NCBI GenBank assembly: GCA_030248295.1 | Contig: JASANH010001726.1 | Location: 1 to 64,000 of the forward strand | DNA from: Mesodorylaimus sp. YZB2_4 | Lineage: Eukaryota; Nematoda; Enoplea; Dorylaimida; Dorylaimidae | Reading direction: 5' to 3' | Length of the DNA stretch: 64,000 nt | Part shown: in pieces, positions 1-64,000 of the stretch | Layout: the number at the start of each line of letters is the position of its first letter | Numbering within the stretch: position 1 is the stretch's first letter | The notes under the pieces: generated by a model | What the model was told of the DNA's origin: nothing | Seen by the model: only the letters and a program-made list of their open reading frames with translations | Databases searched by the model: none | Made by a program: the position numbers and the translations under genes

Positions 1-555
1 TCCTTCTTGACTTGTTAGCACTGGTGCTCCTTGCGTCGATTGCCTTGGTGTCCCTCGACTTGTTGATGCTGCTGGTTCTTCTGTCGATTTGCCTTGTGTT
101 TTCGGACTTGTCGAAGCTGGTGTTCTTTCTGTCGCTTCGCCCAGTCCTCCTGGACTTGTCGATGCTGATTGTCCATCTGTCGATTGGCCTGGTTTTTCTC
201 GACTTGTTGATGCTGGTGGTCGGTCTGTCGATTGGCCTGGACTTTTTGGACTTGTCGATGCTGTCGGTCCATATGTCGATTGGCCTGGTCTCCTCCGACT
301 AGTCGATGCTGATCGTCCTTGCGTCGATTGGTTTGGTCCTCCTCGACCAGTGTATGATGCTGGTCCTTCTGTCAGTTGGGCTAGTCCCACTTGACTTGTT
401 GATGTTTGTGGTCTCCCTGTCGATTGATTCGGTCCTCGCCTATTTGTTGATCCTGGTGGTCCAGATTTCGATTGACTGTTCGATGTGTCTTGTCTTCCCA
501 CGACTGTTGATTTCAGTGGTCCTTGACTACTGGATGATCTACCCTGTCCCTTAAC
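1..555. repeat. 48-bp tandem minisatellite
   Basis: About eleven head-to-tail units of 48 bp fill the window edge. Units begin with variants of CTTGTCGATGCTG and contain a GTCGATTGG core. They are clearest between about 11 and 440 and decay towards 555. Because 48 is divisible by 3, each reading frame repeats every 16 residues. One forward frame (11-394) gives a Gly/Pro/Asp pattern around VDWPG, another gives a Leu/Val-rich repeat, and a reverse frame (about 368 down to 15) gives a Gln/Asn/Arg/His-rich repeat. No start or splice context settles which frame, if any, is translated. The array may continue left of the window. Confidence 0.85.
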
Positions 556-1696
556 GAATAAAGCAAGCACTACAAGCGAGAAAGAAAAGTTTTTCAGCAG
601 TACCATTTTGTAGGACCAGTAGTGCTTGCAGCAGGCACAGGGCTAGAGTTTTGAGCTTCCCTGGGTAATGTCTATGTCGCGTTGATAGCCACTTTACCGA
701 GGTTCACAAGTTCACAATGAGGCCAGACTAGAAACGCAGCTGTAAGGCGTTTGTGTTTGGGTTATCATGAGAGCACATAATTTGGAAACATATTTTGCGG
801 AGCGTCATGATGTTTTTTTTCGAGAGATGATGCTCGCTTATCGACGAGAAAGAAGCGTTATTAAAATCATGCATGCGATTGTCAGCCGATCGTTAGGAAC
901 GATACATAAATTTTGTTACAGGTTGAGTCGCAAAGTTGTAGGATGTCTGCTTAGTTCTATCTGTTTGACGGATAGAAAAGTGAATATGAGAATAAATGAT
1001 GAGATCTTCAGATTATCGGTTTGGTTTTTTGGCCGTCACCTCACGTGATAGGTTGTTTATATACAATTCTCAAGTAAGGTTGGAATGACGTGCTGTTCCC
1101 ACATACTTATGGATTTACGTAGATATGCTGGGAGAACAAGCGCAACAAAACTGCGGACTACAAGAAACGTCAAAATTTTCAGTGGTTTGTTGGTGTCTGT
1201 TCGGGAAATGTTAGTATAAATTCAACTATAGGAAAAACTAGATGTCTGCCTCTATCTCGCAGATAACAATTTCAACAACATCTTTACGTGAGAAAATAAT
1301 GAACTTAAGCTGATTCGAAATATGTTACACAAGGAACAAAATGTTCGTATAATTTCTGGGGCACAAGGGTAACGCTTCTGACTTGCGACTTGTTTTGTCT
1401 GCAGTAGAGACATGAAACATTCACTTGTTTATTTGATGTTTAGAATACAAAACATCACGTTTTTCAGACTCGCTGCTGATGATTGCACGATATTGAGACA
1501 GTATTTACAACTCGGCAAAAGCTATTTGCAGGTGATAGGCAGAAACGTGGCTTTTTTAAGTCAATTGTGGTAAACTGAGTATTGCGCTCGCAGCAGTCAG
1601 GGGACATGTAAACCTTTCATTTTCATGCTTTGGCTTTTGAAATTTCATTGTTGCGCTCACTTTTTAGTGAGTGTAAGGCAGCAGGCTTATGCAGGG
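556..1696. other. intergenic, nothing recognised
   Basis: AT-rich sequence without a recognisable gene or RNA. A 93-codon open frame at 767-1048 shows no domain, signal peptide or splice context that would support it. The stretch probably includes the 3' flank of the lectin-PAN gene on the minus strand. Confidence 0.5.
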
Positions 1697-2532
1697 CTAT
1701 GGTACATACGTGTACAGTAAGCAGTTTGCAGCAGCAGTTTGGTTTCCCTTATCGTTTGCCGCCCAAGTGAACAGTTCGCATCTGGTTGTGCCTGTGTGAA
1801 AATTGAAACTGCGACACCAACTTCGGTTATTGCACTCGACAGAACAGCCAAGAATATTGCTGTCAGAGTGTGTTTGAATGGCGGCTTCTGTGAGGCACGT
1901 GCCTGGTACCAAGGTGTAGTCTTGGTTCGGATCTAAACAAGGACTATGAACAATACAAAAAACTTGAAAATGTAGCGCTTACTGGATACTTGGCACAACT
2001 GCCGCAGAGACGACCCACATGGCCAATCTCCAAATTTCGTGTACGATGTCCACAGGTGTGTACACTGGCCTCCGCGAAATAAACAGTCGTCGTTTATACG
2101 AGTTCTGATCCAAGTGTTCGCGCTAGCCAAGTTTGGATTTGGAGTCGTTGCGTCAGTGTACCAATACGATTGCAGAAAATTATTTTGCAAAAAACAAGGG
2201 GCATTATAATTTTCGCGTTGATGCCCAACCCAAATGAAAGTGTCGCCTCCTTTGCTCTGACGTTTAAAAAGGACTTCACTTAATTAAAACTATATATAGA
2301 CACCCCAAGTTTACAGTACCTACCTTCAAGTAAGCAGTTATCGCGCTCATTTCGCTGGTTGTATGAATTTGGGACATTGTTCCTCCATCCCCCGCGCACA
2401 CATCCCAACTGCCATCCCAGGCTGCTGATTTACTGCCAACGAAATAGCATCTTCCGCCATTCACGACTCCGCCATACTTATTAGCGCAGAAGCTTTTGAA
2501 ATCCGACTTTGCCATACACTCTAGCGAGGTGA
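1697..2532 (-). CDS. C-type lectin + PAN/apple domain protein (copy A, apparently intact)
   Basis: Three exons join in phase on the minus strand: 2532-2324, 2256-1983 and 1932-1697. The first two encode a C-type lectin domain. Exon 1 carries GGRCYF and the conserved Trp/Cys stretch (SWDVCAGDGGTMSQIH). Exon 2 carries FIWVGHQ and ends in the usual second half, GDWPCGSSLRQLCQ. Exon 3 encodes a C-terminal PAN/apple-like domain with CSVECNNRSWCRSFNF, six or more cysteines and a final YTYVP before the stop. The expected phase-1 signal-peptide exon, seen in the paralogues at 27.8 and 31.3 kb, was not found: the best candidate near 2.73 kb hits a stop after about 14 residues. By family knowledge this would be a secreted carbohydrate-binding or adhesive protein. 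The ligand is unknown. The Ca2+-binding EPN/QPD and WND motifs are not evident, so sugar binding is doubtful. Confidence 0.75.
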
Positions 2533-5500
2533 CTGAAAAAGAGGCATAGATTTTTCATGGGCGGGAATATTTAGCATTTTCACCGTACAGACATACTACA
2601 GGGTAAAACGCGGCAAAGAAAGGAGGGCATATACAGAGGTGTGCAGGAGCAGACATACCAGCTCCTGTCCTGTTGGCGAGTTATGATGCCGTCAATAAAA
2701 CTAGAAGATACGACCCGATACTCATTGCAGCAGCTCTCCGAATAGATTACTAATTTTGTTCTTGGCTTTAATACTGCATCCTGTACCTACGTAAGCTTAC
2801 AGGCCTGTCACCTGAAACCAAGGAAACCACATGGACACTAGTTCGTTTTAGGTGTGATCCTCCTGGGTCTTTTGAGAATCCCGATTATCGATAACAAGGT
2901 ATCAACTCGACAATGTGTTCCGAGAACCAGCGGAGGAGGAATAGACCAGGAACTACGTAAATGGCAATGGAAGCCTAGCTAGGCATACGGATGGGCCTGA
3001 TGTCATGTTTTATATGTTTAATACTAGTAAATTCAAAAATTTGTCAGTGTATTTATCGTATGACTAAGCATCATATATGCCGATTGAGAGTTGCATTTAG
3101 CACTATAGCAACACAAACTACAAGCTTTTCGCAGAGTCTCCACATGGAATCTTATAGTAGGTCTTTACACCTTACCGCAATCATAGGAGCGTGGTATACG
3201 TTTTATATACATAAAGCTAGAGTGCTGTTAGAGTGTGTTTGAATATTGCTGCTATGAGCGGCTATAAGTTCCAGCAATTTCAAGGTACATTTTTAAACCA
3301 AAGGGCCTCATTTTAAAGTTAAAAAACTGAATTTCATACATATATTAATGCTGTCATGCTCTAAGCTGTATTCGCATAGAGATGCAAATAAAGCTTACCT
3401 GCTTAAGTTATCTAAAATATACTGTAGGTACATACATTTTCTGTATGGCCTTTATTCTTTGTAGTTTTCTCTAGAGTTGAGATGAATTGACAATTCTGCG
3501 CCTTTATTTATAATCATTCCTTTATTCCACTCCTTCTCAAACACAAAGGTTTACTTCCGCACACTAGCCGTATGAAGCTTTTAGGCAGGCCAAGGCAACA
3601 CACAGGCGGCTTCTGTGAGTCTGGACCTACGTCACCCAGAATACATCAACTAATGCACGTACACCCACCCGGAACCTTTATTATCAGCCAATTTTTCAAT
3701 CGAAGTTCAAATAAAAAATTGGAAGTGACTTGTTCATACATCAGGTCACTTATCTTTTTGATGGACGGAAGAGCTGAACGGGCCAATTCTTTTCCGTCTT
3801 GACTAATCCGCGTTTGCGACCTACTTTACCTATGACCGCCCCAAGTAAGGACTAAGTTACTAGCTCGGATTACACGAATTTCCAATCATCTACAGTTTAA
3901 AAACTGATAAATTAATTCATTATCCAAAAACTTTAGGGAGAATATTTTAAAAAACTGCAGGAAGATTTCAGATATGCTGAGTGGAAGTCTACAACTTACT
4001 TGTTAGTAAGTCAGTCAGAACAAGGCAACCGTAACAGTAGGAAACGGGAGAGCCGTTATGCAAGGTAGGTAAACACAAGTGAGAAACATGCTGGTTCTTG
4101 TATAGTGGAGGAGCAGAATTGTCGGTTCATCTCAACTCTCTAAATTATGCTCTGAATTTTTATCATTCCTAAGTGATCTTCTGTGACGTTGCTTTCTGGG
4201 TTTCAGCGTGACAAGCGCGACAGACTGAAGTCCCTGGTGTACTTCAATATATTCTGTTTCTTTTCAAATAACTTGTAATTCTTGCTTCGAACCTAATTGA
4301 GTTGTTATTGATTCAATGAAACTGGGTGAAGAATTTGATGCTAATGATGGAAGGACCGGTTTGGGGGGGGGGGGGCTTATACCAAATGATGTGTATTCCA
4401 TGAATGTATTCGAGGATGAGTTATCAGTCCAGAATTACAATAAAGAATCAAATCACAGTCCCAGTTACTGTAGGCTTTGAGTCTGTGAGCAAGCCTCTAT
4501 TAGTTGAGTACACGAATTTCTGTAATTATTCCGGATCACACGTGATGATCAGAATTTTTCTGGGGGTGTTTTCTGTGTCCAACCATATAAAGACACGTAT
4601 AGGCTATCGCATCAACTCTACGGGAAGAGAAAGAGGACGTATTCGTTGTATGGACGCCAAAGCACCTATTATTCGGATTCATCGAACAAATCGTGCTGAA
4701 CAAAGCACAGCATCGGCTCAACGTAATTGTTATGATCACGAAATACTACTTGTGCGCACAGCGCAAAAATTAATCATTCGTGATGTCAAACATTCGCTTC
4801 AGCATCTTCTTTAGAAGATTTCTCCTTGATCAGTGGCACATTTCTCAAGCCCGTCCTGTTTTAGAAGAGTTGTAAGCCATATGGAAATCTTGCATGTGAT
4901 AAGCAATCCTTTTCCGTGGCTTTTCTCATATGATGCTTATGTACCTTGCACTAACCTTCTCCCGTTACAAATTTTAAAAACCCTCAAAAAAACCATCTAC
5001 GAAAAAATCAACCCTACGGGATGGTCACTTTCTTTGGTAGATAGACAGTTAATGGTGAATGTGCCAAGCGATAGCTTTTAGATTTTGTTTCTGATCCCTT
5101 CGCTGCATTACAAGACTTGCAATGATGAGAGTTACCGATGAGTTGGCTCTGATGCGAAATAGTGCCTGCTTCAATTGACCGTGAGTATGTGGGCTTTGTA
5201 CGTATATAGGGGAGGTTACAGCAAGAAAAAGTGAACAGCTCGCATGGTAAGTTCAAAGAGGTTGTACATTAATTGGTCAGTCACCACACCTTTATCTTTA
5301 TCGATCATTCAGCTGTTTTAAACAAGACAGCAAAGTATCAAGCAGAACTAATGGGCCACTGTGAAGAGCTAGGATCCAATAAGTCAATCGCTGCTTATCT
5401 GTTATCCCTAAGCAATTGGTAGGCGTAAGGTGCAACCCGATCAGACAGACAAGTAGCTAAGTCCTTCAGGAAACCATGATCTGATTTAGGATGTGCCATT

Positions 5501-5836
5501 TGACTGGTAATCAAAGATCGCTAAGTTCATCCCCACTAATAGCTGAGCTTACTTGAACTCGGGATGAAAAACCTACCGTAAACGAGACGAATATTGATCA
5601 TGTCCCAGCACATTTTTCTCACACATCCATCACATTAATGGCAAACTGCAGAGAACCCGTTCCACGCCAATACTACACCCTGTTATTGGAGCAACGATTT
5701 CAAATTCCGCAGTTTCTCCATTCCAATTTAACAGTACAATCTATGAAACGAAACATATACTAGCAGAAAACTTGACATCGCTTAACAGTCTTGATGCAGA
5801 CTCTCAATACAGAATTAATGGAAACCAGAATTAATA
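2533..5836. other. intergenic, no gene recognised
   Basis: No exon with family similarity and good splice context was found. A run of 13 G lies at 4363-4375. Open frames such as 4404-4814 (136 codons) have no hydrophobic, cysteine or repeat pattern and read like chance frames. The missing first exon of the lectin-PAN gene probably lies in the left part. Confidence 0.5.
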
Positions 5837-8413
5837 TCACAATCCCGACTCCAACTTCTCCACCGACTTCAGGACCTGACCTGTCCTGACAACGGGAATA
5901 CTCCTTACTCGACCTGCGCTAGCCATGGTCGATACCCTCGGTAAGGAAGCGGTGGATGCTGATAATCGTCGGAATGTGGCAGGTGTGGGTGGTCTCGCAT
6001 AATTGCCATCATAATCGGCCAAAGATTTTGCAGCAACTAATCTGATCGGGACAACTCTTTCGTTACCATTGTGAATATCGATTGGGCTCGTGGTGGCGGG
6101 CAAAAATGAGGGTTTAGTCCATAGACGACGGAACTTTGAGTCGATAGGGACGGATTTCGTGGACACGACATCATCGTGGAGACCAAAAGCAGGAGACAAG
6201 TATGTGGCGTCCATTACTGGAATATTTCCGTTGACATCTGCACATTTTTTGCATTCTAACGACGGTGGTTGAGACTTGGGACGAGGACTTGGTGTGCGAC
6301 TCAGTAGTTGGCGGGGATAGATGATAGCCATCTTTTTATTTGATGGCTTCAGTTGAAGAAACCCGGCCAATTTACTAGATGATTTTCCATTAGAGCGCGA
6401 TCCAAGATGCCCCGATGTGCCATTGAGTGGTTGGGAGGATGACGTGGGCTTAACGCAAGCGTACGCCGCTGGCTTGAGCTCCGCCTTTTCCTCGTTTGTC
6501 TGTTCCCTGTCATGTGCCGCAAGTTTCTTTTCCATTTCTTCATTTTTATGTTTGCCTTGTCCAATTGTTAGGCCATCTTTAATGGCAGACATTGCTCGAA
6601 GAACAGCTGGCACTGTCCTCGTTGGCAAAGGCGCTGAGCTGTTTTTAGACATTGGAGGCTTTCCGTTAGCTTCATTTAAACTGGGAGTGGAAATCTTGGC
6701 CAGATTTCCCGCAGGAGTGTTTGCTGACTCCAAATTTTCCAACTCACTAAACGTCTGCAACATATACGTGCTAGATCAATAACGCAACAATAACGTGCTA
6801 GATCCACTGTACTTTCAAGGCTTATTGTTAGCTTTAAAACGTACCTTGCTGATCATTTCTGCCATGTACCCTTTACTGTCTTTCGATCTTAGGATTCTCA
6901 TAGCGTTATCCAAAGCGACTAAATAATTTTCATCGATCGGCGATACCAAGGCATTTTTGAAAAGCGGCATAAGCTTGCATAATTTCATCCTAAAAATGCA
7001 ACTTCGCAAAATCCCTTTCAAAAGAACCTACCAAATGTTTTAGAATTTCAGTGACTTTATACAATGTTTTAGATTTAGTTATCCTGCCATTTTGCTCAAA
7101 CTTTCAAAAGTTTAACGATGGTTCAAAACATTTTTTTTCTTGCAGCGAAAAACTTGCTCACCTGACATTTAGCACGGTATCGCTAGCCAATTCCATAGCG
7201 CACAAGAATAGATGATGTTTGAAAAAGCTTTTTGACATAAGCTCAATTGACATTTCGCATGAATCCAAGAATAGGACTCGTTTATGGCAACTGCGATTGT
7301 GAGCAAGACTGTCCTTGCAAAAATTCGCAGTGCATTGTGCCTCTTTCGACGATTTTATTTCTCCAGTCCACTTCAATAGTACCCTCAAGGCTGCAAGTCG
7401 ACATGGTAAAGCTCGCTGAAAGTATCAGGATCACTTGTACCACACATAAATCAGTTCTAAAATGTCTGAAATTTAACCTTAGTAGCCCTAAAGTAGGTCC
7501 AGTTCCGTTGCATTAAAATGACTGAACTACTTACAGCTGCTAATACTTCGTCTTTGATCATCGGTATGAAAATTTGGCACAGCTCGTCATTGGAGAAGAA
7601 TCGACACAAACAAGAAAATGCCAACAGTAGCTGTTCGTGGGTACGCCATTGACTTCCATTTCGAGTAAGGCGATTGCATGTGAGTAGGGCACGTATCATA
7701 CGAGCATGGGCTGGGTGGAACTAGAAGAGAAAGCTTAAACAATTTTTAACATGTGCAGATATAGTGTACCTGAGGGCAAAAGTTTCTGCAGGCTTTTTCT
7801 CCAACTCCATCACTTGGCGATCCATTTCCATAAATGCAGTCGAGAATTTCTTCCAAGCGACAAGCCAGATGGCTTATGACTTCTACATCGCCCGTATAGG
7901 ACAAATCGATAAACGAGTCGATAATTAAAGGGGGGTCGTGTTTGAGCGAGCGAGCAAATTCATGAAACACGGCCGCCACATGGACTCGTACATTGCCCTC
8001 TGGTTCGCGACATAGACGTTTAAAATGAGGAAGTAAAAATTCTTTCATCAAATTATCTTTGTTCGACGAAGAAGACAATTGCGTTGAGAGCTGAAAATAA
8101 TTAAACGCGCATTCAAACCTTCACTCACGAGGCATAGCACCGACTGAGTGTGTGAGTGGCTGAAAGAATCACGAGGTACTAACCGTCTTACATGGCTGCT
8201 TTTCGTTGGAACTTGCGCACTTTAGGCAGAAAATTGTAAAATCACGCCCACCAACTAGTTCAAGCACCAAAATACAAAAACCTCTTTTCATCGCTCCTGT
8301 CAAAACAGGTGCACACTTACGTGGAAGTTCGACACATCCTGCCCTCGCCGATGGCGCGCACTTGGCCAAGCATATTGAACCATATCGACGGCAGCTGCTA
8401 GTTTTCCAGCCAT
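5837..8413 (-). CDS. PPP4R4: PP4 regulatory subunit 4-like HEAT-repeat protein (5' end missing)
   Basis: Six exons join in phase on the minus strand: 8413-8321, 8090-7770, 7720-7535, 7415-7162, 6989-6845 and 6754-5837. The protein starts with helical HEAT-type repeats (for example HFKRLCREPEGNVRVHVAAV and RALPCRLAALRVLL). It has the A-subunit-like signature LASDTVLNVRMKLCKLMP, which matches my recollection of the vertebrate PPP4R4 core. The last exon (306 codons including the stop) is a Ser/Pro/Lys-rich, probably disordered tail, as in that family. Such subunits scaffold the PP4 catalytic phosphatase, mostly in the cytoplasm. Exons for the N-terminal repeats should lie above 8.4 kb but were not identified. 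The 8413-8321 exon is the least certain: it is accepted because its phase fits and it starts after a CTCTAG acceptor, but another open frame overlaps it. Family call fairly sure, orthology less so. Confidence 0.72.
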
Positions 8414-9727
8414 CTAGAGCACGAATGGGAATCGCCAATTCCGGAATGACCAAAGAGATCTGACGTTCTAATTCGAAAATCAAACGTTTCACAATCGCAC
8501 CCGACAGCAAAAATGTCAAAGTTGCGCCACGGCTTTTTTTAATTTCCCGCCAATTATAAATTACGACTTCTGAATGCACCGATGGATAACAAGACCATAT
8601 TTTGGCGTCTGGCGCTCTCTAAAATGAAAAAATTCGACATCGACAATACATTTTCTAGTTTATAGTATTTTGAAATGCAGCGAATAATTGGCGATTAGGC
8701 CCTTATGTTTGCCCATTCGCATTCCACTCAGGGTTGTTTCCAGATCAAGACGCTACCAATGACGACTGACCTAGATTTCCTTTTCGCCAAAACTGGACAT
8801 ATTAGGATAGTGGACGACTTTCAGCACAATACTGGCTAGGTAGATTCTTTAGTTACAATAGAAACTTTTGAATGATGCTGCAAAGTTTGAGTTTTTCGTC
8901 CTGCCAGCCTTGACAATTTTCTGCAATCAACTTTCATTGTTGATATTCGCAAGGACATATAGGCTGGGTAAGAAAAGGTAAAAACGATCATAGCTGTCTT
9001 ATGTACCTTGTATGGCCACAGATAATTCTTCGACTTTGCTTGCTCCTACGCCACACTCGAGTAGGGATCTAAAAAAAAGTAAAGTGAAAGCGGGAATGAT
9101 GATGATGAGACTTTAAAAATAGACTCGAAGGAGAGGGCGGAAAACAACAATTTTCTGACGTGCTATGGGATTTAACTAAGCGCATTGAGATTCGAGGCTA
9201 GCTCTACCGTTTTTGATGCTTTGCTACTGTGGCGTCAATCGAGAATTAGAATTTTAAATTACATTTACAATGGCGTGGCGTCCGCATTCACCATATGCCA
9301 TTGATTTTTGCTTTGTTATAAAGCAGAAGCACAAGAAGCGCATTTAGTTGCACGATGACCAGGAAAAATGCCATCGAGCTAAGAGTTGGGTTCGGCTTTT
9401 AGAATAGTCTGCCTGCTTTAGCTTGCCTTTATAAAATTATAATGAATAGAAAAGCATTGAATCGCTAAAAGATCAAGAGGATGGGCAATAATTGCACTAA
9501 CGCATTTTATCCACTTTGTAATTCTGTTTTGTGCTAAAAAAGGAAGTCAAAGCAACAAGAACATGCTTTCTTTAAAATAGATCACACAAAATTTTTCATA
9601 GAATTCAATATTTCAAGTTGAGGCAGTAGGACTATACATTTTGAATATTTAGTACATAAAAGTAGAACTACGCAGAGTACTGCACAATACACATCTTTGT
9701 TTAGTCATCATAGCTCCCTATTGGTGA
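8414..9727. other. probable 5' region or introns of the PPP4R4-like gene
   Basis: A 136-codon minus-strand frame (8579-8169) extends open up to a plausible acceptor at about 8618, but its phase does not fit the downstream exons. It could be an upstream exon broken by one base, or a chance frame. The remainder is AT-rich with no recognised exon. Confidence 0.35.
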
Positions 9728-10081
9728 GTTGGCGGGAGCCGGAGTGAGGTCACGAGCGATAAAGAGAGATCAATTCTCTGTATCTGGCCACGATCGTCAA
9801 AGCGTCATAATGTTTCGCCTAACTATCATAATCTTACCACGCAATCCTCTTTAGCTTCCAGCTCGCCTGCAGTCTTCCAGCAGAAGCTAGTCAAGAATCT
9901 TCCAAGTGACTTGGGCCATCCCATTTCTACAAAGATCCTCAATCAAGAAATAGGAAAAGCATCTCTAAAACCTAAAGTGGAAAAAGTTCTAGGCAAGAGT
10001 AATGGTTTTGTGACAAAGCCAACTCTCCTTCTATATCGACCAATAGCTCGAAAAAGTGTCCCTGAATCGATCTTCCTCACC
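9728..10081 (+). other. possible coding exon of unknown gene
   Basis: An open frame of about 117 codons without an ATG runs from just after a TGA to a TAG. Its composition is unlike the flanks: Ser/Lys/Pro-rich, with a patch around LGKSNGFVTKPTLLLYRPIA. CTCTTTAG at about 9852 or CCTGCAG at about 9871 could be an acceptor for a terminal exon. No domain is recognised and no partner exon was found. Chance cannot be excluded. Confidence 0.2.
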
Positions 10082-10448
10082 TAGCTCTGCGTTTAACAAA
10101 TGTTGGCAATCAGTCTGACCCCATGCAGCTGTGAAAACATACGCAAAAATAATATAGTTCAAGGGCGGAGGAAAATATTTTGCAACCATAGATTCTCGTT
10201 GAGCTTGACAACAACTAACGCTGCTTGGCACGTGTGTAAAATGAGTGGTAAAAGCATACAGCTTGTTACTCGGATAGGTACTCCTTATTTCCCAATCCCC
10301 TTTGTGCCTATTATAAGCTAACAAAGTATTGTGAGACTGGACAGAGACTAACGGTAAAAATTATTTTGGTTGTCAGTTGTCCAAAGAAATTCCAAGCAGT
10401 TTTTGAGAACGTCTTATTTTCCGTCTTAGTTTCGATTAGCATATTTCT

Positions 10449-10497
10449 ATGTCTGCCTCGAAAAAGCTGAAAAAATTAACCGGCTCCTCAGTTCAAG
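10449..10497 (+). other. possible first exon of the 12.2-kb gene
   Basis: ATG followed by 15 further codons (MSASKKLKKLTGSSVQ) ends in a phase-1 donor (CAAG then GTAAAC). The exon at 12239 begins in the matching phase, so the two could be spliced across a 1.7-kb intron. This rests on phase alone. Confidence 0.2.
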
Positions 10498-12238
10498 GTA
10501 AACAAACAAGGATGAAGCAGGAGATGCAAAGACGAGCATTAGATAATTTAGGATAAAGCTGCTAAGGAAATAAAGAAAGCGGCTAGTTTAAAAGAAATGA
10601 GAAGCAGAAGCGGAAAATGAGCTCAGCTAAAGCGCGTCATTTTAAAAACAAGCAGCTAGTTGGAAGAGAAAGTCTGTGACATAACCGAATGCGTCGCCCG
10701 CCGCCTGTCGGTCTAGACAGAGAAACGTCAATGAATGAGAAGCACAGCAAAACGGGCGTGTAGCATTACCAGCTGGGCCCCCCGTACATTCAGGAGAAAT
10801 TGATAGCAGCTGGCATTTACGGCAAATGTAAATATTGCTTGGCAATGATATGCTTAATTAAAACTACCAATATAATAGTTACACCTGTTTGCTGTCTTAA
10901 ATTTCTCTGTGTTCTCGCATTGTTGGTACCAGACCAACTTCGACTTAGATTTGCCAAACTAGATTAGCAGATTTGATAAACAAGGCGGGGATATATTTTA
11001 AGTTCGCTCTCACTTGTATCTGTATCTATCATACATACAGTATATCTCGCCTACAAGGAAACTCACGCAGGATTCTCAATTTTGAGGAATTTTGCAACAG
11101 AACGCACTTGCAAATTTTTGCAGTGAACGGTCCTGAGCAATCCTCAATTAATCTAATCGAAACGGTTAGATCGGAGAAGCAGCTCTGGTTTGATATTGGC
11201 GCTTCGCTTTAAAGGCGTTTGACCCAATAAATTAGGACTTCATGCTCCTATTTAGGATAAGGCTGCTTTGGATGAAAGAATTGAGAAGTGAGACCTTGGG
11301 ACTAATTGTAAGTTCTACCGCTGTAGAAGCCCTGTGTGCTGCAGCAAACCAGCTAGGTTATAAAAAATAAAGTACCTGACGGAACGTTATCACTTGGGTA
11401 AGGATATCCGTCAAGGGTCCCATATTCCCTACATAGTTTATTGTCGTCACGTTCTGGTGACAGGACCACAGGAAACAGTAAGCTAGATGAGAATGGTGTT
11501 CCTGTCTTTGGATAAGAAACTGACCAGTGAATTCGAAGACGACCCTTGCTCCGAAAAAAGGGTCGGCTCTGAACGTCCCTGAGTGATTTTAGTTGGGCAA
11601 TACCTTGAAAAAACGAAATGCCCTAATTGAGCGAACTGCCTGAAGGCAGCAGACGAGTGGACAAGGTTCGGTTCGTGGCTATTACAATAGGTCACAACCC
11701 AGTTTATTGGTAAAAACCAGGAACTGATAAAAAGATGGAAACAGTCCAAAAATTTGACCTCGGTAGTCCAAGTGCAATTTTAAATGATAGTTACTTAGCA
11801 AAGTGGCGAAGTGGCTTCATAAATAATGTTTCTATCCATTATGATGTGTGCTCAAAGACAAACTGCCCTGTATAATCGATGTCGAAATGTTGAAAAAATA
11901 GTATCATACATGTTCTGTTGGTATGTACGGTATGTAAAAACGTCGAAATTCTTTAATGCAGACTGGGGACCATTAAGATTTGAAAAATTTCGAAGTCCTT
12001 GAGAAAGGCCAAATTTTTGCCATCTTCATTGAAACTCTGGTGCTCACTTACGTACTTTTTTAGTGTTCTGTCAACGATTCTACGATACAAAGTCTTCAAG
12101 CCAACTGTAAGACCTACAACAGCATGTATCTACTAAATGTTTAAGACGTCCGGTAGATACTTGTACTTACTATACCCTGCCGAAAGCATTTTTTAGAAAG
12201 AGGTAATAAAACTAATCCAATTTGTTTTCGTATCATAG
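10498..12238. other. intergenic or intronic, nothing recognised
   Basis: AT-rich DNA with poly-A patches. The open frames here (10845-10642 minus, 10973-11212 plus, 11749-11483 minus) show no conserved pattern. Confidence 0.4.
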
Positions 12239-12569
12239 GTGTCCTGGCATTGATTATCTGCAATGTAATTATGCTGTATAATTATCAAACTCGTAGCAAG
12301 CAGGTAACCACCATGACTGCGGCTGGCACCTATCAAACGATCATCGACAAGGAAGCTCGACGACGACAACGCGAAAAAACCTTGATGACGATGACCATCG
12401 CAGATTCGCTGCTGACTACGGCCGGAATGATTGCCCTCATCTTATTCTACACAGGCGTCTACGCTTCGCTAATCTTTACATTGTGCTCGAACAAATTGTT
12501 CGCTCCGCTGTTAGACAGCACATGGGACAAGTCAACCAGGCCCCCGTACGATCAGCATCCATCAGCTAG
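12239..12569 (+). CDS. exon of a putative multi-pass membrane protein (GPCR-like)
   Basis: A 331-bp segment is bounded by an acceptor (TATCATAG) and a donor (GCTAG then GTACAG), open in phase 1 to phase 2. It encodes the end of one hydrophobic helix (VLALIICNVIMLYN) and a basic hydrophilic loop (KEARRRQREKTLM). A second long hydrophobic stretch follows (ADSLLTTAGMIALILFYTG and beyond), then a polar tail. The layout resembles the TM5, third intracellular loop and TM6 region of a seven-helix receptor, but no diagnostic motif is visible. No neighbouring exon is firmly placed. A foldback element lies only 140 bp downstream, so the rest of the gene may be distant or lost. Confidence 0.4.
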
Positions 12570-12708
12570 GTACAGCATGGTAAAACCAATGGTTCTTGTT
12601 GCAGTAGGCACAGTTACAGTACGTCAGTAATTTTGAAGATATACAGTACGTAGATGCACAGTGGGGGGCGTGGTAAACTTGAAAAAGATAACTCTTAGGC
12701 GATATAGC

Positions 12709-13153
12709 GCTCTAACAAGGGAACATCGCCAACCGTCAAGTCAAACTTTGGAAAACGATATGTTTCTAGGTTTGAAAGAAAGCTCTGTGCCAAATATTAG
12801 AGGCGTCTGGCTAACTGGTCTGCAGTTGTCGGCGTCTAAAGTCCTGGAGTTTTGTGTGGTAAGGAAGCGTCGAGGAAAATATGCAGAGTTTTTCCAAACT
12901 CGGTTTTTGGGTCCGGAGTTTCGAATTTAAGCTTCCTACGCTCTAGTTCGGGGGTTTTTCCCTGAAAAAACCCGAAAAATCTAACAGAAGTGAAAAATTT
13001 CACTCAACTTTAAGCACTGACCACTGCTGACCAGTTGGCCAGACGCTTCTAACATTTCGCACAGAGCATTCTGTTGGGCCCAGGAACATATTATCGCAAT
13101 TTTTCGTTTCCCTAAGTTCGTGTTAACGGCTGGCGATGTTTCCTTGTAAGAGC
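12709..13153. mobile_element. foldback / MITE-like element, copy 1
   Basis: The element is about 445 bp long with long imperfect terminal inverted repeats. The left end reads GCTCTAACAAGGGAACATCG and the right end is its near reverse complement (GATGTTTCCTTGTAAGAGC). Arms of roughly 150-170 bp include the GAGGCGTCTGGCTAACTGG segment and its complement. The centre holds a smaller palindrome around a TTTTTCCCTGAAAAAA stem. No coding capacity. A second full copy lies at 60.7 kb and a half copy at 24.1 kb. Confidence 0.85.
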
Positions 13154-15587
13154 ATTCTCTGTAAGAGCACGGTTAGAGCATTCTTTTTTGGTTGGAATTA
13201 AATGCGGAAAAAGGTTTCGAAACTTGAATTTGCAACAACGTCGCGCGCTTTCGTCATGTTGTAACTGCAAGTTTCCTGCCGCGTTCAGTGCTAGATTTAC
13301 TTTGCTTTGTGATCAAAATAATCAAAGCAATTTAAAAAATTGTAAAACGCGTCGAATGTCGAGTTCCAGTTTTACACTGCTGTTTGGTTCAGAAATTCTG
13401 AAAGGGGCGTTCTTGAATCTTTTAGTGCTAACGATAATTTAGTACAGAAAAGTGTTCCTTCAGATATTGCTTTTTTTTCGAATTCAAGATTATTTTTCAT
13501 CAGGTTTTTCACTGCAAAGTGCATCGCAAAAGTTTATAAAGATTCGCGATTTTTGTTGTTTTGTTTCCACTTTTACAAAAGTTTTTTTGATACCCCACGG
13601 CATTTTGCTGAAGCCTTTTAGTCTTCGATATGGCGCTAGCCCTTCTTTCCCACGTCATAGTGTCTGTGGTTTAGTCAAGGAAAGGGCGCGATGCGGGACC
13701 AATTTGATGTTTTGAAATCATCTTAAAAAATAATAATCAGATGGAACACAAAGGCGTGTCAATTTTATCTTTTGGGTATCTGTTCTATGTCAATTTTTCT
13801 TCGTCTGCTGTCTCCGTCTGAAGCTCTTGAGCGAATCGCGCAATGTTTTTTAATCAGCGAAATTACCTAATCTGATAAAAGCATTAAGCATTGAGAGGTT
13901 AAGGGGGTGAAATTCCAGGTATTATCAGATTTTGCTAAAATCTATGCTGCGGAGCATAGTGCAGCTACCGTATCTTATCGCATAAAGTGTTATAAAACGT
14001 TTTTTTTTACTGCAGTAGTAGATGCCCAACTTTTTACTCCCTTAGAGATCTCTGTACAATATGTCCCGTCAGTCGACGCTGCTTTAAATCACTTTTCTTA
14101 TGCACTGAACGGTGAGCGAACAAATCGACTTTAAAACGGTGATTTTGCCAAGTGATGAGACGGGAAATGGCTGGACTTGGTGGACGAAAATCAAGCGCTA
14201 CAAAAAAGCAACTTTTTAACATTTCCAACCAACATGCAAAAGATTGTGAATTTTGATTCACTCTTGATTGAGTCCTTGACTCTGATACACGTATGTCATA
14301 GCACTCTTGACAGCTGCTGGGCTGGAAATCCATTGCCGTTTCAAGCAGAAAACTGCTCAAATCTGGCAGATAATAATTGTGTGCCAGTCGTTCCCTTCGA
14401 TCCACTTATAAATATTATCTGATCGATTGACAAAACATTTTTCTATATTTTTACATGTGTGTGCTGCGCGTCTACGCCAGCAATCACGCTCATCGTCAGA
14501 CTGCTTCGGGTGAGGTCAACATGTTCTGATTGCTCTCTTGTGCTGATATGATAAAACATAAGGAAATATTGATATCACGTTTTGATCAGGCAAAATCGAT
14601 GAAAATTAGAAAATTTCAAGGCAAACGTACACTTAATGTTTTTCAGGTGCTGTATTGATATCAGGCACATAAACCAATTTCTCCAGTCATCACAGCCTAG
14701 TCTTTGCCTCTAGTTATTTTTATCTCCACTAAACGAGCATTATGGTACTCATTCCTACCCCCGTCGAGTTTTTCATTCAAACTAGTCATCATCCTTTTCA
14801 TCCTCCACCTTTTTCGCCTTTATACCAGTCATTCTGAATTTGGAAAGGATTATAAAGTGGGCATTGTCTGACGTCGAACATCCTGTTTCTTCGACGCGAG
14901 GTAACTTGTTCAACAATGCTCTTATTCTTTTACATCGGGACAGATTCGACAAGAAAGAAAAAGCATGTGTTGTCGCAACTGGATTGTGATTTTCTCAGTG
15001 GCCACGGACACACGAGCACATGTTGGCCGCCCATTGCATTTTATATTTCCAGCTTTAGCCAAACAGTAAAGTACTTCCCATTTGAGGAAGAGCCAAGCAA
15101 GGAGTACATTAGGCCAGCGTTCACACGACATATTGCGCAGGGCGTAACTGGATTCTTAGGGGATGCACTGACTGGAACAATATCTAAGCTTGACAACTAA
15201 CGTGGCTGCAGGGCAAACTCTTTTGTAAGAAAGATGGTAGCAGCAGCGCAAACGAACCGACTTGCCTTTTTCGTCTACGCGTCTGCATCCCCTACACTTG
15301 TCAGCATACGCCCCAATGTCGTCAACTACCTACGGGCCGACAGTTTCGACACTTCTGCTCTCTCGATACAAGTTTACTAGCCAGCCAACAAAGGGTCTAG
15401 AAGTGTGCACAGCCAGCCGTATCCTCTAATTTGTTCAAATATCCGACTTTTACTTCAGCAAATAGAAAGCATAAAGAAGTCTGGTGAGCTCGCCAGCGTG
15501 CTTAAATCAATTATTGTTCTTTTTCATTCTCTCATTGCTGAGTTTTTTAAGTATTTGCTCTTTTCTGGTCACTGCTGAGTGTCGGTC
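13154..15587. other. intergenic, nothing recognised
   Basis: AT-rich sequence with several 70-120-codon chance frames on both strands and no domain pattern or paired splice sites. The promoter of the aspartic protease gene should lie at the right end, but no clear core element was identified. Confidence 0.4.
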
Positions 15588-17228
15588 ATGAAATCACTGG
15601 CTCTCTGCCTTGCAATCATTAATTTCCTGTCACTGGTCGGATTTGGAGATGGTATGACAGTTCCTTTGAGGAGGAAACGAACACCAACTGGAAAGTATGT
15701 GAAATGTGTTGTCTGTGCTGGTGAGCTGACTGTGATCGGACAATATACACTGAACTTAACGGACTCCTTGCAGACTCAACTAGCCCTTCCACGTCTTCAC
15801 TCTTCAACTCTCACCCTTGCTCCAAAAATGCAGGATAACCCCGGTCTTTAGTGGCTCATACCCAGCTGTAAGACCTCTACCACAAGTACAGGCAGAGATG
15901 CAGCAGTGCCACTAATGGGGTACACATGCGCCGAGGCACGCAGATCTGTATGACCCTCTGTGGGGGGATAGTATGTTCTTGTGGAAGAGTATTTCAGCAA
16001 AGTTTCCTCCTTCAATTCTTCTGATTTCAAGTGATCTTGGCTTGTCTTGTTTTGAAACATCAATTGATAAAATATACGCCTGCAAGAGGTTGAAAAAAGT
16101 GGACATTTGGTTTAACAGCGTGTCACAACTTCATCCGAAAACTTTTTACATTGTTTCAGACACCACCGAACACTATGCGCTGTTGATATTGTAAAAACTG
16201 CGGACGGAACAGGAAAGCAAGGATTTTGCAATATTCACGATTACTTTTACATTGCTCCAATATATATCGGCACACCACGCCAGACGGTGTGGGTTCAGTT
16301 TGATACAGGTTCAGCTGATACTTGGGTCTCGTCGAAAGAATGCCGAAGTTTAAGTTGTCGTCAAGCGGAGCGTTTCGACACCCGCGCCTCGCAATCTTTC
16401 GAGCGTGTGGGCCGTACAAGATTCAAGTTCGTTTATGGTCTTGGCGATACTGTACGTGGCTACCACGCGCGTGATCGAGTCTGCGTGGGCTCGTTGTGTA
16501 TGCCGAATCAAGACATTGGTATCGCCACCTTGGTCACTGACGATGATCTAGTCATCGATGGATTGATGGGATTCGCTTATCAGGCACTATCAGTTTTCGA
16601 TCGCCCTGTTCTTGTGACTTTGAAAAGTGTCCTAACGTCACCCATCTTTGCCGTATGGTTAAATCGAGACACAGCCGTTGGGACTGAAGGTGGAGAAATG
16701 ACCTTAGGCTATACTGATAGCAGCCGATATGTGGGTAACCTTGATTATATCCCCGTGGTGAATCAATCCTACTGGACGGTGCGTTTGACAAATGTTCTTG
16801 CCGTGGAGAACAATGGGGTATCGACAAGCGTGGGCTGCTTCGGACGACAGTGCAGAGCTGTATTAGACACAGGAACCAGTTTTATCTTGGGGGCGCATAA
16901 TGAAACAGCAAAAATTTTGGATGATTGGAACAGGAAAGGTTGGATTTATCGTGACTCTGATCGTAAATGGAGTGTCACATGTCAACAAATGTCATCTCTG
17001 CCAAATTTGAATTTTATATTAGGCGGGAAAACATTTACTTTAACGCCTCATCAGTATACATTTCCTGAAGAAGCGGATCGACAATGCGATCGAAAGCTTG
17101 CTATTGATGGCGATGTTCCTGACTTGCCATTTTGGGTATTGGGTGATGCTTTTCTCGGCGCTTACTATACAGTATATGATTTCGGGCAACATCGTGTGGG
17201 TCTGGCAAAATCGAAAACATCAAGTTGA
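15588..17228 (+). CDS. secreted aspartic protease (pepsin / cathepsin D family, A1)
   Basis: Two exons, 15588-15694 and 16160-17228, join in phase 2 to give 391 residues. Residues 1-22 (MKSLALCLAIINFLSLVGF and on) are a signal peptide. A basic RRKR patch follows, then a short pro-region rather than the usual 40-50-residue propeptide. The mature enzyme starts near DYFYIAPIYIGTPRQT. Both catalytic aspartates are present: FDTGSADTWV in the N-lobe and VLDTGTSFILGA in the C-lobe. The flap reads VYGLGDTVRGY, keeping its Tyr. The C-terminal FWVLGDAFLGAYYTVYDFG matches the family. Likely an endoprotease of the gut, lysosome or secretions. The annotated ATG is preferred over an in-frame GTG three codons upstream. 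AATAAA lies 105 bp past the stop. Confidence 0.93.
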
Positions 17229-17332
17229 TTAAAGCAGAAGAGCTGGTGCTAGGTTCCGTCAGCTTCTGGGGCACAGGCCGAAGTAGTAACACTAATGTGA
17301 TGAAGAATGCTTGTGCTGTCATGTAGGGTTGC

Positions 17333-17338
17333 AATAAA
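17333..17338 (+). promoter_or_regulatory. polyadenylation signal of the aspartic protease gene
   Basis: A canonical AATAAA hexamer 105 bp downstream of the stop codon on the coding strand. Confidence 0.6.
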
Positions 17339-19993
17339 ATTTCAGTTTTTAGATTTTACGTGAAAGCTGCAATTGAGTCCGCTTTCAATTGTGCTCTAAT
17401 TGCAATAAGTTTCCTGTTTTTTCTATTGCATTGTATGCTTCCTAATGTAGTTAAATGAGGAAAGAATATGGAGTTTGTAATTTGAACTCTGTTATTACTT
17501 TTCATATTATTTACTCAGTACCCAAGCACGTACATGGAATCTGGGGCCACGAGACACTATAAAAATAAAATACAATAAAATTAAGTTAAAAGGAACATCA
17601 AAAAATCATCCTGAAAATGAAAATATCAAGCGGGCGACCTAGTGGTCGACGGGGCTGACCTGAAGGTATAATGGTAAATAATAATAATAATAATAACCGT
17701 CCGCCTTTCACATCACACTGGAACTGTAAAACAGTGGCTAGATATATCGGAAATGAAACAGCCTTTGAAACTAACACTCTCAATTCCTGCCATGGACGAA
17801 GTTGTAAGCGCTGGACGAAGCACTGACACAAAGGTTGGCGAGGGACATCTACCTGGACGTGGATCAACAATCGATGCAATCGATTTCAGTTCCAAAATAT
17901 ATTGAGCCATGGGAAGCGGGGTGATCGACGTTGTCCTATAAACTGCATTGCTTTACGGACGCTGCAAGCGTTGCGCATGGTCGCTTCTATCTGCAAATCA
18001 TGAGGGCTAGAGGAGGAAACACGGGGACCAAGGCTATGTCAAGCCTGACAACAATTGTTTTCTCACGATCAGGAAAGTGAAGTGTATTAAACCTGGCAAG
18101 ATGGAGTCAAATTTAGCGAATGTCGAAGATTGGGGACTCATGTAAGGGGAAATGAAGTTGCCTATTATGCAATGAAGTTAGAAGTTAGGCCTGTCTGACA
18201 ACATCTGATGATTGGAATGTAATGAACCTGTATTTTTGTCATTTGTTGTTTTGTGCCGGTGCACAATTGCTCAGTTGGTTGGTGCCTGTCGACCAATCAG
18301 TCTCATGCCTCTGCGTGCTTAGTGCGGTTGAGTAAGTAAATCCTATTCTATAAGACACAATATCTTTACCGTACTCACGACTGGTTATAAGTTGGTGTCT
18401 CCTGCTAAGAGTAGGACGGTATTTGAAAACAGTAAAAGCTTGGGAGTTTTGCGGCCTTTTTTGAGTCCAGTGCAGCGCAAGCTGTGCAGTACGATTATGC
18501 TTCAGATAGCCTATTCCTCTCTTGGCGCTCTGTCTTCGCCCGTCTAAAACAGCTCATGGAAAATCTCCCATACTGTTGCTAAGAGGCCATATTTCGTAGT
18601 GACAGCCATTAGCATATAAGAAGCCCCTTTTGACAAGCTCCTCTATATTTTAGCGCTTACATGCTGCAAGCCGCTGTCCAACTGAATGTTTTGACGCCTC
18701 TTTGGCGCAAAATGAGAAGGCGGCACGTGCTTAGAGCGCTGAGGCACATTAGGGTACAAAATGGCGAACTATCGATAATGTGCTATAACTGGCATCTGCC
18801 GAGTCCACTGCCATCTGTTATCCACGAGAGCCTTCGTACGACTGCCCTACTATGACTCCGGTTCCAGATATTTGCGAATGTGCACCTATGTATTTTCCAG
18901 CTAAGGGTTAGCCTTTCGAGTCAAGCTTTTACTGTACCTACAGTATATGCTTATAAACACGGGCGTGCTCCTCGGGAAATATGCCGCCCAGTCGATGTAA
19001 AAGTGTTCAGACATCGCGAAATCGCACCATTCTGTGCAGATTTCTAGAAATTCCTTGTACTTATCGTCAAACTGAATTGCAATAAAGCGTGATCAATGGA
19101 TACTCAAGTGCAAATGTTTTTGCCAAGCCGACCACCCTTCAGGCTGGGCCATGGGCTAGCTTCGAGTTGGCGTTTGTGTTTGCCAGGCTCTGTATTAGTG
19201 TTTCAGCCGGTGTGTAGTTTTGGCTATCCTTCTCTCCGCGTATCTCCAGCATACTGAGCCCAGGTCACTCCCGATCTTGACCCAATGTGACCATGATTGA
19301 TAACCTGTCGGACATTATGACTGCGCCAGGATCAAATGTCTCATTTAGAAGCCACCACAGTTGGCTTTGAGAGCGAGAATCGCCTAATGCTTATCGCCAC
19401 TTATGCTGCAACGAGGCTTATCATCGAGACATTCCCCAAATTCGAAAAATATTTTCTTCCCTTCCAATCTGACTTCGAATTCGTAGCCATAAAACCATGA
19501 ATGAGAGGTCTTGGAGGCAAAGATACTAGGGGGTTAGATAAGAATTCTATCCAAAGGGTAGGGATGGAAAGGAGCGTGTCCGTTGTTCGGAACAAAGCGC
19601 TGCTGCATGCCGATGCGAGCAGGAATAATTGTTGGACTGACGGTAAGTAGGATTTCCAATGGCGAGTAAGCGTGCTAATGGCGTCGTACTCGCGATTTCT
19701 ACCAATCTACGTAGTACTCGCTGCTGTATCCATCCTTGTATACTCGGTTGCTGTCTGCGTTGTCAAGAAGCAACCATGTTGTAATTAATAGAGTTCTACC
19801 CTGCCCCATTCTCAACCAGGTAACGCCGCTCGTCGATCGACCCAAGCTCTGTTAATAATTCATATCTTTTATGAACCGTCCCATAGCTTTTATTGGTTTT
19901 GGTGAGCCGTCGCAGGTGGTTATTGGAAAATTAGCCATCTTTCGAATTTTTATGTGAAGTGGTTTTCGTGTCTTTGTAAAAGCTTCAAGCAAA
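17339..19993. other. intergenic, nothing recognised
   Basis: A short AAT microsatellite (about 17680-17698) lies in otherwise unremarkable AT-rich DNA. No supported exons. The right end should hold the promoter and 5' UTR of the fucosyltransferase gene. Confidence 0.4.
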
Positions 19994-22473
19994 ATGCGAG
20001 CGTTGTACCGCATATTAGCACTGACTTTTTGTCTCGTCGTTATTTCCTGCATTTTTGGCGACTTTGGGACATTGTTTCAAGTCAAAACTAAAGTAGAAGA
20101 TTTTTTTCGAGACGAAAAGGTGAGTTCGAGTGGTCAGCAAATTTCGAAAATAATAGCTGGCGTGGTGCATGACGTGAAGCAAACGTTAAAAACAGAGCAG
20201 TGATAAGGAGGTGTTAGGAGCTACGGGTGTACGTAGTGGTTGTGAGTATCGAGTATTCTGATATTCGTTGCCTGCAATATGCTTTTGCTGACGATTACTA
20301 TGGGTTACAGCCCCAGATTTTCGAGATGTCGGGGCCGCGGTGGAGAGCTTTCGTCTATCGTTATTGCCGGGTAGCAAGTGCCGGGGATCGTCTTTGGTTC
20401 AATCCCCGGTTAGGCGGGCATTGAACCCAGGATTGAACCTCCAGGGTACCGGGTGAATCCCCCACGCGTGAATGATTCACCCGGTACCCTGGAGGTGCTA
20501 CGAGTGGAAAAGACGGGCCAAGCAAGTAGCCCGCAAAGGCGGGGCAAGCAAGACAATCTCGGGTGTCGAACCTTACAGGATTCACCCGCTATCGTCGGCG
20601 GAAGCTGGCGCCCTATCCCGGACGCCCTCGTGTGGAGGTGCTCCTTGTGAAAACCCACAGAGGGACGCCGCTGCGTGTGCTGGTCCCTGCACAACCTTGC
20701 CAGAAGGGTTGAATGATAGTCGGGTATAGGCAAACTCGGCTTGAGCCCAAAGCCCAAAGCTCTCATTCTGCGCTGAAACTTGAATTATGTCGGTTTCTGG
20801 TAGGAAAGCGACCCTCTAATGGAGTGATAGCTGGTGGAGTTTTCAGGCTTATTAGAAGGCTTACTGCTAGGGTTTTGATGTTGTAAAAATTCAGTCAGAC
20901 TGGCTGCGCAGGATCGAAAAGATTTTAGCCAGATTCTGAAAAAAAAATGGATGGCTTGGGCTTGGTTCCACATCGCCCTTGGATTTATATCTAATTCTAT
21001 TTCTTGTCATCAGCTGGACATACGTATATTTTGGATAAGCAGGCTCAAGACATGTTTATACTCACTACATAATCCCCTAAAAACGTGGCCTAGTCGGGAT
21101 GGTGAGGCGGATTTAGCGTCATCTCGACGCCTCATCACATCTTCTACGTGATTGTACTGACCTATGCGAGTAAATGCTTTTGTTTTGGGGCACACTGGCT
21201 GTTTTTAGTGCGCAGTTCTACGAGTCAATTTTCACACCTCAAAAAGGGCTTTCCTGGTCCGGTTCCGGTCCAGTCTCTGTGATATCATGCAGCCCCAGGG
21301 CAGCAAGTCAAGATTCCCACACCTTCAGAGAATCTGATATTTCAGGATAGAAATCCAAGTGTCAAGGTGATGGCTAGTTCTCTCGTATCTACTCAATCAC
21401 TCGTCCACTTGGAGGGTGGCACTCAAGAACCAAATGCCACCCCCATAGATACTAGTTCAACAGAAGTTCATGTGCTCGTCTGGACCAGGTGGTGGTGGCC
21501 AGTACCTAATGGTCAGTTGACAGAGTGTAAAACATCCAAGTGCTACCTGACCAGTGACAGGACCTTGCAAAAACAAAGCAACGCTGTTGTGTTCCACTCG
21601 CGCACAATGGATTGGGACGATTTACCCACACACAGAGACCAAGATCAAAACTACGTATTTTCTAATTATGAGCCACCTTATCGGACAGGAGGTGACTTTA
21701 CAGCAGATTGGAAGACGCATTATTTCAATATGACAATGACTTATCGTCGCGACTCCGATGTGCACGCCCCTTACGGTATTATTCAAAACCGACGCTCGCC
21801 CTTGAGATTCGATTTAAAAGAATTGGCTGCTAAAAAAACCAAACTGGCTGCTTGGATGGTAGGCAATTGCCACACCCCTGATGGGAGAGAAGTTTTAGTA
21901 GAAGAGCTGCAAAAGCAAATCACAGTCGATGTTTATGGGAATTGTGGTGCATTAAAATGCGACAAGGATAACACGGCCTTCAATAATCCATCGACGTGTG
22001 GTTCAATATTCGAGCGAAACTATAAGTTCTACTTTTCATTCGAAAATCACATGTGCCGCGATTATGTCTCAGAAAAATTCTTTCTTCGTCTCCAACGTTA
22101 TCTGGTGCCTGTTGTATTGGAACGTAAAAATTTTGTGCACTTTTGCCCGGAATACGAGAAACCATGGTTCATCGCAGTCGATGATTTCAAAAGCATCACA
22201 AAGTTAGCTGACTATTTGAAATATTTGCACAAAAATTCAACCGCTTATTACGAATATCTAAGCTGGCACGAGCACTACGAGACCGTGGTCTATTTGAACT
22301 CGGACACGAATACTTTGACCAATAATCATTGGTGTGAGCTGTGTGCCGCTTTAGCGGAGAAAAAGCAAGGGAAGATGACTGGAAAGAACATCATGGAATG
22401 GTGGCGAAAAGATGCTTGTGACGTCACAAACAAATTATTCCACGATTACATTTGGACATGCAAATTCTGTTAG
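19994..22473 (+). CDS. alpha-1,3-fucosyltransferase (GT10)
   Basis: Two exons, 19994-20119 and 21346-22473, join in phase 0 to give 417 residues. Exon 1 encodes a short basic N-terminus and a single signal anchor (MRALYRILALTFCLVVISC), typical of a type II Golgi membrane enzyme. Exon 2 encodes the stem and catalytic domain with GT10 features: HAPYGIIQ, AWMVGNCHTPDGR, ITVDVYGNCG, the acceptor/donor motif YKFYFSFENHMCRDYVSEKF, LVPVVL and FIAVDDF. It transfers fucose from GDP-fucose to GlcNAc of glycans; the exact linkage is inferred from family only. Length is usual for invertebrate FUTs. The C-terminus is Cys-rich (NNHWCELCAAL, WTCKFC). The 1.2-kb intron holds a SINE copy with an internal palindrome. 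AATAAA lies about 78 bp past the stop. Confidence 0.93.
20325..20735 (+). mobile_element. tRNA-headed SINE-like repeat, copy 1
   Basis: The head carries an A-box-like CGCGGTGGAGAGC and a B-box-like TGGTTCAATCCCC. The body (AGGTGCTACGAGTGG, GACGCCCTCGTGTGGAGGTG, GTGCTGGTCCCTGCACAACC) is homologous to the copy at 47.2-47.5 kb on the opposite strand. It sits inside the fucosyltransferase intron. Its middle contains a perfect 22-bp inverted repeat not found in the other copy. Confidence 0.7.
20437..20496. repeat. perfect 22-bp inverted repeat in SINE copy
   Basis: Arms 20437-20458 and 20475-20496 are exact reverse complements around a 16-nt spacer containing ACGCGT. The arms include GGTACC. It looks like an inverted duplication inside the SINE body. 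Confidence 0.85.
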
Positions 22474-22550
22474 CCTCGTGACTTGCGGCCAAGTGAACAT
22501 CGGTAATGTCAAGCGGACTGTCGTGCGAGCATCCGTCGACTGTCCCAACA

Positions 22551-22556
22551 AATAAA
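22551..22556 (+). promoter_or_regulatory. polyadenylation signal of the fucosyltransferase gene
   Basis: AATAAA 78 bp after the stop codon on the coding strand. Confidence 0.55.
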
Positions 22557-24069
22557 TTTGCGTATAACAGTTTTGCAATGATTTTCTTTATATGTCTGGC
22601 AGCTTTTTCATACGCAAAGGCGGCCCACTCAACAGTATCGCTCATTGGATCCGTAATCATGTGTCAGGCAGGAGTCTTCAAATGAAGTACGCAAATGTGA
22701 CTTTGATAGCCTTCTTGTGCAACTACCGCAAAGACTGCACGGATGAAATTTATTCGCGGGGTAAAACTTTGCGGTTTTTGATCGCCCAGGAAACTTTTAC
22801 CTCACTGAAGTTTGTGTGTTCCTTCATAAGAACACGACAGGCTTGAATTCGTGATTCCATGCCATAATAAATGACTAATGCACAGTTTTGCTATTATTAC
22901 AGTAATCTAGGCGACAAAAAGCGGTAAGGGGCTATCCATAAAGGACTTTAACAGCTAGGAGAGATTTTGAGCTAAATCGGGCAGGATTCGGCGAGGGTCC
23001 GCTTCTGATCATGTGAAAAAAGCATCTTTCGACTATGTCACCTTATTGATACAAATAAATCAATAATTTGATGGTGCTATGCAAAAACGAGTCAACTGCA
23101 ATTTTTTTCGCAAAATAAGATAACTGACTAGTGAATAGAGCGCACACGAAAGCGAGTTACTTCTTTGGCGGAGTAGGACATTTGGATTACGATCCTGTGA
23201 TAATCAACAAGTACCTAAATATTCGCAATATCCTGAAAGTGCCAGCAAAAATGAGTCAGCTGACATTAAAGGACATATGTCGGCCTGTTTGAACAAGTTA
23301 GGTGGCCGCAAAGGTCATAAGTTAGTGTACCCGCCCATTGTTTTCACGGCTACACCCTATTGTTCTCTGCCTCTGCGTGTTCATAATCAATAAGGCGCAG
23401 CGGTCGTGATGCGATGCCTGGCTTATGAAGGCCTGCCCAAATCTTGTACCTCCTCTAACATAAGTAGTAGGTCAACAGTTCAAGCTACATGCTAAAGAAA
23501 ACGTTGAGCTTTCGAACGTCGACAGCATTTTGAAGGTCGACCGCATAAAATCTCGATTTTTTGACCCCCCCTCTCCCCCTGACCGCATGCCGACCATTTC
23601 TCGTGAACCCCCCCCCCCCCCCCCCCTCAAAAATCGTGGCTGGGTGAAGTATGGCTGGGTGGTCGACCACTCCAGCCATACCCCCACCTTCCGAACGCTG
23701 TTTTGTGGAATGTTTCATCTTATGCTTTCTTGAGCTTGACAAGGTGTCCTCTCCCTTGAAGACAAATCTTTTTTTGATTCATGGAGCGGATTTCTATTTT
23801 GTAAAAGCCTTTACAAACTTTTCCCACAAGTTTCCCCCTTTTTAAAAAAAGTTTTGCGGGTTGGGGCGCGCCAGGACTTTCAATCATATTATCTGGCCAG
23901 CAGTCATGATATGATAAGCGAGGCTGTGAGGTGACTAGGGATAGGCCGATCCTGATCCTGTCATTGAGGCATCGGGATTCTGCTAATAATCATGATACGC
24001 ATAAGCATGGTACACTCTGATCCGTCATATCTGCAACGAAGAGGCAACGGCCGAAATTAAAAAATTTTT
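22557..24069. other. intergenic, low-complexity
   Basis: Contains a run of 19 C (23608-23626). A near-palindrome around GTGGTCGACCAC lies at about 23649-23681, with GTATGGCTGG on one side and its complement on the other. No supported gene. Confidence 0.45.
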
Positions 24070-24202
24070 CTGTACATCAAGCACCGACCAGTTAGCCAGA
24101 CGCCTTTAATATTTTACACAGCTTTTTTTTGCACCTAGGAACATTTTACAAGTTTTGGTTTTCCAAAGTTCGACTTAACGGCTGGCGATGTTCCCTTGTA
24201 AG
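24070..24202. mobile_element. foldback / MITE-like element, half copy
   Basis: Matches only the right arm of the elements at 12.7 and 60.7 kb: GACCAGTTAGCCAGACGCC through GGCTGGCGATGTTCCCTTGT. The left arm and centre are missing. It abuts a tRNA-headed repeat on its right. Confidence 0.75.
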
Positions 24203-24204
24203 CT

Positions 24205-24432
24205 TGGGACCTTCCCGACTGGTGTTCGAGGACAGTTTCCCAATTCTCTGCTCCTTGGGAGGGCGTCCGCCATTTGACAGTTGCAGGGGTGCCGCCCGTA
24301 GCCAGGTGTCCAAAGCCAGGGAAAAGCTACTAAACTGCCGTCCTCCGTCGGAATAGAACCTCGGCCTTCCAGTCAGGGTTGCGGGCCAGGAAGGCGGATC
24401 AACGCCTTAACCAGCTTAGCCGTTTGAAAATT
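24205..24432 (-). mobile_element. tRNA-headed SINE-like repeat, copy 3
   Basis: Read on the minus strand from about 24432 it begins with an A-box-like GGCTAAGCTGGTTAAGGCG. A paired GGCG/CGCC anticodon-like stem and a B-box-like GAGGTTCTATTCCGAC follow. The body shares GGACGCCCTC with copies 1 and 2 but otherwise differs, suggesting a related subfamily. Extra bases between the boxes argue against a functional tRNA. Confidence 0.5.
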
Positions 24433-25072
24433 TGCTGCGTTCGACCATTGGCCGCTACCCCTCCCCCTCCCCCGACCGCAGCTGACCACTTTTTGCTAGC
24501 CCCCTCCCCCCTAGGCAGCGGTCGACCTCTATGGATGGCCCCTAGTCGGCTTTTAAGGAAATCTTGATAAATCAGCAATACATCGAGAAGAACGTTAGTC
24601 AAGATTGACGGCAACAAGTATATTCTGATTCTTGCAATTATGGATCTGACCATCATGATTTTTTCCAACGTAGTTCCTCAGACTCGTCAAGCCGGAGTGG
24701 CAGTGGCCAAGAACATGAGGAGTATTTGCCTGATGTCTGACACCTATCAAGGAGAGAATGTAAGCCCGCTCAATCGCAGCAAAGTCCATGGGAACGCCAA
24801 TGGATTTAATAAAAGTCAAAGAATCCCGTCAAAGACTCAAGAGTGAACATTTTTTTTCATTAAGCACATAAATGAACAATACAGGTTCATCGATTTCGAA
24901 CAAGGGTGACTCTCATTGCAGCATCAACGGCAGCATATTACAGAATATATGCATAGCCGTATATACAGTATAACAGTTATACAAAACTGTGCAAGCAGGC
25001 AGAAGCAGTCATATATTAATTAGTGCAATGGTGCGGGTAGGGAGAGCAGGACTGTGCAGACAAATATTGCTT

Positions 25073-27881
25073 CTATGGATTGTAAGTATAATGCCAGCAT
25101 CCGCTCACCTTTTTCATGTAAGGGTTGTCGCGCGCCGACCAAGAAAACAAGTCACATTTCCTGATACAGCCTTCATCGAAGAAGTTCAGACTGCGACACC
25201 ATTGCACAGTGCTACAGTACGCGGAGCATTCGTCCAATGTGACATTAGCGTAAGACGCTACGACCGGCTCAAGCATGCAGGTATTTGGAAAGTATGTGAA
25301 AGATTGATTGGGATCTGAAACAAAACAAACTCTTGAGCCTGGAACGCATGCAGATTGGAAAAATATTACAGATTAAAACGCATAATACGTATGACTCGAG
25401 CGTGCAATCCCAATCGGCTACGAGAGTCTTGTTATCCCACATGTATAGCTAAATAGAACAGCAAATGTAGAGAGTTGAGAGCTACGAAGAATAGCAGTTC
25501 TGAGCGTAGTAACCGCTGACATGCCTACGCATCCACTACAGCATGCGCCTGTTACCAGGAGGCTCATACTGTAGTCTTTGTTGTTGGTTGTTAAAAGATA
25601 CCTTGGTTGTTAAAAGAAATAATATGGATATCGCAAAAGATATGGGTATGGATAGGACTTTGATATCGATGTGTTAAATGATATTGGCATCGATTAGACG
25701 TAGATATAGATATCGACTAGATAAAGATATAGATATCGATTAGATAAAGATATAGATATCGATTAGATAAAGATATAGATATCGATTAGATAAAGATATA
25801 GATATCGATTAGATAAAGATATAGATATCGATTAGATAAAGATATAGATATCGATTAGATAAAGATATAGATATCGATTAGATAAAGATATAGATATCGA
25901 TTAGATAAAGATATAGATATCGATTAGATAAAGATAATAGATATCGATTAGATAAAAGATATAGATATCGATTAGATAAAGATATAGATATCGATTAGAT
26001 AAAGATATAGATATCGATTAGATAAAGATATAGATATCGATTAGATAAAGATATAGATATCGATTAGATAAAGATATAGATATCGATTAGATAAAGATAT
26101 AGATATCGATTAGATAAAGATATAGATATCGATTAGATAAAGATATAGATATCGATTAGATAAAGATATAGATATCGATTAGATAAAGATATAGATATCG
26201 ATTAGATAAAGATATAGATATCGATTAGATAAAGATATAGATATCGATTAGATAAAGATATAGATATCGATTAGATATAGATAGAGATATTGTATTTATA
26301 TCAACGATATCTGCCACACTCTAAATTAAGTTCACTTCAGGTCTATAACCTTTTATTGCCATTGCTCGAGTATTCCTTATGCGACAGAATACAACAACCA
26401 GCGTTTGTCACACTGTCGCACAGAGAACTCAAGTAGGTGAAAGCACTGTAGAGTAGAAAGGTATTGGTAGATGCAAAGGACGGCATAGAAAATCAATCGC
26501 CATAAATATTTAACCCCGAGAGCTATTATTTCAAATAGGTTGGAGGCGAGAAAATTATTCAAGCGAAAACTTAGGAGAAGAAAATTGAAATGTACAACAC
26601 ATTTTGAAATTAAAATTTTCCTAAATACCCGCCTAACCTTTCTCGAAATCAGCTGAACACCCGGAATTCACTCAAGGAACATATTTTCTCGCCATTTCCA
26701 TCTTAAACAGAATGGCTGGGTGTCCATGGGCTTGGCTTTACCTCAGAAAGTGCAACTTAGCTAATCCCTATCTTCCTATACTACATAGGTCAGAAATTAC
26801 CACTATTTAGACAATCCTAGGAGGTGGAATTTCGCCAACCGCTGTGGAAGGTTTTTCGTAATCTTGAAGGAAGAACCTGCGATCAGCTCAAATCAAATTT
26901 TCGTTTCATCTCATCAGAAATTAGCTAGGTCTCCTTGCTCTCTATTATCTCCCTATTTTTTGTCAAAATATTTATAAAAGTTTAAATTCATATCAAGCCA
27001 AAGCACCAACGTTCTAGAGCTCCCCGCTAGTAAGAAAAGAGTGTTCGTAAAGAAGCCTTGCATTAAAAAACATTTGCTTACACTAAGGCACACTCCAAAG
27101 TTTCTGTCGCAGTCGTCGAAATGTCGTTTTTTAATCCATGTTTTATCGCCCGACAAGTTTGGATTGATAGTCGAGGCATCCGTGTTCCAATGGGTTTTTG
27201 CAGTCCCGAGAAAGCAGTCTGTCGGACCCACACTTAAATCATGCGAACCACCGATAAACGCAAAATCGAGTTGCTTAAACTTTGACTAAAAAGCCAGGTA
27301 CAAGATTAGAGTGATAAAATTTTTAAAGGACCCTATCGAGCATTTACTGGCCAAGATTGTGTGATCTTTGCATATTCATCGCTTGTATGGACATGAGCTA
27401 ATTCTCCTCCATAGCTGGCGCAAAGTGGCCACGCGTTGGCCCAAGTCGCGTTTTTGTTTGGAATGAAGAAACAACGGGCTCCATTCCGGACTCCATTCAA
27501 GTCTTGGCATGAGAGTGTGAAATTGTATGCGGGATCGTAACACGTGGCTCCTGTTAGCAGAAAAAGAGATGATTCTCACTGCTTCCTAGTTGTGACCCTG
27601 TTTATATAGCACATCACTAAACGCTCAAGGATGATGGGGCGCGTTATAGGAAATGTTATGTTACATATACTGGGGGTCGAACACTAGCCGGCAGTGGCAC
27701 TTGACGTGGAAGCCAAAAAACCCCTCTGACCATGGTCCGGAACCAACTGATGGCTCACTCAACACACAACAGGCTCACGCTTACCGGTCGAGCCTTATCT
27801 AAACTGTTTAGGTTGAGGTTTACCTTGGGCATGCTTTTCCATGAGAGCAGCAAATATGATGCAGAGCCAAAACCGTGCCAT
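25073..27881 (-). CDS. C-type lectin + PAN/apple domain protein (copy B)
   Basis: Minus-strand exons: 27881-27824 (signal peptide MARFWLCIIFAALMEKHAQG, phase-1 donor), 27550-27348 and 27285-27082 (C-type lectin domain: CYDPAYNFTLSCQDL, NGARCFF, ATWANAWPLC, then HWNTDAS and NPNLSGDKTWI), and 25314-25073 (PAN domain: TLDECSAYCSTVQWCRSLNF, CDLFSWSARDNP, ending HYTYNP). Exon sizes and phases match copies A and C. The last part of the lectin domain (the W..C...CQ segment present in copy A) was not found after 27082. It may lie on an unrecognised exon or be lost. The intron before the PAN exon contains a 600-bp 23-mer satellite. Predicted secreted. Function probably recognition or adhesion, inferred from domains only. 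Confidence 0.65.
25690..26290. repeat. 23-bp satellite array
   Basis: About 26 nearly identical tandem copies of GATATAGATATCGATTAGAT plus AAA (23 bp). Only two units with single-base insertions occur near 25930-25960, and degenerate units flank both ends. It lies in the intron upstream of the PAN exon of copy B. The high identity implies recent expansion or strong homogenisation. Confidence 0.97.
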
Positions 27882-28492
27882 CTTGACCCGGCTACAGCGC
27901 AATAAGGTATGTAGGCAGGGGATGTGTACAAGGAAAGCATTCAGGGCTCTACTCGATAGAGCATGCCTGAAAGACTTTCTTATGCTTGTTCTTCGACGAA
28001 CTGTTCTGTTTATCACCAAGCTACTAGCTTGTTAAATATGCTCACTATAATCTTGGACATGCTTGTTGCCCTGGTTCAATGCGTGGGCCTAGTGACCTGC
28101 TCTTCTCTACCATGGTCCGCTCTCCTGAAAATTACACCTGCCAAATCAAACAATACGTGGGCAACGAGGGGGACGTGGGATGCCCCAATAGAGCCCATGT
28201 GTTGCTCAGCAACCAAAAACCGTTTCAAAGTGATGCCTACTGGACGGCGAGTGAACGCATAAGCAATTGCAGAGCCTAAGTCAGATATGCACTAGTAACC
28301 AGGGAGCCTTTTCCATGTTTTCTTAGTGAGACAGCCATAATTATCGACGCTTCTTGAGTCAAACCGTGTCAAACACTAACAGAACTGCAGGTGTTTTTCG
28401 AAATAGGAACTTGGCGCTCGTTGGAGCGCAATAGTCAAGTCTTTTGTATATTTCCACGTGGTTTTAAAGGGTCGCGGAAAGTCAGACATAAC

Positions 28493-28627
28493 AAGATCAG
28501 CGAATAGTACCCATCGAGCAATGTCAAATTCCAGTGGGGAAAATATTCCAGCTGGGCATCTCAAGAGTAGAATTTTTCCCATCGGAGTTTGACATTGCTA
28601 CGTATATGGTTCCTATTCGCTGATCTT
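28493..28627. repeat. imperfect foldback, ~52-bp arms
   Basis: AAGATCAGCGAATAG at the left is answered by CTATTCGCTGATCTT at the right. The inner arm segments (AGCAATGTCAAA / TTTGACATTGCT and GGGGAAAAT / AATTTTTCCC) also pair. The spacer is about 26 nt. It sits upstream of copy B of the lectin-PAN gene. Confidence 0.8.
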
Positions 28628-30397
28628 AAAATCTCTGACGTGTCCATGGCCCTTGAACAGGAGACTGTGCGAAATCTAGCCTTTCTCCTTACCCACAGGC
28701 TTGACAGACAAGAATATGTTAGAATTTAACTGGGCTCCACTTTTTTGGAAATGAATTATATTGGGCGTGGGTATATAGAATGTCCAACAGTTCTGCTCAG
28801 TTGGTGTTTGCCAACTACGTAGTATAAATAGACAAAGCTGTCAGTTGGGTATAAAAATTTTGTTGTCATATCAATATGTCACAGAAATTTATCAAATGTC
28901 ACTCGCACATATTGAGCACAGATTTTTTGTTTTTCTGAGCTTCCCAAATAGTAATTGCAGCTCTGTTTCGTCGCGTCATTACAATAATCGCCAACCCAAT
29001 GCCCTTAGCAATCTATGCAATCAATAAAATGTTCCACTACTTTCTCAGCCAGACGTGACAGCAAGGCGTGCAACAGATGCAACAACACAAAATCATAATC
29101 GTGCATAATCAATTCGATGAAATGATGTGAGTCTATGGATCATAGGTGTAATGAAAAAATCCGCTGGTCACACTCATAGACGGGTTGTCGCGAGCTGACC
29201 AAAAAAAAGTTCGCAATTTCCTCTGCACCCTTGGTCCCAAAAGTTGACACTGCGACACCATTGCACGCTGCTGCAGTATGTCGAGCAGCTGTCCAGCGTG
29301 ACATTGAGGTAAGATGCTACGACTGCTTCGCGCATGCAGGTATTCGGAAAGTATGTGTAAGATTGACTCGGATCTGAAAAAGATTTTTGTACCTCCATTA
29401 CTGGCATACATGAAATGTTATGTTATAAAAGCTTCCAGACTGAAACGCATAATACGTATGATTCGAGGGGGCAACCCCAATCGGCGACGTATGTCTCGCT
29501 GTCCCACATGTACATCTAAAATTAGCAGCACTTGCGATTTTTATACTTGCAAAAATTTTGGGTTGGAGCAAACTCATCTTCATCCTCATCCTCTAAATGT
29601 GCCCAAGGAATTTCATTGTAATCTGGCTGTTTTTTTTACTTCTCTAAGTTGTCCAAGTTTTCAAAAAATCATTTTGATCCGTTCAGTGATATATCGGGGC
29701 GCAAAAAAAGGTGTTGAAAGCATGTCTCTTAGACTAGTCAGCAAATGGGCAATGACTGGAACCTATTTCTTGATGTCTTCCTTGATATTTGCCTTCACGA
29801 TTGCGTTATCGAGAAAATATGTCCTACTTCCTCAAATAAGACCCCGGACGATTTTTCTTATTCTTTTACCAAGTCAAGGGAGCATAGTCGAGCATTCCAG
29901 GTGTGCCCGCCCAGCCAGATATGTCTGCTGAAACAAATACTACAATGTCAAATCTTACAAGCCCTGTTCCAACAAAGAGATGTCAATCTAAAGTCATCAT
30001 ATTTACCCACTAAAGGACAAAAAGGCAGAAGTTTCATTAAAAAATTAGCTAACACAAGGAAAAGGGGCCCTGCAAGGCCCACTCCCTTCTGACTCGTAGA
30101 AAATCGCTCACAGGTTACACGTCCATGCTTTTATGAAAACTTGTGAGTTTATGAACCTATATCTCTCATAAGTCTCTTAACATTCGGAAATGCCGATGGC
30201 TTATTTTGGACTTGTGGACTTGTAACTTGGTGAGACCTGGCCCAGATGTAATTCGTACCTATTTCAAGGTTAGTATTCATTTAGATTGTTTTCTAAAGTC
30301 GCATAAAAGGGACTTCGCGAAAACATATTCAGAGAATATTTTGAGGGAGTTCGCATTTTAAAGGAAGACAACAATCAGGCTTTCTAGCGCTTCCGAG

Positions 30398-30448
30398 TCG
30401 ATAAAAGATCAGGTAAGAGCGTCAAGCTCTTACCTGATCTTTTATCGA
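30398..30448. repeat. perfect 23-bp hairpin, 5-nt loop
   Basis: Arms 30398-30420 and 30426-30448 are exact complements (CGATAAAAGATCAGGTAAGAGC and its complement) with loop GTCAA. No T-run or GC-rich base typical of a terminator. It lies in the region between the surviving exons of the dead lectin-PAN copy. Confidence 0.93.
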
Positions 30449-30849
30449 TCTGCTGAAGACATTATCTCAGTTCCGTCACAGTCAGACTGACATGTCGAAT
30501 CAGACTAACTGGCAGTCGAGCGGCCAGGATCTTTGATCACGGCAATGATTTCAAAAAATGAATTGTACGCCCTTCAGTACAGTACGTTTTTGTCACACCA
30601 GGATCTGGTGACTCGAAACCAACAATTATCGTATCGCCGGTGGCTTAAATACGCTGTGCCGACCGATGCTCACGATGACTAATAAGGCTGGCCCCAAGTG
30701 GATAAGTGGTTTTTGGATTAGATTCGAAAAAAAGGTCAACCTCCACAATCCAAAACCACTCTGTCTAAAAACCTAAGCCAAACCAGCCCAAAAACCCCAA
30801 AAAATTGGTTGGATTTTGAGACCCAATGTCGGACCTGGCAAATAACTGA

Positions 30850-30906
30850 ACCTACACTGATGCACAGTCCTGCGACAAAAGCACAGGACTGTGCATCAGT
30901 GTAGGT
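30850..30906. repeat. perfect 23-bp hairpin, 11-nt loop
   Basis: Arms 30850-30872 and 30884-30906 are exact complements (core CACTGATGCACAGTCCTG). The loop is CGACAAAAGCA. It directly abuts the intron remnant where the second lectin exon of copy C should begin. Confidence 0.93.
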
Positions 30907-31326
30907 CCACATTGACTTTGACTAAAAACAATTGAGTATAAGATTGAGAGGGAAAATTCTAAAAGGACTCTCGTCGAGTTCTTACTGGCCAAGACTGTGC
31001 GATCTTTGCATATTCATCGCTTGTGAACATGAGCCAGTGCTCCTCCATAACCGCCGCAAAGTTGCCACGCGTTGGCCCAAGTCGCTTTCTTTCTTGGAAT
31101 GAAGAAACAACGAGCTCCATTCCGGACTCCATTCAGCTCTTGGCATGAGAGTGTGAAATTGTGAGCGGGATCGTAACAAGCAGCTCCTGGAAAGAGTGAG
31201 ATCGAAATGTTTGTTACTCCCTCAAACAGACACCGATAGGCCCCTGAAACTCTCTGGTTGTGTCTTACCTTGGGCATGCTTGTTCTGAAGAGAAGCAAGT
31301 ATGACAAAAAGAAAGAGCTGCGTCAT

Positions 31327-34253
31327 CTCACCCGGCGTCCTCGTAGTATGCTGTGCATCCAAAAGAGAGCATGACCAGCGAGAAAGTAGCTGCATAATTC
31401 GATAATTAGGGACGATACGGCAATGAAAGACTTATGTTTGTTTTCCTCTCCTGTTTGTCACCAAGCTACCAGCTCGTATAAAAGAAATTAGCGATTATTC
31501 CCGTTGTGCTCTAAGGTATGGGCATAGTGACCATCCTGTTTTGAGTAGAGTTTTTACGACCGACCATGGTAGGATGCTTGAAAACGGACCATGGGTTGCT
31601 TAGCGCTCCAGCGCCGTTTCAAACTGCCTGACAAATGGTCAAAGTAGAACTAATATACAGTACAGTAAAAACATAACAGCAGAGAAACTCTCTTCGGTTG
31701 CTACTTTTTATTGGCAACAAATGAAGGTTCGATGAGATAGCGAGCTAGTCAAGTCGCTTGTGGGTGCATATCTCCTTTGAAAAGCTAGTCGATGCATGGA
31801 GGGGCAAAACAGTTGCACCAGTTACACCAGTTACTGTAGGATTAACCAAATTTTGTTGACAGTAGCTCCAGGAATGATTGATTATATTTGACTTTTTCGT
31901 CACCATGTACGCATGGGCTGCCTACTACTAAGCAAATTATAACGATGCGACCCCATCGTGATCAAGATGATTGATTGTGAGCAGAGTGAGTGCAAGTGTC
32001 ATTTTAAAAAGTCCCAATGATTTCACCCCCAAAAAAGCGTTCAGGAAGCCAAAAAAAGAGATTTTAGGAAACCTCCATAAAAACCTGGTGCAAAGGTCAT
32101 TAGTCATAGTATCTGTGTCAGATGCAGCCGTTGGAAACGGGAATTGGTGACTCTTCGCAGGTCCATGCCCTAAAAAGGGCTACTGTATACAACAGTCACT
32201 ACGGTGTAGTACTGCGTGATCCGCGTCAAGACTCTATGGTAAGCCCCTAAGCAATACGATGACGGTGAAGAAAACCCCTAGTCTCCACAGCTCCAAACCT
32301 GACTGTCACGGCCGGATCGGTTCTACATATATGTTCCGGTTCGGTTTCGGTTTCGGCTCTACCTAATCGGTTCGGTTCGGCTCTCGGTTCTTTCGGTTCG
32401 GTTCAAATTTTCGGTTTCAGAGCACTGGTTTTTTCTAATGACTAAAAAAACAGCATGCATAGGTCATAGCATGGCATGTCTTTTAGTCAGTTCAACTATG
32501 AGTGAGGACACGTAAATTCTGTCTTAAATTTTTTGCACCAAATGCTAAAAAGGAAGCACAGAAAAATTATTCTGTTCGCGTTTTATCTGTCGCGTTCATT
32601 TTGCATTTTCTTCGTTTACGTTTGCAAAATCCATGCGCTTACATTTCCTTTCATTTCTCCCCATTACTCTATCGCAGTTCAAATGTCTGCTTGAGACGAC
32701 GAGGGACTAGAAGATGGACACATTGTGCCATTATATCTGACATGTTTGAGCTACTCGAAAGATAAGACGAAGGCGTTACGAACATGGCATTCTTAGCGCC
32801 CCCCCCCCCCCCCCCTACACGCAAGCCAAGCAAAAAAGCCGCACCTAATCACCGACTATCCGCATCAGAGGCATTGGTGCAGCGAGTAAGGGTCGAGATA
32901 GGGGCGGAAACAAGAAAGGATGTATGAAGAGAATGAAGACTGGGCTGCGGTGTCATTTTCTTCGAGGTCGCTTAATTCAGCAAGCAAGCTAACGTTTACA
33001 GAAAAAAATTTTCCTTCTACCTCCACCTCTCGCGTCATTTGATATCGATTTCCGGCGCAGCGATTCTTGTTTCCGAAGCCACACGAGCTCGGTTAGTTTC
33101 TTTTTTTCGACGAGTGCAATGCCCAGTTTTCTCTTTTATGGCCCCTTTCTAGCCAGACTTTACGTAGTTTGGATTTTCTATTCATTCGTTCTACCTGTCT
33201 AAACCCTTCATTTTCGCCAAGACTCTTCTGGGATGAGGGAAAAATTTATATCCGAAAGTAGTGCCCTTTTTCGCATGTATCGTTCACAATTACTAATTGA
33301 ATCGGTGAGTTGGCAGTAACAGGTGAAAAGGATCTGACTCGTCGGAAACGAGTACTTTGAACCATCGAACTTGTAGTAAGTGAATGAAAACATGCGCACC
33401 TGCCTCCGCTGATGACGTTGCGTGTTCTCTCGAATGAGAGCAAAAAAAGCAAACTTCTCAACTTACGCGCTAGATTTTCTGTACTTGCCTACGGTAATCG
33501 ACTCAAGTGCAGTCGGTAGATTATCATAGTGTGTTGCTGGGCAATTGGGATTTCCCCGTTGCATGTGCTTTGGTGTTAATTTAATGAAATTTCCAATCGG
33601 CAACTGATTTGTTTGATTTTAGTAGAGATGCGAAATTAGTCGCGTGAATAGAAGCGCTTCTAGTCTTTACAACGATCTCTAGAGATTCGTTTTCTGTGTG
33701 CTTGCCCTGGTGTGAGTATGCATTCGCTTAGAAAATCGTCGCGATTCGATCAATGTCGTGTGTACACAATGTCAGCACACTTTTTTCCCTCATTTTTCTA
33801 TTTCAGCTTTTCATTTTCTAGTCTCGCTTAGTTGCCTTTACTATCGGCTACTGCGCATACTCGATTTTTGTATCTAACCGCCTCTGATTTTCGGCAACTG
33901 AAAACCTACTTGAGCAACCGGAAATCGACTAGGCCTATTTTTCAGAAACCTTTCAGAAAAATGAGGCTTGGCTCATGGCCGAACTTTTATAGGATTCTAA
34001 GGGCTTTCAGGAAATCACACAAACCTTACCCAAACTTTTATATTCCTGGAAAGGCTACGTCCATGAAGTCTCCCTTTCTCATTCGTTTTACGCTTTTCTT
34101 TACTTTTTAAGTAGACAGGCAGAAAAATGCAGGCTTTTTAACACTAGCTCCCGACATCAGACACCTGTTAAACTTTTTTTAATCATTCGGTCGAATTGAC
34201 CGCAGAATTAGACTCTTTTAAAACTTAAAATCACGTGTACCCAGGCATTTCAG
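31327..34253. other. intergenic, repeats only
   Basis: The left 250 bp are homologous to the upstream flank of copy B (shared TGTTTATCACC/TGTTTGTCACC AAGCTAC segments). A degenerate TTCGG/GGTTCGG array lies at about 32320-32420. A run of 17 C is at 32799-32815. No supported exon. Confidence 0.5.
32320..32420. repeat. degenerate GGTTCGG-type short repeat
   Basis: Repeated TTCGGTTCGG, TTTCGGTTTCGG and related words over about 100 bp, broken by short AT stretches. Confidence 0.6.
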
Positions 34254-34405
34254 CTTTGGTGCAGCTCGCTGGTGCCAAAAATGTTCAAAACCTTGTTTCT
34301 ACACGAAGCTTCCTCATCGTTGCAGCGGGCCGTGGGGCGGTGTTTGAACGAGGAAGGCCTCCTCTTATTGATGAACAAGAACGAAATGGCGAACGTGGTA
34401 TTGGT
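34254..34405 (+). other. orphan exon-like segment
   Basis: Open from an acceptor (GGCATTTCAG) to a consensus donor (GGT then GTAAGC). It encodes about 50 residues with a protein-like mix: SSLVPKMFKTLFLHEASSSL, then a segment with QRAVGRCLNEEG and LLLLMNKNEMANVVL. GC content is higher than the flanks. It could be an exon of an unseen gene or an alternative upstream exon of the SK gene 3.6 kb downstream, but no partner in phase was found. No family recognised. Confidence 0.3.
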
Positions 34406-34936
34406 GTAAGCTAGAAGAAGCAACTAAACGCGGACTAGACTGCTATGACCGCGGGCGATAGTTTTTAATACTAATCTCAAGTGACCCCTTTTCCGCCTAA
34501 AGTGAGGAGGCGGCTTTCGAAAAAAACTGGCGAAGTAAACGATTTTTTCTCGTTAGATTGGTTTTTCGGTTAACATAAATTCAAACTAAAATGATGCCAA
34601 TTTATTCTAGCGCATCTCAGGTTTTCAGAAAAGCGGTTGTGCCTTTATTATTTTAATTTCTTCGCACCACATTTATTTGATTAGGTTTTTGATTACTTTA
34701 ATTTGAGTGAATGACTGACGTCGACGTAGCTAATATTTTCATTACGAATGAAGGGAAGACTGAATTGTGGCAAACAAAAAGTAATCTGCGTGATTGACGA
34801 TTTTTTTAAATATTCGCGACTAGAGCGAAAAATCCCTTTGATTATGATTGCTGTCAAAATACTCGTAACTAGATGCTTTTACAATTTTTACTGTTTAAAT
34901 AGTTTTTCTGTTTTCAGTGGTGTTGGTGCAAAACTC

Positions 34937-34975
34937 CATATATATATATATATACAGTATATATATACAGTATGT
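34937..34975. repeat. AT-rich microsatellite with TATACAGTA units
   Basis: Simple TATATA run punctuated twice by CAGTA. Confidence 0.7.
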
Positions 34976-36719
34976 GGGAAATACCTATCTCTCTTTGTTC
35001 TTAGACTGCTTCTTCGAGTGTGAATTCGAGCTTTGAAGGATTAACCCTACCAGATTTATCTTTTACTAAATACATAATTTCACGCGATTTAATCGAAAAT
35101 TTAGTTATTTTAGTTATCTGACACATCAGGCGTTACATTTGTAAACCATTTAACAAGCCTCGTACAATACGTGATTTGAACTTCCCGCTATGAGCCGCCT
35201 ATGACAGGTTTCCACAGATAAAAATTCCGCTACAAGCAAGCCTGTGCGCTTTAATTTTTAGACATCCGTTATTTTATCAATTTTTCGTAGTTCATTTTCA
35301 TTTGTTTTCTTTTCGATAACAATAGCAAAACCGCTTCTGGACGTCTTCCCTACACAAACATGCACGCAGCCTTGGTACTTTTCATCCATGTAAAACTATC
35401 ATAGGCGGACAGCGGGAAATTCGAATTTTGCGTTGCACGGGGTTGTGAAATGGTCTGCGTGAAGCTGTATCGAAATTTAGCTCACAGTGTTTTTTTATTA
35501 TGTTCAATCGCTTTCTATATTCAGTAAATTGTTCACAGTGGTAATAACAGTAATAATCCCGTAATAATTTTCGCTGCACGATTTGCGTGTTTCTTTTGCA
35601 TGACAACTACGTGAAGGCGGCGGAGAATAGTCGATAAACAAAAAATTAGATGGTGAGCTCATCTCGCCGAGCTATCCATCCATACATTCGCGGTTAATAC
35701 CCAACCCGAGTTTGTTAGCTACAGAAGGTGGCACTTGACGGTATGAAAAAATGGGACTGTATGTGGGAAAATTTCATTTCAGCACAGGCCCTACAGCTGC
35801 GGTGATGTCGTGTCCTGAGCGTAGGCCATGGCTTGCCCGCAATCAAAGTCTTGCTTGATTAAAAAGTGTGCGTAAATGTGGTCACAATGACGTGACTAGG
35901 ATCGATTTCATGGTGTTCGCTCAGCACGTTTAGGCTGTGTATAGATGGGTACGGGAGAATGGATGGAGCAAAGGGAGAGTGATATTGAATTTATCCTTTT
36001 AGCTGAAATGCATGTGTAAACGAATGAAATGCCGAAAGCAAAAAGTCTATACCTAAGTTTAATATTTACTTTAGGCATTTATATTCGGTCTGTCATTAAG
36101 CTTGGGGTGGCAGCTAACTGCGCGCGATGCGAATGGTTTAGTCGAATTCTGGCTGCATCTGAGAGTGTAAGGTTTTTTGACTTGAAAAACCCATTCCAAA
36201 ATCCAGGTCAAACAATATTACTGGGACACAGCCCATTTCGTTTTATTTGTGTAAATTTTTCAAACTGAGCTCATTTTCTGTCCAATATGCTCTGGGGCTT
36301 ATAGGGCATCTAATCGTGAGCTCTACTGAAGCTCGATCTGACCTGAGAAACCTGCATCGTTCTCAGATGTAGGTGGCATGGGATACTCCGCGTGGAAGCT
36401 GTAATTCCTGGCAATCCTATTAGCCAAATCCTATTTTATTGGGTTTTGCTTATAGCGTTTTGAAGCCAAACCAACCAGGCCGTTCCAGGGCCAACCTGCG
36501 TCTCGGTTGCGTGCCTTGCTTCATTTCACATTGACGACGATTTCACACGAGTGTAAATGGAAGGGCTGATTGTGTGTACAAATAGGCACCTGATTAGCCC
36601 AGTTTATCTAGGTCGTTGGTCAGCTTCGAGCTATTTCGGTCGAGCCTGGATACACAACTTCTAATGAAGCAAAGTCGTATGTATGTAGCCACATGACAGT
36701 ACTGTACTGTTCTCCCAGT
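34976..36719. other. intergenic, nothing recognised
   Basis: AT-rich DNA with chance open frames only. Confidence 0.4.
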
Positions 36720-36950
36720 ACTCCCATAGGGCAATGCAGGCAGGACTTTGAACCCTACCTGTTTTAGCGGCCCTACCTCGTTTGGCTTCTGCTTTGCCCT
36801 CTCATTAGAGCACCCTGGATGGTGGTCCTCTGCAAAATGCCTGGGTACAGGGTCAGCGAGGATATCTGGGTTTTTAATTTGTGGTCTTCATAGACGAGGA
36901 TTTAACCTGCAATGGCCTAGTCTCTGGCTACCTAGCTAAGCGGTAGAAGA
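36720..36950 (-). mobile_element. tRNA-headed SINE-like repeat, copy 4 (tentative)
   Basis: On the minus strand an A-box-like GCTTAGCTAGGTAGCCAG is followed within about 30 nt by a B-box-like GCAGGTTAAATCCTCG. A body with TCGCTGACCCTGTACCCAGG follows. The box spacing is short for a tRNA, which favours a decayed SINE. Confidence 0.35.
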
Positions 36951-37977
36951 GCACAAACCAGCAACCACGCACGGCCATGTAACTTTTTTGTTGAGATTTG
37001 AGAAAAAACGAGTAACAAATATGTTTTTGTCCAAAAATAACTGAAAAAATGGAAAACTGCTCAAACTCGATGGCATATTTACTCCAAATTTCATGACGAA
37101 ATGTTTGATCTGTATGAACTTTATCCCTCTATTGCACGTCAATACCGCTTTCATGAGCCATGCCCGATGCCATTAGAGCTCATGGGGTTTCACGCCAGGG
37201 CTTCTAAAATCATGTGTAGGTGCATATCCAACCTTGATCATCACCTTCCTGTTTATTGCCGAGGCAATGTTAGTTTGTTGTGATGATCGTGATACTTTGA
37301 CGCACAAGCCTCGAGCGAATTTCTGCGTCATAGAATATGAAAAGAGTGAGGCGTGGGACGTTGTTATTATACAGGAAAAGATAGGCAGGAAAGCATGTAT
37401 GCACAGCAGGTCAAAAAAGCTTCAAGAGGTTTCAGAAAATAAGTTATTCGAACCTTCATCAACGAGGCACCCATCCAAGAGCAAATTAGGTGGGACAGGC
37501 TCACAAAGGGGCAAGTATGTATAAGCCGCTAAAATAATGAATCTTCTTTAACAAAGGCCATGGCCAATCAATGAACACGACTTAGGCGCATGAAAATCGG
37601 AGACGGTCGGCGGGGCAACATGACATTAACTTATTTGAGTATAACGGAAAAATGCGCTCTTCGCCCTGAAAGGTGCATGTTAGCTAGCATACCTCTTCTT
37701 TTAGCGAGCTCCATCAGGTGACTTTCGGGACTCGTTGTGGAAACAAATCGCTGGCATTTTCTGCGCATTAAAACCTCGGATGCTCTCGTGTATATTACCC
37801 CAATGTTAGATTATAAAGTACTGTATGAGAATTTTTGATCAGACTTTTGCTGTTGCTTGTTATTTAGCTACATTTTTCCGCGAAGATTTTGAAAGCTTAC
37901 GCTTTCTTATTTGGGATCCTAAATTACAGGGTAACAGTCATCTAATAGTTTTCTGACAATTCAGAACCTTTTGAACA
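36951..37977. other. upstream region of the SK channel gene
   Basis: No coding exon recognised. ATTACAG at about 37929 could be the acceptor of a 5' UTR exon that leads into the SK start codon. The promoter is not evident. Confidence 0.4.
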
Positions 37978-40900
37978 ATGAATGGACCATCAACGTCCTA
38001 TTCCTTACTACCAAGCGACTCTTCCCCATCTCCTCCCATGAGTTCTACTGATCGCAATTCCCGATCTTTCGTTATACAAATATCATCTCACGAAGACGAT
38101 GATTATGAAACTTATGAAAACGTGGTGTTTAACCCAAAGGATCGCGCTGCTTCTTGTCATTCATTTATCGATTCTAGCACAGAAACTACACCACTACGAG
38201 GGGCATCAGATTCTTTACTCTACACACAAAACCACCATAATTCTCCCGTCGCTTCGTGTTTACCAGCACCACCATCGGTGACCAAATCAAAGCGTGCAGC
38301 AGATTCAAAAATTTCGAATACGCGCCAAAGAAAGTACCTCTTACCTCAATTTCGTTCTCAAGCCTCAATGTGGAATGGTGATCAGCGGCACAAAATTCCT
38401 ACTTCGATTTCGGCGAGTACAATTTTTCAGAAGAAGAAAGGGCAAGTCAATAATTTGAAATTAAGTAGACCGCCATTGGAAAATCAACTTTCGATGTGTC
38501 AGACAAATTACGTCCCGTTCAATACGAGTTTATCAAAATCATCATCAGATTCAACGCTGCCAAATGATGACGAAAATACAACGGCTACTTTGTTATTAGA
38601 TTCGAGCGCGCAAGAGCATGGCATTGACACGGGTGACCGTGGACAATCTGTAATCGGTGACACGAGCCAGGTGCGCTCAGTCTCCTTAGATACGAACAGT
38701 CAGACACAAATAAATATCGCTTCCCATCAACGCAACCAGACGGTGGGATTAGAAAACGCGGCCAGTCTAGCCGAACAAGAAAGTGACGAAGAAGAGTGGA
38801 AGGATGAAGGGTTCGCCGATCCTTATTACCCGCCCAACGACGCCCCAGAACATTGGCGCCTGGTCGAGAATGAGCACAAAGACCAATCCAAGGCAAGCAG
38901 CAGTTGGTTTATGGCTGTTAAAAATTTAAGACGTCCATCAACAACCAATATTCGACGGCACGCTTCGTACCGCGGTCCTCGTCGTCAGAGTTTCGACAGT
39001 TTAACGCTGGAAAACGATTCCTTGCATTTGCTTGCACGCCCCATCGCTGATCCCGCAATCGCCTATAAGCGACGACCCCGTACAGGGTCTGCAATTTACT
39101 TGGGTAACATCAATAATCCAATGCTCGGCAGTTCTTTAATTCCTGGCTTCATTGGAAAAGCGGGCTCGGAATCGAGGAAATCATCAGCAGGCGGCAGCTC
39201 GATTGGCCCTTCGGGCATGAGAGGTCGAAAATCATCACTATTTCAATACGGCACGCGAACGCCATTGCCTAATTTGTCTCTACAAATAAGGCGTCAGTCG
39301 GCAGTCGCATTTCCGCACAGGCTTCCCCAATTACCTTTGAATCAGTCGGCGTCAAGGCACGAATTTCAACAGCGTCGAACGTCGGCCGCCTCTCTGGCAG
39401 CCTTGACCTTCGCTTTGCAGCAAAGATCGCCATCTCAGCAGGTAATGATGCTTTTTTTCCTCTCTGCAAAAGAGATGCAAAACTGTTTCCCATCGCTTTT
39501 GTCGTCGCATTACGTCATACACTTTTGGGCGCATTTTAAAGTAACTGCTAGTTCCTATCCCAAATTTCGTGTTTTCACATCAGTGGTCCCTTTTTTTGTC
39601 CCAGGCAGCACCCTAGGCACGCCCACTCGTTTGTCTTGGCGTCCCATACGATGATTAGGGAACCTATTCGAAATTGCACCGCCCGCGGGTTTTGGCCCGT
39701 GCGTAACCCTGGGTTACCAAGTTGCTTGAAGGAAAAGCTAGTTTTTATTATTACCTCGATGGACAAGCTATGTTAGGAATTAGGCGAACAAATCGCGTGA
39801 TAAGAAGGAAAGTAATGGAACTTAGAAGAAAGGGCGGGCGACTTGATTGGTCGACTCACAGCTGACAAACTTATTGCCGACTTATTGTTGAACAACCGAC
39901 GATTGCTCGACTCATGAGGCATTCTCTCCCGCGGGACAAGGAGAATGCCAAACGTGCCTAAAATGTGTAAAAACGTTCTATTCGCTCGATCGAGTTCTTT
40001 CGCTCTAGTCGCCTCTTTACGAGCTAGAACTCTTTGCGCTCTGGAAAATCGGATTTTAATGAGTGAAATTTATCATCCATAACTATCGTACATGTTTTCA
40101 AAGCCATCGTGAGCTCATCTCACTTAGAAATTTTTTTCGCGTGCGCTTTTTCAATTTGCTGAATGGTGCGTGGTTTGGAGAATGTCGCAGGGGAGGATTG
40201 GGTTCGTGGGATGGTCTTAGGACTGAATACCATTAACATGGTGAATGCGATGGAAGAAATGAAAAAGTGACCATTTTACTTTGAAGCACACAATCACCAT
40301 CCATCGACTTCCGAGGCGTGGATGAGATACCGGCTGACAAAGGGCATCACTGAACGGATGAGGGGGATTGTGGGGCATTAGAAAATTACGACTGCATGGG
40401 ACGCAATTAAGGTGAGCGCGAGACGGATACAAGATGCCCGTCCTTCCTTCTCTATGCGCTTAGCAAATCACCTGAGGCGTGGAGGTTGGTGGATGGAGAG
40501 TGGAATTCTAGCATGTTCCGCCCCTTGCTCAGGTTGGCGTAGTCTAAGCGAGCCAGGTGCGAGCCACCGCCGCGGGGTCTAGGATATTATCGAAGATGTG
40601 TGCGTCAGAAAGTAAAATATGAACGGTAAGAAGAAAGGATTGTGCGCTGAAAGAGGTTCTCGCAGTCCAGTTGGTTGGTCTTTTTCTTTATCTGCTGCAA
40701 AAGCTGTCGTGCAGCATATTGACTAGGCAGCTGGCGATTTGCCTGTCATGTTTCGCTGAGTCGGCTATCGGAGTGTCGCCTTTCTCCTGACATGACTGTC
40801 ACGTGTAAGATATGTACGCCTCGTTTCAGTGGACTGCGACTCGTAGTGGCACCGCGATGCCACCCCCGCCCGTGGTCAATGCGCCCGAGGGACAGCAAGG

Positions 40901-43900
40901 GGCCGGGGTTGGTCCGAGCTCTCACGATTTAAACCGACCATCATGGCAATCATCGACCGTGGACTCTTCATCGGCCGTGGACGTAGCGGGCAGCGAGCAT
41001 CGGCCACCGCATAATCCACTCTACGATGTCAGTAACGAATTTATGCGAGTTACGGGATACACCCAACAATTCAAACGATTATTATCTAAACGAAAGCCCC
41101 AACCAAAACGCCAGTCTTCAGCCCCGACGGCACCTGTGCACGGCGTATCGTTCGACCTGACGGGCAATAAGGATGGTAGAAGCATCGCTGGTCTGGGTTC
41201 CAGCAACGAAATACATGAATGCGCAACACTTACGGCGGCAGCGGTGGCCTTGGGTGGTCGCCGACCCCCTTCGCCAACGCAAGGTGTGGACGGGAACGGG
41301 ACTGCGGTTGGTGCTGTCGATCCGCGTCGAACGTCCACCAAATTGGGCAAGCAACGCAGCGCTTATGGGCGATTGTGGAAGGAACATCCAAATTTTAAAC
41401 ATCGATTGAGGAAACGAAAGAATTTATTTTATCACCGTATCAAAGTCAGTGATTTTAGCCTGCTTTTCGCATTGACTGGAATTATTCTGACAGTTTTGGA
41501 AGCTGAATTATCGTCGTCAGGAATCATTGAAAAGGTAAGCTAGGGTTTTTTCAAGTGCGCCCAAATGTTTCCGCAAAACATCTTTCCTTTCCCGCCCAGT
41601 ATATACTGTAGAAAACATCCAATGGTAGGATAGGCAGCATCAGGCCGTTTCCCTATCAAAATCGATGACAAATAACATGGTCTGATGAATAGCAATTCAA
41701 AGATACCCTGAAGTGGGAAATTTTTTGCCTCCCGCTATATTTGCAATTTTATTGCATTATTTGCCCGCCTATCGCCCGTATGTACGCTGACAACCACCGC
41801 AATTTCCCCTTGTATTCGTGGAGATGATTACTTTCGGGGCTCTGAAATAGCTGGGCGGTTGAGAAAAAATGGGTGTAAACTTGATCAGAAACTTGTTATT
41901 TATAGAGCCATAGTCATCCAATCGCTTTCTACAGGGTACTGTATTTCGACAAAAAACACCAGATTAGTTTGATCTTGCTCGTGATTTTTGCGTCCGCTTT
42001 TTTGCAAACCCCACTGCCACCCATTGATTGCATAAGTACTATTTGAAACGAGTCACTGCGTTTTGCGGGGATAGTCTTTTTTTTGAATTTGCACCCAGAG
42101 ATTAGACGCGTCGCGGGTGAGAAAAATTTAAAGCTTTCCTGGCAAGGTAGCATGTCTGACGTCGATACTCTATGCTGGGAGAGGAGCCAGCAGGGTGTAA
42201 GATGGAGGACGCATTGTGGGAAAGACAAAGCTATATTGATTGCAAGTAAAGCTGCCACGACAAAGTTGATATTTTACAAAAAAAGGCATGTGATTTGAGA
42301 GTTTTTAGTGTATCAGTTTGCACCCAGCACGACTAATACGACACAAGGCGGATCGGGAAACGATAGCATTTCTTTTGTGTGACTGAAGACAATGGGCACA
42401 ATTGGGTACGATGGGAGCGTAGGAACGAAAGCGTGGGACAGGAAGGTTCTAGAATGCAGAATGCAGTTGGTTGATTCCTCTGGCAGGCTATTTTGTAGCT
42501 CAGATGTCGATCCTGACATCTTGAATCTCTGGAGCTTTGTTTTTTCCACCTCATCGTCAGTACGTACAGTAATTATGAACAATGGAATAAGTTTGCTCTG
42601 TCAGGAAGTCTTCCCATGCACAGTTTGCTAGCCACCTGACATCAGTTGATCTTTTGGTCCCATTCCATAATGTTTGGTTCCCGTCAGATGTGAATGAGTC
42701 AGATTTTTGGTGTCCCTCTTTCATCATCAAATTTTTGCAAGTTTCGGCATGACCTTTTTAGACTGAGCATGTGTCACTGGTGTTAAGAACTTTCGTTGTG
42801 GCTTCAACTGTGGTTTTGCTGGCTCTGATCGTATGCTACCATGCCATCGAAACAAAAGTAAGTGCCGCGGACTCATTACTAATGTCATTCGGATATATTT
42901 TGTGCAAGAATGACTCGATTATTTTCAGATCGCGGTAATAGACAGTGGTGCTGAAGACTGGCGGGTTGCCATTACACAGGACCGTATTTGGCAATGTGCA
43001 ATCGAAGTGCTCGTTTGTTCAGTTTGTCCTTTCCCAGCAGGTAAGTCACAAAATTTGGGTCCGCTGGTGGTATCTCCCATCGAGTTGATGCAATGTTTAG
43101 GGCGCTTACTACTAGTTCCTACCAAAAGACAGCAGCCATAACCTGAAAGACGTTCTTCAGGAAGTTTGACCGTCACGTGGGATCGGATAGACATGAACGA
43201 TCACCGCACAACCAGGCCAGTCAGCGTGCCTTTGGACGCCGTCCTATCCATACCTATGTTCCTGCGTTCCTATTTGGCTTGCCGATTCATGGCATTACAT
43301 AGCCGACAATTTCAAGACGCAGCCACGCGCAGTATCGCCGCCTTGAATCATATAGCAGTCAATTTTACATTCGTCTTGAAGACGCTCATGCACGAACATC
43401 CCCTGAGAGTGCTCGTCTTGTTCACTGTCACCTTTTGGGTGGCCATGTCTTGGATATTGACACAATGCGAACGGTGAGTGTCACTTAAAGGTTAATGTAG
43501 ATGGATTGGTGTGCAGCATGCCAGAGTTTGCACGCAACCTGCAAGCCGTCTTTATGACAGTTTGTTTCTGCTAACTATTGCGCTGTAATTATCTCACGCA
43601 GCTTACAGATAAATTTTGCCCACGCGTTTCCCGCTGCAAGATAATTGACGGTTTGGACAGCCTTGGCTTACACACTAGGCTGCCAGCGCCCCACCTTGTT
43701 ATAATAAGCGTGCATTAGTCATTAGTACTTGATTCAGTTTCAGTTTTAAATAACTGATAAACTCAGTAAAATTAAAACTAACATTTGCCTTGAAAATACT
43801 GCATGCAAATGTCAGTACTTATTGCATCCCTAAATCACTCTGTTGTCACACTGGTTGATATAACTCGCTGTAACTTTTCTTGCAGGTATAAGGCAGCTGA

Positions 43901-44929
43901 CGAAGGCCCGGAGGACAACCATTACCTGAACTCTGTATGGTTTGTCATAATCACCTTCATGTCTATTGGCTATGGCGACATTGTGCCAAACACATATTGT
44001 GGACGGGCGCTGGCCATAACTACAGGAATAGTGGTATGTTTGCATGCTAATTAGTTTCAGAGAGAAATATCAGTTAAATTTAATTATCTGGTCCGTTCAT
44101 GCCCGTGTTTCACTCAATGGAAGTGCTCCTTTTGTATTAGGGCGCCGGCGTATCGTCGGCTTTAATAGCCGTAATCAGTCGAAAATTAGAGCTGAGTCGT
44201 GCGGAGAAACATGTCAATCAGTTTATGACCGATTCTAAATTGACCCGTCAAGTAAGCCCCCATGAGAACAAGGTTTTGCAATTCTAGTCACGCAAACCAC
44301 GCGTGTTTTATTCTTTAGAGAAAAGAAGCCGCTGCTGCCGTGCTTCAACATACGTGGTTTATTCATAAGTATAAAAATATTCCCAAGGAAAAAGACGACA
44401 CGAAATTGAGAGTGCACCAGCGAAAATTCTTAGCTGCAATTAATGAGTAAGTTTCTTCGATCAATTAATCCTTCTTCAGTGGCGGAGTCGAGAGTATCTA
44501 ATCCATCCCTCTGACTGATCTGTCTGAAACTATATTTCACCATATTTTACCACATTTTTTCATTTTGTATCTAGATTTCGAAGGGTTAAATGGGACCAAA
44601 GGAAGTTAGCGGAACAAGGAAATGCACTTGTAGACGTGGCAAAATTGCAAAACGATATGCACGAGACGTTGTGGGACATGCAACAGAACCAAGATCATTT
44701 GGTTGCTCAACTCGGCTTGCTGATGCAAAAAGTTCAAGAATTGCAGGATGTTATCTTGAGTCAAAATGCTCAAGCTCTACATGGCAAGCAACAAACCAGT
44801 TCGAGTCGAAAGGCACTTGGTGGTCCAATAAACAAAGCACTAAACCATCCCCCAACGCTAAATCAATCACCTAATTTGGCCAATATTGCGATTCCTTCGA
44901 TCGATGATCCTGATAATACAGAGCTGTGA
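37978..44929 (+). CDS. small-conductance Ca2+-activated K+ channel (SK/KCNN), complete
   Basis: Nine exons join in phase: 37978-39441, 40830-41534, 42762-42857, 42929-43040, 43161-43473, 43886-44033, 44141-44251, 44319-44446 and 44575-44929, giving 1143 residues. S1 is FSLLFALTGIILTVLEAEL, followed by S2, S3 (IWQCAIEVLVCSVCPFP), S4-S5 and the pore with the K+ selectivity filter SIGYGDIVP (near residue 925). The calmodulin-binding domain is strongly conserved (RKLELSRAEKHVNQFMTDSK, then LQHTWFIHKYKNI, VHQRKFLAAINEFRRVKWDQ). A C-terminal coiled coil (MQQNQDHLVAQLGLLMQKVQ) follows. The channel opens on Ca2+-calmodulin and repolarises neurons and muscle. The ~690-residue N-terminal cytoplasmic region is far longer than in vertebrate SKs (total about 550-730) and is Ser/Arg-rich. 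A retroelement follows about 400 bp after the stop. Confidence 0.96.
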
Positions 44930-45279
44930 AGAAAATTGCAGTTCATTTTTAGTCTTTTGGTATTTTATTTTGTGGCATTTATTCTTGATGGAAGAGAGAT
45001 AACTATTAACGTTGAAATCTTAATCACTGATTGACTATCGAATGCACAAAGTGCGCTGGTACCTTATAGTCAGATGCGACAGCTGCATGTGAAAGCTTAT
45101 TGTAAAGTGTAACCTTACATATTCTATTAGCCGTTTCAAACGCATATGACGATGAGACGTCGTTGTGTACAGTATATTTATTCCATGTTCCCTGTAATGG
45201 CAGCATTGCACTTCTTGGCCGATTTGAATTCTTGCAGCAAAGATATGATTTATTTTGCATTAAGAGTCTGGATAGCAAC

Positions 45280-45346
45280 ACCAATTCATGTCATGCATGA
45301 TCATGCATGGCATGTCAAGTCATGCATTCAAGTCATGCATGAGAGG
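45280..45346. repeat. ATGCAT-rich short repeat at retroelement 5' junction
   Basis: Several overlapping CATGCATGATCATGCATG / GTCATGCAT words form local palindromes immediately left of the reverse transcriptase fragment. Confidence 0.6.
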
Positions 45347-46525
45347 CTCAACGTCAGATCATCTCGGGTAGTTATAGGTGAATTTTTCGACCTAAAAAAA
45401 GCCTTCGATCGGATTTCGCACACTCGTCTTTTGTAAGTTTTGGATCAGGAGCATCGGTTGTCCCCACGATTACTGCGTTGGCTCGCGTCATATTTAACTG
45501 GTCGAACACAGTTTACAGTGGTTAATAACTGTTCTTCTCGAACTGTCGATGTTCCCAGTGGTGTCCCTCAAGGATCCGTCTTAGCTCCGCTTCTTTTCAT
45601 TGCTTTTATTGATCCACTGTTGAAGAAATTTGAAACAGCTTTTCCAGCCTATTTATTGCAGGCACATGCTGACGATTTAGCATTGGTCTCTCCTGCATCT
45701 GATTTATCGGATTTAGACCAGAAACTCCAGCCTGCGATCAATTTTGTTGCCGATCACATAGCCAACTTGAAGCTCGATTTTAATTTGTCCAAAACGCAAT
45801 GCTGCTTATTTCGCTTGCACTCAAAGGCCCTTGCTCGACAACCAGTCGTGGATCTACTTGGCACTCGTATTACATTCTCCGAGTCTGTTCAGTATTTGGG
45901 TGTTTTATTGTCATCGCGGCTGGATTTTATTGATCATTGTCAGGCTACTGCTAATGCTGCCCGTAGGATGATTGGTGCATTTAGGAGAAAATTTGGCAAG
46001 TTTGCGTCAAGTGTTTTATCTACAGTTTACAGCAATTGCGTTCTCCCTCGCCTTGAGTATGGTAGCTGCGCATGGTCACCGACTTTGCAGAACCTCATCG
46101 ACGATCTTGAGCGAACTCAAAAATACGCCGCAAGATGCATTCTCAACGACTGGTGCACGCCGTATGACGCAGTTTTATCTGTCCTTGGTTGGAGTGCTCT
46201 GTCCGTGCGTCGTGATCATGCAAAGCTACATCAGTTTTTCAAGTATTACAATGGCATCGCAGCTTATCCGAATCGTCATTTTAAGCATATTGTGGGGGTG
46301 GATTTTGCTAACGACGGCGCTAGAGGTCTGGGCGGTGAGGGGTCAAGACGAAGTTTGTGTAACAAACAGCCACATCACCTCATTGTGCCTGGACTCTGGA
46401 AATCAGCATATCGGCAAAGTTTTGAATATGCGGTGATCAAGAACTTGTGGAATCGAGATAAGAAAACGTTACCATATGATGTTGGGATAGGGTCGTTTTC
46501 TAAATTCGAACAATTTAATTTTTAA
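45347..46525 (+). pseudogene. 5'-truncated non-LTR reverse transcriptase (CR1/Jockey-like)
   Basis: The frame carries reverse transcriptase motifs in order: FFDLKKAFDRISHTRLL, GVPQGSVLAPLLF, a catalytic HADDLALVS where YADD is usual, and the thumb region (QYLGVLLSSRLDFIDHC). The downstream domain typical of these elements follows (LPRLEYGSCAWSPTL, LERTQKYAARCILNDW). An in-frame TAA at 45434 separates the first motif from the rest in the same frame. The endonuclease and most of the 5' end are missing. It lies in sense orientation in the 3' flank of the SK gene. Its original C-terminus is interrupted at about 46515 and repeated at 46793. Confidence 0.88.
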
Positions 46526-46792
46526 TAATCACAATTTTTCATGCAAGTTTCATCGAGAAAAAAAATTTCGAAATTCTCCGAAAACCTACATACAGTAACA
46601 CTCATTCACACGAAAGGATTGCGCACACCTCTCTTTCGCGGTAACTTTGAAAAGAGAAGGTTCGAAAGGTGCTCTTTAGCATTGTGAATACCACTTTCGA
46701 GCTTCTCTTCGCATAGTGTCCCTTCAACCCGGAAAGGGATACTTTCACAAAAAGTGACCCTTCCGGAAAGGGACGTTTGTGAATACGGCCCC
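46526..46792. mobile_element. insert between two copies of the retroelement 3' end
   Basis: About 265 bp of unrelated sequence separates the RT reading frame from a second copy of its terminal 130 bp. It contains a hairpin-like TTCACAAAAAGTGACCC...GGGACGTTTGTGAA and ends with GTGAATACGGCCCC. It may be a small non-autonomous element or filler from a rearrangement. Confidence 0.45.
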
Positions 46793-47072
46793 AGGACTCT
46801 GGAAATCAGCATATCGGCAAAGTTTTGAATATTCGGTGATCAAGAACTTGTGGAATCGAGATGAGAAAACGTTGCCATATGATGTTGTGATAGGGTCGTT
46901 TTCTAAATTCAAACAACATGTTTCGGTGACCAAGTTTTAGTTTGTTTTTTTCTTCTTTGTTCTTTGGACGTTAATCTCTATGTTTCTGTGTACCCGCCGT
47001 TTAAGTGCACTGGGAAGTGCGGGGCTGAGGTAAAATAGCAAATAGCAAAAATAGCAAATGTCAAGGACACCT
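46793..47072 (+). mobile_element. second 3' end of the non-LTR retroelement with microsatellite tail
   Basis: 46793-46920 repeats the terminal coding segment of the RT (about 95% identical to 46390-46515). It then continues with a different end (codons for VTKF and stop) and a 3' UTR. It terminates in an AAATAGC-type short tandem tail at about 47032-47060, as CR1/Jockey-like elements do. Probably a separate 5'-truncated insertion or the true end of a disrupted copy. Confidence 0.75.
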
Positions 47073-47164
47073 CGAGCCAACATGTTTTGAAAAGTGGTAA
47101 TGTATATTGCATCTCTCGAAGATTTTGTTTTCAAAATTTTTGTAGATTGAATCCAGTTTTGCCT

Positions 47165-47545
47165 CTAGCCGGCCAGCAGTCTAACCTTATAAGCAAGGCT
47201 GTGCGGGGACCGGCACACACAGCAGCTTCCCTCTGCGTGTCTCCACTAGGAGCACCTCCACGCGAGGGCATCCTGGACTGCACACCGACTTCTTCGGGTG
47301 ATGGCGCATGGGCTGCGATTCCTGTCGGTGTTCGACAGCCGAGACTGTCTGCTCGTTTGGCGTCCGTCGCTCCACTCGGAGCACCTCGTCGGTACCGGAT
47401 GTGTCACCCACGGCTTGGCGTGCAAGGTCAGCGAGGGCAAACCGACCCCCATCACTATGGATCGAACCTTGGATGAGTCCAGCCACTCTCTTTCAAGCAA
47501 TACGGAGTGATGAATGCCGAGCCATTACACCACCGCGGCCGCTGC
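47165..47545 (-). mobile_element. tRNA-headed SINE-like repeat, copy 2
   Basis: On the minus strand from about 47545: an A-box-like GCGGTGGTGTAATGGCTCGG, then a B-box AGGTTCGATCC, then a body homologous to copy 1 at 20.3-20.7 kb (GAGGTGCTCCGAGTGGAG, ATGCCCTCGCGTGGAGGTGC, GTGCCGGTCCCCGCACAGCC). Several frames are open across it by composition. None is believed coding. Confidence 0.72.
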
Positions 47546-49147
47546 AAAAAAAGCATCTTCCGAAGATGGCTCAAAACTGTTTTGAAGAAGAGAAGAGGTG
47601 GTCAGGAGAATCTTGAAATTTGGAAGCCCTTAAGTTCCTGTCTTTGCATTTGCCCAGTGCCAGAAATATAGCCACTTGTGGCACTTTTAGTCTTTGCATC
47701 TGTCGTGTCCGAGGCTGTTAATCTCACTCACTACTAACAGATTCACCGCTTCGATTCGATTAGTTGAGCAGTGTGTGTAAGCAAAATCATTGCTTTTACG
47801 ACCGCAATGAAATCTGCGAGGACGCTTCTGGCTATTCATCTCTGTATCTATTCAAAGTCCCTGATTGTAAGGATAGCATCTGCAAGTTGATATGAACTGC
47901 TTTTTCCATCTGCCTGTGGCTTAGTGTTTGAGATTCGCAAATTGCTGCAAAGTTGCGCAGATCGAGGGTAAAGCTCTTAATAAAATATAGGTACAGTATC
48001 TAAAAACCACAAGCACTTTTTGTGTACCTCTGCATGCATTCCTATTCAGGTTTTACTAGGCCTTTTTTTAAAATCAATTTTTCAAACGCGCACCAAGAAA
48101 TTCATGAAAGCACCAAAACCACCTTCTACAATCTTTGATTTCGACGCAGCCGATACTGCGCACAGCAAGTTCATAAACAAATTTTGCGTATGCAGGTTCA
48201 GTTTCAGATACGGGTACCAGGGTCAGGGCGGCAAGCGTGCTCACTAGCCTGCCCTGCTGCCATTGAGAAAATGTGGCCTCGACCTCTGTGTTAGATAGGG
48301 AGCAAGCTGTTCGATACCAATATTATTTAAGTCTATAGTTAGCAGATTCGATTGTGACTGCCACTTCCAATACTGACTCACTTGCCAGGGCTAGTTTTGT
48401 TTAAGACTTGTAGCAGATGCATTCGCCAAAAAAAACATTGGTGCATTATCCAGGTTTAAAACCCTCTAATGGGCCTCTAATGCCAATTAAGTGACCCTTT
48501 TCTAGGAATGTGTAATATGCCTACCCATGCTCGTATATAGACCCCCGTAGGACCCTAACCGTTATTTAAAAAGAATCCTGGCCCACCTGATCAGTCGATA
48601 CAAATGCCACGAATCCGCGGCACTACCCATTAATCGATGGCTTTAATTCGTGGCACCACCCAGTAATAGATAGCGCGAATTCGAGTGAAGCTGCCGAGTA
48701 GCGTCCATGTCGCCTGCTCATTGTTACCCACGAAGGTCAGATAATGGCAACATTTTCTTTTCCTCAGTCGCCGTCGATTGGTATTGTCGGCTTCCATGCC
48801 TTGATCGCTAGCAACTTGATGATCTACAGGCTCTTGGATGACCAGTTGCTCCGCTCGAATCTCTTCATCCTCCTCCTTCCTCAAGTCCATATCCCGTGAT
48901 AGCCGCTCTGAACTCAGCCGTTTCTGAGCCGCCGCCGCCGCAGGTATGCACAGATCAATATGCTAGCTCTAATAGAGGCACATTGAGTTTCTATAGCCAT
49001 ATACAACTTCATATCTTTTGCTATAATTTAAAAAAATTTGACTCCAATCAGTAATGCTTTTTAAACCCGACATTCTTTACTTATAATGGTACTTGACTGA
49101 TCGTGAGCTATCCTGAATATGTGGCCTACAACTAACTTCAGTTCAAC
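47546..49147. other. intergenic, nothing firm
   Basis: A minus-strand frame at 48890-48630 encodes an acidic-then-basic stretch (MDLRKEEDEEIRAEQLV, NRRRLRKRK) with no domain. No supported exon. It probably includes the 3' flank of the nicotinic receptor gene. Confidence 0.4.
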
Positions 49148-52100
49148 TTATAACCCGAAATTCCCCCCTCTGATCATGCCCCCAACGAACGCAACCAGTG
49201 TTATTACGATGGTCACAATCACATTGAATATCATGCATACATTTCCCGGTTTCATAGCTGTTAATGGTGGGGTCGGGAATTGATTGGTGACGGTTTCTTT
49301 TGGCGCGGCATTATTCGTTTGATGCGAATTGCCAATTCCCAGCATTGGCGAATTCCCATTATTGGCATCAGGTGGCATTTCTCGACGACGAAACGCCTTT
49401 GGTCGATGGACAAGCTTGGATTTACAAAAAAGAAACATTGATGCTAGCCGTTTTTCATTTTGCGGATGATTTAAATAGACGGCCAGGAGTGTTTCCAGTG
49501 ACAGATGAAACATAATCGCCAAATAAAACCAACCTAGAAAAGTAATTTTGATAATTATTTGAGTTCAATGACAATTTCATCGGTCGATTTACTGGCACCT
49601 CCCACCTGCCGTTTTTCGATTGGCTGCTAGGTTTGACCCCTCCTTCATAACAGGATCTGATTGGCTGTTTGCAATGATGAACCTAATTGTGTAAATAATT
49701 TTAACAAGACAAAACAGAAGGACGCTATGTGTGAAACATACCTAAAAGTGGAACCGACGATGAACCCTTTGGGATCTGATCTGAAACTGTCAGCAATAAA
49801 ATCGATAAAGCCAATAAAGTAGTGATGCCCAAATTGACTTTATCTTCTTTTCCCGAATTACGCGAATTAGCGAATAAGCCCACGGATGCTATCAAACTTA
49901 TAATCAAAGTGGGCAGTACTAGATTGACCACGTAATATAATGGCTTTCTTCGGATTACTAGATGCCCAAAAATCATGGCGTATGGCCGAGCGCAACAATC
50001 ATACTGTATTTGTCGTTTGTGAATGTCAAAAGATTCCACATTCCATTCGTCGCTTTCTTGGTAGGCTTCGAACGTGGTCTGTTTATTCGGCAGAAAAAAA
50101 TCAATCTTTGATATGTCGTAAGCCCAAGAAGCGAATGTCAACGTGCAGTTTTGTACATCGAACGGAAAATACTGAACATCAAACAGACACCCAACTGTGT
50201 ATTGAGCAGTTCGAGGGAAAAACATTTGCGTTTTATTGCCGGGTAATAAATCAATAATGACTGCTTGACGGTGCTCGACTTGGGCCATGTCCATCTGAAT
50301 GCTTAAATAAGGCAAACTCACAAGTAAGAAGTCATTGTTGAGGTTCTCCCAATTTCAAGAAGCCGCCGTGTGTAAAGATATTTCGATCGATACCTCGACA
50401 ACAACCCCAATTTTTTTTTCATTGTCTGATCTTCAAGTTCTAACCCATTCTTTCTATTATTTCCAAAAAAGTCCGTTATCACAGACTCAAAACTTTTGGA
50501 CCAGCCAATGCACACAGTGAAACCAGGGCTTAGGATGGCTGGTCTACTCGGCCACTGATAAGCGCAACCACGGTTTAGGAAAAATGTCTGAGCAGAAGCT
50601 GCTTTCTCTGCAGGACGACTGATCGTGGCAACGAGCAGAGGATCATGCAATCTTGTGCTTGTGGTCCACATAGTGAGCTGGGGGTGTCTAACTCTCAGGC
50701 TATAGTAGTAGCGCTTGCTGTTATTGTTACTAGGGAGAGTTCGACTCGCGGCCAGGTAAATCATTTTGTGTCATGTGCCCTTTCATCCTTGAGTGTGTCA
50801 TTACTGATATGATAAAGCATGAGCATGAACATAAAGTTGGAAGAAGGGGAAAAGATTTTTCAGTGTTCATCGAGGCTTAGGCATGTAACGATAAGCAATA
50901 TCACTTCGCTCTCAGCGCTACATCTTTAGCATGCAGTATGCAGGTTGCTTGTGTGAAACAGCACAGCTGCCTTTGGGGAGCCTGTCTGAGCAGCAGTGCA
51001 TTCACAGAACACAAGCTTTGTGGCTTGGATGCTGACATATCAATGCATACATACAGTATGTGTGCGAGCAATTACGAGTTGTGTGTGCGGTGCCTAAGAT
51101 GTTAGGGCACTTCCCCTTTTTCTTGTGGCCGAGTAGACAAGCCATTCTAAGCCCTGGTTCCACTGTGTGCATCGGCTGGTCTAAAAGTTTTGAGTCTGTG
51201 ATAACAGACTTTTTTGGAAATAATAAAACCTTTTTTCGTTTTTTGCTAGAAACTAGTTTGGCTCAAAACACTTGTTCCTAGAACTGAGAGAATCGAGTGA
51301 CTTGACTGTCATACAACTTTTTCCAAACCTCTTAAAAAGAGAAGCATAAAACGGAACAGTAGCCCGCGCCCATGAAATTACTCATAAAGACCGCCTACGA
51401 ATCGACCAGTTCATAGTCTGAAACTCTTACCCGAACAACCGTGCCTGCTCATGAAATGCGCATTTTTTTGAATATGTGCTCAGATATATAGGCGGCAGGA
51501 AAAACAAAAAAACTCATTCGTAAGGATTCCTCATTCGTAAGGAGAACTAGCTCATGCTCGAGTGGTCTTAACTTCTATATCCTCAGAGTATTCCATCAGA
51601 AGCTGAAACTGAACACTTAGGATCCGCAAGTTTTATAAGGTTGTTATCAGCTCTAATTTTCCTCAGCAATATTACCTCCACATCTAATAGAACATGTACC
51701 GCCCATGGAAACTCTTTCCACATATTTATATTCGTTCACATATTCTCAATTTATTATCAGCAAATTTATTGGTGTATGTACATACACCAAACCCATCTTC
51801 GTGAGAGCGCGCTAAGTGAGCCTGGCCAATCAATAGCGCTGTATCTCAACCCGTTCAGTTGATGTTTCTAAACTCCGCGCCGAAAGAAAACAGAATCACC
51901 AGAGCCAGCTACTTTCGATAGTCGATAACTCAAGAATGATTGAACCAAAAATGTTGATTTTCCGCAAACTTTGCAAGATAGGTCAGATCCGCTGCCATGT
52001 CAATTTTTATCAAAATCTGTTGAGTACTCGACGAGCAACGGGTTGATAAAGTCAGAAAAGTGATTATTTTCTGGAATAACTTTTTAGAAAGTAAAGCTTT

Positions 52101-53625
52101 CAAAGAACGAATTCCAAAAGGGAGATTCTGAAGATGCAAGCTTTCAGAAAAAGTAATATTTACACCTGTGCGACCTGTGGTTGTTGCGCTAGCCTGATGT
52201 TTATCCTCCTCCTCCTCCTCCTCCTCTTCCTCCTCCTCCTCCTCCTCCTCCTCTTCCTCCTCCTCCTCCTCGTCTTCTCCCCCCTGAACAAGAAATCGCG
52301 TATTCTAGAAATCGACGATGGCCGGACGGATTTTGATAAAAATTGGCACGATTCTAGATTCGGCCGATTCTGATATGTGTGTGAAAATCAAAAATTTTCG
52401 TCGAACCGTTCTCGAGTTATTAGCCGGCAAAAATCGTCCTTTAGCATTAGGCGTCTGGTTGGCTGGTCTAAGCAGGCACTGTCGTGCCTGCTGATGCATA
52501 CTGGACCGATCCCATATAAAGTGTCACTGGCGTTTTTTGAATAGGCTTCTTAGAGCTGACCGACATGGAACATCGAGATGATACAACACCGTTGTACTGA
52601 TTTTTAGTAAACAGCTGTCACTTTATGTGTGTGGACAGGGGATAAACTACGCCGCTTCTACGCAGGTGCTGTTATTAGAACTGCTACTAAGAACTTGGGA
52701 GTTTTTCAGCTGTCGAAGTTTCTGAAGTAAAAGACTCTACTATAGTGAACGGCCGTCAGTGCTGCACTGAAATTTCAAACCGAGGACTGAACACTCCTTT
52801 TTTTAAGGGAACCTACAGACAACTTACTTGTTGATGAGGGTGGTGTCCGGCGTCCAAAGCACACTATATTCAACTGACAGCTGGTCTAACTCGCCATAAT
52901 CTTCAGGTCGCCAATGCAAGCGATTATCGTTCCAGTATTCATATACCCAGCAAAAAAGCGAAATCGACTGACTTTTACCATCCTAAGGAGACAAAAATGA
53001 ACCGAAAATTCTCTTTGGCATAAACTTTTTATCGTATGTTTTAGGCACAGGGAAATAATCTTTAAGAATTTGATTGTCTGAAGGCTAATTTTTTTAGCAC
53101 AAGCAGGTTTTATTGTCGCACTCATTTTGTGATTGAGATGGTTTCATGATAGCATGGAGCTCTCCCCAAACGATTTTGTAGAGGCCCGACTGGCAATCGA
53201 TACTCTGCACGGAGCCGGCAGCTGGGAGCGTTACCCGTCAGGGTGACGTTTCAGCCATGTACTAGGTCAGAAGAGTTTGATAGACTATCCTGGGTTCTTA
53301 GCGTGGTGCAAAAGCTCCACCGGTCACTCCCTCCAGTAATACAGACCCGGTCGCATTACAGCTTTCTACATCCGCTAGACTTCCCATATGGTAAAAAATC
53401 GCCTGATTTCATCCAGTAAGCTTTCCTCTTAAACCTTACCTCCGTACCAAACACTTACCACGCTGATAATCTGGTATAAATCGAGGACAAATGAGACATT
53501 GACTGGGTGGCTAGGATGCGACACAGGCCGGGCCCTTTTATCATAGTGTCCATTATCAAACAGATCCGTGAGCAGACGAGACTCGTGAATGCCATTGTGA
53601 TCCGATGAAAATGTTTGACGAATGT
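49148..53625 (-). CDS. alpha-type nicotinic acetylcholine receptor-like subunit (5' end missing)
   Basis: Four minus-strand exons join in phase: 53625-53459, 52982-52828, 50301-49742 and 49533-49148. They encode the extracellular domain from HESRLLTDLFDNGHYDKRAR and DLYQIISV through YEYWNDNRLHWRPEDYG. The Cys-loop is complete with 13 residues between its cysteines (CLFDVQYFPFDVQNC). Vicinal cysteines (YDCCARPY) mark an alpha-type ligand-binding subunit. M1 (YYVVNLVLPTLIISLIASVG) and M2 (VNLGITTLLALSILLLTV) are cation-channel-like. M3 (GWFYLAIMFHLSLETLLAVYL) is unusual and lacks the usual His-His-Arg after it. The M3-M4 loop is only about 75 residues. M4 ends at FVGGMIRGG. The signal-peptide exon was not found above 53.6 kb. 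The 2.5-kb intron holds a foldback repeat and a TCC microsatellite. Confidence 0.88.
50455..51226. mobile_element. foldback element with ~100-bp inverted arms in nAChR intron
   Basis: Arms 50455-50555 and 51125-51226 are about 94% complementary. Outer ends read TTATTATTTCCAAAAAAGTC-like and inner ends GGTCTACTCGGCCAC-like. They flank a 570-bp non-coding centre. Likely a non-autonomous DNA transposon or foldback. The centre shows no transposase. Confidence 0.78.
52204..52280. repeat. TCC microsatellite
   Basis: Nearly pure TCC triplets interrupted by two TTCC steps, within the large nAChR intron. Confidence 0.95.
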
Positions 53626-56482
53626 CTAAATCATATATCAGTGGCATATGATCTCATACTAACCCAAGTCACACTGATAACATGACAGGACACCACAAAT
53701 AGTCATTCAGTTTTTCCTCAAACACATAGTTTCCCTCCCAAGACCCATTTGGGTTATTGATTCTCCCACACAGTTTCTCAGGGACAGCAAGGGATATTAT
53801 ACAGTATGTGGTGCGACAGCATATGCTTTGACCTACGTCATGAAACACGCTGCCGTGGTGTTTTGGTGGGGACCAGGGCGAGATGGTGAGCTATGATTAG
53901 ACGATAAATTCCAAGTACTCGTACTGCATGCAATGGACAATTATGTGAAAACTTTGAGAATCAAATCGTCCGAGAGAGAATTTTAGTGCCAAAATCTGTT
54001 GCACATGTCAAACTCACCTCCCGCCCTTTGAAATAGTTCCCCTCCCCCGGCCAATTTGAGAAAAAAATTTTCCAAGGTTACTGCATTTACTGCAGGGCGA
54101 TGGAGAAACCAACCGTGCAATGACATGCATCAATGTCTTGCACACATGCCGTGAAGTTGTGTCAGAATTCAGCTCCTGACTCATTGTCAATGCGAGGTTT
54201 TTCCACCCGTCAAGTGCATGTACAGTATTTTCGTGGATAAAGAATGAAATGATGATTACTCCAGCGGGCACCATGGACAAGTCTGCTGTTGCAACAGCTA
54301 GCAGCTGTTCACCAAAGGAGCGATCCATCTCAACATTTAGTGTGCATGGAGCTTGAAATCAAAACAGGTCAAGAATTACCATTAAAAAATGTGCCCAAAA
54401 AAGTCATCACTTCTTTTTAATGTATTTAACGATGTATGCAACTTACTTCCTCGAACATCACTCCAGAAGCAATGGAGCACCAGCGCAGTTAGTATCCTCT
54501 TTTCCATTCGAATAGTCACAAGCAGCAAGGAAGTATGTTTCGGGGATTTTTTACCAGGGTCTACTTGTAAGCGATAAGCTTTATGAAGTCATTCGCTCGA
54601 GAAAAGGTGTACGGTCCATCGATAACGCGTCAGATCACCAATATTGGATTCTTGTAGCCAGAAAATTTTCAAACCCGCGTTTGGCTGACTGTTCTTGCGA
54701 CTTCAGGTTCCGATTTTATGTGCCACGAAGAAATGGCGGAGGAATTTCGTTGCAAGGTTTTTTCCCATCTATTGGACGTGTCCTCCTAAAACTAATAAAT
54801 CCAGTGAGTGTATGAAATGGAGCAAGACTGGTTCTTGGATACACATGGATGAACAGGGCTTAAAATCAATCATTCCACATTAAGCTTTCTTCGCGCGAAG
54901 GCACCAGCATGCGTCACGGCTGTCTGAGTTTGGTCCTCCGAGTGCGCCATTAAAACATGGATGCTGGCAATGAAGCTTTTCCGATTCCAGTCTTCCAAGA
55001 TGTTTGCCAAGGTAATTTCGCGACCAGCCAAATGCACTACTTGGCCCAAGCATTTAATACCTCCTAGTTCATGGTCACCAGTCTAACCACCCGCTCTCCC
55101 CATCTACGTGTTTGTTTGAATAAAATTGCTCCAAGTGGGCGAAATTTTCTTATCGTAGGGGATGATATTACTTCCACACTCGTTTGGGTCCTACTTTTTT
55201 TCTGAAAAGCAAAAAATGCTGTAATCCTTGCGAAGAAAAATACACGAAGGAATGCGAAACATTCGACTAAGAAATTACTTGAGACAGATCCAGTGGATAA
55301 ATTACGTTGGGGGCCGCAGGGTGAGAGTGAGAAAGAGTACTTTTTCACCAAACGAAGTAGAGGGGTATTTGATAAGTGGCATAGAAGGCCTGTCATTATT
55401 ATTTATGTCCAGCCCGATACTCCAGGTTGATGGAGCCCTCGATTTCCCTCAGGGCTTATTTGCCATTCAGCATTTCGTGATCTGCTCGAGCCCCAAACGG
55501 ATGCGCATTATGAATGTCTGCTGTGTGCGATTGCGAGAGCCGCTAAAAAGAAGTCATTGCTCATCTCCCTCGACCAAGACGGAAATGAAGGATGGGAATG
55601 AAGGAAGCAGAGTGAAGCTAATTTTACGCTTCTTTTCGCCCTGCAAGGCGATCCGAAGAGAAATGCGAGTCTCTAAGTCGGTGTGCTGCCTGACATCGTG
55701 CTATTTCTTGACATACTAGCAAAAAAGCAATAGAAATGAAAGAATAGAAGGGCTTTGCCTTTTCTCCATTGATTTACAAAAAAAGATAACTTTAGTTTCA
55801 GTCGATTAACACGGCTGAAATTTGAGAAAACTGTATTCTCTTTCATTGTGGCTTCTGCGCCGGTGCAAAATTCCCAAGCTGAAAAAAGGCAACCACGTAA
55901 AGTGGCGCTCAAAGCATGAAAAGAACTGACAAATATCTTTTTCTCAGATCAAAATATCATATCAGGAAAACACCAACACCAAAACCTTATCACTCGCAAT
56001 CATCTATAAACCAATGTGCAACTAGCTCTATTGATCCTCATCCAAGCAGGATCTGCGCCAAAAGTGTGCATAGTGAATAGCTATTGGATACAATGCAAAG
56101 AAAAAACTAAAGTGCACGCTAACAATAATCTCGGTTCAATATTATTTCCAGGCTTTGCTTATCTGAACAGACAAAATCGATATAAACGACGAAACTGCGC
56201 CCACGTACGCCATCCCGGTCTAGACAACGCATCACACTAATCCTGAGAAAACAACAATTATTTTGTGAACGCAAGCAGCCAGTCCACCAGAAACAAGCAA
56301 AGCAGTGACAGGATATGTCTGAGTGTGAGCTTTGTTCGTGTCTTGCTGAAATATTCTTGCCTACATATGATACCAAGACCCCTAGATCAAGGATCAGTAG
56401 GGCGACGCACACTCACACAATCACATCCAGTCCACAAATTATGTGCCACAGACGCATGTAAGTACCCAACAAGCCTTCGTAG
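53626..56482. other. intergenic / nAChR 5' region, nothing recognised
   Basis: The missing leader exon of the nicotinic subunit should lie here on the minus strand but no convincing signal-peptide exon with a matching phase was found. Open frames such as 55228-55719 (163 codons, plus) lack any domain pattern. The right end is the 3' flank of the NCX gene. Confidence 0.45.
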
Positions 56483-59400
56483 TTAAAATCCTTGAATTAC
56501 GCAATAAGCCTCTAAACTGGACAATAGCAAGTACAAAAGCCATAAAATAATGAAAAAGACTGTGGTCATAACTTTAGCAGGGAAAGGACCTCCCAATTCT
56601 CCTCCAATACGCTTCGACCTTCTAAGTAACAAAATAATTATGGCCACTGCTGCCTCGACGCAAAATATGGTGACCGAAAATGCTAACGTTCCTGCCTCCA
56701 CTTTGAATATATTACCTTGAGCGTTATGGTAAATAGCGGCTATGGTCCACGCGATGCCAATGCCCAAAAATACATTGACACCATTGCTGCCTGTCACATT
56801 ACCTATACTACCATCCGCATATTTGTCTTGAACTGCCGATACTTTACTGGCGAAAGTATCTGAAACAACGAAATAACTATCAATATCGATTTTCCTTTAT
56901 TCTGATTCGTCGCGATTTGCAGTAGCCACACCCCCTTTTTTGCGAGGACCTAAATTTTCCTTGTTTGCTTACATATGTATGGTTATTTTTTAAAAAAGCT
57001 GCGGCCGCTTGTCGAAGCCAGTCTGTGAAAGCAGCCAGGAATAAGGAGGGCATACCTGGAACACTGGTACCCATAGCAACGAAACTAATCGCGGTTACTG
57101 CGTCTTTCAAACCGATTGAGCAGCCGAAATGATTTGCTAAATCCCCAATGACTGCTGTGAATAAGCCAATCATGCCTATGGAGATTACGAAACAAGCCCA
57201 ACCGTTCAAGTACTCTGAAAAAAAGATGGTAACGCACACCATGGGGGTGATAGACAGACCTTTCAAGCTTCGATTGTCTCCCATGGCCAGATAGTGCACG
57301 CACCTGTTGGCGGAATGAAGGCGCACAACACTTTCCACGGTACCGACAAGAAATGCATGACATAGTCACCGCAGCTCGGCAACTTCTCCTCCTTTTCGAC
57401 GCCTTCAGCCAGTGCTGCTACTTCTTCTTCGTCTTCACCTTCATCTTCAGCTCCTAGAAATATTTTTCCCACGTCAGAATGTCAGAGCTGCCTCAAATCA
57501 GTGTACGTACCAGCGCTAACTGTCAATGCGTCAACGAACTGTTCCCTCCAAGACGATGTGCCAACAACCAGAGAGAGGTTTGCAGTTTTAATCATGCGAT
57601 CGACCACGCCCTTAAAAATATATTTTTCATGATTTAAGACAGTGCAATAAAATTTTTGTGTTGTCTTACCTTAAACTCGTGGCTTTCTTTAATTTTTACT
57701 GAACATTTAGAGATTTCACCCAACTTTGGTTTCCCCAAATCTGCAATCTTGTCTTCCTCTTCCTCTTGCTGCCCTACTGCTGGAGAAAGGCGACCAGAGT
57801 CGATACTTCCTTGGCCTTCATCTTTATCTGTGAAGAAAGAGACATAAAATTACGGCGGGACAAGCAGCATCTGTGACCCTCCACCTCCGGAAAAACTAAA
57901 GTGGTTAGCTAAGCATAGAATTATGCAAGAAAGGCAGCAATGTACAGCAGTAGACTGTGCAGTTGCAGGCTTCAGTGCATCGCAGTTTAGAATTACAGCT
58001 CGGTTAGTGAGAGAATGTGCAAATTATTAGATTTGTTAAATTACAGTCAGAGTCATCCGTTCTACTGACAAGTGAGTCCAACACCAGTGTGATACCGGCT
58101 GGGCAGAATTAAAGATGTCAGATTATTCCGCCACCAAGCTTAACCCAAGGAAACCTTGTACCTTTCTTGAATATCATATCCATTAAAGGACGTAGAGGAT
58201 TCTTCCCTGCAGGAAAATCGCAATGCCTTATCAGACCACCCAGAAGAAGCAAAATTCAAGAAAATGTTAGTAAGTAGTGCATTCAAAACTGCTCATGCTA
58301 AAATGTATAAAAACATCATCACATGCTGATTTTTCGAAAATATTTCTAAGAGATTATCAATTTTTTGGGGGTTTTTAGCATTCATCCAAGAAATTTATTT
58401 TAAATTTTAAAAACGTTTATAGGAGTATCTAATTTTTGTGGTTGTTAGTAGAAAGAGAAATATTCGCAATGTCACCTCCATCCTGTCCCAACTTTCGTCG
58501 TTGCTTCCGCTTATAACGTTCAATCAGTCGATTTTGATCTAATTGAAAAATAAGGAATAAAAAATTACAAACTAATATAAAAATATAAAATGGGAAGAAC
58601 AGCCCCAAAATGACTTCATCCACATTACACACACAATAAAGACCGTCACGGCAGTATGTATGCCCCAAGTACAGTGCAGATGGCATAACTGGTGGGGAAG
58701 GTTAAAATAATATAAAATTGTGCTAACCACATTATATAACACCCGCTACTGTCGCCTGTGCTGACAGTAGTGCGATCGATATACAGATTCGAACACCAAT
58801 GATGCATCTTTCACTTATTGTTCACACAGGAGTATATATCCATACCTGATAGCTTTTTGGCCCAAATAGGTTGACCAAGCTCCAAGAAAAATGTTTCTGA
58901 TTTTTCGTACTCCTCATCGTTGACTATTCCGACTGTTATGGTTTGTCTAAAATGAAAAATTGGAATTTGTACAAGTTGTATCAGGATGTTAGCTCGAATT
59001 TTGCCTGTTTTACACCGGTATCTTTTTTTGTTGACAGTGATTAGTGTTTTTTTTACCACTTGGTCTACTTTACAGAGTGTACTAGTGTGGTGAAACCTGA
59101 AGAGGCAATTCCTGCATGCACAGAAGGTGCTGCATCACCTCAATCACATGAATATGTGCAATTCTTAGAGCTATATCATCCTGCCTTATACTTTCACTCC
59201 AACCCAATTCCGTCATTTTGGACTAAAATCTGTTGCCTTGCTTGCAAAAAGTAAAAACCATCAGATTTTTGATCATCAACGCATCACATAATATTTGAAA
59301 ATTTCCAAGAGATGCATCTATGGGAATTTTAACTGGCTGAAAAGTGGCTAAAAAGTGGCCAACACTTTACCCCTGCGACTGATTGTTCGTACGCAAAGTC

Positions 59401-62400
59401 TTTATTTACGTCAGTAAGCATTAAGTTGACATAGGTAAAAATTTTTAGAAAAACGGAAAAGCTGCCGCTGACAGCGCCTGAGAAGTGAAATCTTAATTCC
59501 AGTTAGCTCAGCGGGTGAACTTGAGTGGCGAAAGAAAATATGGGACCACCTGTGACTAACTGGTTTCAACTGACGCAGCGTAAAAACTATCCCAGCAGGC
59601 ACTGGGCCCATAATTTCAGTTATTATTTTTGAAAAAAGGGTGCACTTGTAATTTAAGGAGCCTTTGTAGAAGTAGAATAAAAGATAATAAAGATTTTGTG
59701 TAATGAAAAAAAATTAACTGATGAGGGGGTATAAAATGCATTGTGACATATTTTGCACCGAAATTCATTTTTTGCTCATATATTTCCGATTCGTTGAGGC
59801 GAATTCAAATCATTTTACTTTTCTGTTTCTCACCTCAAATAAAATGCAACTACGAAAAAAACCTAGTCTATTCCGCTTCCCTCATGTACAGCAACGAAAG
59901 CAACGAGCAGACCTTGCCAAACACTGATCAATCTAAATTACCTCGGCCTCTTTTCAATAAAAGTAGAATTAAAAATAAGAAGACAGATGTCAATCTTTCT
60001 TATTTTGAACTCTTGTTGCATACCCGCACATTTTCCTCGGAGAAGTAGGAAACACAAAGAGCTTGTAGGATGAGCTAATAAATCTTTGTCTTCGAAAGAC
60101 TGAATGGGCAAATACTGTGCGCATAGATTGTACAAACGTGGAGGGATAAAACATGGAAAAGAGTGGGTGTTTATAGCCTTTTTTTTATCAATCCTTTTCT
60201 TTATTAAAAATGCTGAAGTACGCTCACATTAGATGCGCTATAAAATAAATGCCATGCAGATTCGACTTATACGGTGAGGGACTACTGGAAAATACGCGGA
60301 TGAAGAAGGGCGCATTCAAAAAATGCATGAAATCCATGATTCCACCAACTTAAATGCAACAAATTCTTAGTTTATTAAAAAAGATGGTGTTTAAATGCAT
60401 CGAGGCAGAAATTTTCTTCTACGAAACACAAATTTTTTCAGATGGCCAGCTTATTCAGGCAGGGCTAAGCAAAAACCTCTACTGCAGTGATAACCTGCCA
60501 GTTATATCACATGTTTATTGATGAAATTTTGATGAAAACGCGCTTTTTGAATTTGATGTTCAGGTTCAAGGGTATTTACCCAGAAACTATAAATATGGGG
60601 CGAGAACCAACTGCAACAGGGCAGTTACCCTGACTCGATGCCTTAGTCGGAAGTCGGATCTAGGTCACCGAAGTTGAGATCTCACAAGGGAACATCGCCA
60701 ACCGTTAAGTCGAACTTTAAGAAACCAAAAATTGTAATATGTTCCCAGGTGCAAAAGAAAGCACTATGCAAAATATTAGAGGCGTCTGGCTAACTGGTCA
60801 CCAGTGGTCAGCGTCTAAAGTCCCGAATTTTTGTGCATTAACGAAGCTGAGCGTTGAGAAAAGCACGCAAAGTTCTTTCCAAACTAGATTTTTGGGTTCG
60901 GAGTTTCGAGTTTAAGCTTCCAACACTCGGGTTTGGGTTTTTTTCCTGAAAAAAACCCAAAAAAATCTAGCAGAATTTGAAAATTTCACTGTACTCCAAG
61001 GGCTGACCACTGCTGACCAGTTGGCCAGACGCCTCTAACATTTCGCACAGAGCTTTCTTTTGCACCCAGGAACATGTTACAGTTTTTGGTTTTCCAACAT
61101 TCGATTTAACGTTTGGCGATGTTCCCTTGTCAGAGCGTACCACAGAAAGTGGGTGGGCCAAAAAAATTACGTATCTATAACATAAAACAGTGAGGATGAA
61201 GCTACGTAGCCTTGCCCTGTTCCTTCATTCCTTTAGATACCTTGCCATTGTGCCGGACTCTTATCGACGGACGAACATCTGTCTTTTCATCAAGTTTATC
61301 TCAGTTCTACGGATGAGAAGGCTTCGGGGTGATGGATTTATGTGTGGAAATAGACCTAGCACAAGACTGCTGTACAGCTTGATACAGTACGTAGGTCTCT
61401 CATCACTAGTTTCGCACAGCTTCCCACAGCTTTCTGTGAGGTCCCCATCAACCTACCTATTGGATCACAAGTAAAATCTTGCATCGATGAAATCTTCTGC
61501 GTGAATATCAGTTTTCTTCGGTTTTTGAAGAGATTCAGTTTCAAAAACTAATGACTCCCAGACTTTTCGTCAGCAGCAGCTTTTAGAATCCATTTTGGCC
61601 TAGTACTTGAGTTTCTCATCTACAATTTTTGTGGTCATGAATCTTCAGGCTTGGAAATTCGTTCAGAAAATAAGGTATCAAGTCACAAAAATCGAAGCGG
61701 AAACTCGACTAGAAGCGTGCTGCATGGCACGGATAACAGGAAAAAATCAGCCAGATTCAGTAGATATTGCGGAATTTCCATCCCTCAGCTCCTAAAACTA
61801 AGTTCTCCAAAAACAATTCGGACTTACTCAGTTTCGTCATTTTCAAAAATTAATTCGCCTTCCTTCTTCTCGAAATCACGTTCACTCACTGCCGTACCAT
61901 CGATGGTTTTGTACGGTATGATGACCCGTCCTCTGGCTCCGCTCGTCCTCAGCACTTTTACATGCAGGTATCCATCATTTTCGGAAACCGTAAAATCGTG
62001 TTCTTCGAAATTGAACACACCGGCGTGGTCGTCGTCGAGAATCATGCACGTTGCCGAATAGGGTGCCACTAATTGAGCCAAAGGAGGCGAACCCAATTTG
62101 GATGGATCCAATACCAGGCCATCTTTCGTTTTAACTCTTAAATTTTCTAAATGAATATAAAAATGTTCATCTTCTTCAAAAACGTCATCGTCGATAATTT
62201 CGATGGGGATTTGTAATTGTAATATATTAGGTGTGAAAGTCAGTGTGCCCTGGGCGGGCATATAATCCGAGTTCGCATTCGCTGTGCCATCCTCTGTGCG
62301 ATAATCGACCATGACAGTCAAATCGTCGGGTCCACCCTCACGGGCTACGTTTGCCGTAAATGTGCCTACGTTTTCCAAAACTGTATAATGTCCTGGATTG

Positions 62401-63593
62401 AAAAAAACGCGACAAGTACGTTTTCTTGCTATTTCTTCTTCCATTTCGGCTTCGGTTTTATGTTTGTGAGGCAACACTTTATCCAAACGTTTCTTCACAA
62501 TGTTGCCACCACCACCGATCATTTTTCTCGTTGCTGCTACTCGATAAAATGCACGGCTCTTTTTTGCTCTTGACAACATTTCATATTCAGCCATTTGTTG
62601 TAACGCAGCTAAATCGCTATTTGGATGTTTTTTACGTAAATCGCGTAAAATTTCCAAATATTCTTGTCTGTGACGTTCATATTCGGCCATTGCTGGATCC
62701 ACTGGCGCGCGACTGCCGCCCGCTTCGGCCGTTGCTAACAACTGATTATTGGCTCCATCGATAGCGGCCTTGCTAGATCTTCGTAATTCCAATTCCGTCT
62801 CACCTTCGCCTTGTTTCTCGCCACCGACCAACACGCCTCGATGATCGCGTCGATATTTTTTGGATATGTATTTATAAACCAATAATTTCCTGTCAGCAAT
62901 CCACGCCATGACGACGGTCAGAGGGAAAAAGAGGAAAGTAAGCAGTCCTTCCCACCAATCCACTTGATTCGGTGTGATGACGGCTAAAATTAAATATAAC
63001 CAAACGTAGGCGAAAATACTCCACGTAGCTGTGATAAAAAAAACGCGTAAATGCTTTTGCCGACGCGTTTGAGGTGATGGAATTACGTAAACGCAAATTG
63101 CAATGATCATAAACAGATTAAACGCTGCTGAGCCAACGATCGTATTCGGACCTAATTCACCAGCTTCGAAACGATTTCCGCATACTTCGATGATGGACAA
63201 TAAAATTTCGGGTGCACTCGAACCTAATGCCATCAAAGTTAAATTTGAAACTGTTTCATTCCATACTTTTATTGTAAAACTATATTTTTCACCAGTCGGT
63301 TTTGTGACTTTGATCACACGTTCTTGCGATGTAATCACTTCAATAGCGGCCATAAATCGATCGGCTAGGACGCTAACACCCAAGAAAAGGTAGGCTAATG
63401 ATAAAAAATATATAACCGCTCGACCGATCTTATCACCGAGAGCCAAATTTTCAGTTGGTCTCCACATAGGCACTATTAATCCATCTTTGCATTTTACTAA
63501 TTCGCCAGAACAATTACTTGCTTTTGTGCAAGTGAAATAAAAATTTTGTAAAATTATCAAAATTAAAATCGATGAAAATGGTTTTCTGATCAT
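56483..63593 (-). CDS. 3Na+/1Ca2+ exchanger (NCX/SLC8), complete
   Basis: Nine minus-strand exons join in phase: 63593-61828, 58946-58846, 58538-58476, 58206-58162, 57827-57670, 57610-57511, 57453-57304, 57214-57056 and 56859-56483, giving 972 residues. It has a signal peptide (to about residue 25), the N-terminal helices with the alpha-1 repeat (MALGSSAPEILLSIIE, near residue 121), and an XIP-like autoregulatory segment (RKLLVYKYISKKYRRD, 235-250). The two Ca2+-binding Calx-beta domains follow (CBD1 with YRTEDGTANANSDYMP; CBD2 from about residue 530). The C-terminal helices carry alpha-2 (MGTSVPDTFASKVSA, then IGNVTGSNGVNVFLGIG). It extrudes Ca2+ at the plasma membrane using the Na+ gradient. 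The ATG chosen follows an in-frame TTG. The 63- and 45-bp exons are phase-1 cassettes in CBD2, the position of alternative exons in other NCX genes. Confidence 0.97.
58162..58206 (-). CDS. NCX cassette-like exon 2 (15 aa)
   Basis: Bounded by TTCCTGCAG and AAGAAAG/GTACAA, phase 1 on both sides. It encodes KNPLRPLMDMIFKK. Skipping it keeps the frame, so it can be alternated with the neighbouring cassette. Confidence 0.65.
58476..58538 (-). CDS. NCX cassette-like exon 1 (21 aa)
   Basis: Bounded by TTCAATTAG and GATGGAG/GTGACA, phase 1 on both sides. It encodes a very basic segment (DQNRLIERYKRKQRRKLGQD). Skipping it keeps the frame. Confidence 0.7.
60681..61135. mobile_element. foldback / MITE-like element, copy 2, in NCX intron
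   Basis: Full-length relative of the 12.7-kb element. The left end is CACAAGGGAACATCGCCAAC and the right end GGCGATGTTCCCTTGTCAG. Both arms carry the AGAGGCGTCTGGCTAACTGG segment or its complement. It lies in the first coding intron (58947-61827) of the NCX gene. Confidence 0.87.
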
Positions 63594-64000
63594 GTTGGAC
63601 CTGATGATATTATGCCTCAAAACGTGGACCCTCTGTCATGCACCAACCGGGTACTCAAGGCCGTTGTGACGATTTGTGTATGCGGTCCTAAAATGAAAAT
63701 ATTTGGGCGTCAGTTGAACAGAATGGCATCGAAGCTGGACTAGTACAGAATAAATGTGATGGATGGTCTGGTCTGGCCTTTGAGTTAAACGGAGTTTAGA
63801 AGTGGAATAACATCGAAGCTAATGGAGGACTAGCTAGTTATTGAAAATGATAAATTCGATGAGAATCGAGTTCGTTATAAATTTTTCCCAAATACCTACA
63901 AAGAGTGATTCTTGAAAACGTTTGTGGGCAGAGTTAGGGTGAAAGTGATGAACTGTCAGTCTTGGTTTTATGACGTAGGCAGCGGTCCATGGGAAGGAAT
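63594..64000. other. 5' flank / UTR of NCX
   Basis: Sequence upstream of the NCX start codon, with an in-frame TTG but no further exon recognised before the window ends. Confidence 0.45.

What the first reader, a model, noticed from the sequence alone, without database searches (positions are those of the whole stretch)
1697..31326. CTLD + PAN/apple gene family with three copies in different states
Copies at 1.7-2.5, 25.1-27.9 and 29.1-31.3 kb share exon phases and domain order (lectin, then C-terminal PAN; B and C also keep matching signal-peptide exons). I do not know a named family with exactly this two-domain build. Cysteines are conserved but the classical Ca2+/sugar motifs are not evident, so the ligand may not be a sugar.
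Basis: partly seen in the sequence, partly recalled or inferred. Interest (0 to 1): 0.7.

Follow-up and report, generated by a model that had tools for sequence, protein, structure and literature searches.

The report
Large nematode CTLD-PAN secreted protein family
This stretch of a roundworm genome holds two apparently whole genes and one dead gene of a large family of probably secreted proteins that join a lectin-like domain to an apple (PAN) domain; the pairing of such domains is known in roundworms, but this version and its size are unusual.

Summary
On the minus strand, copies A (2656-1697) and B (27881-25073) are SP-CTLD-PAN genes without stops or frameshifts; intron phases are 1-0-1 (B has one extra phase-0 intron). 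A's signal exon is a candidate only. Copy C (31326-29133) is a pseudogene: two frameshifts, one exon gone. PAN scores above Pfam's cut-off; the CTLD falls below it, but a family profile finds solved CTLDs readily. Lectin and PAN exons most likely form one gene: of 193 PAN places in the genome lists, 103 have a CTLD within 3 kb upstream on the same strand, against 10, 2 and 3 for the other arrangements. So this is a repertoire of about a hundred pairs (redundant contigs not removed) on 48 contigs, not three copies; A's sister among 17 members compared is on another contig. The genome is a nematode's (133 cuticle-collagen hits). Nematode CTLD+PAN is in print (class IV, CTLD+CW/PAN-3, 16 in C. 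elegans); this one uses PAN_1. EPN/QPD/WND are absent in 14 of 14 members aligned. PAN is conserved while the ligand half of the CTLD changes faster, which fits secreted recognition proteins with a constant tail; that function is inferred. Verdict: new variant of a known kind.

The parts
2584..2656 (-). Copy A candidate signal-peptide exon (24 aa, ends in phase 1)
   Evidence: Most hydrophobic of the ATG-to-phase-1-donor exons found between 2533 and 5800 (12-residue mean 1.88); no similar exon in the 300 bp fetched upstream of the C70 sister
2324..2532 (-). Copy A CTLD-N exon
1983..2256 (-). Copy A CTLD-C exon (undivided, unlike B)
1697..1932 (-). Copy A PAN exon with stop
   Evidence: PAN_1 32.2 bits
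27824..27881 (-). Copy B signal-peptide exon
   Evidence: no signal-peptide predictor was run
27348..27550 (-). Copy B CTLD-N exon
27082..27285 (-). Copy B CTLD-C exon, first part
25449..27081 (-). Intron inside CTLD-C, seen in B and (acceptor side) C; holds 27 copies of a 23-bp tandem repeat; a 759-bp part outside the repeat has no other match in the genome
   Evidence: the models without frameshift have one undivided exon here
25370..25448 (-). Copy B CTLD-C exon, second part
25073..25314 (-). Copy B PAN exon with stop
   Evidence: PAN_1 28.1 bits
31269..31326 (-). Copy C signal-peptide exon
30986..31186 (-). Copy C CTLD-N exon, frameshifted
29516..30985 (-). Copy C stretch where B's first CTLD-C exon would lie: that exon was not found; inverted repeats lie here
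29437..29515 (-). Copy C CTLD-C exon, second part
29133..29373 (-). Copy C PAN exon, frameshifted

Best explanation
A and B are two members of a large nematode family of small, probably secreted proteins: signal peptide, one long-form C-type lectin-like domain without the classical calcium/sugar triplets, one C-terminal six-cysteine PAN/apple domain. Shown: gene structure, linkage of the two domains by counts, family size (rough), lack of the sugar triplets, no strongly hydrophobic stretch after the signal, purifying selection on PAN, faster change in the ligand half of the CTLD. Inferred: the proteins are released into gut lumen, pseudocoelom or cuticle surface; the changing CTLD face binds varied ligands (most likely microbial or protein ligands), and the constant PAN domain docks to a common partner or to other copies, much as other nematode CTLD proteins are thought to serve immunity. 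C is a dead tandem copy of B.
For: One gene: 103 of 193 PAN places have a CTLD within 3 kb 5' on the same strand, on 48 contigs, against 10 (3' same strand), 2 and 3 (opposite strand); A's CTLD-PAN intron is 50 bp; the joint before the PAN exon is phase 1 in 22 of 23 models with a PAN exon (25 loci of which six are three genes seen twice). Domains: PAN_1 in 7 of 7 members scanned, Lectin_C in 5 of 7 at E<=1, best 2.7e-4; the family profile hits 168 distinct PDB sequences at E<=1, best 4.5e-22, and nearly all of the 60 shown are CTLD proteins. Six PAN cysteines in 14 of 14 members; seven CTLD cysteine columns in 12-14 of 14. No EPN/QPD/WND at the ligand loop in 14 of 14; only the Asp of WND is kept. 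Selection: dN of CTLD-C above dN of PAN in 10 of 10 pairs with both exons, omega 0.19-0.45 against 0.06-0.19; PAN identity above CTLD-C identity in 89 of 91 pairs. Most hydrophobic 19-residue window after residue 30 is 1.27 (B) and 0.42 (A). Nematode: 133 Col_cuticle_N matches. Immune role by analogy: the majority of C. elegans clec genes are upregulated on pathogen exposure (PMC8051790, passages).
Against: No expression, binding or phenotype data, and no transcripts. No omega above 1 in any of 15 pairs, so diversifying selection is not shown; faster CTLD-C change may be mere relaxation. Pfam Lectin_C is not reached by B and only 12.8 bits in A (cut-off 22.6); B alone against PDB gave at best E 0.012. 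No structure supports the folds: the one PAN prediction had mean pLDDT 51. The signal exon of A is a guess; in B the most hydrophobic 19-residue window lies at 163, not in the signal. Counts include likely redundant contigs.
Confidence: 0.5

Rival explanations
1. Secreted structural, digestive-tract or surface-coat proteins (mucus, cuticle, egg coat) that bind the worm's own glycoproteins; diversity reflects tissue or stage use rather than recognition of foreign matter.
For: Missing calcium/sugar triplets and purifying selection overall fit binding of constant partners as well; PAN domains also occur in nematode ZP-type matrix proteins (recalled).
Against: Family size of about a hundred pairs and the faster ligand half of the CTLD are more usual for recognition of varied ligands (general knowledge, not tested).
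Confidence: 0.25
2. Secreted proteins that act on a host, if the nematode is a parasite: released lectin-like proteins that engage host surfaces.
For: C-type lectins and a PAN-domain protein are among Ascaris suum excretory-secretory products (PMC3789772, passages).
Against: The species and its life style are unknown. Large CTLD sets go with free-living species and Steinernema rather than most parasites (PMC5297725 section 8).
Confidence: 0.15
3. Lectin and PAN exons are separate neighbouring genes and the pairing is a local accident.
For: No transcript was available; 90 of 193 PAN places and 93 of 204 CTLD places have no partner found within 3 kb, some being other PAN or lectin genes or missed exons; these were not sorted.
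Against: 103 against 10/2/3 for the four arrangements; recurring phase-1 joint; 50-bp intron in A; a 325-aa frame open through both domains at C168 and C803.
Confidence: 0.02

Closest known systems
C. elegans CTLD class IV (1-2 CTLD + 1-2 CW, CW = PAN-3)
   Same: Nematode proteins that combine a CTLD with a PAN-type module; 16 in C. elegans, 0 in six other nematodes tabulated (PMC5297725 Table 2, seen as a passage).
   Different: Here the PAN module is PAN_1, not PAN_3 (PAN_3 reached E 0.6 in 1 of 7 members; no match in this genome at E<=0.001, where no control genome rang either). PAN is C-terminal; recalled, not checked: CW precedes the CTLD in C. elegans. About a hundred pairs instead of 16.
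C. elegans CTLD + CUB proteins (CLEC-4, CLEC-41) and single-CTLD clec proteins
   Same: Greatly multiplied nematode CTLD proteins, many with a second extracellular domain; recombinant CLEC-4 bound neither the tested bacteria nor the arrayed glycans (PMC8051790, passages).
   Different: Second domain is PAN, not CUB; no functional data here.
Mermaid of Laxus oneistus (DC-SIGN-like symbiont lectin)
   Same: Secreted nematode CTLD (PMC3294214, passages).
   Different: Mermaid is a Ca2+-dependent sugar binder; this family lacks the triplets of that site and has a PAN domain.

Membership tests
Nematode CTLD class IV (CTLD + CW/PAN-3) | At least one CTLD | tested here: met
   Family profile against PDB: 168 distinct sequences at E<=1, nearly all of the 60 shown CTLD proteins
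Nematode CTLD class IV (CTLD + CW/PAN-3) | CW = PAN_3 module | tested here: not met
   PAN_3 E 0.6 in 1 of 7 members, PAN_1 in 7 of 7; 0 PAN_3 matches in the genome, without a positive control
PAN/apple (PAN_1) domain | Pfam score above 21.4 bits | tested here: met
   B 28.1, A 32.2, C piece 23.9 bits
PAN/apple (PAN_1) domain | Six conserved cysteines | tested here: met
   Six columns with Cys in 14 of 14 members
PAN/apple (PAN_1) domain | Apple fold | tested here: inconclusive
   One AlphaFold model from 2 sequences, mean pLDDT 51.1; no fold search made
C-type lectin-like domain | Pfam Lectin_C above cut-off | tested here: not met
   B no match, A 12.8 bits against 22.6; 5 of 7 members match at E<=1, best 2.7e-4
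C-type lectin-like domain | Four core cysteines plus the N-terminal pair of long forms | tested here: met
   Seven conserved Cys columns, 12-14 of 14; assignment to C1-C4 and the N-terminal pair by position is mine
Calcium-dependent sugar-binding C-type lectin | EPN or QPD and WND | tested here: not met
   0 of 14; the Asp of WND is kept in 14 of 14
Calcium-dependent sugar-binding C-type lectin | Sugar binding | not testable with these tools
   needs protein

The most novel reading that the evidence does not exclude
A nematode lineage has built, independently of the C. elegans CW class, a germline repertoire of about a hundred secreted CTLD-PAN_1 proteins with a constant PAN tail and a fast-changing CTLD ligand half, exons being exchanged between copies by gene conversion: a constant/variable recognition set comparable in plan with snail FREPs or amphioxus VCBPs (both recalled).
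Probability: 0.3. Interest if true: 0.6.

Novelty: new variant of a known kind. Interest (0 to 1): 0.4.

Why it matters
Nematodes lack antibodies (recalled), and what their many lectin-like proteins recognise is largely open. A pairing of CTLD with a PAN module other than the C. elegans one, multiplied to about a hundred and with uneven rates in its two domains, gives a defined set in which to test whether the CTLD half is the variable recognition part and the PAN half the common handle. The classical sugar triplets are absent, which agrees with the published finding that only a small part of nematode CTLDs keeps the residues thought essential for sugar binding (PMC5297725 abstract).

Tried and rejected
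Two-gene reading rejected. Sugar-lectin reading rejected on motifs. A transposon origin of B's extra intron: 759 bp of it match nothing else in the genome, so not supported; that search skips very common words. A motif scan of eight other lectin loci printed nothing and is uninformative. A weak Toxin_30 match of A (12.2 bits, cut-off 24.5) is below threshold and was not pursued. Rfam: no match in the window at gathering scores. Papers: nine searches answered; no title or abstract start listed named a nematode CTLD-PAN_1 expansion, which is not proof that none is in print. The PAN structure model was too poor to compare.

Lists were cut by the tool, and each search scores only about 150 candidates. 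Near-identical contig pairs (C168/C803, 98.8% over 1301 bases; C477/C592 and C741/C829 with equal scores) are probably haplotypes or overlaps, so 103 is not a clean gene count. The query was an open frame that probably includes translated introns. Several models of the second subfamily (L026, L030, L034, L035, L036) show a further short gap of about 35-150 bp in CTLD-N that the aligner reads as an intron; models with frameshifts have unreliable joints. The aligner is my own script and its intron calls were not checked by transcripts. An earlier count gave about 50 hits for the C21 array; the count is 38.
Full report
What is there. The window is the first 64 kb of contig C41 of a 145-Mb genome in 1067 contigs. 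Its 133 matches to the nematode cuticle-collagen N-terminal domain make it a nematode by established knowledge of that family; the species is unknown. On the minus strand lie three copies of one kind of gene. B (27881-25073) is whole: five exons, 261 residues, GT donors and AG acceptors. A (2656-1697) is whole in its CTLD and PAN exons and has a likely signal exon 51 bp upstream; a sister gene on C70 shows no such exon within the 300 bp fetched. C (31326-29133) is dead: frameshifts in its CTLD-N and PAN exons, and the first CTLD-C exon not found. So the three states are intact, apparently intact and pseudogene.

Domains. The C-terminal domain is PAN_1 above the curated cut-off in all three copies (for C a 65-aa piece), with six cysteines in 14 of 14 aligned family members. 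The lectin assignment is weaker by single sequences: Pfam Lectin_C misses B and gives A 12.8 bits (cut-off 22.6), and B alone finds solved structures only at E 0.012 or worse. A profile of seven members settles it: 168 distinct PDB sequences at E<=1, led by Lymphocyte antigen 75 and the PLA2 receptor, with mannose receptor 2, CLEC2 proteins and tetranectin following. Most matches cover the N-terminal half with the 'W..A...C..GG.LA.IH...E' pattern. The calcium/sugar triplets are absent in 14 of 14; where WND should be there is G/A-D in 13 members and E-D in L044, so only the Asp survives. After the signal no 19-residue window exceeds 1.27, so a membrane helix is unlikely and secretion is the likely fate (inferred; no predictor run).

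One gene, and a large family. This gives 193 PAN places and 204 CTLD places; 103 of 193 PAN places have a CTLD within 3 kb upstream on the same strand, on 48 contigs; the other three arrangements give 10, 2 and 3. The 10 are what tandem arrays would give. In 22 of 23 models with a PAN exon the joint before it is phase 1 (the exception, L022, is frameshifted; six of the loci are three genes seen twice). The number is a rough one: search lists are cut, and some contigs look like second haplotypes. 90 PAN and 93 CTLD places are unpaired; they were not sorted further. Models of a second subfamily (L026, L030, L034-L036) show a further short gap in CTLD-N, so exon plans are not identical throughout.

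Relations. In a tree of 17 members (C not included) A pairs with C70 (support 99/98); B falls weakly with the C12 group (85/88); a second subfamily of five is separate (100/99). B and C are the only close pair in the window (81% in CTLD-N, 71% in the PAN piece). B alone among models without frameshifts has an intron inside CTLD-C (27081-25449), of which C keeps the acceptor side; the others have one undivided exon there. I read it as an intron gained before B and C split. A 759-bp part of it matches nothing else in the genome.

How it may work. In six related members, five of them with a PAN exon, the CTLD-C exon changes faster than PAN: dN higher in 10 of 10 pairs, omega 0.19-0.45 against 0.06-0.19. 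Across 14 members PAN identity exceeds CTLD-C identity in 89 of 91 pairs (means 0.40 and 0.27; CTLD-N 0.39). No pair shows omega above 1. The simplest working model is a secreted molecule whose CTLD-C face meets varied ligands while PAN binds something common. By analogy with C. elegans clec genes, the majority of which are upregulated on pathogen exposure (PMC8051790, passages), an immune or gut-lumen role is likeliest; this step is inference, about 0.5.

Exon histories. Between B and C, synonymous change is 11 of 44 sites in CTLD-N and 30 of 46 in PAN (rounded; Fisher p = 1.5e-4). A patchwork of this kind points to gene conversion or exon exchange, though one pair is thin evidence and the Nei-Gojobori counts are rough.

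Known or new. PMC5297725 (abstract, section 8 and search passages read; [quoted passage not shown] elegans, none in six others. The present family fails the PAN-3 feature, so it is not filed there; it is built on a like plan. Nine paper searches listed no title or abstract start on a nematode CTLD-PAN_1 expansion, but most subscription papers are not held. I therefore call it a new variant of a known kind, of moderate interest.

Noticed in passing
window 25449-27081: Intron present in B and C, inside an exon that is undivided in the other models without frameshift; carries 27 copies of a 23-bp tandem repeat (25662-26290).
   Followed up: partly
window 31186-30986 and 27550-27348 against 29373-29133 and 25314-25073: B and C differ in synonymous divergence by exon (11 of 44 against 30 of 46 sites), suggesting gene conversion.
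   Followed up: partly
window 30398-30448 and 30847-30909: Perfect 23-nt and 96% 26-nt inverted repeats where copy C lost an exon.
   Followed up: no
G000:C21:899552-951506: Dense array of 38 other Lectin_C hits, all on the plus strand (counted in the list).
   Followed up: no
window 16116-17225 and 21283-22470, plus strand: Long open frames for an aspartyl protease (Asp, E 7.6e-70) and a family-10 fucosyltransferase (E 2.6e-50) between copies A and B.
   Followed up: no
window 44528-44926 (+), 45437-46522 (+), 49728-50354 (-), 61827-63635 (-): Calmodulin-binding domain as in SK-type channels, a reverse transcriptase (RVT_1), a ligand-gated channel subunit and a sodium/calcium exchanger.
   Followed up: no
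window 1-642, minus strand: Ser/Thr/Gln-rich open frame over a 48-bp tandem repeat, with a hydrophobic start by eye, running off the contig end; no Pfam match.
   Followed up: no
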